A stretch of DNA of 64,000 nt from Roseobacter sp. GTDB taxonomy: Bacteria; Pseudomonadota; Alphaproteobacteria; Rhodobacterales; Rhodobacteraceae. Below are positions 1 through 64,000 of the stretch, in pieces. A program made the translations under genes and the position numbers. The DNA is taken from positions 1-64,000 of the forward strand of contig JADFAE010000005.1 in NCBI GenBank assembly GCA_015665415.1, read 5' to 3'. How positions within the stretch are numbered: the stretch's first letter is position 1; the number at the start of each line of letters is the position of its first letter. The notes below the pieces were generated by a model. It made no database searches, was not told the origin of the DNA, and saw only the letters and a list, made by a program, of their open reading frames with translations.

Positions 1-35
1 GAAGGTCGTAGGTTCAAATCCTACTCCCGCAACCA
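1..35 (+). tRNA. 3' end of a tRNA gene (anticodon outside window)
   Basis: The T-arm (GTAGG, loop TTCAAAT, CCTAC at 8-24) is followed by the 3' acceptor strand TCCCGCA (25-31), discriminator A (32) and an encoded CCA (33-35). The missing 5' acceptor strand should read close to TGCGGGA. Amino-acid identity cannot be decided without the anticodon. The gene borders an integrase remnant, so its 3' end was probably the attachment site of an integrated element. Confidence 0.85.
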
Positions 36-66
36 ATAAATACACACAAGATCAGAAGCATACGAC

Positions 67-90
67 AGCCGTCCGCCTGGGCGGCTTTGT
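67..90 (+). terminator. Intrinsic terminator after the tRNA
   Basis: AGCCGTCC (67-74) pairs with GGGCGGCT (79-86) with one G-T wobble across a four-base loop, followed by TTGT. It lies 31 bases after the CCA end and would end the tRNA transcript. Confidence 0.55.
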
Positions 91-183
91 GCATTCTCAG
101 AACTGCGCTGGAAGCACTCTGGAAGCAAATGGAGTGAAGTCGGATTGTAGCGTGCGTGCAACATACCGCTACAGGACGTAGGA

Positions 184-924
184 ATGGCATGCTCACTCAA
201 GGAGAGTAGGGCAGGGGGCGATAAAGCAGGTCAAAGTGTCCCTACTCTATCCTGTAATCCGTTTGCTTTCATTGGCACTACTTCATACAATTTAGAGATG
301 TTCAGATTTCTTTTTAGAGCGATTTTCAAGCCAAGCTATCGGCCTCGGGCTAAGCCACACAAGAAACCGGTTAGAGAAACAGTTGCCTATAAGGCTGGTC
401 GCAGAACCACTGCTTCTCATGAGTTGCCAAGAAGGCCGCTGTCTGATGAGCCAGAAAGGGGCGAAACGTTCGATGCAGCGACCGCTCACTCAGTCGAGGT
501 CCCGCGCGTGCTGGAAGGGCCAGCTTACGTTACAGACGGTGACACAATTACGATCCAGAAGACCCAGGTGCGCCTTTACGGAATTGATGCGCCGGAACTG
601 CATCACCCCTACGGTAAGAAGGCCAAATGGGCCATGGTGCGCCTGTGTAAAGGACACCGCATACGCGCTGAAATCTCTGATGAAGACGAATTTGGCCGCA
701 CGGTTGCAAAGTGCTTTCTCCCCGATGGACGTGACCTATCGGAAGAACTGGTTAAGCAAGGCCTTGCAATCGACTGGCCAAAATTCTCAGGGGGAAAATA
801 CAAGCATCTTGAGGTCTCCGGCATCCGCAAGAAGCTCTGGCTTGCCGAAGCGCGCCAAAAGGGCCACATGCATGTTTGGAAAAAGTTCGACGCGCGAAAG
901 AAGGATGAAAGCAACGAACGATGA
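184..924 (+). CDS. Thermonuclease-family (SNase-like) protein
   Basis: A staphylococcal-nuclease-like OB-fold domain fills the C-terminal half, about residues 112-220. Its family motifs are visible: DGDTITI (calcium-ligand Asp), VRLYGIDAPEL (catalytic Arg, then Asp and Glu) and DEFGRTVAKCF (second catalytic Arg). All key residues seem present, so activity on DNA or RNA is plausible. The N-terminal ~100 residues are basic and unlike a clear signal peptide. The start at 184 has AGGA-like sequence upstream. An internal ATG at 298, opening MFRFLFRAIFK, is an equally possible start and would give 208 residues. The gene sits between a tRNA and a broken integrase, as typical cargo of a tRNA-borne island. 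Confidence 0.75.
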   Translation: MACSLKESRAGGDKAGQSVPTLSCNPFAFIGTTSYNLEMFRFLFRAIFKPSYRPRAKPHKKPVRETVAYKAGRRTTASHELPRRPLSDEPERGETFDAATAHSVEVPRVLEGPAYVTDGDTITIQKTQVRLYGIDAPELHHPYGKKAKWAMVRLCKGHRIRAEISDEDEFGRTVAKCFLPDGRDLSEELVKQGLAIDWPKFSGGKYKHLEVSGIRKKLWLAEARQKGHMHVWKKFDARKKDESNER

Positions 925-931
925 AGAACGG

Positions 932-1420
932 CCCTAATTCCATGCCATCATCGGTTATATAGGCCCATTTCAGGGTCTGAATTTCGCCAAGACGACATCC
1001 CGTCAGGATCAACAGCCGGAAAGCTGCCACCACAAAAGACGTTTCGCTGCTATGCTGTTCTACCTTGGACAGCACTTGCCCAAGGCGTTGCAGTTCATTC
1101 TGGCTCAGATACCGCTCCCGTTTAATCTCGCGATACTTGGGCACATGGCGGCAGGGATTGGAGCCATCCGGGCGCAGGCCCCAAACCTCGGCAAGATTGA
1201 ACATCTTGGACAACACGCCCAGCGTTCGGTAGGCCTGATAAGGCTTGTCGCGGAATTTCTGATGCAGGCTGGCGACGTCCTTGCGCTCCAGATCCACCAC
1301 TTTGAAATTGCCGATGGCCGGGGCAATGAGCAGATCAATGGCGCGGCGGTATTCGCCTTGGATGGAAGGCTTGCAGTGCTCTTTGGCATGGGCCGCAAAG
1401 AGCCGACGTTGCCGTGACCG
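932..1420 (-). pseudogene. Tyrosine recombinase (integrase) fragment, broken at both ends
   Basis: The minus-strand frame contains a SAM-like core-binding domain (IGNFKVVDLERKDVASLHQK, then YRTLGVLSKMFNLAEVWG) and the opening of the catalytic domain with box-I arginine (LTGCRLGEIQTLKW). Homology stops at about 935, after DGMEL, so the K, H-x-x-R, H and nucleophilic Tyr are all missing. The N-terminal DNA-binding region is also missing: the family pattern starts abruptly near 1405. The frame stays open on both sides, but those residues do not look like integrase. This is a decayed fragment of the integrase that used the adjacent tRNA. Confidence 0.8.
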
Positions 1421-1434
1421 GCATTCAGGTAATC

Positions 1435-2154
1435 TCATTCCAGAGTTTTCACATAACGCAGGGTCTCTTCCATCGGGGCAATGTCGAGCAGGCCAACCAG
1501 ACGGAAATAGGGCAGGAAATCTTCTGGCAGGTAGTGCAGCACGCGTTCCTGTTCGAGCAGGAACAGGGGGTTGTCGATGCTATGTGTATCTTTGGTGCCC
1601 TCAAAATAGACGGTCAGATCTTCAAAGGTGAAGGAGCCCGGATCGCTTGCGACCACATCTGTGGGGGCTGGGATTACAGTCCCGTAACTTTCGACCTGGC
1701 TCGCAACGGCTGCCGAGGAGATGATCCGGAGCTCTGTCCCCTTGACTGTTGCGGCATCGACAAAAAGCTGTGCATCGGACAGGTGATCAAGGTGATGGTG
1801 CGAATAGACCAAACCGGTTACTGGCAGATCTGTGATCGAGTTGATGGCATCAAGAACCCCCTGACCATAGCCGTTCGACAGCGAGTCAAAAACCAGGACC
1901 CCTTGGTCGCCGACGTAGACCGTTGCGCTATGGGTGCTGACGAAAACCATATAGGTGCGATCGGTCAGTTGCTGCAGAACAAAGGGTTCGCTATAGCGCC
2001 GCATTCCCAGGTTTTCGACATATTGACCGGGCTCAAGCTTGCTGCTGGTTGCTGCCTGCGCGAGGGTGGGGGCGCCCAGCAATGTGGCTGCGGTCAGAAC
2101 CGCGAAAGAGGTCACGCCCAGCAGGGCGCGGGTTCGAGAAAAGAGATGAGGCAT
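1435..2154 (-). CDS. Exported MBL-fold metallo-hydrolase, probably C-terminally truncated
   Basis: The start at 2154 is chosen for its AGGAG eight bases upstream; an ATG seven codons earlier is less well placed. A signal peptide (about residues 1-34, ending TLAQA) is followed by a metallo-beta-lactamase fold with the zinc motif YSHHHLDH and a later THSID. The reading frame ends about 35 residues after LPEDFLPYF. Periplasmic MBL proteins of this type usually continue through a further conserved G-H metal-ligand segment, which is absent here. The stop codon falls within some 30 bases of the start of integrase homology, so the tail was probably removed by the event that broke the integrase. Hydrolase activity is doubtful; substrate unknown. 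Confidence 0.7.
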   Translation of the reverse strand: MPHLFSRTRALLGVTSFAVLTAATLLGAPTLAQAATSSKLEPGQYVENLGMRRYSEPFVLQQLTDRTYMVFVSTHSATVYVGDQGVLVFDSLSNGYGQGVLDAINSITDLPVTGLVYSHHHLDHLSDAQLFVDAATVKGTELRIISSAAVASQVESYGTVIPAPTDVVASDPGSFTFEDLTVYFEGTKDTHSIDNPLFLLEQERVLHYLPEDFLPYFRLVGLLDIAPMEETLRYVKTLE

Positions 2155-2255
2155 TTGAATTCTCCTGGTTGTCATGAGGATCGGATATAGTTACCTGCGA
2201 AATATCTCTCTAAATGCAAGAAAGTGTGCTGCTAACATGAGTGTAGGGAACTGAC

Positions 2256-2585
2256 ATGGCCAATGCATTGAATACCGCAGCTGTTGAACGGTGCCCGGTG
2301 GAAACCACGGTCGAGATCATTGGCGGCAAATGGAAAACTGTTTTGATGTATCATTTGGTCTCGGGTGAAAAACGGTTTTCGCAACTGCAACGGCTCGCTC
2401 CACTGGCTTCGGACCGCATGCTGACGCGGTCACTGAAGGAGTTGGAAGCGGATGGGCTGGTGCGGCGCGAGGTGTTTGCCGAAGTGCCGGTTCGGGTCGA
2501 ATACAGCCTGACACAGGATGGCCAGACGCTTGTGCCGATCTTGAACGCCATGGGGGAGTGGGGCAGCAACCGAACAAATCGTTAG
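2256..2585 (+). CDS. HxlR-family transcriptional regulator
   Basis: A 109-residue winged-helix protein of MarR/HxlR type. It has the CPVETTVEIIGGKWKTVLMY opening with the conserved Cys near the N-terminus, FSQLQRLAP, the recognition segment SDRMLTRSLKELEADGLV, and a wing ending in VRVEYSLTQDG. It is divergent from the MBL hydrolase with a 101-base gap, the usual arrangement for an HxlR regulator of its neighbour. The conserved Cys suggests response to electrophiles or redox state, a family property and not shown here. Confidence 0.88.
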   Translation: MANALNTAAVERCPVETTVEIIGGKWKTVLMYHLVSGEKRFSQLQRLAPLASDRMLTRSLKELEADGLVRREVFAEVPVRVEYSLTQDGQTLVPILNAMGEWGSNRTNR

Positions 2586-2992
2586 GCAGGCACAGCTGAT
2601 AGAGTTCTAAGGCTGGTGCCTCTTGAGCTGGCCAAGAGGTGGCGAAGTCGCTGCGGCGCTCAGGCTCAAACCGGCAAGATCTCCGGAATCAAAACACAAT
2701 GACGACGCTCAGCAGCTTTTCAGATCAAGGGGATTTGGAGAACGGTGGCAGCCTCCTTGCCTGGGCCCGTGTTGCGAGGCGAGGATTGCGCCTTCGCAAA
2801 AAATTGCGGGTCTTCCTTAAAATTGAGACATGCCCCTTGCAACACGCAGTGACAGCGCGCATAGCTAAAGGGCTTACGTTTTTCTATGTCGACCCACTGT
2901 CTCCCGTTTACGGCGTTCAGTCTTCGATCCAGACCTACCACGCCGGGCTGCCGCACCAACGCGGGCAGCATATAACTCAGGAGACTACGGAT
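2586..2992 (+). other. Intergenic region: hairpin after hxlR-type gene and long leader of the cold-shock gene
   Basis: A perfect 7-bp hairpin (CCTCTTG 2619-2625 / CAAGAGG 2633-2639) lies 34 bases after the regulator's stop and may aid termination, although no T-tract follows. The rest has no supportable gene. Part of it is probably the 5' leader of the cold-shock gene, since such mRNAs often have long structured leaders. No promoter can be assigned with confidence. Confidence 0.4.
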
Positions 2993-3199
2993 ATGGCTTC
3001 AGGCACCGTAAAATGGTTTAACTCGACCAAAGGCTTCGGCTTCATTGCACCCGATGGTGGCAGCAAAGACGTTTTTGTTCACATTTCCGCTGTTGAGCGT
3101 TCCGGTCTGACCGGTCTGGCCGACAACCAGAAAGTGACCTTCGACATCGAACCCGGCCGCGACGGTCGTGAGTCCGCTGTGAACCTCGAGCTGGCATAA
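2993..3199 (+). CDS. Cold-shock protein, CspA family
   Basis: A 68-residue single cold-shock domain opening [21 protein letters not shown]-1 (KGFGFI) and RNP-2 (VFVHI) are intact, followed by the C-terminal strand [18 protein letters not shown]. Proteins of this family bind single-stranded RNA/DNA and melt mRNA structure. The ATG at 2993 is chosen because the family starts there and CAGGAG sits eight bases upstream. The frame is open further upstream without Csp similarity. An intrinsic terminator follows, so this is a monocistronic gene. Confidence 0.95.
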
Positions 3200-3224
3200 G
3201 CCTCCTCGGTTCAAAGAATGAAAG

Positions 3225-3255
3225 ACGCGGCTCCCGGAAACAGGGGCCGCGTTTT
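3225..3255 (+). terminator. Intrinsic terminator of the cold-shock gene
   Basis: A 10-bp stem (ACGCGGCTCC 3225-3234 / GGGGCCGCGT 3243-3252, one G-T pair), an eight-base loop and a T-run at 3252-3255, 25 bases after the stop codon. Confidence 0.85.
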
Positions 3256-3369
3256 GCATTGGCGCTCATATTCTGTTGCTGCCAGTGATCCACTTGGTTT
3301 GGTACCTGGCGCGCCGTTGCGGCACCCCCAGTCAGGCAGAGGCGACACCTTGGGCGGCGAGACCGGCTG

Positions 3370-4032
3370 CTAGCGTAGACTGTGGATGTTTTGGATCAGT
3401 GACTGGCGCGCGCTGGTGATATGAAGGCGGGTGCGTTCGGCCGCTAGGCTTGCATCTCCTGCCGCGCAGGCCTCCAGGATCATCAGATGCTCATCATTGG
3501 CCCGCTCCATACCGTTGGACAGGACCAATTGCGCGCGCAGATAGCGGTCGACCCGGTCCATGGCATTGTCGATCACATCCAGATGATATTGCAAGCCGCT
3601 GGCGCTATAGAGGGCAGAGTGAAAGTCTCGATTGAGGTCTCCCCAGCGCATCGGGTCTGAGGACTCGGAAAAGGCGGCACAGGAGGCTCGGGCCGCATCC
3701 AAAATGTCTGGTGACATGAGCGGCACCGCGCGCCGGATGACCTCCGGTTCGATGAGGGCGCGAAAATCAAAGATCTCCTCTGCCTCACCCACAGACAACC
3801 CTGAGACAACAGCGCCCTTGTAGCGCTGTGTTTTGACCAGGCCCTGTTCTTCCAGCCGTGAGATCGCCTCGCGGACGGGGATCCGGCTGGTGTTGAACAA
3901 CCGCGCGATCTCATCCTGACGCAGGGGTTCGCCTTCGGTCAGCTCTCCTTCGATGATGGCTTTGCGCAGGGCCTCAAAGACGATGGAAGACGCCGAGGCG
4001 GTCTTTGAAATATCTACGGATTTCAGCTTCAT
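3370..4032 (-). CDS. GntR-family regulator, FadR/FCD subfamily
   Basis: 220 residues. The N-terminal GntR winged helix shows IVFEALRKAIIEGELTEGE, LRQDEIARLF and SRIPVREAISRLEEQGLV. The FCD effector domain carries the metal/acid-ligand pattern NRDFHSALY, DEHLMILEAC and RLHITSARQ. The ATG at 4032 is preceded by a strong AGGAGG with eight-base spacing; an ATG 20 codons upstream has no such site. FCD regulators usually sense carboxylic acids. No metabolic gene adjoins this one, so the target is unknown. Confidence 0.88.
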   Translation of the reverse strand: MKLKSVDISKTASASSIVFEALRKAIIEGELTEGEPLRQDEIARLFNTSRIPVREAISRLEEQGLVKTQRYKGAVVSGLSVGEAEEIFDFRALIEPEVIRRAVPLMSPDILDAARASCAAFSESSDPMRWGDLNRDFHSALYSASGLQYHLDVIDNAMDRVDRYLRAQLVLSNGMERANDEHLMILEACAAGDASLAAERTRLHITSARQSLIQNIHSLR

Positions 4033-4485
4033 ACAGGGGGTCCTCCTGCCTTTGGTCATACCCTTCTTTGGCGGCTGAGGGAAGTTAGGCAAGAAATATT
4101 CAGTAGATTGGATCCAGAAAATGGCACATTGATGCGGGCTCCGGGCTGGCTCTGGGTTGGTCTAGCTCCGGCTTGGATCTGGCCTGGATCTGGCCTGAGC
4201 GGCACTTGCGGCGTAGCGGACTGCATTGCAGGAATTCAGTTCACCCAGCCTCTGATCTAAGTCTGAGAGGGGCCGGACTGCTTGCTTGGCACCGGTGCAG
4301 GCAGGGTTGTACATTTATCAAACTGGAGGATTGGACCAAGCATCGAGCTGACGAAATTGCCGGGGCAAAGATCGTCGTTTTACGCTCAAATTCGAAAATC
4401 AACTCTTTGTCAGGCTTTTTAGGGCATTTCAAAAGTGGCTGCGCGGCTACCCGGGCGGAATGGAATGTAAAGCAGAGACGGATTA
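4033..4485. other. Divergent intergenic region with TGGATC repeats
   Basis: Lies between the GntR regulator (minus) and the chemoreceptor (plus). It contains a tandem 11-bp repeat TGGATCTGGCC (4174-4184 and 4185-4195) and a related TGGATCCA palindrome at 4109-4116. These could be regulator sites or simple slippage. No gene or clear promoter is supported. Confidence 0.35.
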
Positions 4486-6759
4486 ATGTTCAGATTTTCA
4501 AAACTGCCACTAAAAGCCAAACTGCCAATGATAATGGTGGCGCTGACAGCGACCTTCCTTTTGACGGTGGCATTTCTGGTCTACACCATGGCCGAAAAAA
4601 GCATTCGCAAACATGTCTATAGCGCGCATGAAATTGAAGCAAAGGCGGGTGCGCAGGCGCTTGAGTTCCTGATCTCTTCGGCCAATTCAAATCTTGCCAG
4701 TCAGGCGGCGCAGCCAACAGTGTTTCGCGCGGTCAGCAATTTCAGCCGTGTCATCGGCATGATCGAGGAGGCAGATCCAATCGCCTACCTCAAACGCACC
4801 TACGCTGCAGACAATCCAAACCCGGTGGATCAGCGCGACTTGCTGGTCGATCCCGGTGATGGGTCTTATTACAGCCAGTCCCACGCCAGCTATCACCCAA
4901 CGTTCCAGCGTACCGTTGAACTCAACGGCTATGACGATCTCTATCTTTTCGACGGCGAGGGGCTGCTGATCTATTCGGTGAAAAAGCTGGACGACTACGC
5001 CAACAGCTTTGCCACGGGCGACTTGGCTGAAACCGGGTTGGGCCAGCTCTTTGCTGAAGCCCTGGCAACCGAACCCGGCCATGTCGTGCATGCCGATTTT
5101 ACCATCTACGAACCTGGCGGCGGTGTACCCTCTGCCTTTTTGGCCACGCCGGTGGTCAACAAGCGTCAGCAGACGGTGGGGGTGATTGCAGTTCGTCTGG
5201 GCAGCGCCGGTGTTTTGCAGGCCTTGACCAAGAACCTGAAAGACAGCGCGCATCAGAACATTTATCTCGTCAGCGAAGATGGTTTGGCCCGCAGCCCGTC
5301 GTCGCTTGGGGCGGAATTCGACGTGCTGGATCAATTGCCTGACCTGCCGCAAACCCTGGCGGCGCGGTCCCGCGAGGCGGGGCGGTTTGACGGGGTTGCG
5401 GCGATGGCTGGCGGCACTGCCACCGCCCTGGTCATGCCCCTGGACCTGCCCGGGTTCACTTGGTCGCTGGTGCTGGAAACCGATGAAGCCACGGCTTTTG
5501 CAGAGCTCAACAAGATCCGTTTGACCGCGATGAGCGTGATTGGTGGGTCTGTCCTGATTGCGATCCTGGTCTCCCTTATGGCCGCGCGTCGGGTTACCGC
5601 GCCGATTCAGGCCCTTCGTTCCGTCACAAATGCATTGGCTGAAAACGACTATGACATTGATATCACGGGTAAGTCGCGCGGCGATGAGCTGGGGGATCTG
5701 GCCCGCAGTCTGGACAGCTTTCGCGATAAGCTGAAACAAGCGGACGAGGCCGCTGCCCGCGAAGTGGCAGCCTCGCGACAAACCGCTGCGGTGGTCGAGG
5801 AAATGAGCGGGGCGCTCTCTTTGCTGCAGGGCGGCAACCTGGCCTGCGATATCGAGACTCCCTTTGCCGATCACTATGAAACCCTGCGCGAGAACTTCAA
5901 TCGCAGCCTGGTCAATCTGCGCACCTCCATGGGCGAGGTGGTGCATTCCTCAGAGCATGTGGGGCGGTTCTCGCAGGAACAAAGCGCGGCTGCAGACGAA
6001 ATGGCGAATCGAACAGAGAGCCAGGCCGCGACGTTGGAACAGACGGCTTCGGCGCTGCGCGAGCTGACCGATGGTATCCGCACGACTGCGGACCAGGCGG
6101 CGCAGATGGATGCCGCCATGGGCAAGACCCGTGATCAGGCCGAAGGCAGTACCGAAGTGGTGAACTCTGCGGTGGGGGCGATGGATCAGATCCAGGAGAC
6201 CTCAAGTGAGATCTCCAAGATCATCAATATGATCGACGATATTGCCTTTCAGACCAATCTGTTGGCGCTCAACGCCGGGGTTGAGGCCGCTCGGGCTGGT
6301 TCCGCCGGTGCAGGCTTTGCGGTTGTGGCCTCAGAAGTGCGGGCGCTGGCGCAGCGGACCTCCACGGCTGCGGGGCAGATTCAGGAGCTGACCTCCGCCA
6401 GTGAGGCCCATGTCGCCAATGGTGTGGATATGGTGGGGCGGGCTGGAACCGCGCTGTCTGGCATCATTGGCCAGGTGAGCGGCGTCTCTTCTTTGGTGAG
6501 TGAGATCGCCGAAGGAGTGCGCAAGCAGTCCAAGGGGCTGGAGCATATCAATGGCTCGATGAATACCTTGGATGGGGTGACCCAGCAAAACGCCGCCATG
6601 GCCGAGGAGGCCTCTGCCTCCAGCCAACTGCTGCAGCAGGAATCCCAAAGCCTGTCGGGCACCGTTGCGCGGTTCCAACTGGGCGAGGGGCTCGCGCCGG
6701 ATGCAGGCGCGGCAGAGCGCTGGTCTGATGGTGCCGGGGACTGGGAGCAGCAGGCCTGA
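4486..6759 (+). CDS. Methyl-accepting chemotaxis protein
   Basis: 757 residues. Transmembrane segment 1 (about 14-35) is followed by a ~310-residue periplasmic sensor with a Cache-like segment (YDDLYLFDGEGLLIYS), transmembrane segment 2 (about 345-366), HAMP (RRVTAPIQALRSVTNAL, DELGDLARSLDSF) and a long cytoplasmic signalling coiled coil. The kinase-control tip is intact near residue 585 (DDIAFQTNLLALNAGVEAA, AGFAVVASEVRALAQRT). It signals to CheA/CheW. There is no C-terminal CheR-docking pentapeptide; the protein ends DWEQQA. The ligand cannot be predicted. It stands alone, divergent from the GntR gene, with a bidirectional terminator after it. Confidence 0.95.
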   Translation: MFRFSKLPLKAKLPMIMVALTATFLLTVAFLVYTMAEKSIRKHVYSAHEIEAKAGAQALEFLISSANSNLASQAAQPTVFRAVSNFSRVIGMIEEADPIAYLKRTYAADNPNPVDQRDLLVDPGDGSYYSQSHASYHPTFQRTVELNGYDDLYLFDGEGLLIYSVKKLDDYANSFATGDLAETGLGQLFAEALATEPGHVVHADFTIYEPGGGVPSAFLATPVVNKRQQTVGVIAVRLGSAGVLQALTKNLKDSAHQNIYLVSEDGLARSPSSLGAEFDVLDQLPDLPQTLAARSREAGRFDGVAAMAGGTATALVMPLDLPGFTWSLVLETDEATAFAELNKIRLTAMSVIGGSVLIAILVSLMAARRVTAPIQALRSVTNALAENDYDIDITGKSRGDELGDLARSLDSFRDKLKQADEAAAREVAASRQTAAVVEEMSGALSLLQGGNLACDIETPFADHYETLRENFNRSLVNLRTSMGEVVHSSEHVGRFSQEQSAAADEMANRTESQAATLEQTASALRELTDGIRTTADQAAQMDAAMGKTRDQAEGSTEVVNSAVGAMDQIQETSSEISKIINMIDDIAFQTNLLALNAGVEAARAGSAGAGFAVVASEVRALAQRTSTAAGQIQELTSASEAHVANGVDMVGRAGTALSGIIGQVSGVSSLVSEIAEGVRKQSKGLEHINGSMNTLDGVTQQNAAMAEEASASSQLLQQESQSLSGTVARFQLGEGLAPDAGAAERWSDGAGDWEQQA

Positions 6760-6783
6760 CTATCCGCAAGGTATTGAAAGAGT

Positions 6784-6816
6784 GAGGGCAGTGCCGCTGT
6801 GGCGCTGCCCTCTTTT
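6784..6816. terminator. Bidirectional intrinsic terminator
   Basis: A 12-bp stem (GAGGGCAGTGCC 6784-6795 / GGCGCTGCCCTC 6801-6812, one wobble) with a five-base loop and TTTT at 6813-6816. It lies between the converging chemoreceptor and methionine gamma-lyase genes. Confidence 0.85.
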
Positions 6817-6838
6817 GTTGTGAGGGATGGGCACAGGT

Positions 6839-8050
6839 CTAGGCCGCCTGCATGTTTGCCAGCGCCAGGGCGTGGTCCAGATCGGCCAAGATATCCTCAG
6901 GCTCTTCCAGCCCGGCAGAGAGACGGACCAGCCCGTCGGTGATGCCATGTTCGGCCCGTTCCTCTGGGGTATAGGTGGAATGGGTCATCGAGGCCGGGTG
7001 CTGGATCAGGGTTTCCGCATCCCCCAGCGAAACCGCGCGGGCAATCATCTGTAGCCGGTTCATCATCTGACGTCCGGCAGTCAGGCCGCCCTTCAGTTCA
7101 AAGGCAATCATGCCACCGGGTTGCGCCATCTGACGGCAGGCCAGATCGTATTGTTCAAAGCTTTGCAGCCCCGGATAATGCACCTTTTCCACTGCCGGGT
7201 GCGCCTCCAGCCAATCCGCAATCAGGGCTGCGGTGCTGCAGTGCCGCTCCATCCGCAGGGCCAGAGTCTTGATGCCCCGCATCACCAGCAAAGCATTAAA
7301 AGGGGCCATCACGGCGCCGGTCATGTCCTTCATGCCAATCAGACGGATGTCCTGCACCAGCTCGGCGCTGCCGGCAACGAGCCCCGCCACCACATCGCCG
7401 TGGCCACCCAGATATTTGGTGGCAGAATGCAGCACCAGATCGGCGCCCAGTTCGATGGGGCGGGTCAGATAGGGGGTGGCATAGGTATTGTCGACGACGA
7501 CCTTGGCCCCATGGGCATGGGCGATCTTGCTGGCGGCCGTGATATCCACCAGACGCATATTGGGGTTGGCCGGGGTCTCGAAGTAAACCACAGCCGTTTT
7601 TTCGCTGATCGCGGCCTCAAGATTGGCGACATCGGTCATGTCGACGTGGCGGATGATGATACCGAATTTCTGCAAGCCATGGCGCATGAAAGCAAAGGTG
7701 CAGCCATAAAGCGTCTTGTCGACCAGAACCTCGTCTCCCGGTGACAGCAGCGTCCACATGATCGAGGTCACCGCTCCCATACCCGAAGAGAGCGCCAGCC
7801 CGGCCTCGGCCCCTTCGAGGGTGGCGATGCGTTGCTCAAGCAGGTCCAGAGTCGGGTTGGAAATGCGCGAATAGATGTGACCGGGGCGATCGCCGGCAAA
7901 CATCTCTGCGCCGGCCTCGGCGGTCTCAAAGGCAAAGGTGGAGGTGAGATGCAGCGGCGGCGTCAGCGCGCCTTCGTTGGCCTGCGCGTCATAGGCGTGA
8001 TGAATGGCGCGGGTGGAAAAGCCCTGCGGGGTGTTCTTGCGGCTGGTCAT
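6839..8050 (-). CDS. megL: Methionine gamma-lyase
   Basis: 403 residues, PLP-dependent Cys/Met metabolism family. The PLP lysine is K212 in SATKYLGGHGD. Tyr115 and the cysteine diagnostic of methionine gamma-lyase, C117, lie in LYGCTF, matching the Pseudomonas enzyme numbering within one residue. Also visible are YSRISNPT and VDNTYATPYL. The enzyme splits methionine into methanethiol, 2-oxobutanoate and ammonia in the cytoplasm. An AGGAG precedes the ATG at 8050. The gene is divergent from an Lrp/AsnC regulator with a palindromic site between them, so amino-acid-responsive control is likely. The alternative, cystathionine gamma-lyase or gamma-synthase, is less likely because of C117. Confidence 0.9.
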   Translation of the reverse strand: MTSRKNTPQGFSTRAIHHAYDAQANEGALTPPLHLTSTFAFETAEAGAEMFAGDRPGHIYSRISNPTLDLLEQRIATLEGAEAGLALSSGMGAVTSIMWTLLSPGDEVLVDKTLYGCTFAFMRHGLQKFGIIIRHVDMTDVANLEAAISEKTAVVYFETPANPNMRLVDITAASKIAHAHGAKVVVDNTYATPYLTRPIELGADLVLHSATKYLGGHGDVVAGLVAGSAELVQDIRLIGMKDMTGAVMAPFNALLVMRGIKTLALRMERHCSTAALIADWLEAHPAVEKVHYPGLQSFEQYDLACRQMAQPGGMIAFELKGGLTAGRQMMNRLQMIARAVSLGDAETLIQHPASMTHSTYTPEERAEHGITDGLVRLSAGLEEPEDILADLDHALALANMQAA

Positions 8051-8134
8051 GGCATGCTCCTGTCTCTCGGTTATCAGTAGAATGCCCTTGCAACATGGCG
8101 CGTGGGTTGCGAATGATGCCTTAATGTGGATGTG

Positions 8135-8155
8135 AATTGGTAGAATCTGCCAATT
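8135..8155. promoter_or_regulatory. 21-bp palindrome, probable Lrp/AsnC operator
   Basis: The arms AATTGG (8135-8140) and CCAATT (8150-8155) plus inner AGA (8142-8144) and TCT (8146-8148) make 18 of 20 paired positions symmetric around 8145. It sits 20 bases before the lrp-type start and 84 bases before megL, placed to serve both promoters. Confidence 0.6.
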
Positions 8156-8175
8156 ATGACGGGGGTGAATTTGCG

Positions 8176-8643
8176 ATGGCGGAGATGGATCAAAAGGATC
8201 GTCAGATCATTCGTGCCTTGCAGCGCGAAGGCCGGATCACCAATCAGGATCTGGCCGAGCTGGTGAATCTGTCGCCCTCTCCCTGCCTCAGGCGGTTGCG
8301 CAATCTGGAAAAGTCCGGGGCCATTCAGGGGTTTTCTGCCCTGGCGGATGCAAAGACCTATGGGTTGGGGCTGGAGGTCTATGTGCGGATCCGGCTGGAA
8401 AAACACCACGAGGATGTAGTGCAGAATTTTGAACGCCGTGTCTCTGCTATGCAGGAGGTGCTGGAGTGCCACATGATGACCGGGCAGGTGGACTACCAGT
8501 TGCGGGTACTGGTGGCCGGGCTCGACGCTTATGAAAATTTTATCCGCAACAAGATCCACCCCATCGGCGGGGTGGGGTCGATCGAGACCAGCTTTGTCTA
8601 TGGCACGGTGAAAAAGACCGCAGTCTTTCCCGATCTGGGTTGA
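8176..8643 (+). CDS. Lrp/AsnC-family transcriptional regulator
   Basis: 155 residues. The helix-turn-helix (MDQKDRQIIRALQREGRITN, LAELVNLSPSPCLRRLRNLE) is followed by a RAM/ACT-like ligand domain (GLEVYVRIRLEKHHED, ECHMMTGQVDYQLRVLVAGL, GVGSIETSFVYGTVK). The ATG at 8176 is chosen because the family begins there and GGGGGTGA lies upstream; a TTG 13 codons earlier would put the operator inside the coding region. The gene is divergent from megL and probably its local regulator; Lrp proteins of this kind sense amino acids. Confidence 0.9.
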   Translation: MAEMDQKDRQIIRALQREGRITNQDLAELVNLSPSPCLRRLRNLEKSGAIQGFSALADAKTYGLGLEVYVRIRLEKHHEDVVQNFERRVSAMQEVLECHMMTGQVDYQLRVLVAGLDAYENFIRNKIHPIGGVGSIETSFVYGTVKKTAVFPDLG

Positions 8644-8706
8644 GATCTGCGCCAAAGGACCAGTTTGGGCTGCGGGTCACGCGCACCCATTGGGGTCATT
8701 TTCGGG

Positions 8707-9864
8707 TCATTGCGAGAGGCGGGGCATGAAGCTGCCCTGCAGGATCGCACTGGCTGAGGCGCTGGGGCTCTCTGAGCTGGCGTTACGGCTTGCCATACGT
8801 TCGAGATTGACGATGGTCGAGAGCATCAGCCGGTCATGGCTCCAGTCACTGGGGCGCTGCATCAGCATTGCCGTGGCCAGAACAGAAGCAATCATCAGCC
8901 CGGAAACGAGCGCCCAACCAAAACCGGTGCCGCCATGTGGGGCCTGGGCCGTGACTGCAATGATGCGCTGTTGCAGGGTGGAATTGCGACGGGTTTCGCG
9001 GCGGTCCACCAACGCCACGGCAGGGCTGCGGCGGGTAAAGAACAGACGTTCCTGGGCGGCCAGGGCACAGGCGCGGATCAGGCATTCGCAATAGGCCCGC
9101 AGATCCAGGCCGGGGCGCGCCATCAGCGCCTGATCGCAGGCGAATTCGCGCAGATGCCGCACTTCGCGACGCCAGAGGTAAAAGGCCGGGTTCCAGAACA
9201 GCAGCGGGCGCAGCATCTCGAGCAGAAACTCGCATTCGATATCGCGCTGGCGAAAATGCTGCATCTCATGGGCCACGGTCAGCTTCAGATCCGCCGGGTT
9301 GGTCAAAAGCACCGTGGGCAGCACCACGTAGCGGTTGAAAATCCCGCGGGTGGAATAGGCCACGGCGGTGTCGTCCGAGATCAGAATCCGGGTCTTGCCG
9401 ATGTGCTTCCACTGATAGCTGCGGGCCAGGGCGCGGTGCAGGCGGAACACCGACAGGGCGACATGCAGGGCGCAGATCGCGCCCCCAATCATCAGCACAA
9501 CGGCAAGCAGCTGGGTCCAGAGCAATTGCTGCGAGGTCAGCACACGCACGGTGTCTTCGCGCAGGCCCAGAAGTGTTTCAAAGCTGGCTGCACTCATCGA
9601 GACATTGCCCTGCAAATACTGCGCAACCAGAAGGTCCGAAATATTGGGCGGATGCGCCATCACGAAATGGGTGAAGGCATACATCAAAAAGGGGGAGAGC
9701 GCCAACAGCAGGGTCAGCATATTCATCAGCCGCAGCTGCGCCAGATAGGCATGGGACAGGCGGGTCTGAGACAGAAGTTTTCGCGCCGAAAGCCAAAGCA
9801 GCGTGCCCGCAAGCACCAGCAGATTCAGATCCAGATAGCCATTGAGCAGCGCGTCAGCTTTCAT
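8707..9864 (-). CDS. M56-family (BlaR1/MecR1-like) membrane metallopeptidase
   Basis: 385 residues. Several N-terminal transmembrane helices (about 10-27, 48-66, 115-140) precede a cytosolic zinc-peptidase domain with HEMQHFRQRD near residue 199 and a downstream glutamate context (LREFACDQ), then a last transmembrane helix near 320. No penicillin-binding sensor domain is visible after it, so this is a short M56 protein unlike classical BlaR1. It is translationally coupled to the BlaI-type repressor (11-bp overlap). The likely role is cleaving that repressor on an envelope signal; the signal is unknown. Confidence 0.85.
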   Translation of the reverse strand: MKADALLNGYLDLNLLVLAGTLLWLSARKLLSQTRLSHAYLAQLRLMNMLTLLLALSPFLMYAFTHFVMAHPPNISDLLVAQYLQGNVSMSAASFETLLGLREDTVRVLTSQQLLWTQLLAVVLMIGGAICALHVALSVFRLHRALARSYQWKHIGKTRILISDDTAVAYSTRGIFNRYVVLPTVLLTNPADLKLTVAHEMQHFRQRDIECEFLLEMLRPLLFWNPAFYLWRREVRHLREFACDQALMARPGLDLRAYCECLIRACALAAQERLFFTRRSPAVALVDRRETRRNSTLQQRIIAVTAQAPHGGTGFGWALVSGLMIASVLATAMLMQRPSDWSHDRLMLSTIVNLERMASRNASSESPSASASAILQGSFMPRLSQ

Positions 9865-10270
9865 TGTCCCCCAGCCTTTCGTTCAAGAGCGCCCGCATCT
9901 CAACGAGCATGTCGTCGGTCACTTCTTCATCGTCAACAAGGCGCGCAACCAAAGCCGCCGGCGCGCCGTTGAAAAGCTTGCTCGAAAGGTTTTTCAGAGA
10001 GGTTTTTTGATACTCTGTTTTGGGAATGGCGGGGCGGTAGATCAGCGAACGGTCAAGCCTTTCGCTGTTCAGGAAACCCTTTTGTTCCATGATCTTAAGG
10101 ACGGTCGCCACCGAAGTATAGGCGCGTTCCTGGACCTTGTTCAACTGGGCCAGGATCTCGCGAACGGTGCCGCCGCCTGTGGCCCAGACAACGGTCATGA
10201 ATTCAAGCTCGACCTCGGTCAGAAGCGAATTGTCCTGTTTTTTTCGCATATGAGCAGATGTCCGGTCCAT
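9854..10270 (-). CDS. BlaI/MecI/CopY-family repressor
   Basis: 138 residues. A winged helix (LLTEVELEFMTVVWATGGGT, VREILAQL, YTSVATVLKIMEQKGFL) is followed by a dimerisation tail (LVARLVDDEEVTDDMLVEMRALL). This repressor class is inactivated by proteolysis by the M56 partner encoded next in the operon. No beta-lactamase gene or clear palindromic operator is visible, so the target is probably elsewhere or is the pair itself. Confidence 0.88.
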   Translation of the reverse strand: MDRTSAHMRKKQDNSLLTEVELEFMTVVWATGGGTVREILAQLNKVQERAYTSVATVLKIMEQKGFLNSERLDRSLIYRPAIPKTEYQKTSLKNLSSKLFNGAPAALVARLVDDEEVTDDMLVEMRALLNERLGDNES

Positions 10271-10576
10271 TTTGGTCTTTCAGCGATGCTAGAGGAAGGG
10301 AGGGGAATTTGAAAACTATTTTTTTAGGAGAGGGCGGGTGCAATCCGGGGCGCTGCCAAATTGAGCGCTGCCGCGCGCTGGTTTTGCGGGGGGATGGGTG
10401 ACATGCCGACCCTGTTCTGGAGTTTGGAGCCTCAGTTGGTGTCTGGGCTGAGATGGCCTGAACGGGCAGGTCTGCCGTTCAGGCCCTTGGCGATTATATT
10501 GAAAGGGAGCGCGTCAAGGACAAGCCGCTGACGCGGGGCCTGGGCGGCCTCCTTGACCCGCAAGGGGGAGAGGTGA
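10271..10576. other. Intergenic region with an 11-bp hairpin
   Basis: A perfect stem, GGCCTGAACGG (10455-10465) with CCGTTCAGGCC (10475-10485) and a nine-base loop, lies about 90 bases beyond the last gene of the transporter operon. It has no T-run on either strand. It may stabilise or end that transcript. Nothing else is recognised. Confidence 0.4.
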
Positions 10577-10855
10577 TCAGACCTTCCAAAAGGTAAAACA
10601 GCCCCAGGCGATTGCCAGTCCCAGCGGGGACCACAGCGGCATGCCAACCAGGCCAAGCCAGGCCAGAAAGATATAGCTGGTGCCCAGAAGGGTGATGAAC
10701 AGGCGATCCCCCCGGGTGGTGGTGAGCCCCAGCACGCCCTTGCGGGCAGCGCCGCCGGGACTGCGGATTTCGAGCAGGATCAACACGCCGATGGCAGAGA
10801 AAATCCCAATGAAGACCAGCGCAGTAGGCCAGGTCCAGGCCATCCAAGACAGCAT
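10577..10855 (-). CDS. glpU: Small membrane subunit (DUF2160) of a glycerol-type ABC transporter
   Basis: 92 residues with two or three hydrophobic segments (FIGIFSAIGVLILLEI, LFITLLGTSYIFLAWLGLVG, GLAIAWGCFTFW). This small protein accompanies glycerol-type ABC importers (GlpU in the Rhizobium glpSTPQUV system); its exact role is not known. It is last in the operon, and its ATG overlaps the stop of the preceding permease by one base (TAATG), implying coupled translation. Confidence 0.75.
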   Translation of the reverse strand: MLSWMAWTWPTALVFIGIFSAIGVLILLEIRSPGGAARKGVLGLTTTRGDRLFITLLGTSYIFLAWLGLVGMPLWSPLGLAIAWGCFTFWKV

Positions 10856-11652
10856 TACACCCTCCCCATCGCAAAACCTTTTGCGATATAGTTGCGGACG
10901 AACCAGATGACGATGGCGCCCGGAATGATTGTCAATGTGCCAGCTGCTGCCAGCAGGCCCAGCTCATAGCCCGCAGAGGAAGCGGTTTTGGTCATGGTGG
11001 CGGCGATGGGTTTGGCCGCCACAGCCGTCAGGGTCTTGGCCAGCAAGAGCTCCACCCAGGAGAACATGAAGCAGAAGAAGGCGGCGACGCCCACCCCCGC
11101 TTTGATCGAGGGGATGAAGATGGTGGCAAAGAAGCGGGGGAAGGAATAGCCGTCCACAAAGGCGGTCTCGTCCAGCTCTTTGGGGATGCCGCCCATGAAG
11201 CCCTCCAGGATCCAGACCGACAGCGGGATGTTGAACAGGCAATGGGCCAGCGCCACCGCCAGATAGGTGTCAAAGATCCCCACCGCAGAATAGAGTTGGA
11301 AGAAGGGCAGGGCAAAGACCGCCGCCGGTGCCATACGGTTGGTCAAGAGCCAGAAGAACAGCTGCTTGTCGCCCAGAAAGCGATAACGCGAGAAGGCATA
11401 GGCCGCCGGCAGCGCCACCAGGATCGAGATCACCGTGTTTATGGTCACATAGGAGATCGAGTTGATATAGCCCCAATACCAGCTGGGATCGGTAAAGATC
11501 ACCTTGTAATTGTCTAGCGTAAAGGTCTGCGGGAACAGCGAGAAGCCCGAGAGGATCTCGTTGGTGGTTTTGAAGCTCATCGCCACCAGCCAGTAGATCG
11601 GCAGCAGCAAGAACAGGATGTAGAGTATCGGGACGATGGACCGTTTTTGCAT
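10855..11652 (-). CDS. glpQ: ABC transporter permease (MalG-type), glycerol-type system
   Basis: 265 residues, about six transmembrane helices. The cytoplasmic EAA-loop (IPKELDETAFVDGYS, then FIPSIKAG) couples to the ATPases. The N-terminus MQKRSIVPILYILFLLLPIY is the usual first helix of the MalG-type partner. It lies 14 bases after the first permease. Symbol assigned by family and gene order. Confidence 0.8.
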   Translation of the reverse strand: MQKRSIVPILYILFLLLPIYWLVAMSFKTTNEILSGFSLFPQTFTLDNYKVIFTDPSWYWGYINSISYVTINTVISILVALPAAYAFSRYRFLGDKQLFFWLLTNRMAPAAVFALPFFQLYSAVGIFDTYLAVALAHCLFNIPLSVWILEGFMGGIPKELDETAFVDGYSFPRFFATIFIPSIKAGVGVAAFFCFMFSWVELLLAKTLTAVAAKPIAATMTKTASSAGYELGLLAAAGTLTIIPGAIVIWFVRNYIAKGFAMGRV

Positions 11653-11666
11653 TTTCTTGGTCCTCC

Positions 11667-12530
11667 TTAGTTCAGGTCGTCTTTGGTCATCAGCGTATAG
11701 AACAGCCAGCTGACCAAAAGCGTGATTGCAAAGTAGATGAGTGACATCGCCGCCGCCGGGCCGAGGTCGAATTGTCCCAGGGCGATCTTGACCAGGTCAA
11801 TCGACAGCATGGTGGTCGAGTTGCCGGGGCCGCCGCCGGTCAGCACAAAGGGCTCGGTGTAGATGTTGAAGCTGTCCATGAAGCGCAACAGGATGGCGAT
11901 GGTAAGAACGGTTTTCATCTTGGGCAGCTGGATGAAGCGGAACACCGACCAGTTGGTGGCGCCATCGATCTTGGCGGCCTGATAATAGGCATCCGGGATC
12001 GAGACCAGACCGGCATAGGCCAGCAGCACCACCAGCGAGGTCCAGTGCCAGACATCCATGGTGATGATGGTCACCCAGGCGGCAATCGGATCCTGGGTCA
12101 TGTCATAGCTGATGCCCAGCACATGGTTCAGGAAGTACCCCAGCAGGCCGATATCGGGCAGGGTAAAGATATTCCACATCGCTCCAACCACGTTCCAGGG
12201 GATCAGCATCGGCAGCGCCATCAGCACCAGGCAGACCGGCACCCAGATGCCTTTGCGCGGCATCGACAGGGCGATGGCAATGCCCAGCGGCACCTCAATG
12301 GCGAGGATCAAACCGGTAAAGAGAAACTGACGGCCAAGGGCGGCGTGAAAGCGCTCAGAGCGCAGGATCTGCTGGAACCAGTCCAGCCCCTGCCAGAAAA
12401 ACACGTTGTCGCCAAAGGTTTCCTGCACCGAGTAGTTGACCACAGTCATCATCGGGATCAGCGCGTTAAAGGCCACAAGGACCAGCACCGGCAGGACGAA
12501 GAACCAGGCCTTTTGGTTTTCGGTTTTCAT
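11667..12530 (-). CDS. glpP: ABC transporter permease (MalF-type), glycerol-type system
   Basis: 287 residues with six predicted transmembrane helices. The EAA-type motif is recognisable in IPDAYYQAAKIDGATNWS followed by FIQLPKMK. The ATG at 12530 overlaps the stop of the upstream ATPase gene by four bases. The frame is open further upstream, but that part lies in the ATPase coding region and has no family match. It forms the transmembrane channel with the next permease. Confidence 0.82.
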   Translation of the reverse strand: MKTENQKAWFFVLPVLVLVAFNALIPMMTVVNYSVQETFGDNVFFWQGLDWFQQILRSERFHAALGRQFLFTGLILAIEVPLGIAIALSMPRKGIWVPVCLVLMALPMLIPWNVVGAMWNIFTLPDIGLLGYFLNHVLGISYDMTQDPIAAWVTIITMDVWHWTSLVVLLAYAGLVSIPDAYYQAAKIDGATNWSVFRFIQLPKMKTVLTIAILLRFMDSFNIYTEPFVLTGGGPGNSTTMLSIDLVKIALGQFDLGPAAAMSLIYFAITLLVSWLFYTLMTKDDLN

Positions 12531-13612
12531 GTCTGTGCCTCCTGCGGCAGGGTGGCAATCCAGCCGTCGACGTAAAGACGGGTCTGGCTTTGGGTGAAGT
12601 TCAGATGGACTGCTGCGCCCTTGTCCGGTCCCGCACCTTCGGTGATGGCATTGATGCGGGTGCCATTGGCGAGGCATTCCACCACCGTGTGGCGGCCAAC
12701 ATCAGAGACCTTGGTCACGGTTGCGGGCAGGCCACTGTCGGCCAGCGAGACAAATTCGGGGCGGATGCCGATTTCGGTATTGGCGGTGGGGCTGCCTTGG
12801 ATCGGGCCTTCCAGTGCGATGGCCTGATCGCCGAAAAAGGCGGTGCCCCCCTCCACGCGGCAGGGCAATACGTTCATGCCGGGTGAGCCGATGAAATGGC
12901 CAACAAAGGTATGGGCAGGGCGCTCAAACAGTTCAACCGGGGTGCCGATCTGCACCACTTCACCCAGCTGCATCACCACCACCTGATCGGCGAAGGTCAG
13001 TGCCTCTGTCTGGTCGTGGGTCACATAGATCATGGTCGCCTTGACGCGCTGATGCAGCTCTTTGAGCTTGGAGCGCAGCTTCCACTTCAGATGTGGGTCG
13101 ATCACCGTCAGGGGTTCATCAAACATCACCACATTGACGTCTTCGCGCACCAGACCGCGCCCCATGGAGATCTTCTGCTTGTTGTCGGGGGACAGCCCGG
13201 CCGCTTTTTGCTCCAGCATCTCGGTGACTTCCAGCATCTCGGCGATGGCCATGACACGTTCGCGCACGGTGGCCTCGTCGCGGCCCCGGTTGCGCAGCGG
13301 AAAGGCGAGATTGTCATAGACCGTCATGGTGTCGTAGATCACCGGGAACTGGAACACCTGCGCGATGTTGCGCTTGTCGGGGGCCAGTTCGGTGACGTCC
13401 TGGCCGTCAAACAGGATCTGTCCCTCGGAAGGAACCAACAGGCCGGAGATGATGTTGAGCAGGGTGGATTTGCCGCAGCCCGAGGGCCCGAGCAGCGCAT
13501 AGGCCCCACCGTCGCTCCAGTCGAGGTCGATTTCCTTCAGCGCATAGTCCGAAGGCGATTTTGGGTTGGGGAAATAGCTGTGACGCAGCTTTGAGAGTGT
13601 AATTTTAGCCAT
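12527..13612 (-). CDS. glpT: ABC ATPase with degenerate signature motif, glycerol-type system
   Basis: 361 residues. Walker A GPSGCGKS (42-49), Q-loop near Q88, Walker B VVMFDEP and switch histidine H199 (YVTHDQTEA) are intact. The ABC signature is not: where LSGGQ is expected the protein reads LSPDNKQK (140-147). A C-terminal TOBE-like domain follows (from about residue 245). The start at 13612 gives the family N-terminus MAKITLSKLRHSYF and lies seven bases after the partner ATPase. In a heterodimer it would provide a complete ATP-binding half but a poor signature. Confidence 0.85.
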   Translation of the reverse strand: MAKITLSKLRHSYFPNPKSPSDYALKEIDLDWSDGGAYALLGPSGCGKSTLLNIISGLLVPSEGQILFDGQDVTELAPDKRNIAQVFQFPVIYDTMTVYDNLAFPLRNRGRDEATVRERVMAIAEMLEVTEMLEQKAAGLSPDNKQKISMGRGLVREDVNVVMFDEPLTVIDPHLKWKLRSKLKELHQRVKATMIYVTHDQTEALTFADQVVVMQLGEVVQIGTPVELFERPAHTFVGHFIGSPGMNVLPCRVEGGTAFFGDQAIALEGPIQGSPTANTEIGIRPEFVSLADSGLPATVTKVSDVGRHTVVECLANGTRINAITEGAGPDKGAAVHLNFTQSQTRLYVDGWIATLPQEAQT

Positions 13613-13619
13613 ATCTGCC

Positions 13620-14696
13620 TCAGGCCACGCGGGAGCCATCGGGTGCAAAGAAGTAGCACGCCTCAGGATCCATGTAGAATTCATGCATTTCGCCAATCTC
13701 GTAGGGGTGAACCCCCGCCGAAAGAGAGACCCAGTTGGCATGGGTCAGGCCCAGGCCAAGGTCGAAATGCGCGGAGCTTTCAGAGCCGGAGAGCTCTGTT
13801 ACCAGGACTTCACCGGACAGGCGCACCTGGGCCTTGTCGCTGGGGGTCGGCAGCACGTGGTAGGGACGCACCGCCACCGAATATGGCCCGTCGGCGAGGT
13901 TGGCGGCATCTCCGCTCAGCTCCCAGGCGACGTTGGGCCCCATGCGGGCGGTATTGCCCCGCTTGACCACCTCGGCGGCGTTGATTGGCGGATCTGAGAA
14001 CACCCGGGCGGCATCCAGATTGCCGGGATTGCGGTAGATCTCGGCGGTGGGGCCGAACTGGGTCACGGATCCGTCACGCATCAGCGCGGTCTTGCCGCCC
14101 AACAGCAGGGCCTCTTCGGGCTCAGAGGTAGCATAGACCACCACGGCACCACGTCCGGCAAAGAGCTCCGGCAGCTGGTCGCGCAATTCCTCGCGCAGCT
14201 TGTAATCGAGGTTGGCCAGGGGCTCATCCAGGAACACCGCGCGGCTTTCCTTGGCAATGGCGCGCGCCAGAGCGCAGCGTTGCTGCTGACCACCGGACAG
14301 CTCATGGGGGCGACGGTGCAGCATAGGTTCCAACTGTAGGATCTGCGCGGCTTCTTCTACCCGGTCTTCGATTTCGGATTTCGCCATCCCGGCCACTTTC
14401 AGCGGCGAGGCGATATTCTCGTAGACGGTCATATGCGGGTAGTTGATGAAAAACTGATGCACCAGGCTGATGTTGCGTTTCTGAGTGTTGAGACGCGAGA
14501 TATCTTCGCCGTCCATCAGCACTTGACCGCTGGCCATGGGGTCGAGCCCGGCCATCAGCTTGATAAGGGAGGTCTTGCCCGATCCGGTGGCGCCCAAAAG
14601 GACGTTAAAGTGACCGGGTTCCAGCACCAAGGAGGTATCCTTGATATGGGTGACCGCGCCAACGCGCTTGGTCACGTTTCTAAGTTCAAGTGCCAT
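13620..14696 (-). CDS. glpS: ABC ATPase lacking the switch histidine, glycerol-type system
   Basis: 358 residues. Walker A GATGSGKT (35-42), Q-loop Q81, a consensus signature LSGGQQQR (133-140) and Walker B VFLDEP (154-159) are present. The H-loop position in VYATSEPEEA is Ser191 instead of His. A TOBE-like C-terminal domain follows. MALELRNVTKR is chosen as start; the open frame extends 30 codons upstream without ABC similarity. Paired with the other ATPase, it supplies the good signature to the partner's complete site while its own site is impaired. Confidence 0.85.
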   Translation of the reverse strand: MALELRNVTKRVGAVTHIKDTSLVLEPGHFNVLLGATGSGKTSLIKLMAGLDPMASGQVLMDGEDISRLNTQKRNISLVHQFFINYPHMTVYENIASPLKVAGMAKSEIEDRVEEAAQILQLEPMLHRRPHELSGGQQQRCALARAIAKESRAVFLDEPLANLDYKLREELRDQLPELFAGRGAVVVYATSEPEEALLLGGKTALMRDGSVTQFGPTAEIYRNPGNLDAARVFSDPPINAAEVVKRGNTARMGPNVAWELSGDAANLADGPYSVAVRPYHVLPTPSDKAQVRLSGEVLVTELSGSESSAHFDLGLGLTHANWVSLSAGVHPYEIGEMHEFYMDPEACYFFAPDGSRVA

Positions 14697-14849
14697 CTTG
14701 TTTTGACTTTCCGGCAACCGGCCTTGCCGCAGAGGCGGGGGAGGGCCGTGTCGTTTTCGCGAGGGAAGAAAAGGCCCCAGAGACATGCTCTGGGGCAGAG
14801 TGTCGGGCCAGAAACCGAAACAGGGATCCGGCCCAACGGGGAGAGGCTG

Positions 14850-16583
14850 TTACTGCGTGGCCCAGCGGGCAACCAGCTCGTCATAGTTGACGGTCTGACC
14901 GGCAGGTTTTTCGTTCTCCAGCGGTGGCTTGGCGCCCCCATTTTCATACCACCACTCGGCGGTTTTCTCTTCGTTCAGACGCGGGCCGCAACCACCGTAG
15001 ATTTCGGCTGCCTCATCTGCACGCTGCATCCGGGCCATGGTGATGTCCATTTCCTCGGCCAGACGGTCCATCGCTTCCTGTGGGGTAAAGGCCCCCGAGT
15101 TCACGTCACCAATCTGCTGCCACCAGATCTGGGCCAGCTTGGGGTAATCGGGCACGTTCACACCGGTGGGCGACCAGGCAACACGATCAGGCGAACGGTA
15201 GAATTCTACCAGGCCACCCAGGTTGTCTGCGCGCTCAGAGAAGCTCTCGTGGTTGACCGAAGAGTTCCGGATGAAGGTCAGACCAACGTGGGATTTTTTC
15301 ACGTCAACGGTCTTGGAGACCACGAACTGGGCATAGAGCCAGGCCGCCTGGGCACGATCCAGTGGGGTCGACTTGAGGAAGGTCCAGGAACCAACGTCCT
15401 GATAACCAACCTTCTGGCCTTCTTCCCAATAGGGACCATGTGGGCTGGGGGCCATGCGCCACAGCGGGGCACCGGCTTCATCCACGGTGTTGTTGCCTTC
15501 GGACTGTGGCTTTACCATGTCGGCGGTAAAGGCGGTGTACCAGAAGATCTGCTGGGCAACATTGCCCTGCGCCAAGGCGGGCAGCGACTGGTAGAAGTCA
15601 TAAGACGCCGCACCGGGAGGTGCGTATTTGCGCAGCCATTCGTCCCATTTGCGGATCGCATAAACAGCCGCGGGGCCGTTTGCTGCGCCACCACGGGTGA
15701 CGGATGCACCGGCTGGATTACAGGAGCCTTGCTCCATGCGGATGCCCCATTCGTCGATCGGCACACCGTTTGGCTCACCCTTGGAACCGGCACCGGCCAT
15801 CGACAGCCAGGCATCGGTCATCCGCCAGCCCAGGTCAGGCGCGCGCTTGCCGTAATCCATGTGGCCATAGATTGCTGTGCCGTCGATTTCTTTCACGTCT
15901 TCGCTAAAGAATTCGGCGATGTCCTCATAGGCAGACCAGTTGACCGGAACACCCAGGTCATAGCCGTATTTTGCCTTGAAGGCCTCTTGCAGGTCAGCGC
16001 GGTCAAACCAGTCCTTGCGGAACCAGTAGAGATTGGCGAACTGCTGGTCGGGCAGCTGGTACAGATCCCCATCCGGGCCGGTGGTGAACTGGGTGCCCAT
16101 GAAGTCGCCCAGGTCCAGATCCGGGTTGGTCACGGAGGCAAAATCGCCTTCCATCATGTCGGTCAGGTTATGGGCCAGTTGCAGCCGCGAGTGGGTGCCG
16201 ATCAGGTCCGAGTCGTTGACATAGGCATCATAGAGATTGCGCTGTGTCTGCATCTGGGTCTGAACCGCCTGCACCACTTCGCCTTCGCCGAGGATCTGGT
16301 GGTTGACCTTGATGCCGGTGATTTCCTCAAAGGCCTTGGCCAGGACTTCCGACTCGTAGGAATGGGTCGGAATACCCTCCGAGAGCACGTTGATCTCCAT
16401 GCCCTTATATGGCTCGGCAGCAGTGATGAACCACTGCATCTCGCTGAGCTGTTCGTCTTTGGTCAGGACCGAGGGCTGAAACTCCTCGTCGATCCATTTA
16501 CGTGCGGCTGCCTCATCGGCATAGGCCGCTTGGCCCGCAGCTACGGCACATACCGCGGCTGCTGACAAAAGATACCTGCGCAT
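14850..16583 (-). CDS. glpV: Periplasmic substrate-binding protein, glycerol-type ABC transporter
   Basis: 577 residues, larger than most sugar-binding proteins and typical of the GlpV-like family. The signal peptide ends near residue 22 (AGQAAYADE). The mature protein has aromatic-rich binding-lobe segments (LYWFRKDWFD, DYGKRAPDLGWRMTD, IFWYTAFTADM). GGGAGGAAAAAG precedes the ATG. It is first in a six-gene operon, separated from the ATPase genes by 153 bases; in Rhizobium the order differs, with the binding protein last. Glycerol as substrate is inferred from the small DUF2160 subunit and ATPase pair; no glpD, glpK or glpR lies in the window. Confidence 0.82.
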   Translation of the reverse strand: MRRYLLSAAAVCAVAAGQAAYADEAAARKWIDEEFQPSVLTKDEQLSEMQWFITAAEPYKGMEINVLSEGIPTHSYESEVLAKAFEEITGIKVNHQILGEGEVVQAVQTQMQTQRNLYDAYVNDSDLIGTHSRLQLAHNLTDMMEGDFASVTNPDLDLGDFMGTQFTTGPDGDLYQLPDQQFANLYWFRKDWFDRADLQEAFKAKYGYDLGVPVNWSAYEDIAEFFSEDVKEIDGTAIYGHMDYGKRAPDLGWRMTDAWLSMAGAGSKGEPNGVPIDEWGIRMEQGSCNPAGASVTRGGAANGPAAVYAIRKWDEWLRKYAPPGAASYDFYQSLPALAQGNVAQQIFWYTAFTADMVKPQSEGNNTVDEAGAPLWRMAPSPHGPYWEEGQKVGYQDVGSWTFLKSTPLDRAQAAWLYAQFVVSKTVDVKKSHVGLTFIRNSSVNHESFSERADNLGGLVEFYRSPDRVAWSPTGVNVPDYPKLAQIWWQQIGDVNSGAFTPQEAMDRLAEEMDITMARMQRADEAAEIYGGCGPRLNEEKTAEWWYENGGAKPPLENEKPAGQTVNYDELVARWATQ

Positions 16584-16880
16584 CTTTTTCCTCCCTAAAA
16601 GTCTGTAAGATCAGCTGCGTTCTCTCGCATCTGATTGATGATTAGCTTTCATATCGCTGTCACAGTTGTCAAACTAAAAATTTAGTAAGTGGTTATATCA
16701 CTGAAAATTAAAGATAAAAAATCGAACTTGACGCCAGGTGATCCTCGCTTTGTGGGCACTTTCGGAACGGTTTCGTTTCGCGTTCGCGGGATTCTGATCT
16801 GCTTGGGGACCGCAGAAGAAGGCGGGGCATGGGGCAAAATAGCCATCGCCCGAGGCGCTATTCCACGCTATCAGGCGGGC
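16584..16880. promoter_or_regulatory. Promoter region between glpV and the RNA methyltransferase
   Basis: Holds a 14-bp inverted repeat, ACTAAA (16673-16678) and TTTAGT (16681-16686), about 90 bases before glpV. It also has a run of TTTCG direct repeats at 16760, 16771 and 16776 with TTCG at 16783. DeoR-type GlpR proteins are known to bind TTCG-rich repeats, so this could be such a site. No regulator gene is nearby. Confidence 0.35.
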
Positions 16881-18008
16881 ATGAGCGATATAGAAACATT
16901 CGAAATCTTCCTGACCGCTGCGCCAGGACTGGAGGCCGCCCTTTTGGCCGAAGCCCGCGAGGCCGGGTTTAGTGACGCCAAATCCGTTCCCGGTGGCGTG
17001 ACCGTGCAGGGGGATTGGCGCGACGTCTGGCGGGCCAATCTTTGCCTGCGCGGCGCGGCGCGGGTGCTGGCCCGGATCGGCGAATTCCGTGCCTTCCATC
17101 TGGCCCAGCTGGACAAGCGCTCGCGCAAGTTCCCCTGGGGCGATGTGTTGCGCCGTGATGTGCCGATAAAGGTCGAGGTGACCACCAACAAGAAGTCCAA
17201 GATCTATCACGCCGGGGCTGCCGCCCAGCGGGTCGAAAAGGCCCTGGTCGAAAGCTTTGGGGCAACCCTGTCGAAAGAGGCGGCGCTGACGCTCAAGCTG
17301 CGTATTGATGACAACATGTGCCAGTTCAGTGTTGATACCTCAGGTGAGGGCTTGCACAAGCGGGGCCATAAATCTGCCGTGGGCAAGGCACCGATGCGCG
17401 AAAACCTGGCGGCGCTGTTCCTGCGGGATTGTGGCTTTGACGGGCGCGAGGTGGTGGTGGACCCGATGTGCGGCTCCGGTACCTTTGTGATCGAGGCGGC
17501 GGAGCTGGCGCTGGGCCTGGTGCCCGGGCGCTCGCGCAGTTTTGCCTTTGAGCAGCTGGCCAGTTTTGATGCGGCTGCCTATGCGGATCTGAAGGCGCAG
17601 CTACAGCCCCAGGATGTCGATCTGCAGGGGCTGCGCTTTTATGGGTCTGACCGCAACGCGGGCGCAGTGGAGATGGCGCAGGCCAATGCTGCCCGCGCCG
17701 GGGTTGGGGAACTCACCCAGTTCAGCGCACAGGCCGTCAGTGATCTGATGCCGCCCGGAGGCGCGCCGGGTCTGGTTATCGTCAACCCGCCTTACGGGGC
17801 GCGGATCGGCAACAAAAAGCTGCTGTTTGCCCTATACGGCGCGCTGGGCAAAACCCTGATGGAGCGGTTTTCCGGCTGGCGCGTCGGCATTGTCACCAGC
17901 GAGACCTCGCTGGCCAAGGCCACCGGGTTGCCATTTTTGCCCTTTGGCCCACCGGTGGCCCATGGCGGCCTCAAGATCCGCCTGTTCAAGACCAAACCTC
18001 TGCCCTAA
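16881..18008 (+). CDS. THUMP-domain class I SAM-dependent RNA methyltransferase
   Basis: 375 residues. An N-terminal ferredoxin-like/THUMP RNA-binding part (to about 160) precedes a Rossmann methyltransferase domain with SAM motif I VVDPMCGSGTFVIEAAEL and catalytic motif IV IVNPPYG, the pattern of N2-guanine base methylation. It resembles the N-terminal half of RlmL/YcbY, so methylation of 23S rRNA is likely, the exact site unknown. The ATG at 16881 is chosen; the 64 codons of open frame before it do not resemble the family. Confidence 0.9.
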   Translation: MSDIETFEIFLTAAPGLEAALLAEAREAGFSDAKSVPGGVTVQGDWRDVWRANLCLRGAARVLARIGEFRAFHLAQLDKRSRKFPWGDVLRRDVPIKVEVTTNKKSKIYHAGAAAQRVEKALVESFGATLSKEAALTLKLRIDDNMCQFSVDTSGEGLHKRGHKSAVGKAPMRENLAALFLRDCGFDGREVVVDPMCGSGTFVIEAAELALGLVPGRSRSFAFEQLASFDAAAYADLKAQLQPQDVDLQGLRFYGSDRNAGAVEMAQANAARAGVGELTQFSAQAVSDLMPPGGAPGLVIVNPPYGARIGNKKLLFALYGALGKTLMERFSGWRVGIVTSETSLAKATGLPFLPFGPPVAHGGLKIRLFKTKPLP

Positions 18009-18048
18009 AGGCGCGGGGGGCTGCGGCGAAAAGCTCCCGTATTGAAAA

Positions 18049-18074
18049 AAAGGGGCGCTCCACAGCGCCCCTTT
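18049..18074. terminator. Bidirectional intrinsic terminator
   Basis: A perfect 11-bp stem, AAAGGGGCGCT (18049-18059) with AGCGCCCCTTT (18064-18074), loop CCAC, flanked by an A-tract on the left. It serves the converging methyltransferase and acidic-protein genes. Confidence 0.9.
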
Positions 18075-18105
18075 GGTCTTTGTCACAGCGGTCTGAACAA
18101 ACCGC

Positions 18106-19059
18106 CTAGAGATAGGCCTCCATCTCGTCGTCTTCCTGCCCGTCAGACAGGCCCTCCTGGTCGTCGACCGGCTGGTTCATCAGCGCCAGGATGTCCTCGG
18201 TTCCCGGGGTGCCGTCTTCGGCGGTCTGGGGCTCCTCGGGGTCGCCGGTCATGGCGTCGTACCAGGTGCCAAGCCCGTTGTCGGAGACGCCACCGTTGAC
18301 ATAGCTGCTGCTATCAGAGGCGGCCGCCGCGGGATCATAGCCGCCTTCCAGCACCTCTTGGCTGCCATCCGGGTTGGTTACCACCAGCGACAGAGAGCTG
18401 AGGTCGATATCATCCAGCGTCAGCCCGGAGTCGGACCACAGGGTGAAATTGGCGCTGTTCACCGTCCCATCGGTGCTGTCTGGCGTCTGGCCAAACTGCA
18501 CCATGGCATCAAAGTCCGGTCCGGCACTGGTGCCATCGTCCAGGGAATTGACCGAATTGGCTTCGGCAGCATGACCGGTGATGGGAAGGGCGTTTTCGTC
18601 GGGGAAGAAATTCAGCTCCGGCACATCCGCATCATCGCTCATGTTGAAGAACAACCCGTCGATGTCGGCCACTTCGCCATCGTAGGAGGTTGGCTGCAGA
18701 TTGATGAACAGCTGCCCTTCCGGAGTCCGGGTGACCTGCACGGTAACGCTTGGGTCACCATTGCCGCCAACTTCAAAGCTGAGGGTGGTTTTGTCGGGTT
18801 CTGGATCGACGGGTGGTTTTGGATCACTGCCTGATGCGCCGCTGCCGGAGCCGCCAGACCCGGAGCCGTTGTCGTTTTTCTCATCCCAGGACTTACGCCC
18901 GCCGCGGCCGCCGAAATGACTGGATAGCTTGCTGCTGTACCAACTCTCAAAGCCGCCGCCACTGACGCCACCATCAAGATAGTTGTTTCCCTGGCTCGCG
19001 CCTTAGCCAGCCCCGGCGGAGCGACCGCCACCCCAGTCCCCAAAACGTCCCCAACTCAT
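18106..19059 (-). pseudogene. Acidic Gly/Asp-rich protein gene interrupted by an in-frame TAA
   Basis: From ATG 19059 the frame reads MSWGRFGDWGGGRSAGAG and then TAA (19003-19005). The same frame then runs on without a stop for about 300 codons to 18106. Between the stop and 18741 it has no ATG, GTG or TTG, so the downstream part could only restart at the GTG at 18741. The product would be very acidic in its C-terminal half and rich in Gly/Ser in the linker. A motif occurs twice: NNYLDGGVSGGGFESWY near the N-terminus and SSYVNGGVSDNGLGTWY near the C-terminus. No known family recognised. The stop may be a recent mutation, a sequencing error or, less likely, readthrough. Confidence 0.65.
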
Positions 19060-19429
19060 TTCCAACACCCCTTCACAAAATTCCTGGGAACCGCCCAAAA
19101 AGAAATGAGCGGTCAAATTGCGTCGGGCGACGATAGGGTTAGGCGGAATTCGCGCCCAATTTTTGTCATAATTTAGACAAATTTCGCCCTACCTTGCCCT
19201 GGGGTGGAAACAAAGCCTGGATGCGGCACGTGATTGTTGTTGGAATTTGACTGTGGTGATCATCATACGGTGAAAACTGAGGCGAATCATCGGGCTTCTT
19301 GCGGTATTGGCCCTAGCAAAGCCGCAAACTACCCCCCAATACAGCCTTGTTCCTGAACTAGCTCTTAAGCCTGGATAACTTGTGTCTTGCCTGTCCTGAG
19401 GCGGATATCGTGATGAGAGGATCCTGGCC
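19060..19429. other. Intergenic region with a TTTGTC/GACAAA inverted repeat
   Basis: TTTGTC (19162-19167) and GACAAA (19176-19181) form a 20-bp AT-rich inverted repeat about 100 bases upstream of the interrupted acidic-protein gene. It may be an operator or promoter element. Nothing else supported. Confidence 0.3.
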
Positions 19430-20332
19430 TTGGCGGATGGAAATTTTGACGATCGCACCGCCATTGCAACCCTGCGCAAGAATTTCCGCCGCACCCATCT
19501 CGAGGCCTATGTGCTGGAACAGCTGGCCCCGCATTGTGACGACATTCCCCGGGTGCTTGGCGTCAATGAAGATGTGCTGTTTCAGTCAGACACCGGCGAC
19601 ATCCGCCTCAGCACAGAGGTGCTGGAGCACAAGACGGGCGATCAGGTCGAGCTGGCGGCCGAGGCCTGTGCTGCGATCTTTCGCATTCACGCGGCGGGGC
19701 GCAAAACCGATCTGGGCGACAAGCTGCCGCATATGGGGGCCAATCGCGACTGGATCATGAATCTGGTCGGCTCGGTGGATGCTTTGCAAAACTATTCCAT
19801 GGGGATTTCTTCGAAGTTCGACTTTGTTGCGGTGGCAGAGCGGATGGAACAGCCGGGACGGCAGTTCCTGAAGTGGGATTGCCGGGCCGGCAATGCCGCC
19901 ATTGGCGACGATGGTTTTGTGCGTTGGTTCGATTTCGAATATGCGGGTCTGCGGCACGGCGCAGAGGATTTTGCCTGGCTCATCGCCGATGAGACCTGGC
20001 CTATCGCGCCGGACAAGATGGCCGATGTGATGATCGAGACCTTTGACCGCGGCTCCGGTTATGACATCGAGGATTACCTCGACTATCTGTCGGTCTATAC
20101 CACCCTGCATGCGGTGCAGCGGCTCAAGCTGATCCAGAAGCAGGTGCAAAAACGCGGCTGGCTCAGCAAGGCGCGGGTGGTCAAATACGATGATGCCGGG
20201 GTGCATCCTGACTACGCCCGGCAGCTATGCAAGGTTGGTGCCTATTACGCGGAGCAGTCAAAACTGACCAAGCCGCTGGTGCGCAACTTTGAAACGGCAG
20301 GGCGCGTGTTCAGGGCCATTGCCAAGGGCTGA
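19430..20332 (+). CDS. Phosphotransferase (APH/choline-kinase-fold) family protein
   Basis: 300 residues. The catalytic-loop and metal-binding pattern of the APH fold is seen in LKWDCRAGNAAI (Asp and Asn) and VRWFDFEYAG (Asp). The usual H-x-D is replaced by W-D-C. The N-terminal ATP-binding lobe is poorly defined. The start is TTG at 19430 after AGAGGA; no ATG is available in frame (the stop is at 19397). Possible substrates are small alcohols or aminoglycoside-like compounds, not predictable. It is a single gene, convergent with the acyl-CoA dehydrogenase. Confidence 0.65.
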   Translation: MADGNFDDRTAIATLRKNFRRTHLEAYVLEQLAPHCDDIPRVLGVNEDVLFQSDTGDIRLSTEVLEHKTGDQVELAAEACAAIFRIHAAGRKTDLGDKLPHMGANRDWIMNLVGSVDALQNYSMGISSKFDFVAVAERMEQPGRQFLKWDCRAGNAAIGDDGFVRWFDFEYAGLRHGAEDFAWLIADETWPIAPDKMADVMIETFDRGSGYDIEDYLDYLSVYTTLHAVQRLKLIQKQVQKRGWLSKARVVKYDDAGVHPDYARQLCKVGAYYAEQSKLTKPLVRNFETAGRVFRAIAKG

Positions 20333-20375
20333 AACCTCTTGCAACCCTTGTTTGCCTGGTTGGCTCACGCGGGGC

Positions 20376-21518
20376 TCAGAGCCCCATCTGCCGCACAGCA
20401 AGATCCCGCATGATCTCTTCTGAACCGCCACCGATAGCCATGACTTTGACCTCGCGGTAGATGCGCTCCACCCGGTTGCCGCGCAGATAGCCGGCCCCGC
20501 CCAGGATCTGCATCGCCTCGGAGGCGCAGAATTCGCAGGCCTTGGTGGCAAAGAACTTGGCTTTGCTCAGCTCGGCCACCGGCATCTCGCCCTGGTTCAC
20601 CTGCCAGCAGATCATATGCAGGGTGGCCTCGACCGCGTCGATGCGGGCGGACATATCGGCGATCTTGTGGCGGATCACCTGATGCGTGATCAGTTTCTTG
20701 CCAAAGGTCTCACGCTCCTGCGCCCAGGCGATGCTGTCCTCCAGGCAGGTCTTCATCATCCCCAGCACACCGGCGATCAGGCTGATCCGCTCCATGTTGA
20801 AATTGTTCATGATCGCCAGAAAGCCGGTGCCTTCTTCACCCATCATGTTGCTGGCGGGCACTCGGACCTCATCCAGAAACAGCGTTGCCTGATCGGAACA
20901 CCACCAACCCATCTTGCGCTTCATCTCGCTGCGGCTGAAACCGGCAGTGTCGGCCTCGACAAAAAACAAGGAGATGCCCTGCAGCCCTGCGCCGCCGGTG
21001 CGGGCCGGGATCACAAAGTAATCCGAGGTCATGCCGCCGGTGATAAAGGCCTTGGAGCCATTGATCACCCAGTGATTGCCATCGCGCCGTGCCGTGGTCT
21101 TGAGGTTGGCCACATCCGAGCCGCCGCCCGGTTCGGTGACCCCCAGCGAGGAGCCTTTGCGCCCGGAAATGATCTCTTGCAGCACGCGGTCCTTGATTTC
21201 GTCGCAGGCCAGGCGGGCGATGGGCTCAATTGAAATGGTACGCCCGGCCATGGCCGCCGTCACCCCGCCGGCGCCACAGCGGGCCAGCTCTTCGCTGTAG
21301 GCGCTGCGCAGGAAGCAGTCGTCAAAACCAAGGCCGCCGTATTTCTCGTCGATGCCAAACCCCCAGACCCCAAAGGCGCCCAGCTTCTGGTGCAGCTCCC
21401 AGGGGATTTCACCGGCCTCGTCCCAATCGTCGCAATAGGGCTGAATTTCCTTGGCCACAAAGCTGCGGATACTGTCGCGAAAGGCGCGATGCTCTTCGGT
21501 TTCAAACGGGTTCTTCAT
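20376..21518 (-). CDS. Acyl-CoA dehydrogenase, isovaleryl/long-chain type
   Basis: 380 residues with the full ACAD fold: LGVTEPGGGSDVANLKTTA (FAD/substrate), DEVRVPASNMMGEEGTGF, FGKKLITHQ and QILGGAGYLRGNRVERIYR. The usual catalytic Glu near the C-terminus is replaced (AIGGGSEEI). A Glu instead occurs in FNMERISLIAG near residue 243, the alternative base position known from isovaleryl-CoA and long-chain dehydrogenases. It overlaps the preceding TetR gene by 17 bases, so the two are co-transcribed. Substrate is probably a branched or longer acyl-CoA. Confidence 0.92.
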   Translation of the reverse strand: MKNPFETEEHRAFRDSIRSFVAKEIQPYCDDWDEAGEIPWELHQKLGAFGVWGFGIDEKYGGLGFDDCFLRSAYSEELARCGAGGVTAAMAGRTISIEPIARLACDEIKDRVLQEIISGRKGSSLGVTEPGGGSDVANLKTTARRDGNHWVINGSKAFITGGMTSDYFVIPARTGGAGLQGISLFFVEADTAGFSRSEMKRKMGWWCSDQATLFLDEVRVPASNMMGEEGTGFLAIMNNFNMERISLIAGVLGMMKTCLEDSIAWAQERETFGKKLITHQVIRHKIADMSARIDAVEATLHMICWQVNQGEMPVAELSKAKFFATKACEFCASEAMQILGGAGYLRGNRVERIYREVKVMAIGGGSEEIMRDLAVRQMGL

Positions 21519-22209
21519 CTGTCTCTCCCTGAGGGCGGCGCGCTGAAAGATGCGGTGCCATGATGCGGCCGAAGAGATCGACCATCTTTGTTATGATTTT
21601 TGGGTCGCGCTCATAGGGCACCTGGGTATGAAGCCCGCGCATGAAGCTGCGGCAGATCGACCAGAGCAATGCCAACTCGTCCTCGTGACCGGCGCTGGCC
21701 TGGTAGAGATTGGCAATGTTGCGATTGAAATCGTCGTTATAGATGTGCAGCGATGGGGTGATGCGCGCGCTCAAGGCCGGATCGGTGCGGGCCGCAACCA
21801 GAATTTCCATCAAGGCCCGGCCTTCGCGGGTATTGATCACCCGACGCCACAGCAGATGCAGCTCTTCTTGCAGGGTCGCGGCCTCATCTGCGTGGCGCAG
21901 CATGGTTGCCTCGTCGCCGGGGCGGGCAGGTCCGCGCACCGGGGCCAGAAGATGTTCGAGGGTCTTGACCATCATTTCTTCCTTGGAGGGGAAGTGATGA
22001 GTGAGGGCCCCGCGCGACACGCCGGCCAGGGTTTGCACCCGGTTGATCGAACATTCCGAATAGCCTACAGCGTCGAGGCTGGAGATCACCGCGCCAAAGA
22101 TCTTGCCGCGGGTTTTGGCCACCCGTGCGGCGTTGCCACGTTGGGGAGCCTCATCGCTCGCCTGGACCTCAGGGGTGACGTTCGGTTGGTCTTTGGTTCC
22201 TGCGCTCAT
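21502..22209 (-). CDS. TetR-family regulator of the acyl-CoA dehydrogenase
   Basis: 235 residues. The TetR helix-turn-helix is clear (GYSECSINRVQTLAGVSRGA, LTHHFPSKEEMMVKTLEHLL) after a ~30-residue polar extension. The C-terminal ligand domain is helical and not assignable. AAGGATAGG precedes the ATG. Co-transcribed with the dehydrogenase and divergent from the TIGR03084-like gene, with a palindrome between them that it probably binds. It likely senses an acyl-CoA. Confidence 0.88.
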   Translation of the reverse strand: MSAGTKDQPNVTPEVQASDEAPQRGNAARVAKTRGKIFGAVISSLDAVGYSECSINRVQTLAGVSRGALTHHFPSKEEMMVKTLEHLLAPVRGPARPGDEATMLRHADEAATLQEELHLLWRRVINTREGRALMEILVAARTDPALSARITPSLHIYNDDFNRNIANLYQASAGHEDELALLWSICRSFMRGLHTQVPYERDPKIITKMVDLFGRIMAPHLSARRPQGETDEEPV

Positions 22210-22235
22210 CAGCCTATCCTTTTGACGAATCGTAA

Positions 22236-22255
22236 AACAGAACGTTCGGTCTGTT
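22236..22255. promoter_or_regulatory. 20-bp palindrome, probable TetR operator
   Basis: Arms AACAGA (22236-22241) and TCTGTT (22250-22255) with inner CG pairs (22243-22244 and 22247-22248) give 16 of 20 symmetric positions. It lies 27 bases from the tetR start and 57 from the divergent gene. The core CGTTCGGTC resembles operators known for TetR regulators of acyl-CoA metabolism. Confidence 0.55.
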
Positions 22256-22311
22256 CAATTGCATGAATGCGCTGCCGACGCAGCGGCATTTACACAGGAG
22301 AGGAAAGAAAG

Positions 22312-23112
22312 ATGCAGCAGGCGCAAGATTTTCGAGCCGAGAGCCGGGCCTTGGCAGCGATCCTGGAAGATCTGCCAGAGGCGGATCTGCATCGGGCAAC
22401 CCTGTTCAAGGATTGGACCATCGATCATGTATTGGGGCATCTGCACCTGTTCAATGTGGCGGCAGAGACCTCATTGCAAGGGGCGGCTGCCTTTGGCGCC
22501 TTCATCGGCCCGGTCGTGAAAGAGATGCAGGCGGGCAAGTCGATCCTGGAATGCCAGTTTCCCTGGCTGGACGGGCTCTCGGGGCGGGCCCTGTTCGAGG
22601 CCTGGCGGGCCGGCGCGGAAAGCTGCGCCGATGCCTTTGCCGAGGCGGACCCCAAGGCGCGGGTGAAATGGGTGGGGCCAGACATGAGCGCCCTGAGTTC
22701 GATCACCGCGCGGCAGATGGAGACCTGGGCCCATGGTCAGGAGGTCTTTGACCTGTTGGGGGTCGAACGCCAGGAGCAGGACCGGATCCGCAACATTGCC
22801 CATCTTGGGGTGTCGACCTATGGCTGGACCTTTATCAACCGCAAGGAAGCGGTTCCGGAGCCTGCGCCCTATGTGGAGCTGACCGGACCTTCGGGGGCGG
22901 TCTGGAGCTGGAATGAGGGACAGGAAGATAACGTGGTGCGGGGCTCTGCGGTGGAATTTGCCCAGGTGGTGACCCAGGTGCGCAACATCGGGGATACCAG
23001 TTTGCAGCTGCGCGGTGAGAGTGCCCGCCGCTGGATGGAGGTGGCCCAGTGTTTTGCCGGTCCGGCTGAGACCCCGCCTGCCAAGGGGCAGCGCCATCTG
23101 GCCAAGGGGTAA
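22312..23112 (+). CDS. TIGR03084-like metal-binding protein (DinB/maleylpyruvate-isomerase fold)
   Basis: 266 residues starting MQQAQDFRAESRALA; AGAGGAAAG lies just before the ATG. The four-helix metal-binding fold of the mycothiol-dependent maleylpyruvate isomerase/DinB group is suggested by DWTIDHVLGHLHLFN (His ligand) and QMETWAHGQEVFD (Glu and His ligands). Its function is unknown. It is divergent from the TetR/acyl-CoA dehydrogenase pair across a shared operator and so probably acts in the same acyl pathway. Assigned from memory of motifs, not from a search. Confidence 0.7.
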   Translation: MQQAQDFRAESRALAAILEDLPEADLHRATLFKDWTIDHVLGHLHLFNVAAETSLQGAAAFGAFIGPVVKEMQAGKSILECQFPWLDGLSGRALFEAWRAGAESCADAFAEADPKARVKWVGPDMSALSSITARQMETWAHGQEVFDLLGVERQEQDRIRNIAHLGVSTYGWTFINRKEAVPEPAPYVELTGPSGAVWSWNEGQEDNVVRGSAVEFAQVVTQVRNIGDTSLQLRGESARRWMEVAQCFAGPAETPPAKGQRHLAKG

Positions 23113-23145
23113 GCGCAGGGACACAGGCCGGTGGCAAAGACAAAC

Positions 23146-23230
23146 GGGGGGGCTCCCGCGCGGCGTTGATCTCCTGGCGTTGATCGCAGCCCCTTGGGCC
23201 TGGCGCCGCCGCCCTGACGGTCGGCGGCGC
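23146..23230 (+). repeat. Structured intergenic repeat, copy A
   Basis: Begins with a G-run and GGCTCCCGCGCG (about 23146-23161), then about 40 bases, CCCTTGGGCC, and a perfect 9-bp hairpin GCGCCGCCG (23203-23211) / CGGCGGCGC (23222-23230). It starts 34 bases after the stop of the plus-strand gene, in a convergent gap. Confidence 0.7.
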
Positions 23231-23257
23231 TGTTGCGCGCCTCAGCCCAGGGCAGCT

Positions 23258-23995
23258 TTAGCGGCACTGGCGGGGCAGATAGGGGTTGCGTGTTCTGTCG
23301 CGCGGTTCAAAGCGCATGCGGGTCTTGGACCAAGTGTAGAGGGAGACGAGATCTTCGGGCCTGACCAGAATCGCGTGATAGACGAGCAGGGTGGTGCCGG
23401 TCGGACCGGTCCAACCGGCATAGAACCGGGGCAGGCGCATGTCCCAGATGTTGTCGACTTCCTGATACTCACTGGAATTTTTTGCTATCAGAATGCAGCT
23501 CTGGGTCTGGCTGTACTCTGCCCCCGCCTGCACCGCCCCCACCTGAAGTGCCATCCGCAGAGCAGAGCCCCAGGACCAACTGCCCAGCAGCAATATGGTG
23601 ATAAGGGCGATCCGTCTGCGCCCCCAGCCCCCTCGCGAAGCCGCGTTCCGATATCCCAGAGACGGCAGGTCGAGATGGGCTGAGAGTGCCGCTAAGGTCG
23701 CGGCCAATGCCAAAACCTGGAACGCGCCCACTGCCGCTGCTGCAGCGGAGCCGATGCCTGCCGCCAGGACGGCGAGGAGCCCCCCGGCGAACACGGTGAA
23801 ATTGGCGGCCAGGGCCAACAAACGAGCCACCCAATAGCTGGCGGTTTGACGGCGTTGCAAGATCCCATAGAGCAGGGTGAGGAGAATAAAACAGGCGATA
23901 AGCAAACCCGCTTGGCCGCAATTTTCGGGCAGCGGCAGCGTGGCGCTTGCCAGAAAGAGGAGCGACAGCAGCAAGATTGCGTTGGATTTCAACAT
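23258..23995 (-). CDS. Membrane protein of unknown function
   Basis: 245 residues with about five hydrophobic segments (NAILLLSLLFLASATLPL, AGLLIACFILLTLLYG, LLALAANFTVFAGGLLAVLA, AVGAFQVLALAATLAA, ALITILLLGSWSWGSAL). A C-terminal soluble domain of about 85 residues carries one Cys (QSCILIAKNSSEYQ) and a basic end. Family not recognised. Weak ribosome site. Neighbours give no functional hint. Confidence 0.6.
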   Translation of the reverse strand: MLKSNAILLLSLLFLASATLPLPENCGQAGLLIACFILLTLLYGILQRRQTASYWVARLLALAANFTVFAGGLLAVLAAGIGSAAAAAVGAFQVLALAATLAALSAHLDLPSLGYRNAASRGGWGRRRIALITILLLGSWSWGSALRMALQVGAVQAGAEYSQTQSCILIAKNSSEYQEVDNIWDMRLPRFYAGWTGPTGTTLLVYHAILVRPEDLVSLYTWSKTRMRFEPRDRTRNPYLPRQCR

Positions 23996-24096
23996 GCAGC
24001 CAATTTGTCCACGTCGGCCTGCGGCTGCAAGTCAAAGTTGCAGGCAGTCGCCCTGAGACGACCAAACGCGGGCACTGGTCCGCGCCAGCCCCGGCG

Positions 24097-24981
24097 TTAG
24101 TTGCTTGTCTGGGCGTCGCCCTGCGCGTGACGCCAGGCCTGAACCAGGCCGGCCAGCGCCATCCGTTCGGGCGCTGTCTGGGTGACGGGCAGCCCCTGGG
24201 CTCTAAGCGCGGCCAAATAGGGTGCGGCCAGATCCTCCTCGGCGATCAGCGCCAGGTTCTGCCCCAGCCAATAGGGGCGCGCCGCTGCCAGCTCGGCTCC
24301 GATCAGATAGCCCCAGAGCTTGCCCATGATTTCGGCCCCGTCGGGATTGGCGTGCCGGATTTGGGCCTGCAGCTCTGCCAGACGGGAGGCCAACCGTTCG
24401 GGGCGCGACATGGTGTCATCGGCGGCCTCGCGCAGGGCGCTTTCTGCCCAGCTGGATTGGGGCGTCATCTCGCTGCCAAGGGTCAGCGCTGTGGCCAGCG
24501 TTGCCTGTAGACCAGTGGTCAGCGTGCTTTGAAAACTGACCACTTCGGCGGCGCTGACCTGGACCCAGTGAGTGACCGCCCCCGGCAGGCAGATCACCCC
24601 GTCCCATTTGGGGTTGAGCGCAAGGAAACCGGCAATCTGTACCGTGTGCCCCTGCAACAGCCCCTGGGGGCTGCTTTGCATGAGATCAGGCAGGAGCTGC
24701 AGTTGCCAGCCCTCCATCACTTCGGCGGCCATTGTCAGCGCGCCGGGTTTGGCAGGCACATTGACCAGGGGCGCGCGCAACAGCCCGCTGACCAAGACCG
24801 GATTGGCCTTTGGCGCCTGGATGTGGTCGAGCGCTGCAACGAGGTCCTGTTCGGGCGTTGCGGTGCTGCGGGAGAACTGGTGGCGCTGTTGGGCCTGGCT
24901 AGCCGACATGGTCCAGAGGTTGATGTCATCTGCACCCAGCAAAGCGGCAGTCCAGTGGGATGGGGAGGGGTCTGGGCTCAT
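24097..24981 (-). CDS. 2-dehydro-3-deoxygalactonokinase-like protein lacking catalytic motifs
   Basis: 294 residues from ATG 24981; an ATG at 25041 is possible. The middle matches the DgoK family: IAGFLALNPKWDGVICLPGA, then HWVQVSAAEVVSFQSTLTTG. The residues that make DgoK a kinase are changed. The N-terminal D-W-G-T-S phosphate loop aligns with LLGADDINLW, the R-G-E-E-T-Q motif reads LQGHTVQ, and the P-G-T-H-x-K-W segment reads PGAVTHW. No KDPGal aldolase or galactonate gene adjoins it. Probably an inactive or repurposed relative. Confidence 0.65.
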   Translation of the reverse strand: MSPDPSPSHWTAALLGADDINLWTMSASQAQQRHQFSRSTATPEQDLVAALDHIQAPKANPVLVSGLLRAPLVNVPAKPGALTMAAEVMEGWQLQLLPDLMQSSPQGLLQGHTVQIAGFLALNPKWDGVICLPGAVTHWVQVSAAEVVSFQSTLTTGLQATLATALTLGSEMTPQSSWAESALREAADDTMSRPERLASRLAELQAQIRHANPDGAEIMGKLWGYLIGAELAAARPYWLGQNLALIAEEDLAAPYLAALRAQGLPVTQTAPERMALAGLVQAWRHAQGDAQTSN

Positions 24982-25554
24982 GGTTCTGCGCTCTCGCTTC
25001 GGCTCGGGGTGGCGTCGGGCGCCAAAAAGAGCCTGTTTCATAGCCCTGTCGTCCAGAGAGTTCAAACCCTTGGCTCTTGTGTCTTGCCTGTGCCCCCTCC
25101 TGGGGTCGCGAGCCAGAAAGAGAAATAGGATTGGTTGTTGTCGTTTGGAAATCAGGCAGCTTTACGGCGAAATGCGCAAAGTGATTCCCAAATCATGCGT
25201 GAATTGAGGGACAATAGGCTGGTCTTGCGTTTAATTGTTTCCGCTTGTTGCCGTCAAAGGGGGCAATTCAGCCGAATTCCTAACCTTTAGTTATAATTCT
25301 CACCAATTTGATTAGATATATCCGTGTCACGGAATGCTGTAGGTTCATTGAGGGTCACAACTCGCTGACCCAGTATGCCAGAGGCGGATCATGTGGGGGC
25401 ATGTTTCGCGAAAAAACTCTGACGTGATGACAATGCCCGATCCGCTGCTGCGACGGGTTTTGATGCAATGAGAGACAAAGTCTTGGGGGAGAGATCCTCC
25501 TGGGTCTTGGGGGCTTTTCCCCCTTGGTTAGGCTTTGGGAGCGCAGGGGTGACG
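24982..25554 (+). promoter_or_regulatory. Long leader/promoter region at the start of the exopolysaccharide locus
   Basis: AT-rich between 25285 and 25322. It contains a TATAAT (25292-25297) that could be a -10 element, though its -35 match is weak. A perfect 13-bp palindrome TCCGTG-T-CACGGA (25321-25333) lies just downstream, placed like an operator. A G5/C5 hairpin (25509-25513 / 25519-25523) lies shortly before the first gene's ribosome site. No gene seen. Confidence 0.4.
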
Positions 25555-26394
25555 ATGAAAGATTTCGTTTCGAATGGAACAGCCTACAGGCTGTCTGGAG
25601 AGGCTACGCCTTTGACAGCCAGCCAGATCTATACCCCGCTGTCCTCGGCTGCGCTGACGGCTGGGTTGACGGCAGGGGCGCCTTACAGCGACAGGCTGGA
25701 AGCTGGACATAATGTGGTGTTGCAAAATCTGCCGCAACGCAACAGCGACAGCAGCAATCTGCGTCACAGTGGTCGCGAAGGCCACAGTGCCTATAGCGCT
25801 GTTGGCAAACGGGTTCTGGATATTGTGTTGGTTCTGTTGGCCCTACCTGTGGCCCTGCCGATCATCCTGTTGGCAGCCCTTTGTCTCTGGGTGGAAAGCG
25901 GCCTGCCGTTCTATTTTCAGGACCGTCTGGGACAGCATGGCAAGAGGTTTCGCATTTTCAAACTGCGCACCATGGTGCGCGATGCCGATGCCCGTCTGCA
26001 GCGCTGCCTGCAACAGGACCCTGAGCTGCGGCGTGAATGGGATGAGACGCAAAAGCTGAAGAAAGACCCCAGGATTACGCCTGTTGGTCGGATCCTGCGC
26101 ATGACCTCTCTGGATGAGTTGCCGCAGCTCTGGAATGTGTTCACCGGCGAGATGAGCCTGGTTGGTCCGCGTCCGATGATGCCCGAGCAACTGCCGCTTT
26201 ACGGAGAGCCTTCAGCCTATTTTGCGGTCAAGCCAGGCATCACCGGCCTGTGGCAGGTGTCAACGCGCAACGAAAGCAGCTTTGCCTCGCGGGCCGCTGC
26301 GGATGCCGATTACCTGCGGGCGATGGGATTGCAATTGGACCTTGCTCTGATTTGGCGGACCGTGGGTGTCGTCGCAAGAGGCACTGGGTATTAG
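25555..26394 (+). CDS. Exopolysaccharide priming sugar transferase (ExoY/WcaJ type)
   Basis: 279 residues. After a variable N-terminus comes one membrane segment (VLDIVLVLLALPVALPIILL) and the polyprenyl-phosphate sugar-phosphotransferase domain: KRVLD, YFQDRLGQHGKRF, FKLRTMV, TSLDELPQLWNVF, MSLVGPRPMMP, KPGITGLWQVS. It transfers a sugar-1-phosphate to undecaprenyl phosphate, starting each repeat unit on the inner membrane. The ATG at 25555 is chosen for AGGGGTGA upstream; an ATG at 25468 lacks a site. First of three plus-strand genes with kinase-like and Wzz-like proteins. Its 3' end carries a tandem repeat. Confidence 0.92.
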   Translation: MKDFVSNGTAYRLSGEATPLTASQIYTPLSSAALTAGLTAGAPYSDRLEAGHNVVLQNLPQRNSDSSNLRHSGREGHSAYSAVGKRVLDIVLVLLALPVALPIILLAALCLWVESGLPFYFQDRLGQHGKRFRIFKLRTMVRDADARLQRCLQQDPELRREWDETQKLKKDPRITPVGRILRMTSLDELPQLWNVFTGEMSLVGPRPMMPEQLPLYGEPSAYFAVKPGITGLWQVSTRNESSFASRAAADADYLRAMGLQLDLALIWRTVGVVARGTGY

Positions 26395-26424
26395 AGCACA
26401 GTGTATTGGGGCACTGGATATTAA
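26381..26424 (+). repeat. Three tandem 15-bp units spanning the stop codon of the sugar transferase gene
   Basis: Units start at 26381, 26396 and 26411: GCACTGGGTATTAGA, GCACAGTGTATTGGG, GCACTGGATATTAAC. The stop codon TAG (26392-26394) is inside the first unit. The period is a multiple of three. Confidence 0.65.
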
Positions 26425-26546
26425 CCTCTTTGGCATTGACTGCGGCCGGGCCTATTCGTGGCGGGTAAGAGCCAGGTGTCAAGGCAAACCCACCTATTGG
26501 TGCCTGTGAGTGTCAGGCCTATGTTGAATTTGTCAGGAGATGACGC

Positions 26547-27758
26547 GTGAAGCATTTTGCTGTATCTACCCCTGTCAGCACCAGTCCAGCCGGTGCTATT
26601 GAACAGATTGATGATGAAGGCATGACGGAAAAGGGTTTCAAGAGATTTCAACGCCGCAGCACCAAAGCCCGTGAGCTGGCCCAAGAGGGACGCCGCAAAC
26701 GGAAAGAAGGGCTGGAAAGGCGGCCGGGCGATGATCTTGTCGCGGAGCCCACGCGCGAAGGGACCGGCAATTCGGGTGCTGACTTGCCGCAGGAACGGGC
26801 CGTGGATCAAGAGGTTGAACCGATGCTTCTGGCGCAAGAAGCAATTGTAAAGCCACCTCAGGCGACTGCCACCTTGGCTGCTGACTTGCAGGCAGAAGAA
26901 CAGGCCGTTGCCCCTGCGCCCCGCCCGACTGTGGCGCGCAGAAAACCAGCCAGCGCCGCGCAGCGCCACAGCCCCGTCACGCCGGACCCCATCCCGACAT
27001 CGCTGCCACCGCTGCAGCTGGAACCACAGATGGGATTGCCAGCCCGGTTTGACCCCTGGACGCGCCTGCCACAGGTGCCCTTTGATTTTCTGGGCCAACA
27101 GCCCTCTGCCTTGCCACTGGTGAGTGCCTTTCGTACCACGCCGACGGCGCGGGCCTTTGATCTGTTGCGCACCCGGCTGTTGCACAGTCTCAAAGAGCAG
27201 GGGTGGAAACGTGTGGCGATCACCAGCCCTGTGGCCGGTGGAGGCACGACCTTCTGCGCGGTCAATCTGGCGCTGAGCCTGGCCCGTGTGGCTGGCAGCC
27301 GTACGCTGTTGATGGATATGAACCTGCGCAGCCCCGGGGTGGCGGCGGCATTGGGGATTGCGCCACAGGGTGACATGGCCGCTTTTCTGACCGGCAAAGT
27401 GGCGCTGACGCAGCATTTGCAACGGCTGAGTGAGACGCTGGCCGTGGGCTGCAATGCCCTGGCCAATGCAAATGCCGCTGAGGTCCTGCATGATCCGCGC
27501 TGTGCCAAAGTGATCGACATTACCCTTGATGAAACCCAGGCGGATACGGTGATCTTTGATCTGCCGCCAATTCTCGAACATGATGATCTGACAGCTTTTC
27601 TGCCGCAGGTGGATGGGGTGTTGCTGGTCTCCGATGGTGAACAGACCACGGCTGCGGACCTTGCCGCTTGTGAAAAGATGCTGGCAGGGCATGCGCCGCT
27701 ACTGGGCGTGGTGCTGAACCGGGCCCCAAAGAGCGACAAGCCGCAGATCACCTCCTGA
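26547..27758 (+). CDS. BY-kinase-like (CpsD/ExoP C-terminal type) protein with altered Walker A
   Basis: 403 residues. About 190 residues of polar, Pro/Glu-rich sequence precede an ATPase domain of the bacterial tyrosine kinase/MinD type: RVAITSPVAGGGTTFCAVNL (Walker A region), RTLLMDMNLRSPGVA (Walker A') and DTVIFDLPPIL (Walker B). In the Walker A the expected G-K-S/T reads G-T-T, so the catalytic lysine is missing. No C-terminal tyrosine cluster is visible. The start is GTG with AGGAG upstream. Encoded just before the Wzz-like partner; it likely modulates chain length, perhaps without kinase activity. Confidence 0.82.
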   Translation: MKHFAVSTPVSTSPAGAIEQIDDEGMTEKGFKRFQRRSTKARELAQEGRRKRKEGLERRPGDDLVAEPTREGTGNSGADLPQERAVDQEVEPMLLAQEAIVKPPQATATLAADLQAEEQAVAPAPRPTVARRKPASAAQRHSPVTPDPIPTSLPPLQLEPQMGLPARFDPWTRLPQVPFDFLGQQPSALPLVSAFRTTPTARAFDLLRTRLLHSLKEQGWKRVAITSPVAGGGTTFCAVNLALSLARVAGSRTLLMDMNLRSPGVAAALGIAPQGDMAAFLTGKVALTQHLQRLSETLAVGCNALANANAAEVLHDPRCAKVIDITLDETQADTVIFDLPPILEHDDLTAFLPQVDGVLLVSDGEQTTAADLAACEKMLAGHAPLLGVVLNRAPKSDKPQITS

Positions 27759-27907
27759 ATTTCCTTTCCCCAGACACAGTTTGGCCCTCAGGGTCATAGT
27801 TTCGCCCGGTTGCTGTGATCCAGTGGGGGCTGGATGTACCGAGCTGGCCCGGTCTGATGTGTCAGGGCGCTGCAGAACCGGGACGAGACGACAAAGAAAG
27901 CTGCGCC

Positions 27908-29194
27908 ATGGGGCCAATTTATTCGCTGGCTGATTTTTTTGACATGCTGCGCCGTCGCGCGGCCGTGATAGGCTATGTCGTCGCGCTGGGCAGTCTCATT
28001 TCGCTTTGGGTGGCGCTGAACCAGCAGCATATGTACCACAGCGCCGAGGTGATCCAGGTCACTCGCCCCACCATCGCGGATGATTTGGCGAAATCCACGG
28101 TTGCGGGCTCCTCGGCCCGGCGCATGCAATTGATCGAACAGCGCTTGATGGCGCGCAGCTCGCTGTTGGGCATCATCGAGAAGTTTGACCTCTATGCGGA
28201 TCTGCCGCTGACCCCCACTGAAAAAGTGGTGATGCTGCGCGAAGCCGTGAGCATTACCGGCGTGGCTGCCGTGCGCGAGGGCTTTGCCGATGATGGCACC
28301 ATTTCGGTGCTGACCATCTCGGCCTTGATGCCCACTGCGCTACAGGCCCAGCAGGTGGCCAGCGAATTTGGCCGCCGCACCATTGAGCTGAGTGTCAGCA
28401 ACCGTATCGCCCAAGCGCGCGAAACCCTGAGCTTCTTTGCCGAAAAAGAAGCCGCGCTTGCCGCGCAGATGACCACGCTCGAGGACGAAATCTCTGCCTT
28501 TCACGCCGCCAATGATGTGGCTTTGCCCGGTACCGTCGAGTTCCGGCGCGGCGAGGTGGCCAGCATCAACGAAAGCCTGCTGGATATCGCCCGCGAGCAG
28601 ATCCAAATTCGCCGCGCCGCAGATCAGGCCACCGCAACAGAACGCCCGGCCACGGCCCAACGGATGTTGGTCGTCTTTCAGGAGCAACTTGCAACGCTGG
28701 ATGCCCAGCGGGATCTGCTGACCCAGCGCAAGGATGTGCTGGAGGCGGCCCTTGAAACCACCCCCGAAGTGCAACGTCAGCTGGGGGTCTACACCCGGCA
28801 GATGCAGGCGCTGCAGGGAGAGCTTGATACGATCTCGACGCGGCGCAACGAAGCCGAAGTGGGTTTTCGCCTGGAAACCTCGCGCCAGGGAGAACGTCTG
28901 ACGGTGCTGGAACCGGCTGGGCTGGCGGATTATCCCACGACAACCGCGCGTAAGAAAAAGGCCCTGATGGGCGGGGTTGCTAGTGTGCTCTTGGCACTGG
29001 GAGTCGCCTTCATTTTGGAGCTGCGCCGACCGGTTTTGCGTTCCGCTGCGCAAATGGAGCGGGAAACTGGACTGTCGCCAGTGGTCTCAATCCCGGTTCT
29101 TGACCCCAGATCGCAGCGCCTTGGCCTATTTGCGGGTCTGCGCCGCTGGCTGCAGTCCTGGCCGCATAGGTTGTCGCGTCGCTCGCACAGGTAA
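27908..29194 (+). CDS. Wzz-type chain-length/export protein
   Basis: 428 residues. Two membrane segments (about 19-38 and 355-375) flank a large periplasmic region with long coiled-coil stretches (RETLSFFAEKEAALAAQMTT, QRQLGVYTRQMQALQGELDT), typical of polysaccharide co-polymerases. The short cytoplasmic tail (RRPVLRSAAQMERETGLSP, VVSIPVL) is the usual contact point for a BY-kinase, here encoded separately just upstream. ATG 27908 is chosen because the Wzz domain starts there (SLADFFDMLRRRAAVIG). It controls exopolysaccharide polymer length and export. Confidence 0.88.
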   Translation: MGPIYSLADFFDMLRRRAAVIGYVVALGSLISLWVALNQQHMYHSAEVIQVTRPTIADDLAKSTVAGSSARRMQLIEQRLMARSSLLGIIEKFDLYADLPLTPTEKVVMLREAVSITGVAAVREGFADDGTISVLTISALMPTALQAQQVASEFGRRTIELSVSNRIAQARETLSFFAEKEAALAAQMTTLEDEISAFHAANDVALPGTVEFRRGEVASINESLLDIAREQIQIRRAADQATATERPATAQRMLVVFQEQLATLDAQRDLLTQRKDVLEAALETTPEVQRQLGVYTRQMQALQGELDTISTRRNEAEVGFRLETSRQGERLTVLEPAGLADYPTTTARKKKALMGGVASVLLALGVAFILELRRPVLRSAAQMERETGLSPVVSIPVLDPRSQRLGLFAGLRRWLQSWPHRLSRRSHR

Positions 29195-29221
29195 TTGGCG
29201 CAGGTAATTCGCACAGGTAAA
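29183..29221 (+). repeat. Three tandem 13-bp units spanning the stop codon of the Wzz-like gene
   Basis: TCGCACAGGTAAT (29183), TGGCGCAGGTAAT (29196) and TCGCACAGGTAAA (29209). The stop codon TAA (29192-29194) lies in the first unit. Confidence 0.65.
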
Positions 29222-29231
29222 AAGGGGCAGT

Positions 29232-30602
29232 TCAGCTTGGCGGCAGATGGAGGAACAGGGCGCTTATGGCGTCAAAATGCCAAGAGGCCGCCGCCCCCCC
29301 GACGATCAGCGCAAACAGCGCAAACAGCAGATCATGGCGCGGATCCCAGGCCTGGTGCTTTTGCGCTAGCCAGATCAGCACCGGATAGGCCGCCAGCATG
29401 GCAGCTCCCATGGCAAGAATGCCTCCGGGCAGCCCCAACCAGACGGTCGCCAGTAAGAAGAGGGCGGTCTGCAGCGTGGCGCGGCTGGCGGTAAAGACAA
29501 AGAAGCTGCGGCTGTCGCCGGCTGCCAGGGCGGCCTGATCATAGGTCATGGTGATCACCGCGGGCACCAGAGCAAGCGCGATCATCACCATCATTGCCCC
29601 GGCCTGGGCGTAGCGGTCGTCGTAGAGATGATCGACCAGCCAGGGGCCAATCCAGGCCATGAGCAGCAAAAGCGACAGGATGGCAGATGTTAGACCTGCC
29701 CGCAGCAGCCGCTGCTTGCGCCGGTTGGCCGGATCCAGGGCGACGGGTTTGTCGCGATAGACTGGGATCATCAAACGTTGATTGACTGCATGGCCCAGCA
29801 GCATCGGAAAACTGGCAAGGAAAAAGCCGATGTTGTAGACGCCCAGCACCTCGAGCGAGACAAACTTGCCCAGAATGGCGCGGTCGCCCTGCGAGGTCAG
29901 AAACCAGAAGGCGGTGGACAGGAAGATCCATTTGCCAAATCGGATCAGCTCTTTGGCGGCGGCGGGCTCCCAGCGGAACCGATTGGCGGCACCGGGCAGG
30001 AAAATGCTGGTGAGGATCAGTTTTGCCATGGCCTGGATCACACCGCCCAGCACCAGTGCAATCACCGATCCGCTGATCCAGGCCAAGGCCACCATGGACC
30101 CGACGCCGATGATCTGGGAACAAAGGTCCAGCGCAGTGACCCGCCCAACCAGAAGATGACGATGGGCGGTCTCGATGCGGGTGGGGTTGAACCCGGCCAG
30201 GGCCAGGCCAATTCCAGCGATGGGCAGGTAGTACATCAGCTCTGCTGCGCCGTAGAACCAGGCCATGGGCCAGGCTAGCGCCAGGGTCAGAGCCCATAGG
30301 GCAAAGCCGCGCAAAACCTGGATGGTCCAAGCGGTATCAAGAAACTCAGGGTCATCCCCGCGCGCATTCTGGGCAATGGCCGGGCCGATCCCAACATCAG
30401 AGAACAGCGACAGACCAATGGTGACCACCGTGACCAGGGCCATCAGGCCAAAGGCCTCGGGAAACAGCAGCCGTGCCAGCACCAGATTGGCGACCAGCCG
30501 CAGCGCCTGGCTGCCGCCATAACCGATCATGATCCAGGAGGTCGAGCGCAGCACCCGGGCCATCAATCCCTGGCCCGAAAAAGCACCTGTTACCTGTCGC
30601 AT
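29232..30602 (-). CDS. Polysaccharide flippase (Wzx/PST family)
   Basis: 456 residues with 12 or more hydrophobic helices and the MOP-superfamily flippase pattern (STSWIMIGYGGSQALRLVAN, ARLLFPEAFGLMALVTV, LSTAFWFLTSQGDRAILGKF, LGVYNIGFFLASFPMLL). It moves lipid-linked repeat units across the inner membrane. The ATG at 30602 is chosen; GGGAGAT stands before it. It is transcribed opposite to the three preceding genes and divergent from a glycosyltransferase, with a 15-bp palindrome in the shared region. Confidence 0.9.
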   Translation of the reverse strand: MRQVTGAFSGQGLMARVLRSTSWIMIGYGGSQALRLVANLVLARLLFPEAFGLMALVTVVTIGLSLFSDVGIGPAIAQNARGDDPEFLDTAWTIQVLRGFALWALTLALAWPMAWFYGAAELMYYLPIAGIGLALAGFNPTRIETAHRHLLVGRVTALDLCSQIIGVGSMVALAWISGSVIALVLGGVIQAMAKLILTSIFLPGAANRFRWEPAAAKELIRFGKWIFLSTAFWFLTSQGDRAILGKFVSLEVLGVYNIGFFLASFPMLLGHAVNQRLMIPVYRDKPVALDPANRRKQRLLRAGLTSAILSLLLLMAWIGPWLVDHLYDDRYAQAGAMMVMIALALVPAVITMTYDQAALAAGDSRSFFVFTASRATLQTALFLLATVWLGLPGGILAMGAAMLAAYPVLIWLAQKHQAWDPRHDLLFALFALIVGGAAASWHFDAISALFLHLPPS

Positions 30603-30638
30603 GCGATCTCCCAATGGGCCGCGAGGCGGGGCCCGTTT

Positions 30639-30653
30639 TGCCTAGGCTAGGCA
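30639..30653. promoter_or_regulatory. Perfect 15-bp palindrome in divergent flippase/glycosyltransferase region
   Basis: TGCCTAG (30639-30645), central G, CTAGGCA (30647-30653). It lies 37 bases upstream of the flippase start and about 190 upstream of the glycosyltransferase. A second CTAGGCA half-site lies at about 30780, nearer the glycosyltransferase. Operator candidate; the binding protein is unknown. Confidence 0.4.
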
Positions 30654-30845
30654 GACGGGGCAGGGGCGTCAATTGCTCTGATCCAGGTCTTGGGGAAAAA
30701 CGCCCGGGCGAAAGGTGTCACCGACAGTGGGGCGTTGGGACGGGGAGTGATGCGGCTTTGCCAACAGGGGGGATTGCCGCTAGGCAAGCTGCGGATCTGG
30801 CGTTACCTTTACGCGAAACAGGCTGGCTGATTGGAGTATGAGCCT

Positions 30846-32066
30846 TTGAAAGTCGCTTATGTTCTGAACAGTTATCCGCAACCTTCCCATAGTTTCATTC
30901 GGCGTGAAATCCAGGCGCTGGAGCGTCAGGGCATCGAGGTGCTGCGGCTGGCGATGCGGCCCGGATCTGCGCCTTTGGTGGATCCCGCAGACCAGGCTGA
31001 GGCGGGCCGAACCCGATATGTTTTGCAGGCGGGTCTGCTGCGGCTTTTGTTGGCATTGGCAACACAGGCTTTGCGGCGTCCCGCTAGGCTGTTGCGTGCC
31101 CTGCGCCTGGCGATCCGATTGGGGAGAGCCGCGCAGGTGGGGGTGTTGCGACATCTAATCTATCTGGTTGAGGCCGCCCATGTGGTGGCCCTGTGTCGGC
31201 AAGAACAGGCAGCGCATATGCACGCGCATTTTGGCACCAATGCCACGGCTGTTGCCCTGTTGGCACAGGCGCTGGGCGGACCCGGCTATAGTTTCACCAC
31301 CCATGGGCCGGAAGAGTTTGATGCCCCGATCGCCCTGTCGCTGGGAGAGAAGGTCAACCGGGCGGATTTTGCGGTGGCGATCAGCAGTTTTGGCAAGAGC
31401 CAGCTTAGTCGCTGGGCCGATTTTGGCACCTGGGATCGGCTGAAGGTGGTGCATTGCGGCATTGAACCTGCGCGCTTTGCCCATCCGGATCCCATTCCGG
31501 CGGGGCCGCTGCGGCTGGCCTCCATTGGTCGGTTTGTCGAACAGAAGGGCCAGATGATCCTGATCCAGGCCATGGCTGAGGTGGTGAAAGCACAGCCCAA
31601 AGCCCATCTGGTGCTGATCGGCGATGGCGAGATGCGCCCGCAGCTGGAGGTGGCAATTGCCGCTTTGGGGTTAGCCCAAAACGTAACCCTCACCGGGTGG
31701 CTGTCAGAGGCTGGCGTGCGTGCTGAGCTGGCGCAGGCGCAGGCCTTGGTGATGCCCTCCTTTGCAGAGGGCCTGCCGATGGTGGTGATGGAGGCCATGG
31801 CCGCAGCGCGTCCGGTTCTGGCAACCTATATTGCTGGCACACCGGAATTGGTGCTGCCAGGCGAGACGGGCTGGTTGGTGCCTGCAGGGGATGCGGCAGC
31901 GCTGGCCGACGCCATTGTCGCGCTGGCCGCGGTGCCACAGGCACAGTTGCACGCCATGGGCGAGGCGGGGCGCGCACGGGTGTTGCAACGCCACGACAGC
32001 GATATTGAGGCGGCCAAACTGGCGGCGCTGTTTCGCGATGCCATTGCGCGGCGCAACAGCCCTTAA
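30846..32066 (+). CDS. GT4-family glycosyltransferase
   Basis: 406 residues, GT-B fold. The N-terminal domain opens KVAYVLNSYPQPSHSFIRRE, with HAHFGTNATAVA. The C-terminal nucleotide-sugar site is SIGRFVEQKGQMILIQAM, MPSFAEGLPMVVMEAMAAA and GETGWLVPAGD (the E-x7-E pattern). A colanic-acid type exopolysaccharide glycosyltransferase is the closest class. The TTG at 30846 is chosen because GGAG precedes it by ten bases and the family starts with this sequence; a TTG five codons upstream is an alternative. Followed by an intergenic repeat copy. Confidence 0.88.
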   Translation: MKVAYVLNSYPQPSHSFIRREIQALERQGIEVLRLAMRPGSAPLVDPADQAEAGRTRYVLQAGLLRLLLALATQALRRPARLLRALRLAIRLGRAAQVGVLRHLIYLVEAAHVVALCRQEQAAHMHAHFGTNATAVALLAQALGGPGYSFTTHGPEEFDAPIALSLGEKVNRADFAVAISSFGKSQLSRWADFGTWDRLKVVHCGIEPARFAHPDPIPAGPLRLASIGRFVEQKGQMILIQAMAEVVKAQPKAHLVLIGDGEMRPQLEVAIAALGLAQNVTLTGWLSEAGVRAELAQAQALVMPSFAEGLPMVVMEAMAAARPVLATYIAGTPELVLPGETGWLVPAGDAAALADAIVALAAVPQAQLHAMGEAGRARVLQRHDSDIEAAKLAALFRDAIARRNSP

Positions 32067-32089
32067 CAAGTAAGCTGACCATCAAAAAA

Positions 32090-32168
32090 GGGGGGCTCCC
32101 GCGCGTTTGGATTGTTTCTGTCGAAACCATCAATACCCTTGGGCCGGGCGCCGCGCTGACGCGCGGCG
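32090..32168 (+). repeat. Structured intergenic repeat, copy B
   Basis: Starts GGGGGGCTCCCGCGCG (32090-32105) 24 bases after the glycosyltransferase stop. After about 35 bases comes CCCTTGGGCCGGG and an 8-bp hairpin CGCCGCGC (32149-32156) / GCGCGGCG (32161-32168), loop TGAC. It lies in a convergent gap and may also limit transcription of the large minus-strand operon. Confidence 0.7.
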
Positions 32169-32265
32169 ATCAGCGCCTGCCGAGAAGGGACAACAACAAT
32201 CCCAGGGGCTGTTATTATCTGTCCACAAATATTTAATTGCACATCGCGTGGCCGCAGACCCCAGG

Positions 32266-33156
32266 CTAGCGCCCGCGTGTCCAGCGTTGCTGAGAGGGAA
32301 AGAGCGGAGATTTCACCGCCAGTGACACCAGGGTATAGGCGGCAAAGCCAAGCGGGTCGCGCGCCATCAGGCGCAGCAGCTGCGCTGGTGTCAGAGAGGG
32401 TTTGTCCTCGTTTTCCATCAGATCCGGGTAGCGGATTGCCAGCTCTGTGACCCCGGCATTCTGACGTCTCCGCACCCGGGTGAGATTGCGAAAACCCTCG
32501 ACCATGGGCCAGCTATACCCGGCAGGCAGCTTGATGCGTTCCTGCGGGGCAAAGGACAGCCGGGCAAAGAGGTCATCGGCAATGATGTCGGGCCAGAGCT
32601 GCCAGCGGGCCCGCCCGGCACGGTTCATCGCAAAGAGGCCAAAGCCGGGCACCCCCTGGCGCACAAAGGGCAATTGCACCCAGAACCGCCCATAGGCGCG
32701 GGTCAGGGCATTGCGGGCGGGCGCGACCAAGGGGCTGCCACTGGCATAGCGCGCCTCATCACAGTCCAGTGCCTTGGCGATCTGGCCGACCAGTGCGGGC
32801 TCGACCAGCACATCGGCATCCAGATAGATCCGCACCGCGCCTTGGGCCGCGGCATCGCCGGTATTCAGGGCCTTGAGCTTGCCGCCTTCTGGCAGCTCCA
32901 GAACCCGGAGCACCCAGCCCAGAGGCACAGGTTGGGCCTGGGCAATTTCGACCGTATTGTCCGTGCAGCCATTGGCCAGCACCAGAACTTCGCCACATTG
33001 GCCCTCTGGCAGCGGGTCCGAGGCAAAGAGGGCGGCAAGGCAGGCCTGGATATAGCCCGCTTCGTTATGGGCAGGGATCAGCACCGAGATTTGAGGGGCG
33101 GAGCCCTGCGAGCCGGAAACCTGGGAGGCTGAGGCTGGTGGGACTCGCACAGTCAT
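32266..33156 (-). CDS. GT2-family glycosyltransferase, last gene of the PKS-NRPS operon
   Basis: 296 residues, GT-A fold. It shows ISVLIPAHNEAGYIQACLAA, VLANGCTDNTVEIA, the metal-binding DxD-type YLDADVLVEP, and WPDIIADDLFARLSF as the acceptor-side acidic motif. The C-terminal hydrophobic stretch (PLGFAAYTLVSLAVKS) may touch the membrane. It overlaps the preceding gene by four bases. Probably transfers a sugar within the exopolysaccharide, or onto the PKS-NRPS product; not distinguishable from sequence. Confidence 0.85.
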   Translation of the reverse strand: MTVRVPPASASQVSGSQGSAPQISVLIPAHNEAGYIQACLAALFASDPLPEGQCGEVLVLANGCTDNTVEIAQAQPVPLGWVLRVLELPEGGKLKALNTGDAAAQGAVRIYLDADVLVEPALVGQIAKALDCDEARYASGSPLVAPARNALTRAYGRFWVQLPFVRQGVPGFGLFAMNRAGRARWQLWPDIIADDLFARLSFAPQERIKLPAGYSWPMVEGFRNLTRVRRRQNAGVTELAIRYPDLMENEDKPSLTPAQLLRLMARDPLGFAAYTLVSLAVKSPLFPSQQRWTRGR

Positions 33157-35675
33157 TTCACAGCCTCCAGCGCTGACCAGCGTGGATTTTCATCGCTCAA
33201 GCTGCGCAGAGCCCCCCAGCTGCCCCATTTTCCCGGGACCGCCACATCCGCATAGGCCCCAAACAGCTGGCCACCAAGATCCTGCCATCCGGCCAGAAGT
33301 CTGGCATAAAGTGCGCCCATCTCGGCGGTGTAGTTGAAATGGGTGAAAAAACCGGTCAGCACCGCATCCTCGGTGATCGGGCCGATGCCGACAACATGGC
33401 TGCCGCCCTCATACATGATGAGGTCAAGCCCTTGCTGATCTGCCACTGCCTTGTGATAGGGCAGCACCCGGCCCAACAGGTCCGACAGCGTATCGCTGGC
33501 ATCGCCGGTGACCAGACCATCCGTCAGCTCGGCGGCGGCTTGCGAACTGGCGACATCATATTGATGCTTGCTGACAAAGGCCTCGGCTGCGGCCCCGCTG
33601 AGCCCCCTGGCCTTGGCCGCGTCACGGGCCAGCGCCCGGCTGTCAGCAATCCAGGCCCGCAGAATCGGGGCGCGCTCTTTCAACCCCAGCACACCGCCGA
33701 AATAGCCAGTCACCGCATAGGCATCGAAATAGTAGCTGGGCGGCTGGCGATCGGCGGTCTCTGCGACCCAGAGCGGTGCGTTCAGGATCTGCTCTTCCAG
33801 ACCCAGCCAGCCGGTCTGGGTCGACAGCACCCGGATCAGCCGCTGGTCGGTGGTCTCGCCAAAGACCTGGCTCCAGATCTGCGAGACCTCGGCGGCGCGT
33901 CCGCCATAGAACTGCATCCAAAGATCGGCGCCGCCCCAGCGGGCCTGGGCCTGGGCATCGGCCCAGCGGGCCTGCTCAAACTGCCAGTTCCAGACCTCGT
34001 TGGAATATTCCACATAAGCCTTGAGATCAAAATCCAGCCCATCCTGAGTAAGCTTGGCGAAGTTTCGGACATAGCTGTCGTCGGCCATGTGGGGCATGTT
34101 GAACCAGGGATCGGCCCCCAGCTCATTGGCCAGGGCCAGCATCACCTCGGCGGGCACCCCTTTGCGGGCCCAGGAATAGTCGCTGATCCGCGGTCGATCC
34201 TCCCAGCCGATTTGGTGGGAATCATTGGTCTGCATCCAATCCATGAACCGCAGCACGTCAAACCCATCCAGAAGGTTGAGCCAGCGCGGATTGAAAACCT
34301 GCCCCTGGGCAAAGGCCGCAAGATCTTCTTCTTTCACCACGGTGATATTGCGCGGATAATCCCCATCGCCGCCAATGCGCTGCAGGCGGATTTCAACCGG
34401 TCCGGGGCCTGGGCTGAAGTCAAAAGACACCTCGCCCTTGCCGTAGCGCTGATTGCGTGCCCGGCCCGAGACTTCGACAATGCCCTGGCCTTCAAAGCGC
34501 AACAGGTAGCGCCCCGTGAGCGATCGTGCGCTCTCGGGCAGATCGGTGAGGATGACAGTGCCAATCGAGCCCAGCTCTGGCGGCAGGGCGGTGGGCCAGC
34601 CATCCGGATCGAGGTATCCGGCGCTGGCCAGATCCGCTTCGGTGACCCCGCCCCAACGCTGTGGCAGATGGCCAATCCAGGGGCGTGCGGTTTTGAAATG
34701 ATCAAGAAAGGGTGCCTGTGGGCTCCAGTCGGCCACCGGCATCAGGTTCATCGCAATCGGCTGCCTAGCGGGCGGTGTGGCGGCAACCTGTGCCGGCAGA
34801 TCCTCTGGCACGGGCCCGTTGAGGCGGGTGATTTCGGGGTCGGGTGGTGGCGCAATGAGATCCGCAGGCAATACGGCTGAGGCGGCGGCCTCACCCTGTG
34901 CTGCGGCCCAGGCGATCTGTTGCAGGCGCTTGGCCAGCGCAGCAGAAGGCGCGGGGTAGGCCTGCCCCCATTGGTCCTGCAGCTGATGCGGCAGGCCTTC
35001 GGGGCTTTGGCCGGTCAAAACCCCATATTGCAGCAGGCTGAGGAAATAAAAGCCGATTGCATTGGGGTGGATGTCATCTGCAAAGACATCGGAAATCCGG
35101 CGCAGCTCGGGCACGGTTCCGGCCAGGATTGCATCCTCCAGCCGGGCCATGGCCTGACCGGCAGGCAGCAAGGTGATGTCGCCGCCGGTGGCGTCAATGG
35201 CCTCATCCACCAGCGCCTGCCACCGGGGCAGATCCTGCTCCAGCCGGTCACGCCAGGGGGTGGCAGCGCCTTCGTCAAAGGGGATCTCGACGCCGGTGCC
35301 ACTGGCGAGACTGTGCCAGGTTTCCTGCAGGTAGAATTTCACCTCCGGGTTGGCGGCGCGGGCCAGTTCATAGAACTGGGTGACGGCCTGTTCGGAGTTG
35401 CTCCATTTCAGGTGATTGGCCAGTGGGATCGCCTCGGTGACGATCACCGCATCCGCCGGGTTTTGCAGTCGTTCGCGGGCATTGATGCCTTCGGCGCTGT
35501 CGGCGTGCTGCCAATTGTAGCTAAGCGGCGCGCCATTGATGATCTGTGCCTCCACCCGGATAGGATGCGCCGTGGGCTGCTCTGCCAGCAATTGCTGCAG
35601 CATTTGCGGATTGTCCGGTCCAAACAGCGAGTGCCCGACCATCACCACCGAGGTTATCAGCGTCTCCAAATTCAT
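33153..35675 (-). CDS. SGNH-hydrolase-like domain fused to a glycoside-hydrolase-like domain
   Basis: 840 residues. The first ~260 form an SGNH-like domain (VMVGHSLFGPDNP with Ser15; DDIHPNAIGFYF with Asp and His near 201-204; GLPHQL). It is clearly related to the whole of the neighbouring 314-residue protein. After a Pro-rich linker (about 270-310) comes a large domain with a jelly-roll-like stretch and a TIM-barrel-like region: LRFMDWMQTNDS, AYVEYSNEVWNWQ (N-E, likely acid/base, about 560) and LIMYEGGSH (likely nucleophile, about 755), as in clan GH-A. No signal peptide is visible, although such enzymes usually act outside the cytoplasm. Possible roles: acylating or trimming the glycan. Confidence 0.7.
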   Translation of the reverse strand: MNLETLITSVVMVGHSLFGPDNPQMLQQLLAEQPTAHPIRVEAQIINGAPLSYNWQHADSAEGINARERLQNPADAVIVTEAIPLANHLKWSNSEQAVTQFYELARAANPEVKFYLQETWHSLASGTGVEIPFDEGAATPWRDRLEQDLPRWQALVDEAIDATGGDITLLPAGQAMARLEDAILAGTVPELRRISDVFADDIHPNAIGFYFLSLLQYGVLTGQSPEGLPHQLQDQWGQAYPAPSAALAKRLQQIAWAAAQGEAAASAVLPADLIAPPPDPEITRLNGPVPEDLPAQVAATPPARQPIAMNLMPVADWSPQAPFLDHFKTARPWIGHLPQRWGGVTEADLASAGYLDPDGWPTALPPELGSIGTVILTDLPESARSLTGRYLLRFEGQGIVEVSGRARNQRYGKGEVSFDFSPGPGPVEIRLQRIGGDGDYPRNITVVKEEDLAAFAQGQVFNPRWLNLLDGFDVLRFMDWMQTNDSHQIGWEDRPRISDYSWARKGVPAEVMLALANELGADPWFNMPHMADDSYVRNFAKLTQDGLDFDLKAYVEYSNEVWNWQFEQARWADAQAQARWGGADLWMQFYGGRAAEVSQIWSQVFGETTDQRLIRVLSTQTGWLGLEEQILNAPLWVAETADRQPPSYYFDAYAVTGYFGGVLGLKERAPILRAWIADSRALARDAAKARGLSGAAAEAFVSKHQYDVASSQAAAELTDGLVTGDASDTLSDLLGRVLPYHKAVADQQGLDLIMYEGGSHVVGIGPITEDAVLTGFFTHFNYTAEMGALYARLLAGWQDLGGQLFGAYADVAVPGKWGSWGALRSLSDENPRWSALEAVK

Positions 35676-36616
35676 CCGCCGCCTCCTGCAGGGTTTGCAG
35701 CGGCCAATCCGCTGCGTGGCTGGGCCAGAACGGTCTCCCAGGTGATCCGTTGCACCTGTTGGGCCGCCTGCGCGGTAAAGCTGTCGGCCTTGCTGCCATC
35801 GGGTCGGCTGAGCTGGTGCGGCAGGCCAAGGGGCGCGCGTTGATAAAGCACCGCGTAATGGGTCAGCGCCACCACATAGGCCCCCAGATCATTGATATGG
35901 ATCGTGTCCAGTGCGCCTTGAGGGCTGCGGGTAAAGAGATCCTCGCGCACCGAAATCCCGTCTATCTTTCCCGCCTCTGCGGCCTCTGCCACGGCTGCCA
36001 TGACTTGCCCGGCGGGGATCAGATAGGCGGGGCGTTCAGGAGTGTTGCGACTGTCATCCCCGCTGAGCTTTTCCAGCCAGAGCGTCGGCAGATCCTGCGC
36101 AATACGCGCCTCCCAGCCTTTGGGGTCATTCAGGTGGTGCCAGGTTTCATAGAGATAGATGCGGGTATTCGGGTTACCCGCGCGGGCCAGATCGGCCCAG
36201 CGTTGGAAATATTCAGCCCCATCGAAATAGCGGATGGCGTCGCGCAACTCGACCATCTCCGTCAGCACCACTGCGTCATAGTCGCCTGACCCGATGCCCG
36301 CGCGCGCGTCTCGATAGGTGGGGGGCTGGTTCACGGTCTCAAAATCGAGGATCGCAAGATCCGGCTCCCAATGTTGTTTCAGATTGGTACCTGATCCCAG
36401 CTGGCTGTTCCAGCGATGCCCGGCGGGGGAGAGCTGCGCCAGCATATGCGGCATCACCGGCCCAACCAGAGAATGGCCCAGATGATAGACGCTCAGCCCC
36501 CCAGTTGGTGCAGACAACGGTGGCACATCAGGCAGCGGGGAGGGGCGCAGCCAGCGGGCCAGAGGCCAGAGCGCCAGCAGTGCCGGCAGGGCAAGAAATC
36601 CACGACGTGCCATCAT
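35672..36616 (-). CDS. SGNH-hydrolase-like protein with N-terminal signal/anchor
   Basis: 314 residues. MMARRGFLALPALLALWPLA is a twin-arginine-like or Sec signal or anchor. The SGNH-like core shows YHLGHSLVGPVMP (nucleophile Ser), LYETWHHLND, LIPAGQVMA and DTIHINDLGAYVVALTHY (Asp and His). Each block has a counterpart in the N-terminal domain of the next gene, so the two arose by duplication. It starts three bases after the PPTase stop and overlaps the next gene by four. Probably a periplasmic esterase or acyltransferase acting on the locus product. Confidence 0.72.
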   Translation of the reverse strand: MMARRGFLALPALLALWPLARWLRPSPLPDVPPLSAPTGGLSVYHLGHSLVGPVMPHMLAQLSPAGHRWNSQLGSGTNLKQHWEPDLAILDFETVNQPPTYRDARAGIGSGDYDAVVLTEMVELRDAIRYFDGAEYFQRWADLARAGNPNTRIYLYETWHHLNDPKGWEARIAQDLPTLWLEKLSGDDSRNTPERPAYLIPAGQVMAAVAEAAEAGKIDGISVREDLFTRSPQGALDTIHINDLGAYVVALTHYAVLYQRAPLGLPHQLSRPDGSKADSFTAQAAQQVQRITWETVLAQPRSGLAAANPAGGGG

Positions 36617-36619
36617 GTC

Positions 36620-37306
36620 TCAGCCTCGCAGCTCTGCGGTTGTCACGATGAGACCAGCGCCAATGGCAAAGCGTCCGGTGATGCAATCGTCACAATTAAA
36701 GGGCGGCTGATCGGCGCAGAACCGGGCGGAGAAGCTGCTGGTCTCCAGATCGAGGGTCAGCTCCATGCCGTCAAAGCCGTAGTAGCGCTGGCTGACAATG
36801 AACTGGCATTTATAAGCGGCTTCCTTTGCGGAAAACACCAATTTGGCCAGTTGGCCCGGGTTGTGCTGCTGGCGCAGCCAGGCCTGTTCTTGCTGCGAAC
36901 AGATTGCGGGCCAGAGATCATCGGCCAGCGGCTTGTCCTCTTCCACGTCGATGCCAAGACCCTGTATGGCACCGCGTTTGGCAACCACAGCCATGGCGCA
37001 GCTGCGGGTGTGGCTGATCGAGCCGACCAGTCTTTCGGGCCAGATCGGTGCGCGGTTCTCGCCCACCGGAATGGCAACCGGCTGTTGCCCCAAGGCCTGC
37101 ATCGCCTGATGGGCGGCGGCGCGACCGGCGGCAAATTCGCGACGGCGCTTGTCGACCGCATTGGGCGACAGGCAGGCGGCCTCTGCTGCAAAGGGGGCAG
37201 GTGGGTCGTCCAGCGGGTTCACCAGCGCCAGCGCAATATCGCTCTTCAAGAGCGGCCGTACCAGTGCCAGCCGCTCCATCTGTTGGGGTGCAATCTCTGC
37301 TGTCAT
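36620..37306 (-). CDS. 4'-phosphopantetheinyl transferase (EntD/Sfp type)
   Basis: 228 residues. Family motifs: RRREFAAGRAAAHQAM, VGSISHTRSCAMAV, GIDVEEDKP (metal-binding Asp and Glu) and LVFSAKEAAYKCQF. It transfers the phosphopantetheine arm from CoA to the serine of carrier domains, here expected to be the PCP of the NRPS and the ACP of the PKS in the same operon. It overlaps the NRPS gene by four bases. Its presence argues that the pathway is complete and dedicated. Confidence 0.92.
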   Translation of the reverse strand: MTAEIAPQQMERLALVRPLLKSDIALALVNPLDDPPAPFAAEAACLSPNAVDKRRREFAAGRAAAHQAMQALGQQPVAIPVGENRAPIWPERLVGSISHTRSCAMAVVAKRGAIQGLGIDVEEDKPLADDLWPAICSQQEQAWLRQQHNPGQLAKLVFSAKEAAYKCQFIVSQRYYGFDGMELTLDLETSSFSARFCADQPPFNCDDCITGRFAIGAGLIVTTAELRG

Positions 37307-40300
37307 CCTGTCCGTGCTTTGCGGTTTGCCCGCATCGCCCGCCGTTTCGACATGGTGTCGGATCTGGCGGCCTGCGAGGCCTCATCTTGGGCCGGATCAT
37401 CGGGCTTTGTGGCAGTGCCTGCAAGACCCTCGATGTGACTGGCCAATCCCGCCAGTGTCGGGAAGCGGAAGATATCGGTGATCGACAATTTGCTGACGTC
37501 CAGGGCCGCGCGGATGTCGCGGTGTGACTGCACCGCCAGCAGGGAATGTCCGCCCAGGGCAAAGAAATTATCCTGCGCGGTGATGCCTTCGACGCCGAGG
37601 ATGCGCGACCAGACAGCGGCAATTTCGGCCTGGACCCCGGCCCCGAGCGTCACCGTGGCTGCGGCCTGCGTTGCAGCCTTGTCGGTCCCCTGTTTCGGCT
37701 GCGGGGCCGGCAAAGCCTTGCGGTCAATCTTCTTGTTTGGGGTCAGTGGAAAGGCATCCAGTATCACGATATGGGCGGGCACCATGACCGCCGCGAGATG
37801 GGTGCTCAGCGCATCCCTGAGGCTCTCCGGATCGACCTCGGCCGCAATTTCCCGAGTGATATAGCCCACCAATTGCACATCGGCCCCCAGCGGGCGTTCC
37901 ACAACCACGGCCCCGGTGACATGGGGCTGGGCCGCCAACGCCGCTTCGATCTCTCCCAGCTCGATACGTTGCCCACGAATCTTGACCTGATGATCGGTGC
38001 GACCAAGGAAGCTGAGCTGACCATCGGCATTCAGACGGACCAGATCGCCGGTGCGGTACAGCTTGCCGTCGGCAATGGGATTGGGGACAAAGCGCTCTTG
38101 CGTCAAATCTGGCCGTTGCCAATAGCCCGCCGTGACGCCCTGGCCGCCGATATACAGCTCACCCGCGGCGCCCATTGGCACTGGCCGTTGGTCCGCGTCC
38201 AGCACATAAACCTGCGTATTGGCCAGCGGGGTGCCAATACTGGCCACGCCGGCCGAAGCGCCCGCAAGGGTGGCGCTGGTGGACCAGATCGTGGTTTCGG
38301 TGGGACCATACATGTTGTGCAGCTGCGCAGGGGTTGCCTCGCGCAGGCTCCCGACCAGATCACCGGCCAGGGCTTCGCCGCCAACCAGGAGATGCTGCAA
38401 ACGCCCCATGACCATGCGGGCCTCATCATCCTGCACCAGCATGCGTGCCATTGAGGGCGTGCACTGCATATGGCTGACCCCATGGCGCATCATCTGCGCC
38501 GACAGCGAGAAATCATCCGCCGCCTGTTCCTGTGGGCTATTGGTCCTGGCCAGCACTTCGGCCAGCGGCTTCAGCCCTTCCAGCACCACCTCTGGGGCGA
38601 TGCCATAGTCGATCAGGCAGGCGATCTCATCGACGCCAATCCGCTTTAGCTGTTCGGTGCGGGCCAGGGCGTCCTCGATGGTGCCAAACAGGCCGGACTC
38701 TTCAAAATAGCGTTCAAAGGCAAATTCCAGGATGGCTTCCAGCTCCTCGCCGCTCAGTGCATCCAGCTGCATGTCAAAGGCGTTGTTGACCCCCTTGGGG
38801 CGCTTGAAAGCCGGGAAGGCCCAGGCATATTGCTTGATCAGCCCCGCCGCCGAGCGCAGGTAATCCTTCATCGGTTCGCGGGCGATGCGGCGCGAGTCTT
38901 CGCGGGTTTCGGCCAGATAGCTGTGCAGCATCAGGGTGACCTTGAAGTCGGCCGGGTCATGACCCGCGGCGCGCAGGGCATCGTGATAGATGCGGATCTT
39001 GCCGCCGACCTCTTCGATGCTTTGGCCCAGCAGATGGGTCAGCACATTGGCACCGATCTCCCCGGCTTCGCGCCAGGTGTTCGGGTTGCCTGCCGTTGTC
39101 ACCCAGAGGGGCAGCTCTTTTGATACCGGGCGCGGTTGGGTGATGACGGCATGGCGGGTTCCATCCTTGCGGGGAAACTCCACCGCCTCACCGCGCCACA
39201 GGCTGCGCAGGGTCTCGATGGCCTCATACATCGCGGGTTTGTTGGCAGGGGGCGTGTTTTCCGGGCGCAGCACAAAATCATCCGGCTGCCAGCCAGCGGC
39301 AATGCCGATACCGGCCCGGCCATTGGTGAGATTGTCGATCACCGACCATTCTTCGGCAATGCGGGCAGGATGGTGCAAAGGCGCGACGCAGGAGCCCGCC
39401 CGCACGCTGAGATTATGGGTCACGGCGGCCACTGCTGCCCCGGTGACAGAGGGGTTCGGGTAGGGGCCGCCAAAGGCATGGAAGTGTCGTTCTGGTGTCC
39501 AGACCGCGTTGAACCCATTGGCGTCGGCGAATTTCGCGCCTTCCAGCAGCAGGTGGTATTTGCGCGGGCCGGGACCATCGTCATTGCCCCAGTAGAACAG
39601 GTTGAAATCCATCCGCCGGTCCGAGATGGCGATGGAGCCATTGGACAGCTCCAGGCGGCTTTCATCGCTTGACAGCACCAGTTTGAAGCCGCGCGACAGG
39701 GTCCAGAACAGCTCTAGCACCGAAATGTCAAAGGACAGTGAGGTGACCGCCAGCCAGGCGTCGCCCACTTTGTGGGGAATGCGCGCATCCATGGCGGCAA
39801 AGAAATTGGCCACATTATTCTGGCGCACCATGACGCCCTTTGGGGTGCCGGTCGAGCCTGAGGTATAGATCAGATAGGCCAGATCCGTGCCAGTGGCGGT
39901 GCTGGCAATATTTGCCGGTTGGGTGGTGGGGGCAGCACTGCTGTCGACGGTCACCACCTGTGCCGAGGTTGCGGGCAAGTCGCCGCGCAGCGCATCTTGG
40001 GTCAGGACAACCCCGGCCTGACTGTCCGTCAGATAATGGGCGATGCGATCCGCCGGATAGGCGGGATCGAGCGGCACATAGGCACCGCCGGCCTTGAGCA
40101 CAGCCAAGGTGGCCACCAGCAGATCAGCAGAGCGTTTGACATAGACCCCGACATGGGACCCGGGCTTCACCCCGATCTGTTGCAGCTTGGCCGCCAGCGC
40201 ATTGGCGCGCCCGTTGAGGGCGGCGTAGCTGTAGCTTTCACCCTCAAAGACCAGGGCAATGGCCTCGGGCGTGCGGGCGACCTGGGCCTCGAATGCGGCC

Positions 40301-41904
40301 TGAATGGTGGGGTCGGCAGGCAGATCGCTGGCGGTTTGGTTCCAGTCTTGCAGCATCAGCTTGCTCTCTGCCTCGGGCAGGACTGGCAGATCCGACAGCG
40401 CGCTGTCGCCCAGGGTGGCGATGACGCCCAGCACAAGCTCCAGCCGCGCGGCGAGCAGCTCCGCGACCTTTGGCTCAAGCTGGGCGTCATCCACATGCAG
40501 CGCCAAAGCGCCATCTACCAGCGACACGGTGGCAGCGCAGCCTGGCAGGGCTGCATCCCGGTCCACTGAGATCCCAATCCCCGGCTGTGGCTGTGGCTCC
40601 AATTCCGGGGCGCGCGCCACAAGGTCCAGGGCAAATCCGCCGTGTTGGCGGGCCTTTTGGAGCTCGGCCTTTACCTGATCCGTCAAGGCGTTAACAGTGA
40701 TATTTCGCCTTGCCTGCAGCGGAATCCACTCCGAAACCAAATGCGCGGCCTCTGCTGCAACCGGAGTGGCAAGGGCCAGGTCGCCGCTCTCCTCTCCCGT
40801 GCTGAGCAGGGCCCAGGCGAGGATCGCGGTGATGATCTGGTCTTGTGTCAGGCCCGCGGGCAGAGCGAGCTCTTGGCGGCTTTGCCCCGTGCTGCCGGTA
40901 GGGCGCGCCAGCGGCACGGCAATGGGCTGCATCCTGGCAAGCGCCTTGCGCCAGTGGCTTTCTCCGCTTTGGGAATTGGCCAGCGCTGCAGTCAGTGCTG
41001 CGGTCTCGGCGGTGTCGCGGCGGGGCAGCTGGTCGCCCGCAGAGAAAAGCCCGGGCAGGTCCAGCGGTTGGCCAGCAAGTGAGGTGATCTGTTCCAGCGC
41101 AATGGCCCCATCAGAGGTAGCAATTGTCAGCATGGCCCCAGTGACAGAGAGCACGGCTCCGGCCTCGCCGCTGCCTGTGCCTGTGGCAGGGCTGGCCTTG
41201 CCCACCCGCAGCACCTGGTTCGACAGTCGCAATTTGGCGCTGCCCAGCGGGTTCCAGTAGGGGCCAAAATCCAGCGCGCGCACCAGACGGCACAGGTCGG
41301 CGGTTGGCTGCGTAAAATCCAGAATTCCGCCTGCCTCGGGGCGGTGATCCTTGCCGAAATAGCTGCGCTGGCTCAGATCCTGCGGTTGGCGTTGCAAGGT
41401 GCCGCTGCTCAGCTGCTCCAGCACCTCGCCAAAACTGTCCATGGCGGCGGCATAACATTTTGAGTTGAGCGAAAAACCGGTCTCATCCTCGGCAATGTCG
41501 AACAGGCGCTGGGCGAGGATGTCGCCCTCGTCGATACCGCCCTCCATCATGTGCCAGGTGATGCCGTGCTGGGCCTCGCCAGCGATCAGCGCCCAGTTGG
41601 GCGTGTTGAGCCCGGCATAGCGCGGCAGGGGGCCGTCGTGAAAGTTCACCGCGCCCTGGGTGGCCAGCGCCAGAGTGGCGTCAGGGATCACGCGCAGGTT
41701 GGCGATCGACAACAGCCAGTCAAACCCCGCTGAGATCTCGCCGGGAGAGTCGCATGTGACCAGCCCCCTGGCCGCAGCCCAGGCGCGGATGTCTGCATCG
41801 GTTGAGACCACGGCAGCAATCTGGTGGCCTTTGGCCAGCACCGCTTCGGCGCAGCCGATCAACAGGGATTCATTGCCGATGACGACACAGGAAAATGGGC
41901 TCAT
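37303..41904 (-). CDS. NRPS: formyltransferase - partial C - A (with luciferase-like monooxygenase insert) - PCP
   Basis: 1533 residues. Residues 1-250 are a methionyl-tRNA-formyltransferase-like domain with NFHDGPLPRYAG (Asn, His) and GGIDEGDIL (Asp). About 290-500 resemble only the C-terminal half of a condensation domain; no HHxxxDG is visible. The adenylation domain begins near 535 (YLIYTSGSTGTPKGVM, LSFDISVLELFW with the Asp that binds an alpha-amino group). At about 763-1120 a flavin-dependent luciferase-like monooxygenase (MDFNLFYWGNDDG, NAVWTPERHFHAFGG) interrupts it before NMYGPTETTIWS, LYRTGDLVRL, KIRGQRIELGEIEAAL and PNKKIDRKAL. The PCP serine is near 1453 (LGGHSLLAV). There is no thioesterase. 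It should load, formylate and perhaps oxidise one amino acid. Confidence 0.9.
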   Translation of the reverse strand: MSPFSCVVIGNESLLIGCAEAVLAKGHQIAAVVSTDADIRAWAAARGLVTCDSPGEISAGFDWLLSIANLRVIPDATLALATQGAVNFHDGPLPRYAGLNTPNWALIAGEAQHGITWHMMEGGIDEGDILAQRLFDIAEDETGFSLNSKCYAAAMDSFGEVLEQLSSGTLQRQPQDLSQRSYFGKDHRPEAGGILDFTQPTADLCRLVRALDFGPYWNPLGSAKLRLSNQVLRVGKASPATGTGSGEAGAVLSVTGAMLTIATSDGAIALEQITSLAGQPLDLPGLFSAGDQLPRRDTAETAALTAALANSQSGESHWRKALARMQPIAVPLARPTGSTGQSRQELALPAGLTQDQIITAILAWALLSTGEESGDLALATPVAAEAAHLVSEWIPLQARRNITVNALTDQVKAELQKARQHGGFALDLVARAPELEPQPQPGIGISVDRDAALPGCAATVSLVDGALALHVDDAQLEPKVAELLAARLELVLGVIATLGDSALSDLPVLPEAESKLMLQDWNQTASDLPADPTIQAAFEAQVARTPEAIALVFEGESYSYAALNGRANALAAKLQQIGVKPGSHVGVYVKRSADLLVATLAVLKAGGAYVPLDPAYPADRIAHYLTDSQAGVVLTQDALRGDLPATSAQVVTVDSSAAPTTQPANIASTATGTDLAYLIYTSGSTGTPKGVMVRQNNVANFFAAMDARIPHKVGDAWLAVTSLSFDISVLELFWTLSRGFKLVLSSDESRLELSNGSIAISDRRMDFNLFYWGNDDGPGPRKYHLLLEGAKFADANGFNAVWTPERHFHAFGGPYPNPSVTGAAVAAVTHNLSVRAGSCVAPLHHPARIAEEWSVIDNLTNGRAGIGIAAGWQPDDFVLRPENTPPANKPAMYEAIETLRSLWRGEAVEFPRKDGTRHAVITQPRPVSKELPLWVTTAGNPNTWREAGEIGANVLTHLLGQSIEEVGGKIRIYHDALRAAGHDPADFKVTLMLHSYLAETREDSRRIAREPMKDYLRSAAGLIKQYAWAFPAFKRPKGVNNAFDMQLDALSGEELEAILEFAFERYFEESGLFGTIEDALARTEQLKRIGVDEIACLIDYGIAPEVVLEGLKPLAEVLARTNSPQEQAADDFSLSAQMMRHGVSHMQCTPSMARMLVQDDEARMVMGRLQHLLVGGEALAGDLVGSLREATPAQLHNMYGPTETTIWSTSATLAGASAGVASIGTPLANTQVYVLDADQRPVPMGAAGELYIGGQGVTAGYWQRPDLTQERFVPNPIADGKLYRTGDLVRLNADGQLSFLGRTDHQVKIRGQRIELGEIEAALAAQPHVTGAVVVERPLGADVQLVGYITREIAAEVDPESLRDALSTHLAAVMVPAHIVILDAFPLTPNKKIDRKALPAPQPKQGTDKAATQAAATVTLGAGVQAEIAAVWSRILGVEGITAQDNFFALGGHSLLAVQSHRDIRAALDVSKLSITDIFRFPTLAGLASHIEGLAGTATKPDDPAQDEASQAARSDTMSKRRAMRANRKARTG

Positions 41905-42920
41905 TTAAGATCCTCCGGAAACGGGGAGTGAAGGCGCGTTTCACTTTTGGATGAAGAGGGCCGGGCGCTGGGCCGCAGCGCCTGCGCGATCAGATCGCGC
42001 AGGAAATGGTTGGGATCCGCCTGCGGCTTGCCCTGGATCAGACGGCGCAACCCATAAAGGCTGCACCCGGCAACCCGTGCAGCTGTGGCCAGCGCGGCAT
42101 AGACAGACCCATGGGATTTGCGAAAGTAATGGCTGCGGGACTGGAACCAATAGGCAGGCGTGCGCTGCCATTGCTGCATGCCCGTCGAGGCAGAGCCGAC
42201 ATGGGCAACCCGGCTGTCGGGCACATAATGGGTGCGCCATCCGGCCTGGGCGGCGCGGCGGCACAGGTCTGTTTCTTCGAAATAGAGAAAGAAGCCTTCG
42301 TCAAAGCCGCCGATCTCGTCAATGACGGGTCGGCGGATCATCAGGCTGGCCCCGGCGGTCCAATCCACCTGGGTTTCGGTCTGGGGCATGTCCATTGCCA
42401 CCACCCAGGGGGCCAGCAGCCGGGTGAAGACACCGGTCCGCGCCGCCATTTCGAACTCACCGGCGATGGAGGGAAAGCGAAACGCCGTGCGATGCGGGGT
42501 GCCATCGGTGCCATAGACATATGAGCCCGCCAGTCCGGCACCGGGATGATCCGCCAGGAAATCACGCAGCCTGCGCATGGTACTGCCTTGTACAAAGGCA
42601 TCAGAGTTGAGCAGGTAATAATAGTCCGGCGCGGTGCCATCCGAAAGCCCGGCCGCAAAGCCGATGTTCATGCCCGCGCCAAAGCCGCCGTTGACCATCG
42701 AACGGATCAGCCGGAACTTGGCGCTGTCTTGCCAGCCGCGCGCCTTGACGCCCTCCTGCAAGGCCTCCCAGGAGCCATCAGCAGAGCCGTTTTCAATGAC
42801 CAGAACCTCGCCGTTGAGATCCTCCATCTCGGCCAGGGCAGCCGCGGCCGCCTTTAGCGTCATCTCAGGCGTGCGGTAGTTCAGAATGATGCATAAAATG
42901 CTGTTGGCTGCCATGATCAC
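41901..42920 (-). CDS. GT2-family (rhamnosyltransferase-like) glycosyltransferase
   Basis: 339 residues of the WbbL/rhamnosyltransferase type. It shows LCIILNYRTPEMTLKAA, VLVIENGSADGSWEAL, MVNGGFGAGMNIGFAAG, YYLLNSDAFV (DxD-type motif), TAGASLMIRRPVIDEIGGFD and YFEETDLCRRAAQAGW. The C-terminus has a short basic/hydrophobic region. It is placed between the PKS and NRPS genes, overlapping both (one and four bases), so it is probably part of the same pathway, adding a deoxyhexose to the aminoacyl-polyketide or joining it to a glycan. Confidence 0.88.
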   Translation of the reverse strand: MIMAANSILCIILNYRTPEMTLKAAAAALAEMEDLNGEVLVIENGSADGSWEALQEGVKARGWQDSAKFRLIRSMVNGGFGAGMNIGFAAGLSDGTAPDYYYLLNSDAFVQGSTMRRLRDFLADHPGAGLAGSYVYGTDGTPHRTAFRFPSIAGEFEMAARTGVFTRLLAPWVVAMDMPQTETQVDWTAGASLMIRRPVIDEIGGFDEGFFLYFEETDLCRRAAQAGWRTHYVPDSRVAHVGSASTGMQQWQRTPAYWFQSRSHYFRKSHGSVYAALATAARVAGCSLYGLRRLIQGKPQADPNHFLRDLIAQALRPSARPSSSKSETRLHSPFPEDLK

Positions 42921-45900
42921 TACTCCGCCGCGCGTTTGAACGTGGTCTGGTCATCCCCGGCCTCAGGATCCGCAGGCGCGGGGCTGATGTCCGGCGTCAG
43001 ATGCGGTTTTAGAGCCGCAGCCATGGTGCTGACATTGGGCACCAAGACCATGCTGTCATGATCGCCAGGCACTTCGACCACTGTCAGGCTGGGGGCCCAT
43101 TTCGTCCAGTCATTGTCGGCAAAAACATATTCGCGCTCCTGGCTCACCCAATTGCCGCGTGACACCTGCCAATGGTGATCCAGGGGCGGGCGCAGCAGCG
43201 TCAGTGGGCCGGTCCAGGGCCGCAACGGGTAGTGTTCGACGGCGTGGCGAAAGGCCAGTTCGATCTTGCGATTGTTGAAGGCAGGGATCTGTCCGGTCTC
43301 AACCGGGGCCTGGCGGCGCTTGCTGATCTCCCAGAGGATGCGGTTTTTGCCCCATTCCAACAGATATCCGGCCCCCTTGCGGCGCAGCTCCTGCAGTTTG
43401 ATCAGGGCCTTGTCGGTGCGCGACAGGGCCGGGCGCACCGGCAGCGGCGTATCAAGTAGGATCAGGGCTGCCGTCTCTTCACCAAGGTCGTGCAATTGTT
43501 GCGCCATCTCATAGGCGGTGATGCCGCCGCCAGAGAAGCCGCCAAGAAGATAAGGGCCTTTGGGCTGGATCTGTTTCACCTCTGCCAGATAGTCGCGGGC
43601 GGCCTCGGCAATGTTGTTGTGCGGATCATCGCTGCCGATCAGCCCGCGTGCCTGCAGGCCGTAGACAGGGCGGTCAGTGCCCAGCTCCTGGGCCAGATGA
43701 CGCAGGTTCAGTACATTGCCAAACATGCCTGCAACCACAAAGAAGGGGGTCGCATCTGCATCTGTGCCGGGGTGCAGCTGCACCAGATGGGTATGGGGCG
43801 CGGCGGAGGGCTGATCCTTGCGGCCCCCCTTACCCTCCTCTGCGGCGTCGGCCAATCCCGCGCCGCCATGCTGGACCACCAGGGCGGCCAGTTTGGCAAC
43901 GCTGGGGGCCTCGAACAGCACCGAGAGCGGGAATTCCAAATCAAAATGCCGCTTGATCTGGGCAAACAGGCGCACGGCGATCAGGGAATGGCCGCCAAGA
44001 TCAAAGAAGCTGTCGGCGGTCCCGACCTGACTGACACCAAGCAGGCTTTGGAACAGGTCGGCCAGGCGTTCTTCGACGGGGCCAGAGGGGGCAATATAAT
44101 CGGTGTCCAGCTCGGGACGCTCGAAGGTCTGACCTTCCGGAGCATCACCATTGGCGCTGCGCTGGGAAGTCTGGGTGATCAGCGCGGGCAGATCCAGCGA
44201 AGAGACCACCACCTGCGGCCGCCCCGTTGCCAGCGCCCGGATCATGGCCTCGGGGCCTTCGCTGCTGCGGATACCATTGGCCAGATTGAGCTGCAGGCGA
44301 CGTTCCTCCTCCGAGAGCGGCTGCGGCGTGCTGCGCACGGCCAGCCCCAGGGCCTCGGCAGTAGCATCGGCCTGTTCCTGGGGGCCGGATGCGTCAAAGC
44401 CCTGGGCCAGACGGGTCATCTGAAAGCCGGTGATCTCGACCAGGACGGTGCCGCTGGGATCGGTAAGGGTGATATCAAAGCTGGCGCTGTCGCTGCCAAC
44501 GGACTCGCATAGCCGCATGTGGCTGTGGATTTCGGAGGTCAGAGGCGCATGGATGCGCAGGCTGCGATAGCCTAGTGGCACCCAGAGGGCAGAGCCATCA
44601 TAGCCGGGCACCAGCGAGATGGCCCAACCGGTGGCCAGATCCATCAGACCTGGGTGCAGCAGGCAGTCATCCTCGGCTGCGGCTGCGGGCAAGCACAACC
44701 GCGCCAGGCCTTCTTCCGCGCCCAGGGCGACCTCTTGCAACACCCGCCAGCGTGGTCCAAAATTCAGATGGGCCTCTTGCGGGCTGTGCAAGACATGGCC
44801 CTCAGTGGCGCATTGATGCTCCGGGCAGCGGGCGCGGATTGCGGTAAGCTCCAAGGGCGTTGGGGCTGTGGCATCGGGCAGGAGCCTCACCTGAGCCTCG
44901 CAATTCTGGGCATAGCCACCGGATGCTAACGCACTGTGCAGGGTCACATCATAGCCGCTGTCCTGAGCCTGCAGGTGCAGGATCATCTCGCGGGGGCTGT
45001 CGTCAGCCACCACCAGCGGGCGAAGAAAGTAGAGGCCGTTGATCTCAAAGGGGGCGTCAAGGTCCAGCGCGGCCAGCGCCTCGGCGATCCATTCGACATA
45101 GCCGGTGCCGGGCACCAGGGCGGTGCCGGATTTGGTGCGGTGCTCGTCCAGGAACCAGCTGTTGCGTGCCTCCAATTTGGCGGCAAAGATCGGAGTGCCA
45201 AAGCTGTCAAACCCGGCCTCTTGCAACAGCGGTTGGGCACAGGCCGTGCGGGGGCTGGGGGCGGTGCCGCCCTGGCGTGCGGCCATGGCTTCGGCGGCCA
45301 TGCCGGTCTCCGCCCAGATGCCCCAATCCAGCGCCAGCACCCGGGTTTTGCCGCCCTGACGATGGGCGGCCCAGGCGTTGAGATATTCATTGGCGGCGAC
45401 ATAATCGATCTGCCCCGCTGGGCGTGTCACCGTGGAGGAAGAGGAAAACAGCAGCATCAGATCCAGGCTGCCATCCGGGAACAGCTCCTCCAGCACCCGC
45501 AACCCGGTGAGTTTGGGGGCCAGAACCTTTGCCATTTGGGCCTCGGTCTTGCCTAGGATCGGGCCATCGTCGATCACACCTGCGCCGTGAATGACACCGT
45601 TCAGCGGGCCAAATCTGTCTTGGCTGTCATCTATGGCCGCCCGCATGTCTGCGCTGTTGCAGACATCTGCCGCAAGCGGCAGGACGGCACCTTTTCCGAT
45701 TGCCTCGAGCTCCTGCACTGCACGAATGCGCTGGGCGATACGATTGGCGGGACTATGGGTTGCCAGATAGCGCTCCCAGGTGGCGCGAGGCGGCAGGCCT
45801 TCGCGCGAGACCAGCGTGATCTTGGCTCCGTAGTGGCGCAACAGATGCGCTGCCGTGGCCAAGCCGATGCCGCCATAGCCGCCGGTGATCAGATAGCGGC

Positions 45901-48900
45901 CACCGGGTTTGAATGCGGGTAGATCTGGTGCTTGGCTTGGAGCCCCTTCGGTCAGGGGCTGCTTGCGCCAGCTCTTCTCAAAGCGCTTTTCGCCACGCCA
46001 GGCGGCGGAGGCATTTGAGGGCTCGGCCAAAAGTTCCTCAAGCAGGCGCGCGGTCAGGTCCGGGGTTTGCGCGCCGCGCAGGGCAGCGATGAGGCCCGGC
46101 GCCGAAGGCAATTCAATATCCACCGTGGTGCAGGTGAGATGCGGGAATTCCCGCGGCATAACCCCGGCAGGTCCGGCAATCAGCGCTTTTTCCGGGTCGG
46201 GCAGAGGCTCTGCTGCGACCTGCGCCGCCCCAGTGGTAAAGATGGTCAGATGAACCGGCCTGTCCAGCTCCAGCGCGCCCAATTCCTGCGCCAAAGCCGT
46301 CAGGGCGTAAAAGCCCATCTCGAGGTTGCGATCAAAGAAGGAGGAGCCAGGGCGGAAACTCTCATCTTGGGTCACCAGCCAGAAATGGCCGATGCGATCC
46401 GGCAGGGCATCGTTTTCAGCCAGATCGGCCAGCAGGGCGCCATAGCCAAAGCGCCCCTGTTCGGGGGGCAGGATGTAGCTGCCATTGCCCAGATTGGCAA
46501 AGGTATCGCCCGCATGCACCAGGCTAACGCGATGACCGGCGGCGCGCAGCTGAGCCGCGGCTTTTTGGGCCAGGCCGCTGTCGTCGGCAAAGAACAACCA
46601 GGTTTGCGGCGTCTCGCCGAGATCGGTCTCGAGGTCGAGGGCGCAGTCTGCCAGCCGGGGGCGCCAGGCCGGGCGGTAGCCCCAGTCGCGGATGTCCTCA
46701 TGGCGCCGGGGCAGCGGCACGTCTTCCTGCTGTTGTACCGTGCCCGGCGCGATGAAGTAGCGGCTTCTTTGGAAGATGTAGCCGGGCAGCGGCAGGCGAT
46801 TGCGCCTGGCTTCGCCCCAGATCTGATCCCAATCGGCCTCAACCCCACAGGCCCAGAGACGGCCAATGACACCAAAGAAATAGGCATCATCCATCATCTC
46901 CTGATCCGGGTGACGCAAAGAACTGAGCACCTGGCTGGGTTGCACATCTGGCGACATCTGCGCCAGGGCCGACAGCGCCTTGCCGGGGCCGACCTCCAGG
47001 AACACCCGGCCTGGGGTGGCTGCGAGGGTCTCGATGCAGGTCGCAAACATTACGGTGTTGCGCAGCTGGCCCACCCAGTAGTCGGGGCTGGTGGCCTCTG
47101 CGGCGCTGAGGGGCTGACCGGAGCGGTTGGAGATCACCGGGATCTGCGGCGGCGACAGGGTGAGATCGGCCAGAAAGGCACGGTAATCCGCAAGGATTCC
47201 GCCCAGCATGCGCGAATGCGCGGCGATGTCGATCTGAATGCGCTGGTGGTCAATCTCCTTGGCCGTCAGCTCAGCCGAGAGCCTGTCCAGCGCGGCCTGC
47301 GGGCCGGAGACAGCCGTCAGGCTGGGGCCGTTGACGCTGGCAATATCGAGATCCGTGCCGACCAGCGCCTCAACTTCTGCCAGGGGCAGGGCGATCGACA
47401 ACATGCCGCCCGCCGGAACCGTATCAAACAGACGTCCGCGCAGCAGTACCAGATCGATGCAATCCTCAAAGGACAGCACACCGGCGAGACAGGCGGCGGT
47501 GTTCTCGCCCATGGAATGGCCAACCAGGGCCGCCGGGCGAATGCCCCAGCTGATCCAGAGCTGTGCCAGCGCATATTCCACCATCATGATCAGCGGCAAT
47601 TGCACCGAGGGTTGCTGCAGCCGGGCATTGGCTGCAGCTTCATTTTCTTCTTCGGGCAGCCAGAGGGCGCGCAGGTCATAGTCGAGCTGGGGCTGCAGAT
47701 GGTCCAGCCCCCGGTCCATCCAGTCGGCAAAGACCGGCTCTGTCTCATAGAGATCCCGCGCCATACCGGCATATTGCGCGCCACCGCCGGGAAAAGAGAA
47801 AACCACCTCTGGCGCGTCGCCTAGCTGGTCATGGCTAAAGACCTGACGTGGATCGCCTGCGCGCAGCAGCGCTGCGGCCTCAGCGGTGGTTTCCGCCACC
47901 AGCGTGCGGCGCTTGGCAAAACCACGTCGGCCCTGTTTCAGGGTAAAGGCGACATCTGCCAGATCGGCCTGCGGGTGGGCCTCGAGATAGTCGGCGAGGG
48001 CTGCGCTATTGGCCTCGAGCGCGGATTTCGACTGGCCTGAGAGGCAGAGCACATGGAAAGGGAAATCGCTGTCTTGCGACGGGGCACGGGCGGGGGCTTC
48101 CTCCAGGATGGCATGGGCATTGGTACCGCCAACCCCCAGCGCATTGATCGCAGCGCGGCGCGGCCCCTGATGCGAGACCCAAGGGCTGAGCGCATCGTTG
48201 ACCCGGAAGGGGGAGGCCTCAAAATCTATCGCCGGGTTTGGGGCCTCGTAGCTGAGCGAGGGCGGGATTTCGCGATGCGCCAGCCCGAGGGAGGTCTTGA
48301 CCAATCCCGCAATGCCGGCGGCGGTGTCGAGATGGCCGATATTGGTTTTGACCGACCCGATGCGGCAATAACCGGTGGCGTCGGTGTCTTCGCGGTAGGC
48401 CTCGGTGAGGGCGGAGACCTCGATCGGGTCGCCCAGATAGGTGCCGGTGCCGTGGCATTCGACATAGTCGATGCTTTCGGCGCTGACATCGGCCGCGCTC
48501 AGCGCCTGACGAATGGCCGCGCTCTGCCCGCCCACGGAAGGCGCCAGATAGCCGGCCTTGTCGGCACCGTCATTGTTGATGGCGGAGCCCTTGATCACCG
48601 CCCAGATGTGATCGCCATCGGCCTGCGCGTCCTCAAGACGGCGCAGCGCAACAGCGCCTGCGCCAGAGCCAAAAACGGTGCCCTGGGCGCGGTGGTCAAA
48701 GGCGTGGCAATGGCCGTCGGGCGACAGGATCTCGTTTTCCTTGAACAGATAGCCCTGCCCCTGAGGCATATCGATGGTGACACCGCCGGCCAGGGCCATG
48801 CCACATTCGCCCGCGCGCAGCGCCTTGCAGGCGTAGTGCACCGCCACCAGCGAGGTCGAACAGGCGGTTTGAATATTGACCGAGGGACCTTTGAGATCAA

Positions 48901-49429
48901 AGACATGGCTGACCCGCGTGGTCAGGAAGTCCTTGTCGTTGCCGGTATGGCGCAACAGGAACATGCCGACCTCATCCACCAGGCCGGGGTTGGAGCAGAT
49001 GTTGAAATAGAAATAGCTGCCCATGCCACAGCCGGCATAGACGCCGATGGGCTCTAACAGGCTTTCGGGGGGATGGGCGGCATTCTCCATTGCGCCCCAG
49101 GCGACCTCTAGGAACTTACGGTGCTGCGGGTCGAGAATGGCAGCTTCTTTGGGGCTGAAGCCAAAGAACTCTGCGTCAAATTCGTCAAATCCCTCCAGCA
49201 GGGCCGCATGAGTCACGTAGTTGGGATCGGCCAGAGTGGTGTCTGACACGCCAGCGGCGCGCAGCTGTTCGGTGTCCAGAGGCACGATGGATTCGATGCC
49301 CGCGCGCAGGTTTTGCCAGTAGGTCTCTATCCCATCGGCGCCGGGAACATTGACCGACATGCCGACAATGGCGATATCCCCGGAATATTGCGGGGTGGAT
49401 TGATCTGCAGTCTTTGCCACTAAAAACAC
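42920..49429 (-). CDS. Single-module type I polyketide synthase: KS-AT-KR-DH-ACP-TE
   Basis: 2169 residues. KS: TACSTSLVAVHYAC (Cys near 187), VECHGTGTYLGDP, KTNIGHLDTAAG. AT: ALVGHSMGENTAA (Ser near 638); its specificity segment reads IAAHS, compatible with malonyl-CoA but not decisive. KR: ITGGYGGIGLATA near 1185, then LLFSSSSTV and QIDYVAANEYLNA (Ser, Tyr, Asn all present). DH-like: DEHRTKSGTALVPGTGY near 1428 with a later LMDLATGW. ACP: LGGHSLIAV near 1811. TE: GGFSGGGITAYEM near 1965 and PGDHDSMV near 2125. The reductive domains follow an unusual order, KR before DH. Start is GTG at 49429 or 49420. One extension with reduction or dehydration and hydrolytic or transfer release is predicted. 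Confidence 0.92.
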   Translation of the reverse strand: MFLVAKTADQSTPQYSGDIAIVGMSVNVPGADGIETYWQNLRAGIESIVPLDTEQLRAAGVSDTTLADPNYVTHAALLEGFDEFDAEFFGFSPKEAAILDPQHRKFLEVAWGAMENAAHPPESLLEPIGVYAGCGMGSYFYFNICSNPGLVDEVGMFLLRHTGNDKDFLTTRVSHVFDLKGPSVNIQTACSTSLVAVHYACKALRAGECGMALAGGVTIDMPQGQGYLFKENEILSPDGHCHAFDHRAQGTVFGSGAGAVALRRLEDAQADGDHIWAVIKGSAINNDGADKAGYLAPSVGGQSAAIRQALSAADVSAESIDYVECHGTGTYLGDPIEVSALTEAYREDTDATGYCRIGSVKTNIGHLDTAAGIAGLVKTSLGLAHREIPPSLSYEAPNPAIDFEASPFRVNDALSPWVSHQGPRRAAINALGVGGTNAHAILEEAPARAPSQDSDFPFHVLCLSGQSKSALEANSAALADYLEAHPQADLADVAFTLKQGRRGFAKRRTLVAETTAEAAALLRAGDPRQVFSHDQLGDAPEVVFSFPGGGAQYAGMARDLYETEPVFADWMDRGLDHLQPQLDYDLRALWLPEEENEAAANARLQQPSVQLPLIMMVEYALAQLWISWGIRPAALVGHSMGENTAACLAGVLSFEDCIDLVLLRGRLFDTVPAGGMLSIALPLAEVEALVGTDLDIASVNGPSLTAVSGPQAALDRLSAELTAKEIDHQRIQIDIAAHSRMLGGILADYRAFLADLTLSPPQIPVISNRSGQPLSAAEATSPDYWVGQLRNTVMFATCIETLAATPGRVFLEVGPGKALSALAQMSPDVQPSQVLSSLRHPDQEMMDDAYFFGVIGRLWACGVEADWDQIWGEARRNRLPLPGYIFQRSRYFIAPGTVQQQEDVPLPRRHEDIRDWGYRPAWRPRLADCALDLETDLGETPQTWLFFADDSGLAQKAAAQLRAAGHRVSLVHAGDTFANLGNGSYILPPEQGRFGYGALLADLAENDALPDRIGHFWLVTQDESFRPGSSFFDRNLEMGFYALTALAQELGALELDRPVHLTIFTTGAAQVAAEPLPDPEKALIAGPAGVMPREFPHLTCTTVDIELPSAPGLIAALRGAQTPDLTARLLEELLAEPSNASAAWRGEKRFEKSWRKQPLTEGAPSQAPDLPAFKPGGRYLITGGYGGIGLATAAHLLRHYGAKITLVSREGLPPRATWERYLATHSPANRIAQRIRAVQELEAIGKGAVLPLAADVCNSADMRAAIDDSQDRFGPLNGVIHGAGVIDDGPILGKTEAQMAKVLAPKLTGLRVLEELFPDGSLDLMLLFSSSSTVTRPAGQIDYVAANEYLNAWAAHRQGGKTRVLALDWGIWAETGMAAEAMAARQGGTAPSPRTACAQPLLQEAGFDSFGTPIFAAKLEARNSWFLDEHRTKSGTALVPGTGYVEWIAEALAALDLDAPFEINGLYFLRPLVVADDSPREMILHLQAQDSGYDVTLHSALASGGYAQNCEAQVRLLPDATAPTPLELTAIRARCPEHQCATEGHVLHSPQEAHLNFGPRWRVLQEVALGAEEGLARLCLPAAAAEDDCLLHPGLMDLATGWAISLVPGYDGSALWVPLGYRSLRIHAPLTSEIHSHMRLCESVGSDSASFDITLTDPSGTVLVEITGFQMTRLAQGFDASGPQEQADATAEALGLAVRSTPQPLSEEERRLQLNLANGIRSSEGPEAMIRALATGRPQVVVSSLDLPALITQTSQRSANGDAPEGQTFERPELDTDYIAPSGPVEERLADLFQSLLGVSQVGTADSFFDLGGHSLIAVRLFAQIKRHFDLEFPLSVLFEAPSVAKLAALVVQHGGAGLADAAEEGKGGRKDQPSAAPHTHLVQLHPGTDADATPFFVVAGMFGNVLNLRHLAQELGTDRPVYGLQARGLIGSDDPHNNIAEAARDYLAEVKQIQPKGPYLLGGFSGGGITAYEMAQQLHDLGEETAALILLDTPLPVRPALSRTDKALIKLQELRRKGAGYLLEWGKNRILWEISKRRQAPVETGQIPAFNNRKIELAFRHAVEHYPLRPWTGPLTLLRPPLDHHWQVSRGNWVSQEREYVFADNDWTKWAPSLTVVEVPGDHDSMVLVPNVSTMAAALKPHLTPDISPAPADPEAGDDQTTFKRAAE

Positions 49430-49691
49430 GGGCCTCTTGTACCGGCAAACGTCAGATGTCCCCCTTGTTCACGGGTAGCACCGGCCGACGGAAGCTGCCC
49501 TCACGCCCCAAGGGAGGCGATTGTTCCTGAGGTGCAGGCCCCGAAATGAGGGGCATGAACCAGGCCATCGGCCTTTGATCCTACCCCCCGTCACGAATCC
49601 TTCTCACCCAAGGCAAAACTGGTTCATCTATGCGGCCAAGCTGTGAAGGCTTGGTGGTCAATTCGGTCGGAAAAATGAAAACAATAAGGCA
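49430..49691 (-). promoter_or_regulatory. Region upstream of the PKS-NRPS operon
   Basis: 262 bases between the Wzy-like gene and the PKS gene, both on the minus strand. Only weak small stems (for example GCCCC/GGGGC around 49540-49555) are visible, and no clear -35/-10 pair. The length suggests that the operon has its own promoter here. Confidence 0.3.
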
Positions 49692-51218
49692 TTATAGCAG
49701 GCTACGCCCTTTGAGGGGAGGGGGCTGCGGGGCCAGGATCTGTGCCCCATCAAACAGGGCGCGGGATTTTTCAAACAGGCCGGGATAACGCAGCCGCTCT
49801 GCGTAGCCCAGAATGGAGCCGACACAGAGCCAGGTCATCGGCACCAGAGTGTCATTGAGCAGCATATCCATCATGGTTGCGGCCAGGATCAGGGCAATGG
49901 GTGTGGCGTAGGGCGATATCTGGGTTGCAGGTCGGCGGTGAATCTCGAGGGCGAGCAGCAGAACTGGTAGGCTCAGCAGTCCCATTTCGGCCAGATAGCC
50001 AAGCCAGCCAAGGGTGCCGAAGACCAGAATCCAGTGGCCGTCCGGGATTGATATGATGGCACCGGTTTCCAGCTCGCGTACCAGATTGCGCCCCCAGCCG
50101 CCCCAGCCGAACCAGGGTTTTTCGGCGGCGCGCTGCAACATCATGGCCTCGTTTTCGAACCGGTAGCCCAGGGATTGGGCGCGCTCGGCGCTGATGGCTT
50201 CGGCCTGGGCCAGGATGGCATCAGTTGGGATCAGGCCAAGATTGCGCAGCATCGGATAGGTGATGGCAATGGCGGCCAGCAGCAGCGCCACTCGGATCTG
50301 CCAGCGGGCCGGGGCCAGAGCAACCAGTGGTACAAAGGCGAGCCCATAGGCCAGCGCGGCAAAGCTTTTGCACAGGACCAGAACCCAGACCAGATAGACC
50401 GAGGCCAGGACCAGGCGGGTGCGGGTGCCGGTCTTGGCAGCGCGGGCCAGGGCCACGGTGGCCAACGTCGCCGAAAAAATGAACATGGCCAGCCAGAGCG
50501 AATGTGGCATGAAGACGATGGGGCGAAAACCGCCCTGACGTATTGTCTGTGCAAAGTCATGCTGAAAAAAGCCATAGACCATGGTGTTGATCTGCGGGCT
50601 GAGCCGGATCTCGATCAGCGAGGGAATGGAATAGGCAAGCCCGGCGAGGCAAAAGGCGAGCAGCAGCTCCTTTTGTCCCTGCGGCGAGGACAGATAGCGC
50701 CGGGCCAGTAGAAAGGGCATCAGTATGATCACCTGATTGATCATCACCGAGCCGAGATCGCGCCATCTGAGGCCTGGCAACATGTCGGAGATGAAAACAA
50801 TGGGATCAGCTCCGGCCAGGACCTCAAAGATCACCGGATCGCCATTGGTCATCACCGTGGGCACAACGGAAAATGCAAACAGCAGGGTGAGCAGGCGCGC
50901 CAGGGGGTGGCGCGGCAACAGCGGCACTTTCTTGCGCAGCAAGCCGATGCACAGCACAAAGGCCATGATCGAGGGGATGGTGAATTTGTCCATATCCGGG
51001 ACCAGCGGCAGGTCGAACTCGGCCACGGGGGGCAGCAGCATGTAACCGGCCAGAATGCACCACAGAATCGCCCGCTCCAGCGGCAGCCGCCGGAACAGGA
51101 TCAGGCTGACCACGGGCCAGAGCAGCAGCATCAGATAGGCGAGTGCATTTGGCATGAGCGAAAAATAGCTTTCAATTGCGGCAAGTGCATGGGCATTTGA
51201 TGTCCGGGATCGGACCAT
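49692..51218 (-). CDS. O-antigen polymerase/ligase-like membrane protein (Wzy/WaaL type)
   Basis: 508 residues with 11-12 predicted transmembrane helices. A large periplasmic loop late in the protein (LGYRFENEAMMLQRAAEKPW, FGWGGWGRNLVRELETG) ends near a helix containing DGHWILVFGTLGWLGY. This E/W-rich loop with GW-G motifs is the hallmark of the O-antigen ligase/polymerase superfamily. It would join repeat units into the exopolysaccharide in the periplasm, working with the Wzx- and Wzz-like proteins of the locus. The start at 51218 has only a weak ribosome site; ATG 51155 is an alternative. Confidence 0.82.
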   Translation of the reverse strand: MVRSRTSNAHALAAIESYFSLMPNALAYLMLLLWPVVSLILFRRLPLERAILWCILAGYMLLPPVAEFDLPLVPDMDKFTIPSIMAFVLCIGLLRKKVPLLPRHPLARLLTLLFAFSVVPTVMTNGDPVIFEVLAGADPIVFISDMLPGLRWRDLGSVMINQVIILMPFLLARRYLSSPQGQKELLLAFCLAGLAYSIPSLIEIRLSPQINTMVYGFFQHDFAQTIRQGGFRPIVFMPHSLWLAMFIFSATLATVALARAAKTGTRTRLVLASVYLVWVLVLCKSFAALAYGLAFVPLVALAPARWQIRVALLLAAIAITYPMLRNLGLIPTDAILAQAEAISAERAQSLGYRFENEAMMLQRAAEKPWFGWGGWGRNLVRELETGAIISIPDGHWILVFGTLGWLGYLAEMGLLSLPVLLLALEIHRRPATQISPYATPIALILAATMMDMLLNDTLVPMTWLCVGSILGYAERLRYPGLFEKSRALFDGAQILAPQPPPLKGRSLL

Positions 51219-51227
51219 TCTATCTCA

Positions 51228-51245
51228 ATGTTAAAACAATAACAT
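51228..51245. promoter_or_regulatory. Inverted repeat before the Wzy-like gene
   Basis: ATGTTA (51228-51233) and TAACAT (51240-51245) separated by six bases, ten bases upstream of the minus-strand start, in the region shared with the divergent WecG/TagA gene. AT-rich; it could be an operator or part of a promoter. Confidence 0.3.
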
Positions 51246-51389
51246 GCGGGCTGTCCTGTGCCATTTGTAGGGGGGAACACCTGGCAAAAGATGCCTCAGG
51301 CAAAGCCTGTGTTAAAGTCTTAGCTGTTACAGAGTCTTGAGCGAGAGGCCTGCGCAGGGTACTGCGCAAAGCTGCAAAGGGGGAGGCCA

Positions 51390-52178
51390 GTGCCAAGAGA
51401 GGCAGTGGCACCGGGGGGAAGACAATTGTTTTTTGAGGTCCAGGGTCAGCGCATAACGCTGAACATGCCAGACCAGGCAGGATTGGAGAGCGAGGTGCTG
51501 CGGCGCTTTGCCTCTGGCGAAGGGTTTGCCCTGGCAACGGTGAACCTGGATCACCTGGTCAAGCTGAAGCAGTCCAAAGAGTTTTTGCAGGCCTATGCCG
51601 GTCAGGATCTGGTTGTGGCCGATGGACGCCCGATTGTCTGGTTGTCGCGTCTGGCCCGGCGTCCGGTGGAGTTGATGCCCGGCTCCGATATGATCGTGCC
51701 ACTGTGCCGCCTGGCTGCCGCCGCGGGCGTGCCGGTGGCCCTGGTGGGCAGCACCGATGGCGCGCTGAAGGATGCGGCGAGTTACCTTGAAAGCCGGGTG
51801 CCTGGGCTGGACCTGGCCTGGTGTCATGCGCCCTCCGGGGTGTTTGATCCCGATGGGGTCGAGGCCGGAGAGATCCTTGAGACCCTCAAGCACAAGGGCG
51901 TGCATCTGTGCTTTCTGGCACTTGGTGCGCCAAAACAGGAGCGGCTGGCGCATCGGGGGCGCAGGGCTGCGCCTTCGATCGGCTTTGTCTCGATTGGGGC
52001 GGGGCTGGACTTCTTTGGCGGCCATCAGAAGCGGGCCCCGCGCTGGATGCGAAGATTGGCGCTGGAATGGCTTTGGCGCGCGCTGGCCAGTCCAAAGCGG
52101 ATGGTGCCGCGCTATGCCCGCTGTTTTGCCATCCTGCCGGGCCAGATCCTAAAGGCGCTGCGTCTTCGGTTTTCCTAG
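51390..52178 (+). CDS. WecG/TagA/CpsF-family glycosyltransferase
   Basis: 262 residues, GT26 family. It shows LATVNLDHLVKLKQS (catalytic Asp region), VVADGRPIVWLSRL, VALVGSTDGALKDAASYL and CFLALGAPKQERLAHR. The GTG start at 51390 has GGGGAGG upstream. Members transfer N-acetylmannosamine(uronate) or related sugars to the lipid-linked primer, usually the second step after the priming transferase. Divergent from the Wzy-like gene, and followed by repeat copy C. Confidence 0.9.
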   Translation: MPREAVAPGGRQLFFEVQGQRITLNMPDQAGLESEVLRRFASGEGFALATVNLDHLVKLKQSKEFLQAYAGQDLVVADGRPIVWLSRLARRPVELMPGSDMIVPLCRLAAAAGVPVALVGSTDGALKDAASYLESRVPGLDLAWCHAPSGVFDPDGVEAGEILETLKHKGVHLCFLALGAPKQERLAHRGRRAAPSIGFVSIGAGLDFFGGHQKRAPRWMRRLALEWLWRALASPKRMVPRYARCFAILPGQILKALRLRFS

Positions 52179-52251
52179 GGTCAGGAGCCGTTAATCCTGC
52201 GTCTCTGGCGCGCCAAGACCAATTCAGCAGATGGTGACAGGGCGAGGGGAC

Positions 52252-52336
52252 GGGGGCGCTCCCGCGCCCGCAGATGCCACCTGTCGGTGACTTCTTGGCG
52301 GCCTTGGGCCGGGCGCCGCAGCCTCAGCTGCGGCGC
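52252..52336 (+). repeat. Structured intergenic repeat, copy C
   Basis: GGGGGCGCTCCCGCGCC (52252-52268) is followed by about 33 bases, CCTTGGGCCGGG, and a perfect 10-bp hairpin GCGCCGCAGC (52313-52322) / GCTGCGGCGC (52327-52336), loop CTCA. It follows the WecG/TagA stop by 73 bases in a convergent gap. Confidence 0.7.
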
Positions 52337-52382
52337 GGTTGCGCCTGGGGCCAGGCCCGGCGCAAAGGTCAAAGATTCGGCC

Positions 52383-53396
52383 CTATTTATACTCGAGGAT
52401 GCCGCGGGTCTTGCCGCGCAAGCGGTTCCACCAATACTCGCCCACTCCGGCGCATTCGGCAAATTTCCCCAGCAGCGAGAACCCGGCAGGCTGCAGTCCG
52501 AAACGCAGGCTCAGGCGCAGCAATTGTGCCGGATACAGCAGGATCCCAACCAGGGCCCAGGGCGTGAGCAGCGCGGTCAGCCCAATCATCAATGGCAGAG
52601 CGCCGCCCCAGATCACCGCGCGGCGGGTCTCTGTGACCCAGTGACGCGCAGGGCGTGCGCCATGCAGGGCCGCGCCCTCGGCAAAGGCATGCCCGGCCCG
52701 ACGGCTGCGCCGCCACCATTGGCCAAACCGCAGCATCTGGGCATCGTGCAGCGTCATTTCGGCATCAAGCCGCCAGATCTTCCACCCGTTTTGGCGCAGG
52801 CGCAGGCACATTTCGGGCTCTTCGCCGGCAATGAGACTGTTGGTATAGCCTCCGATCTGGCGCAGGGCTGCCTCTCGCATCAGGGCATCGCCGCCGCAGG
52901 CCTTGGCCGCGCCGATGGGCGTATCCCATTCTTCGTCGCACAGGCGGTTGTAGATCGAAGCCTCGGGGAAGCGTTCGCGCCGCCGTCCGCAGACCACCGC
53001 CACCTCGGGGTGCTGCACCAGGAAGTCACGGGCGGTTTCAATCCAACCGGGATCAACCGCGCAATCACCATCGACAAATTGCACCAGGCTTTCTTGGTCT
53101 TCTGCAGGCCCATTCAGTTCCGCAAGACGCGCCAGCCCGGCGTTGCGGGCCCGTGCGGCGGTAAAGGGCAGCGTCATGTCCAAGGCAACCACCTCGGCCC
53201 CGAGATCCCGTGCCAAGGCGACGGAGCCATCCGAAGAGCCGCTGTCGACATAGATCAATGTCTGGATCTGGGGCCGCAGTGAAGTCAGACAGTCGCGCAG
53301 ACGCGCGCCTTCGTTGCGACCGATGACAACGGCGCTGATGGATGCCGTGCCTTGTTTTTGTGAGGCTGCCGGGGCAAGAGGATCAGCCATCGACAA
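52383..53396 (-). CDS. GT2-family glycosyltransferase
   Basis: 337 residues. GT-A motifs: ISAVVIGRNEGARLRDCLTS, IYVDSGSSDGSVALA, FVDGDCAVDPGW (DxD-type), GAAKACGGDALMREAALRQI and IAGEEPEMCLRLRQNGW. Two hydrophobic helices near the C-terminus (IWGGALPLMIGLTALLTPWA, LVGILLYPAQLLRLSL) anchor it in the inner membrane. It overlaps the upstream glycosyltransferase gene by 14 bases. Likely adds a sugar to the exopolysaccharide repeat unit. Confidence 0.88.
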   Translation of the reverse strand: MSMADPLAPAASQKQGTASISAVVIGRNEGARLRDCLTSLRPQIQTLIYVDSGSSDGSVALARDLGAEVVALDMTLPFTAARARNAGLARLAELNGPAEDQESLVQFVDGDCAVDPGWIETARDFLVQHPEVAVVCGRRRERFPEASIYNRLCDEEWDTPIGAAKACGGDALMREAALRQIGGYTNSLIAGEEPEMCLRLRQNGWKIWRLDAEMTLHDAQMLRFGQWWRRSRRAGHAFAEGAALHGARPARHWVTETRRAVIWGGALPLMIGLTALLTPWALVGILLYPAQLLRLSLRFGLQPAGFSLLGKFAECAGVGEYWWNRLRGKTRGILEYK

Positions 53397-54465
53397 TCAC
53401 CTCGTGCTGGCCTGGTGTCGCGGAGCGCTGCAGATGGGTCCGAAAGGCGGGGTCCGCCTGCAGAAAACCCTGGTGTAGCAAAGCTTCGATGCCGGGAAAG
53501 GATTGCGCCTGAGGCGAATGGAGGCTGAGGTCGGGATTTTGCCCCAGAACCGAAACCCGCAAACGATCCTCGCCATGGGCAATGGTGGCACCGGCCTGGG
53601 ATTTCTGGTCCCGCGTCAGCGAGTCATTGGCAAATTTATAGTGCTTTATCAGCGCAGTCATCGGCGGCAGCCGCAGCCCGGTCGAGGCATGCGGATGCAC
53701 CGCTGGGCGCACGCCGGGCCCGACAAAGACCAGGGGGTGTTTGCTGAGACAGCAGGTCTCGCCAAAGACCTTGCCACGAATGCCGCCAAACAGGATCTGG
53801 GGGGCGGGGGACGTGGTCTCATTCTGGTGCAGGAAATAGGCAAGCCCGGTTGCGGGGCTGGTATAGTCATGTGCTGTGACGGCGCTGATGTCACAAAAAC
53901 AGAATTGCTTCAGAACCTCCGGGTAGGGCAGCGTTGCGACCTGGCGCAGCGGCGCTTGGGGGAACATTTCCAGCATCTGTGCCATCAGACCGGTGTAGCC
54001 CTGGGTGCGCAGATAGCGGGTGAGGCCGCTCAGGCCGATCTCTGTACGGCCTTCGAAATCGAACAGCTCATCCATGTCGACAATCAGGCACCAGCGATCG
54101 CGGGCATAGTGCCGGGCTGCATGGGTGCGAAACTCATTTTCAAACTGCCCCCAAGGCAGGGTGGATTGCAGGATGGCGGTGCCCTTTTCGCGTTGTAGTC
54201 GCGCAAGGGTGTCGTCGCTGGAGCCATTGTCGAAAAACACAAAATGGCGGATGCCAAGGCCGCGATAGTGGTCAAAGAAGGCATCCAGATAATAGGCACC
54301 ATCGCGGACCAGGGCGACCAGGACCACCTCATCCGGGGCGGCGACGCGATCACGTGGCCCATGCAGATGACGCAAGGAACTGTTAAACCGCCACTGATGC
54401 AAATGCCGCGCCAGCCGTTTCTTGAGGCGCTCCCAAAAAGAGGCGCGCCCGGAGGGATCCGTCAT
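53383..54465 (-). CDS. GT2/GT92-like glycosyltransferase
   Basis: 360 residues from ATG 54465. Motifs: VLVALVRDGAYYLDAFFDHY, FVFFDNGSSDDTLARLQRE and CLIVDMDELFDFEG, the D-x-D-E pattern typical of GT92-like and related (formerly DUF23) transferases. Later segments are rich in His and Cys (CFCDISAVTAHDY, GETCCLSKHPLVF). The open frame upstream of 54465 is Pro-rich and unlike the family. A compact GGCGG/CCGCC hairpin lies in the gap between tamB and this gene. Likely part of the exopolysaccharide locus; substrate unknown. Confidence 0.75.
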   Translation of the reverse strand: MTDPSGRASFWERLKKRLARHLHQWRFNSSLRHLHGPRDRVAAPDEVVLVALVRDGAYYLDAFFDHYRGLGIRHFVFFDNGSSDDTLARLQREKGTAILQSTLPWGQFENEFRTHAARHYARDRWCLIVDMDELFDFEGRTEIGLSGLTRYLRTQGYTGLMAQMLEMFPQAPLRQVATLPYPEVLKQFCFCDISAVTAHDYTSPATGLAYFLHQNETTSPAPQILFGGIRGKVFGETCCLSKHPLVFVGPGVRPAVHPHASTGLRLPPMTALIKHYKFANDSLTRDQKSQAGATIAHGEDRLRVSVLGQNPDLSLHSPQAQSFPGIEALLHQGFLQADPAFRTHLQRSATPGQHEVIVDG

Positions 54466-54629
54466 GTCGTCTGCCCCGCAGTTTGTCCCGATGTCAGGTT
54501 CTGGCAGATTAGGTGGCGCGGGCGGTTTGGAAAAGGGGGGGGCGGAACAAATGGTTGATTTTGCGAAGCGGGAAGGGCGGTGCCCCGCCAACGACCGCTC
54601 TGCTGTCGCCCCGCTGCGGCATTGGTCCT

Positions 54630-57600
54630 TTAGTAGTCGCGCTTGAACATCAGGCCGACGCCGCTTTCGCCCTGGCTGTCGACGGTGCCGGTTACGGTCA
54701 CGCTGTCCGAGAGATCAAGATTGATGCTCAGTTCGGTGTCGCCACGGGTGTTGACGCTGAAATCGGTGTAGGCCTTGTCGCCGATATAGCCGCCGATCCC
54801 CAACAGCCCGGAGCCAAGATTGTCGAGACCAAGGTCCACCTTGTCGGCCCCGGAGCCGTCCCGCAGGCTATCGGTCGCGCCCAACCCGCGCCCGCTCAGC
54901 TCCAGCGCTGATTTGGCCAGCCGTGCCAGTGCCAGGGGCGACAGATCGTCAAGATTGTCGCCAAACAGCAGCAGCGCCAGGGCCTCTTCGCTGGGGCGGG
55001 GGGGCTCTGAACTCACCTTGATCTCTGGAGCATCCACCTGACCGGAAATTTCCAGCGTTGCACTGCCATTGGCGGTGGCGGCGGAGGAGCGGAACTCGAG
55101 GTAGGGTTTCAGATCCCCAAGCAGAGTGATGCGGCCTTCGTCCAGCTCCAACCGCCGCCCCAGGATGTCGAAGGTGCCGCGGACCAGGTTGATCTGCCCG
55201 GCAGGGGCCAGGACGGCGGTGCTGCCGCGCAGATGGATCTGGCCGCCCAGTTCGGCGCGCAACCCGCGTCCGCGCGCATAGATCCGGTTGGGGGCGTCGA
55301 TGATCACGTCGAGGGCAATATCAGAACTGGAGCTGGTGCCGCCGCCGCTGTCGATCAGGCCCGCGCGGGCGCGGGTCAATCGGCTTTGGCGGGTTTCATT
55401 GATGTGGCGGATTGGCGGGATCGGGGCGGCAGAGATCGATCCGCCAGCGGTGTTGAGGTTGATATTGGTCTCGCCCACATCAATGCGCCCGCTAAGTCGG
55501 CTGTTGCTGGCCAAAGCCCCGGCCAGGGTCAGATCGCCGTTCAGGCTGGTGTTATAGCTCAGATGGTCGGTCACCACGAAATCACGCATGGCAATCTGCA
55601 GGGCCCCGTCAAAGGGGGGCAGCAGGGCAATTGGTCCTTCAATGCGCAATGTGCCTCCGTCGCGGGGGCGGGCCGAGACCTGGATCTGGGCACGGCTGCC
55701 ATCAAAGGTGACGTTGGCACCAATGTCATCCAGGCGTTGGCTGGCAGCAGGCAATACCATGGAGGTACCGGTGGTGGTCACGCTGCCGCGCAGGGCGTCC
55801 AATCCGGGTGCGCCCTGCAAGGCGAGATCAAAGCTGGCCGCCCCTTTGAGCAGATTGGGGCTGAGAAAGGGATTGGCCCCCTCCAGGCGCAACTGACCCT
55901 TGGCGGTGATATCTGCCAGTCCGCTGGTCTCGTCATAGCTGCCCTGAAGCCTGGCCTGCGCCCCGGCCGGGGCCTGCGCCTCGGCTGAGATCTGCCAGTT
56001 CCCGGCGCGGCGCTGGGCCTGGCCAAGGGCGGTGAGCTTGCCGGGCAGTTCTGGCAGCAGGCGCTGCAATTGATCCAATGTGGCGTCAAAGGTGAAATCG
56101 GCGTCGCCATCGAGCTGAACGCTCCCGCTCAGATCGGCAAAGGAGGAATGGGGCCCGGTCAGCTTTGCCGCGCCGCTCAGGTTGTTGCCGCTGCGGCTGA
56201 CATCGGCCTGCAGATCCAGCGGCCCCGTCAGCTGCGGCACCAGCAGGTTGAGATCCTTGAGCCCGGCTTTCAAGGTCAATGTACCTGCACGGCTGTCGAG
56301 ATCACCCGTCGCCTCGGCCGAAAGCTGACCGCTTTGCAGTTGGAACACCTCCACCCGAATGCCGGTCAAGCCGCGCCCGCCTTTGAACCGCAGCGTCAGA
56401 TTGCCCTCGGTGAGGCGGTCCATCTCGGCGATGCCCGCCGAGAGCCCCTGACCCTGTAGGGACAGATCGGCGTCAAAGGCACCGGAGAGCGGGGTGAAGG
56501 ATCCCGCGATTTCTGCCTGCATTGCCCCGCTCAAAGGTCGGCCGGCCAGGCCGGAGAACCGGGCCATATCTGTAGCCCCGGCGCGCAAATCTGCGTTGAG
56601 TTTCAGCCCGGCCTGCAACCCTTCTATGCTGAGATCGCCGCTGAGCTGATAATCCGCCCCCTGAAACTGCATCCCTTGCAGGGAGATTGCGGCGCTGCCG
56701 TCAGTGGTGATCTGGCTGGAAAAGGACAGATCGCGTCCCGTGGCCTGGGCCAGCACCGGGTCCTGCAGCGCCACCCCCTGCAGCTTGGCCTCGATCTGAC
56801 CGTTGAGAACGGCAGAGGCTGCGCTGTCATGGGTCAATAGGCCTTGGCCTTGCAAGATCCCGTGGCTCACCTGCATCTGAGGGCTGCTGAGCTGGCGCAG
56901 CTCTGCCGCGATCGACCAAGGGCCGTCCTGGGATTTGCTCGCCTGCAAATCTGCGCGTCCCACCGTGGTGTCAGCGCCCGGCAGCGGCAGCAGGATCGCG
57001 GCCTGGCCTTCGCGTGGCGTGATGCTGGCGCGCAGGTTGGCGGTGTCGAGCTGGCCCGCCGAGGTCAGCGCCAGTGCCCCGGTCAGCCGCAGCGCCTGGG
57101 TGTCCAGCGCCAGTGAGTCGAGCACAAGTCCGCTGTCGGCGGCGCTGGCACCGCGCAGGGTCAGCGCCAGATCTGGGCCAAAGAAGGGGTGGTAGTCAGC
57201 GGGCAACAGCGGATCGATATCGCCACCCAGATTTGCCGTGAAGGCGATGCCGGTTTGGGTCTCTTCGGCAGCTGTCTCGCCGTCGCTGGCGGGCTGGGGC
57301 AGGGCGCTGAGGATAACTTGGCCCGCCAGACGTTCCTGGCCATTGGAGGCCAGCGCGATCTGGGCCGCAAAATCCTCTACCGGGCCGGTTCCGGCGATGC
57401 TGAAGCGCAGGCTGGGACTGGAGGGCAGCGAGAGAACATTGGAAATCAATCCACCTGCGGCCTCGTTTAGTGCCAGATCCAGGGCGATTTGGCGGCTGTC
57501 ACCGGCATATTCTGCTGCCAGGGCCAGTTGGTCGCCGGGGCGGTCAAGCCGGTTCACCTTGAGGTGAGAGGCCAGGTTGCCCCCGGCCAAATTCAGATCC

Positions 57601-58103
57601 CCGCTCAGGTCGAGCGTAGCGGCAAAGCCCAAAAGATCCGGGCCGAGATCTATGCGTTTGACGCCGATCTCACCCAGCTCAACCGAGACCGGCAGATCCG
57701 GCAATTGAAAGGCTGTCGCTTCGGGACTGGGCAGGCTGGGGTCCGCAGGCAGCGGTAGCGGTTGACGCAACACGTTGATTTCTGCAGCCGTCAGCCGGTT
57801 GACCGAAAACTCGCCGCGCAGCAAGGCCAGCCGGTTCCAGTCCAACTCTGCCCCCTTCACCTCCAGCCAGACGCCGGTCTGGTCCGCGACGGTGATCCGA
57901 CTGATGCTGGCCTGCGACGACAGCGCGCCGCTGAGCCCGGTTACCGAGATATATTGATTGTCACTGGAAAACGTCTCCTCAAGAAAGCTTTCGAGATAGC
58001 CGGGATCGGTCTCGGCGTCCTGTGCCACAGCAGGGGAGGTGAGCGCAAAACAACAGATTGTTGAGAGGATTCGCAGGGGGGAGGAGCGGAGATTGCGCAT
58101 CAA
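54630..58103 (-). CDS. tamB: Translocation and assembly module protein TamB
   Basis: 1157 residues. An N-terminal signal or anchor (ILSTICCFALTSPAVAQDAE) precedes a very long beta-rich repetitive body with many hydrophobic strands (ITVADQTGVWLEVKGAELDW and similar). The conserved C-terminal TamB domain has GGQIHLRGSTAVLAPAGQIN, RGTFDILGRRLELDEGRITL, LEISGQVDAPEIKVSSEP, EEALALLLFGDN and SINLDLSDSVTVTG. It bridges inner and outer membranes for outer-membrane protein insertion and lipid transport. It overlaps tamA by four bases, the usual coupled pair. Confidence 0.93.
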   Translation of the reverse strand: MMRNLRSSPLRILSTICCFALTSPAVAQDAETDPGYLESFLEETFSSDNQYISVTGLSGALSSQASISRITVADQTGVWLEVKGAELDWNRLALLRGEFSVNRLTAAEINVLRQPLPLPADPSLPSPEATAFQLPDLPVSVELGEIGVKRIDLGPDLLGFAATLDLSGDLNLAGGNLASHLKVNRLDRPGDQLALAAEYAGDSRQIALDLALNEAAGGLISNVLSLPSSPSLRFSIAGTGPVEDFAAQIALASNGQERLAGQVILSALPQPASDGETAAEETQTGIAFTANLGGDIDPLLPADYHPFFGPDLALTLRGASAADSGLVLDSLALDTQALRLTGALALTSAGQLDTANLRASITPREGQAAILLPLPGADTTVGRADLQASKSQDGPWSIAAELRQLSSPQMQVSHGILQGQGLLTHDSAASAVLNGQIEAKLQGVALQDPVLAQATGRDLSFSSQITTDGSAAISLQGMQFQGADYQLSGDLSIEGLQAGLKLNADLRAGATDMARFSGLAGRPLSGAMQAEIAGSFTPLSGAFDADLSLQGQGLSAGIAEMDRLTEGNLTLRFKGGRGLTGIRVEVFQLQSGQLSAEATGDLDSRAGTLTLKAGLKDLNLLVPQLTGPLDLQADVSRSGNNLSGAAKLTGPHSSFADLSGSVQLDGDADFTFDATLDQLQRLLPELPGKLTALGQAQRRAGNWQISAEAQAPAGAQARLQGSYDETSGLADITAKGQLRLEGANPFLSPNLLKGAASFDLALQGAPGLDALRGSVTTTGTSMVLPAASQRLDDIGANVTFDGSRAQIQVSARPRDGGTLRIEGPIALLPPFDGALQIAMRDFVVTDHLSYNTSLNGDLTLAGALASNSRLSGRIDVGETNINLNTAGGSISAAPIPPIRHINETRQSRLTRARAGLIDSGGGTSSSSDIALDVIIDAPNRIYARGRGLRAELGGQIHLRGSTAVLAPAGQINLVRGTFDILGRRLELDEGRITLLGDLKPYLEFRSSAATANGSATLEISGQVDAPEIKVSSEPPRPSEEALALLLFGDNLDDLSPLALARLAKSALELSGRGLGATDSLRDGSGADKVDLGLDNLGSGLLGIGGYIGDKAYTDFSVNTRGDTELSINLDLSDSVTVTGTVDSQGESGVGLMFKRDY

Positions 58104-59911
58104 AACGCCTGTCCAATGCCGATATAGAACTGCAGCCCGTCCTGGGTGTCGCCATCGACGGGAAAGGCAAAATCCACCCGCAAGGGCCCGATGCCTGCCA
58201 CATCATAGCGCAGCCCCAACCCGGCGCCGGAATGACTTTGGGAGTTGCCTGACACAAAGGCGTCGCTATCGACGAAACCGAGATCATAAAACCCCACCAA
58301 GGAAAGCTTGTCGTTCAGCTTGCCGCGTATCTCACCCGACAGCGCCAGATAGCCACGCCCGCCTGCTGAATTGGTGCCAACAGGAATGCCCAGGGATTCG
58401 TATTCATGCCCGCGCACAGAGCCCGCCCCGCCGGAAAAGAACAGCATGGTCGGAGCAACGTCGCTCAGCGATGGCCCGATGACCGAGCCGAGCTGCGCGC
58501 GCGCCGCCAACACGAGGCGATCCGAGTTGCCCAATCCGTGGTAGATGCGCCCGTCCAGTTTTATCTGAAGTCCGCTGTCGGTCCCGCCCAAGCCAAAAAA
58601 TGGGCGCAGTTGGGCATTGAGGAAATAGCCTTGGGTGGCATCGACTCGGCTGTTTCTGCGGTCGTATTTGGCGCGCAGGAAACCGGCGACATATTTGAAA
58701 CGGCGTTTGCCAAAGGCGTCTGTTGCGAGGATAGAGTTGAAGCCAAAGCCAGCCTCGGCAAAGAGATCCTCGGCAAAGACCCGGCGCACACCAATCCCGC
58801 CCAGGCTTTGGGTGGCGGTGTAATGCTCTTCGTCCAGACGTTCGGCTTCCAGCAGGTAGAACAGGTTGTCATCCGGCCCCAGAGTGGCAGGCCGGTCCAG
58901 TCGCAATGCGATGCGGCCGTCGATGTCATTGCTGCTGCCAATGCCGCTGAGACGGGTTTCAAAGCGCAGTTTTTCCGCGTTGCCAAAGAGGTTGCGATGC
59001 ATCCAGGAGGCGGTGAATTCGATCCCGTCGGTAGAGCTGAGCTCCGCCCCGAAGGTGAGACGACGCGGCGGCAGGTCCTCGATTGCCGCGGTGAAATCAA
59101 GCGTGCCATCCGCGTTTGGCTGCGCATCGGCCCGCAGGGTCACAGCGGAAAACGTGCCAGTGCGGCGCAGACGGGTCGCCGATTTACTTACCAGGTCGGG
59201 GTGAAAGACTTCACCGGTGGGAAAGCCGGCAATCCGCTGGATCGCTTCGGGGCGGACCGTACTAGGGGTGGTCAGTCGCAGCGCGCCAAACCGCAGGCGT
59301 GGCCCCGGTGCCAGGTGCAACCGGGCATCCAATGTAGCATTGCGGTGGTCGGCGGTGATCGCCTGAGCTGACAGGCGGACCTTGGCGTGGCCGGCGCGTC
59401 GCCAGGCCTCGACCCCGGCTGCAGAGGTGTCTCGCAGCACAGGGGTATTGGCGGGGCGTCCTGGTGCAAACCCTTCGGGGACATCGACGTCGCTTTTCGC
59501 AGGCCAGGGCGAAATTTCGGCGCGGGAAAAGCGAAAGGCGGGGCCTGGTGTGACGGTGATTTTGATCCTGTCGATCTGGCGCGGCGGGTTCAGAGGCTGA
59601 ATGCCCGCCGCCTCGCGACCATCCAGCTTAATCGAGACTTGGGGGGCAAAATGCCCCGCGTCATAAAGCACTTGAACCAGTGTGCGGTAATCCGAAAGCG
59701 CTGCAGCCAACAGGTCCTGAACGTCGCTTTCGGGGCCGGCTGCCAGCACGGTTGAGGCGGCTTGCAAACGCTGTGTCAGCTCAGCGGGCGCATCCGGGAC
59801 CAAGAGCTGAGCTTCGGCGCTTTGGCCGGGGCTGGGAGCAAGTGGCCCAGCCAGACAAAGGCCAAGGGCGACCACGCGCAGGGAGTTGCGCAGGGGCTGA
59901 AAGACGGGCAT
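58100..59911 (-). CDS. tamA: Outer-membrane translocation protein TamA (BamA/Omp85 family)
   Basis: 603 residues from ATG 59911, which starts a good signal peptide (VVALGLCLAGPLAPSPGQSA). Three POTRA-type repeats (about 50-290: LVQVLYDAGHFAPQVSIKLD, VEAWRRAGHAKVRLSA, IAGFPTGEVFHPDLVSK) are followed by a 16-strand Omp85 barrel with the lid-lock motif as GSVRGHEYESLG (V-R-G-H for the usual V-R-G-Y/F) and a last strand ending FYIGIGQAF. Sequence before 59911 is basic/Pro-rich and not family-like. Works with TamB. Confidence 0.93.
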   Translation of the reverse strand: MPVFQPLRNSLRVVALGLCLAGPLAPSPGQSAEAQLLVPDAPAELTQRLQAASTVLAAGPESDVQDLLAAALSDYRTLVQVLYDAGHFAPQVSIKLDGREAAGIQPLNPPRQIDRIKITVTPGPAFRFSRAEISPWPAKSDVDVPEGFAPGRPANTPVLRDTSAAGVEAWRRAGHAKVRLSAQAITADHRNATLDARLHLAPGPRLRFGALRLTTPSTVRPEAIQRIAGFPTGEVFHPDLVSKSATRLRRTGTFSAVTLRADAQPNADGTLDFTAAIEDLPPRRLTFGAELSSTDGIEFTASWMHRNLFGNAEKLRFETRLSGIGSSNDIDGRIALRLDRPATLGPDDNLFYLLEAERLDEEHYTATQSLGGIGVRRVFAEDLFAEAGFGFNSILATDAFGKRRFKYVAGFLRAKYDRRNSRVDATQGYFLNAQLRPFFGLGGTDSGLQIKLDGRIYHGLGNSDRLVLAARAQLGSVIGPSLSDVAPTMLFFSGGAGSVRGHEYESLGIPVGTNSAGGRGYLALSGEIRGKLNDKLSLVGFYDLGFVDSDAFVSGNSQSHSGAGLGLRYDVAGIGPLRVDFAFPVDGDTQDGLQFYIGIGQAF

Positions 59912-60148
59912 GGGCACTCCGGGCAGCGTGCAGAAACGGGCGCAAAACGGGGGTCCCGGACTGGCGATGCCGTGCAGAGGGCCCAGCCGGAACTTCAGGG
60001 CGAGATTAACACAGCGCCCGGCAAGGTAAAGTGGTCTGAAGGCGGGAAACCACGCGCTGGCCAACTGCAGGCCAAGAACAGGCCGAGACTAGTCATGGCG
60101 CGCAGAGTGGCGCGCGGCTGTGTCACAAAGAACTGCGCCTCCCAAGAC

Positions 60149-60165
60149 GGATCCGGTCCGGATCC
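60149..60165. promoter_or_regulatory. Perfect 17-bp palindrome between gap and tamA
   Basis: GGATCCGG (60149-60156), T, CCGGATCC (60158-60165), in the 373-base gap 59912-60284, about 240 bases upstream of tamA. It could be an operator or RNA hairpin. Apart from this and repeat copy D, the gap shows no gene. Confidence 0.35.
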
Positions 60166-60193
60166 CGGCCTTCACCATCGAATGCAGTTTCCT

Positions 60194-60270
60194 TTGCGCC
60201 GCGCGCAGCGCGGCGCCCGGCCCAACGGGCGCGCGGCAGCTTTGCTGATGCGGCGACGGGCGGGAGCGCC
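60194..60270 (-). repeat. Structured intergenic repeat, copy D
   Basis: Read on the minus strand it begins GGCGCTCCCGCCCG (from 60270), 15 bases after the gap stop codon, continues about 33 bases to GTTGGGCCGGG, and ends in a 9-bp hairpin (GCGCCGCGC/GCGCGGCGC; plus-strand 60196-60204 and 60208-60216) with a three-base loop. It has the same orientation relative to its upstream gene as copies A-C. Confidence 0.65.
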
Positions 60271-60284
60271 TGGTTTGGCCTGGT

Positions 60285-61271
60285 TCAGGTCGCTGCCATC
60301 AGCCGGGCGACATCCAGCATGCGGGCGGAAAATCCCCATTCATTGTCATACCAGCCAAAGATCCGCACCTGACGGTCGCCGCTCATGCGCAGCTCCGGCG
60401 CCGCCAGTATCAGCGATTCCGGACGCGCCCGCAGATCCGACGACACCAGCGGCATTTCGGTCCAGCCCAGCACCTCGCTCGCCGTGGTGCCAACCTTGAG
60501 AGCCTCTGCAAAGCGGGCCTCATCCATGGGCTGTTTCAGTTGCGCCACCAGATCGACGGCAGAGACGCTAGCCGTGGGCACCCGCACCGCAGCGCCGCTG
60601 ATGCGCCCTTGGAGATGCGGCAGAACCTCATCGATCAGATGTGTAGCCGAGGTGGTGGTGGGCACCATCGACAGGGCCCCGGCGCGGGAGCGGGCAAAAT
60701 CCCCCCGCGGGGCGTCCACCATGGGCTGCGAATTGGTATAGCAGTGAATGGTGGTCATATGGGCGCTGTCGATGCCGGCAATTTCATCTACCAGTTTGAC
60801 CAGCGGTGCCAGGCCATTTGTGGTGCAAGAGGCGTTGGAGACAATCCGTGCCTCCCCCAGGTGGTCTTCATTGGCGCCATAGACCACGGTGACCTCCGCC
60901 GCCGGAGAGGGGCCTGAGATCAGCACCTTGCGCGCTCCGGCCTGCAGACCGCGCTGGGCCACGTCCGATGTGCGGGCAATGCCGGTGCAGTCCAGCACCA
61001 CATCGACCTCTGCCAGATCCACCTGGGCGAGATCGGGTTCATGGCTCATGGCGATGCGACGCCCCAGCACCGATAGATGCGCGCCCTCCTGTTCTACCGG
61101 ATGCGGGAAAGGGCCAAAGGTGCTGTCGTATTGGAACAGATAGGCACACATCTCCAGCGGAGCGATATCATTGATGCGCAGCACCTCGATCCCCTCGCCG
61201 CGCGGGGTGGTGAGGATCTGTCGCAGAATGGCGCGGCCGATGCGGCCAAATCCATTGATGGCAATCTTCAT
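60285..61271 (-). CDS. gap: Glyceraldehyde-3-phosphate dehydrogenase, type I (paralogue)
   Basis: 328 residues. NAD-binding INGFGRIGRAILR, the active site SNASCTTNGLAP (catalytic Cys near 148; the usual second Cys of C-T-T-N-C is Gly), the catalytic His context TTIHCYTNSQ, and WYDNEWGFSARM. The phosphate-site segment MVPTTTSATHLI differs from the common I-I-P-T-S-T-G-A-A. It converts glyceraldehyde 3-phosphate to 1,3-bisphosphoglycerate, or acts on a related aldehyde such as erythrose 4-phosphate; the changes make a specialised paralogue plausible. A single gene followed by repeat copy D. Confidence 0.88.
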   Translation of the reverse strand: MKIAINGFGRIGRAILRQILTTPRGEGIEVLRINDIAPLEMCAYLFQYDSTFGPFPHPVEQEGAHLSVLGRRIAMSHEPDLAQVDLAEVDVVLDCTGIARTSDVAQRGLQAGARKVLISGPSPAAEVTVVYGANEDHLGEARIVSNASCTTNGLAPLVKLVDEIAGIDSAHMTTIHCYTNSQPMVDAPRGDFARSRAGALSMVPTTTSATHLIDEVLPHLQGRISGAAVRVPTASVSAVDLVAQLKQPMDEARFAEALKVGTTASEVLGWTEMPLVSSDLRARPESLILAAPELRMSGDRQVRIFGWYDNEWGFSARMLDVARLMAAT

Positions 61272-61421
61272 GAGGCAGGTCTCCGGCGCTCCGGCAATGC
61301 CGCCAGCGGGGGCGGCACGTCAGGATCAGGTCTAGGGGTCAATCACGGGTGATGCATTGGCGCGACTAAAGGGCCTGAACCCGGGACAGTCAAGGCAGGC
61401 AAGGCGGGAAAAGGCCGCGGC

Positions 61422-61754
61422 TTAGTTTCTGGGGCAGATCAGGGTGGCGTAATAAGAGCCGGAGATGCTGCGGTAGATGGTGTCGAGATTGGCACTGCAG
61501 CCAGTAGCCCCGCGATAGGCGCGCAGGGCCTGACGCACGCTCAGCACCGCTGGCGGGCGAAAGGGCTGCAGTTCGCTGTTGAGCCGGGTGGCACGATGAA
61601 AGCCGGGGGCTTCTTCTGCCGGGGCAACGATCCAGTTGCGGCCCAGCACCGTGACCTGTTTGGCTGTGTCTGCCTCCAGGGCGATGGATCCCGTTGGCAG
61701 GCTGGCGGCAAGCAGGGCCGCGCTTAGGGCTGTGGCCAGAGTTTTCTGTCTCAT
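61422..61754 (-). CDS. Small secreted protein of unknown function
   Basis: 110 residues. The signal peptide (MRQKTLATALSAALLAASLP, cleaved near IALEA) leaves about 85 mature residues with two cysteines (ATGCSAN and TLICPRN at the very end) that could form a disulfide. GGGAG precedes ATG 61754. No family recognised. Composition is normal for the region, and the conserved-looking ending suggests a real periplasmic protein. Confidence 0.65.
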   Translation of the reverse strand: MRQKTLATALSAALLAASLPTGSIALEADTAKQVTVLGRNWIVAPAEEAPGFHRATRLNSELQPFRPPAVLSVRQALRAYRGATGCSANLDTIYRSISGSYYATLICPRN

Positions 61755-61944
61755 GATCAAAGGCTCCCGCTGTCAAAAGGTCTCAATTCTTAGCTTAGCG
61801 CGCGGGGCGGGCATTGCAATGGGCTTACCCGTCAAAGGCGGTGCAGGATCGGTTGAAATGGCCCAAAAGACCTCTGCGAGGGGGATGGAGTGCCGGGCCA
61901 GGCCCGACCCTGATCTGATCTGAAACCGGTCCTTGTGGGGTGTC

Positions 61945-62721
61945 TCAGAGACCTTCGACAACCCCGGTTTGGCGCAGTTCCGCAGCGCAGATTTGCAAGC
62001 CTTGCAACAGACGCTCGGATTGGCCGCCCGCCGCGTGGCCGCGTGGCGCGGAACTGCCGACCACCACCGGGGTCTGCCCGGGACGGGACAGTGGCACCGC
62101 ATAGCCGATGATACCGGGTTCGAACTCGCTGTCAGTGACCGAATAGCCCTGGGTGCGGGCCTGTTCGATCTGCTCCAGAATTGCGTCCGGGCGGGTCAGG
62201 GAGTGTTCCGTGTGTTGTGGGATCTCGGCGGCGTTGATGAGATCCGCGGCTTCCTCGGCGGGCAGGCAGGCCATCAGCATGCGGCCCAGGCTGGTGTGCA
62301 CCAGAGGGATATGGGCCCCTGCGGTAAACCCATAGGTCACCGGGCCATGTTCGGTGGTGGATTGCGCCAGCAGCAGAACCCGGCCCTGGTCCAGAATAGC
62401 CAAGGTGACCTCTGTTTCCAGCTTGCGGGCGTGATGGTTCAACACTGGTTGGACCCGACGGCCAAATTGATTGGCCTGCAGAAAACCGCCCGCCAGGGCC
62501 AGAACCCGCGGCGTGAGTGACAGCATGCGCCCCTGCTGGCGCAGATATCCGGCCTGAACCAGCGTTAGCGCGCCGCGCCTTGCTGTGGCGCGATCCTGGC
62601 CGGTGCGACGGGCAATTTCGGCCAATGTCATGCTGGGGGTCTCAGCGTCGAAAACGGCCAGAACAGAGAGGCCCTTGGCAAAGCTGGAGGAAATGTTGCG
62701 GTCTTGTTCGGTTTTGGTCAT
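61945..62721 (-). CDS. IclR-family transcriptional regulator
   Basis: 258 residues. The N-terminal winged helix (SSSFAKGLSVLAVFDAETPS, MTLAEIARRTGQDRATARRG) is followed by the IclR effector domain (TLAILDQGRVLLLAQSTTEH, IPLVHTSLGRMLMACL, GYSVTDSEFEPGIIGYAVPL). It is of the PcaR/PobR-like group that controls aromatic degradation. Divergent from a Rieske oxygenase gene, which it probably regulates. ATG 62721 is chosen at the family start; the open frame extends 20 codons upstream. Confidence 0.9.
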   Translation of the reverse strand: MTKTEQDRNISSSFAKGLSVLAVFDAETPSMTLAEIARRTGQDRATARRGALTLVQAGYLRQQGRMLSLTPRVLALAGGFLQANQFGRRVQPVLNHHARKLETEVTLAILDQGRVLLLAQSTTEHGPVTYGFTAGAHIPLVHTSLGRMLMACLPAEEAADLINAAEIPQHTEHSLTRPDAILEQIEQARTQGYSVTDSEFEPGIIGYAVPLSRPGQTPVVVGSSAPRGHAAGGQSERLLQGLQICAAELRQTGVVEGL

Positions 62722-62813
62722 TCGTCGCGCCGTTTTGCAATATCTGAAAAGAAGTCCTGGCCTTGACAACGACCGGCACACACAACAACAATTGATCGTA
62801 TTTCAAATTCTTA

Positions 62814-62828
62814 GTACGCAAAGCGAAC
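62814..62828. promoter_or_regulatory. Imperfect palindrome between iclR-type and Rieske oxygenase genes
   Basis: GTACGC (62814-62819) and GCGAAC (62823-62828) around a three-base A centre; 10 of 15 positions are symmetric. It sits midway in the divergent gap, 64 bases before the oxygenase start. Candidate IclR operator. Confidence 0.35.
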
Positions 62829-62891
62829 ATCGTCAAGTGTGCTTATCAAATGCCACATGGCCCGTTTGGATGGCCTTGGAAAGGAACAGCC

Positions 62892-64000
62892 ATGATCAGC
62901 CAGGACCTGAACGACTCCCTTACCAAGGTCGGCAAGGGCAGTGACGCAGGGGAGGTGCTGCGGCGCTATTGGCAGCCGGCCGCCTTGTCGGATGAGCTGG
63001 AGGGCAAGCGCCCGGTGGTGCCGCTGCGTCTGCTGGGCGAAGATCTGGTGCTGTTTCGTGACAGCGCAGGCGCGTTGGGGCTGATCGGGCGGCATTGCCC
63101 GCATCGCGGAGCCGACATGTGTTTTGGCCGCCTCGAGGACAACGGGCTGCGCTGCCCGTTTCACGGCTGGCATTTTGATCGCACAGGCCAATGCGTCGAA
63201 CAACCCGGCGAGCCCGAGGGCAGCCGCATGCATGAGCAGATCCAGGCCACGGCCTATCCGGTGGTCGAGAACAACGGCATCATCTGGGCCTATATGGGGC
63301 CGGGGCAGCCGCCAGAGTTTCCGGCCTTTGACTGTTTTCGTGCGCCTGCAACCCATGTCTTTGCCTTCAAGGGGCTGTGGCGGTGCAACTGGCTGCAGGC
63401 GATGGAGGTGGGGATCGATCCGGCCCATGCTTCTTTCCTGCATCGGTTCCTACAGGATGAGGACCCCTCAGAATCTTACGGCAAGCAGTTCCGCGACACC
63501 GCTGCCAATACGGAAATTCCGATGACAAAGCTGCTGCGCGAATTTCCCCGCCCTGAGATCCTGGCGGAAGAAGCGGATCATGGGCTCAAGATCACGGCGC
63601 TGCGTGATCTGGGAGATGGCCGGACACATGTGCGCATCACCAACCAGATTTTTCCCGGAGCAATCTGCATCCCGATGTCGCGTGAGATGACGATCACCCA
63701 ATGGCACGTGCCGATCGATGATGAAAATTGCTATTGGTATTCGATGTTCACCAGTTTCGATCAGCCGGTGAACAAGGCGCTGATGCGCGAACAGCGCCTC
63801 AAGGAACACAGCCTGCCGGACTATGCGCCTCTCAAGGGGCGGCACAACAATTACGGATTTGATCCGGAGGAGCAGGCGCGCGAGACCTATACCGGCATGG
63901 GGCTCGATATCAATGTGCACGACCAGTGGGCAGTCGAGAGCATGGGTGCGATACAAGACCGCACCCAGGAACATCTGGGCAAGACGGATGTGGCCATCAT
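62892..64000 (+). CDS. Rieske aromatic-ring oxygenase, large subunit (3' end beyond the window)
   Basis: 369 residues are present and the frame is still open at the window end. The Rieske [2Fe-2S] centre is HCPHRGADMCFG and LRCPFHGWHFD. The mononuclear-iron site is GIDPAHASFLHRF. The layout matches phthalate 4,5-dioxygenase/LigX-type oxygenases, which act on one aromatic or related ring with a separate reductase. AAGGA precedes the ATG. Divergent from the IclR regulator, so probably induced by an aromatic acid; downstream genes lie outside. Confidence 0.9.
   Translation, partial: MISQDLNDSLTKVGKGSDAGEVLRRYWQPAALSDELEGKRPVVPLRLLGEDLVLFRDSAGALGLIGRHCPHRGADMCFGRLEDNGLRCPFHGWHFDRTGQCVEQPGEPEGSRMHEQIQATAYPVVENNGIIWAYMGPGQPPEFPAFDCFRAPATHVFAFKGLWRCNWLQAMEVGIDPAHASFLHRFLQDEDPSESYGKQFRDTAANTEIPMTKLLREFPRPEILAEEADHGLKITALRDLGDGRTHVRITNQIFPGAICIPMSREMTITQWHVPIDDENCYWYSMFTSFDQPVNKALMREQRLKEHSLPDYAPLKGRHNNYGFDPEEQARETYTGMGLDINVHDQWAVESMGAIQDRTQEHLGKTDVAI

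Follow-up and report, generated by a model that had tools for sequence, protein, structure and literature searches.

Seven genes, all on the minus strand, fill positions 32266-49429 of the window (the whole stretch of 64,000 nucleotides of Roseobacter sp. DNA analyzed). They encode, in the order of reading, a type I PKS of 2169 aa (42920..49429), a GT2 glycosyltransferase (41901..42920), an NRPS of 1533 aa (37303..41904), a 4'-phosphopantetheinyl transferase (PPTase; 36620..37306), an SGNH-like protein of 314 aa (35672..36616), a protein of 840 aa in which an SGNH-like domain is fused to a putative clan GH-A-like hydrolase (SGNH-GH; 33153..35675), and another GT2 glycosyltransferase (32266..33156). 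All seven ORFs lie where the first-pass annotation had placed them, and the one- or four-base overlaps and the single three-base gap it had described match the junctions measured. PKS and GT2 overlap by one base at 42920; overlaps of four bases join GT2 to NRPS (41901-41904), NRPS to PPTase (37303-37306), SGNH to SGNH-GH (35672-35675) and SGNH-GH to the last GT2 (33153-33156), and three bases (36617-36619) separate PPTase from SGNH. The identity of PKS, NRPS, PPTase (PF17837 and PF01648) and both GT2 proteins is sustained by Pfam matches above cut-off. PKS, glycosyltransferase, NRPS and PPTase, adjacent in the window, are the four-gene core.

Polysaccharide genes flank the run on both sides. 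On one side reside a priming sugar-phosphate transferase (25468..26394, plus strand; PF02397, E 1.3e-58), a ParA/BY-kinase-like ATPase (26547..27758, plus; a conserved ORF, PF10609 just below cut-off), a Wzz-like chain-length protein (27815..29194, plus), a Wzx-type flippase (29232..30614, minus; PF13440/PF01943, PF13440 E 9.8e-44) and a GT4 glycosyltransferase (30831..32066, plus; Pfam above cut-off). On the other are found a Wzy-like polymerase (49692..51218, minus), a WecG/TagA-type glycosyltransferase (51390..52178, plus; a conserved ORF, PF03808 above cut-off) and a GT2 glycosyltransferase (52383..53396, minus; Pfam above cut-off). The glycan flanks reported earlier are thus recovered, priming transferase, Wzx and WecG/TagA above the Pfam cut-off, Wzy (weak PF04932) and Wzz (weak PF02706) below it. 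The Parasedimentitalea locus has, next to sugar transferase and DUF874 genes, a gene annotated as CpsD/CapB kinase. The minus-strand ORFs 26421-27692 and 51327-52025 were discarded as genes, the overlapping plus-strand ORF being the conserved one in both cases.

The unit recurring in relatives spans 25468-53396, from the priming transferase to the outer GT2, and includes Wzx, the Wzy-like and Wzz-like proteins and the GT4. Monitored were the 23 window genes within the span of 40-kb neighborhood stretches, which reach the window only down to ~21.9 kb; each of the 15 genes of the block has counterparts in 14-30 of 30 genera, each of the eight outside, serving as control, in 0-7. Core genes were counted by tblastn, and gene orders come from a simple ORF caller that misses some genes. 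The assembly line had been described as inserted in an exopolysaccharide locus, a reading we reject because the PKS-NRPS is accompanied in relatives by the glycan genes of either flank. The scan of the 15 block proteins revealed no outer-membrane exporter.

Domains of the assembly line and of the hydrolases

The PKS has the order KS-AT-KR-DH-ACP-TE, KR preceding DH, and its catalytic motifs are intact in all 31 sequences aligned. The NRPS is made up by a formyltransferase, a stretch ending like the end of a condensation domain, an adenylation domain into which a luciferase-like monooxygenase is set, and a carrier protein. The protein had been correctly called an NRPS in the first-pass annotation, from which the N-terminal formyltransferase and the monooxygenase were missing. 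The formyltransferase (residues 68-283; 41056..41703, minus strand) carries the N/H/D residues and shares one chain with the adenylation and carrier (PP-binding; Pfam, 37432..37626, minus) domains, the architecture of an F-A-PCP initiation module. Among solved proteins it best matches ArnA, methionyl-tRNA formyltransferase and GDP-4-amino-4,6-dideoxymannose formyltransferase, the match to gramicidin LgrA being far weaker (~3e-4 vs. 3e-21). Residues ~290-469 were not placed by Pfam or PDB sequence searches; the end of this stretch, and that part only, aligns with condensation-domain ends. Catalytic motifs are intact in 30 of 31 NRPS sequences, the exception being a formyltransferase (genome G126) devoid of His and Asp.

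The monooxygenase (residues 767-1117; 38554..39606, minus) belongs to the MupA/Atu3671 family (TIGR04020, 464 bits vs. a cut-off of 244), and sits after the adenylation-domain sequence FDISVLELF, which we take to be motif A4. PuwE (6ket) is a solved relative. The specificity code read in the window is DILQLGMIWK; all 31 sequences retain its Gly, the fifth residue being variable (L, M, F and others). Codes resembling DILQLGLIWK presumably denote glycine-activating domains; the best PDB match, LgrA module 2, which we also take to be glycine-activating, differs at pocket positions. The amino acid loaded would probably be glycine.

The two SGNH identities proposed earlier are weak: GHSL and DxxH motifs can be seen by eye in either protein, and Pfam gives weak or no support. 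The PF13472 match of the 840-aa protein (E 0.0017) is below cut-off, and the 314-aa protein, which has an N-terminal signal or anchor by eye and resembles the N-terminal domain of the larger one, was assigned to no SGNH family by Pfam and not placed by a PDB sequence search. All 28 sequences compared of the 840-aa family have Ser16, His203, Asn559-Glu560 and Glu756 unchanged; the domain featuring NE at 559-560 and E756 is what we assume to be clan GH-A-like. The SGNH-like and hydrolase domains are separate proteins in some relatives. A signal peptide is absent from the 840-aa protein of the window, and was seen by eye in relatives.

Distribution and genomic context

PKS and the GT2 lying between PKS and NRPS reside in all of 80 named loci, PPTase in 75; the same GT2 is found in 28 of 30 genera and in 61 of 71 further regions, each up to 20 kb long. 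At E <= 1e-100, the NRPS has full-length or partial matches in 109 of the 295 genera sampled, which sets the gene set beyond chance; Wzy matches were found in 112, SGNH-GH matches in 113. NRPS and Wzy occur together in 101 genera, NRPS only in 8, Wzy only in 11, neither in 175 (relatedness ignored), and SGNH-GH accompanies NRPS in 104 of 109 genera (raw counts, relatedness likewise ignored). By hand count, Wzy matches exceed 340 bits in 93 NRPS-bearing genera, and exceed 317 bits in no NRPS-less genus. The distance between NRPS and Wzy is within 40 kb in 74 of the 101 genera (median 12.4 kb). In six further genera the two share a contig at a distance of 52-419 kb, which shows the association to outlast the loss of linkage; in the other 21 the two are on different contigs, which may reflect assembly breaks.

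At least two of five Wzx/Wzy-pathway genes lie in 29 of the 30 forty-kb neighborhoods, a result in line with the link to a surface-glycan pathway drawn earlier, and 22 of the 30 have their own priming transferase. The case put forward as contrary to this link, operons always found away from glycan genes, is not encountered: 61 of the 71 further regions hold at least one of six pathway genes, and the 10 with none are four cut contigs and six full 20-kb regions. Some copies of the PKS-NRPS reside on plasmids, and a polysaccharide context was found in five of the six plasmid regions opened (Parasedimentitalea, Aminobacter, Paracoccus, Shinella and Ruegeria). Hydrogenophaga and a Verrucomicrobiales MAG, like Aminobacter and Shinella, carry the cluster beside glycan genes. 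The glycan genes around the core vary between lineages, and their pairwise identities track those of the NRPS only moderately (r 0.38-0.69, vs. 0.91 for the PKS; raw values, organism relatedness left in). In two genomes (G185, locus L262; G217, locus L264) the PKS-NRPS is located beside glutamine synthetase and other non-glycan genes, L264 retaining an SGNH-GH match. Related NRPSs of genome G144 (46%) and Aliiroseovarius M344 (42%) belong to a different cluster, without the GT2 in between.

The four-gene core is in print. In the passages of PMC4337385 and PMC5014874 consulted, PKS, glycosyltransferase, NRPS and PPTase are a conserved roseobacter cluster of unknown product, credited to Martens et al. 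2007 and treated as a secondary-metabolite cluster with a suggested role in chemical defense; the product is called uncharacterized and worth elucidating in the former paper. The same passages make no mention of SGNH or hydrolase genes, of the formyltransferase or of the monooxygenase domain, and the string 'polysaccharide' has 0 occurrences in the texts of the two papers. A link of the cluster to polysaccharide or to the Wzx/Wzy pathway was not found among the matches listed in open PMC papers. The glycan-linked set, of which the first-pass annotation knew no description, is hence not fully novel, its core being in print. Leisingera strains JC1 and ANG-Vp, treated in these reports, have the genes of the window at 60-79% identity: the JC1 locus (L136), on a 9.9-kb contig, covers PKS to SGNH-GH only, the ANG-Vp locus (L137) also WecG, Wzy, GT4 and Wzx.

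A proposed polymer decoration and its alternatives

The company of one surface-polymer machinery, with which the assembly line travels, points to a role in decorating that polymer chemically. The region 25468-53396 would accordingly be one Wzx/Wzy-dependent polysaccharide locus with its own PKS-NRPS, the product of which decorates the polymer, a reading to which we assign a probability of about 0.5. The sequences themselves show which genes and domains are present and in what order, that the motifs are intact, and that the genes co-occur and lie close together; amino acid, chemistry and glycan attachment are inferred. The PKS and NRPS domains support the one-amino-acid, one-extension assembly line proposed earlier. 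Judging from the domains, PPTase would arm both carrier domains; the NRPS would load one amino acid, probably glycine, the amine of which would be capped by the formyltransferase domain, and the embedded monooxygenase may hydroxylate the loaded unit. The PKS would add one C2 unit, to be reduced by KR and dehydrated by DH, yielding an acyl of the 4-formamido-but-2-enoyl type. Attack of the monooxygenase on the glycine alpha-carbon would put a hydroxyl at C4, and the formyl cap would block lactam closure by the amine. TE and the dedicated GT2s, as candidate joining enzymes, could attach the acyl to one of the sugars in the lipid-linked repeat, the latter to be flipped by Wzx and polymerized by Wzy. 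The short N-formylglycine-derived acyl would then be a non-sugar part of the polymer repeat, and the SGNH and hydrolase proteins, putatively periplasmic, may trim or deacylate the chain. We propose only tentatively, at somewhat less than even odds, that the group decorating the polysaccharide is such an N-formylglycine-derived enoyl or a reactive aldehyde, which might arise from collapse of the adduct formed on hydroxylation of the glycine carbon by the monooxygenase; it could bind metals or thiols, or cross-link chains.

The product may instead be a free secreted small molecule (a signal, a metal binder or a defense compound), perhaps glycosylated by the embedded GT2, with only regulation and habitat shared with the polysaccharide genes. 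The treatment of the core in PMC4337385 and PMC5014874, its location apart from glycan genes in G185 and G217, and the ability of a terminal TE to release a free acid all speak for this; yet scanning the 15 block proteins brought up neither a small-molecule exporter nor a regulator nor a resistance gene, Wzx being the only exporter, and the co-occurrence with one Wzy family is tight even at 52-419 kb. We hold a free product unlikely. No other partner of PKS and NRPS is as constant as the GT2, which would also suit a lipid-linked or short glycolipid, for which the assembly line makes the aglycone. This is improbable, as the locus mostly has its own priming transferase, and as four acyl carbons, unless extended by iteration of the PKS, do not suffice to anchor a product in the membrane. 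Priming transferases start chains on undecaprenyl phosphate in known systems.

Mere co-spread of PKS-NRPS and polysaccharide genes in a variable island, without joint function, would explain the plasmid copies and the changing glycan genes around the core, but hardly the persistence of the same Wzy family at a distance or the motifs conserved over 31 PKS sequences, and we regard it as very improbable. Compatible with a decorated polymer is the idea that the substrate of the formyltransferase domain is an amino sugar rather than the carrier-bound amino acid, so that the NRPS would also formylate a glycan precursor. The ranking of its solved matches points that way; the domain is however fused at the start of the assembly line, and known F domains in this position, as in LgrA, formylate the loaded amino acid. 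We consider amino-sugar formylation rather unlikely.

If the polymer is so decorated, modular assembly lines would build structural surface polymers besides secreted small molecules. Many marine bacteria would then bear this chemical group on their coats, the decoration being present in about one third of the sampled genera of one mostly marine bacterial family. We know of no description of such a group on coats of marine bacteria. The tie to one polysaccharide pathway makes the polymer, once purified, and its repeat unit the place to look for the product, and offers a Wzy mutant as matched control.

Comparison with known systems

The locus shares with Wzx/Wzy-dependent loci the priming transferase, the flippase and several GT genes, has polymerase-like and chain-length-like genes with Pfam scores below cut-off, and differs in containing a complete PKS-NRPS with PPTase. 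D-alanylation of teichoic acids by Dlt, where adenylation and carrier proteins supply the small acyl group that a surface polymer receives, is alike in outline; enzymes and carrier are different, and a PKS extension is added in the window. Membership in Dlt was rejected, the DltA model scoring 258 bits vs. a cut-off of 560, and neither DltB nor DltD was found among the block proteins scanned. The initiation module of linear gramicidin LgrA similarly has formyltransferase, adenylation and carrier domains in one chain; in the window, by contrast, the formyltransferase is closer to ArnA and methionyl-tRNA formyltransferase than to LgrA, a monooxygenase interrupts the adenylation domain, and a PKS module is encoded nearby. 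MtaG of myxothiazol presumably also has its adenylation domain interrupted by a luciferase-like monooxygenase. It would share with the NRPS of the window a TIGR04020 domain that follows motif A4 of an adenylation domain likely to activate glycine, but the NRPS of the window is an initiation module with an F domain, for which no amide release step is expected.

Operon layout and domain content

The seven minus-strand genes at window 32266-49429 were borne out by an ORF check, both in the coordinates and in the junctions proposed earlier. By domain scans the PKS (2169 aa; 42920-49429) reads KS-AT-KR-DH-ACP-TE, and the remaining products are a GT2, the NRPS, a PPTase, two SGNH-like proteins and a second GT2. 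The SGNH-like assignments rest on weak matches, and the larger of these proteins carries a fused second domain. Beyond what the first-pass annotation lists, the NRPS (1533 aa) has a formyltransferase (N and C parts, residues 68-283) and a luciferase-like monooxygenase (TIGR04020; residues 767-1117; 464 bits, cut-off 244), the latter embedded in, and splitting, the adenylation domain. The NRPS has one carrier domain. Domain scans detect nothing at residues about 290-530; only the end of this stretch aligns with condensation-domain ends of solved synthetases, so there is no support for a full condensation domain. The formyltransferase matches best ArnA and methionyl-tRNA formyltransferase, LgrA being far weaker. 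PuwE (6ket) is the sole monooxygenase among the best 60 of 102 PDB matches; a review covers the TIGR04020 monooxygenases of PKS and NRPS assembly lines (PMC8739492).

Alignment of the PKS from the window and 30 genera (31 sequences) showed no variation at the KS cysteine and histidines, AT serine and histidine, KR Tyr and Asn, DH His and Asp, ACP serine, and TE Ser, Asp and His, which we take to be the catalytic residues. In the PKS, KR precedes DH. The DH motif of the window is H-x4-G-x4-P, with His and Pro invariant in 31/31 sequences; the usual motif, HxxxGxxxxP, is one residue shorter. In the NRPS, the carrier serine and the Asn of the formyltransferase are likewise invariant (31/31); His and Asp of the latter domain are conserved in 30/31, one genome (G126) lacking both. 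The adenylation pocket of the window NRPS is DILQLGMIWK, presumably a glycine-type code.

Conservation of the gene neighbourhood

Thirty 40-kb neighbourhoods, one per genus, were picked non-randomly by best NRPS matches and longest contigs; gene recurrence was counted with our own ORF caller and BLAST, core genes by tblastn. Each of the 15 called genes inside the block at window 25468-53396, from priming transferase to GT2, was found in 14 to 30 of the 30 neighbourhoods; for the 8 called genes that lie outside the block yet within the span of the stretches the figure is 0 to 7. PKS was detected by tblastn in 30, GT2 in 29, PPTase in 27, Wzz-like genes in 29, WecG in 28, Wzx and Wzy in 24 each, priming transferase in 22. 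Two or more of five Wzx/Wzy-pathway genes occur in 29/30 neighbourhoods, and GT2 sits between PKS and NRPS in 28/30 by tblastn, the exceptions being G144 and G285. TamB and TamA genes (54630-60064) adjoin the block, with matches in 7/30 neighbourhoods.

Another 71 regions from 70 genera, none longer than 20 kb, bring coverage to 99/108 other NRPS-bearing genomes, the remaining nine having fragmentary or divergent copies. PKS is found in 67/71, the other four being short, cut contigs. Of the 67, 61 have GT2 between PKS and NRPS and six do not; one or more of six pathway genes occur in 61/71, two or more in 51/71. In a second locus type, seen in relatives (L088 10002-17411), additional genes for a GMC oxidoreductase, NDP-sugar-type oxidoreductases and an AT3-SGNH O-acyltransferase reside near PKS-NRPS.

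Across 295 genera of the family, NRPS was found in 109 (E <= 1e-100), Wzy in 112 and SGNH-GH in 113 (each E <= 1e-10). NRPS and Wzy occur together in 101 genera, NRPS alone in 8, Wzy alone in 11, neither in 175; the corresponding figures for NRPS and SGNH-GH are 104, 5, 9 and 177. Fisher values are extreme, but treat genera as independent, which genera are not. Wzy matches fall below 317 bits in NRPS-less genera, and exceed 340 bits in 93 NRPS-bearing genera (hand count). NRPS and Wzy lie within 40 kb in 74/101 genera, 52-419 kb apart on the same contig in 6, and on separate contigs, where assembly breaks are possible, in 21.

Polymer decoration or free metabolite

The product is predicted to be a short N-formylglycine-derived acyl, which most likely ends up in the polymer of this Wzx/Wzy pathway as a non-sugar component. 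Co-occurrence argues for this reading, as do the dedicated GT2 between PKS and NRPS, the predicted export of SGNH and hydrolase proteins, and the block itself, no small-molecule exporter being recognised among the 15 block proteins scanned. Signal peptides were seen by eye in the SGNH/hydrolase proteins of relatives and in the 314-aa protein of the window; none is evident by eye in the 840-aa protein. The acyl may be joined to the polymer by the TE, by a GT2 or by an unlinked enzyme.

That the PKS-NRPS product is a free metabolite is a serious rival. At two loci (L262, L264) PKS-NRPS adjoins glutamine synthetase and other non-glycan genes; L264 retains an SGNH-GH match. Wzy is still present on another contig in the source genome of L262, and is absent in the search over 295 genera from that of L264. 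G144 lacks GT2 and has at most one of the five pathway genes in its 40-kb neighbourhood (tblastn). Six full 20-kb regions are without window-type pathway genes; of three checked by Pfam, one (L227) encodes a polysaccharide deacetylase and a Wzy-like protein. The pairwise identities of NRPS correlate with those of the glycan genes at r 0.38-0.69 and with those of PKS at r 0.91, values obtained without organism control.

A four-gene NRPS/PKS/glycosyltransferase/PPTase cluster, product uncharacterised, has been reported in 28/57 roseobacter genomes (PMC4337385), and the same cluster, again with an uncharacterised product, in Leisingera JC1 (PMC5014874), the strain from which contig L136 of this analysis comes; the word 'polysaccharide' is absent from the available texts of both papers. 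In Phaeobacter inhibens T5 the PKS Inhi_1972 and the NRPS Inhi_1974 are one gene apart, a spacing consistent with the PKS-GT2-NRPS order of the window, and the polysaccharide passages of that paper treat other genes (PMC4062626). Genome papers on Pseudoruegeria M32A2M and Tritonibacter AK171 give PKS/NRPS clusters, in passages naming no product. No paper tying the cluster to polysaccharide was found among the open-access matches listed.

Distribution beyond the family and on plasmids

In a class-wide sample of 289 genomes, NRPS is found in 5 (E <= 1e-200): the window's own, three of the family and one other. PKS is found in 9/289, and covered over at least 90% of its length only in the same five. 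Among species genomes, the best 80 of at least 579 confirmed relatives all have PKS and a GT2 between PKS and NRPS (80/80 each), and 75/80 have PPTase. They include three Hydrogenophaga MAGs, one Burkholderiales MAG and one Verrucomicrobiales MAG; by Pfam, one Hydrogenophaga locus has WecG, priming transferase and GT4, the Verrucomicrobiales locus GT4 and a sugar-type nucleotidyltransferase.

Most of the NRPS was detected on 16 plasmid records, from Parasedimentitalea, Ruegeria, Aminobacter, Paracoccus, Shinella, Rhizobium, Neorhizobium, Methylobacterium and Aliiroseovarius. Five of six inspected plasmid regions (Parasedimentitalea, Aminobacter, Paracoccus, Shinella, Ruegeria) are polysaccharide clusters. 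On the Aliiroseovarius M344 plasmid, NRPS resides amid nitrous-oxide-reductase genes, NRPS/PKS and exosortase, with glycosyltransferases at the far edge only; the NRPS there is a related one (42% identity), with a 9-kb NRPS/PKS after it (L129 19992-33731). In Paracoccus marcusii the polysaccharide cluster that holds the NRPS also contains a second adenylation-domain protein (L127 653-4531), directly next to a WecB/TagA gene and some 15 kb away from the NRPS.
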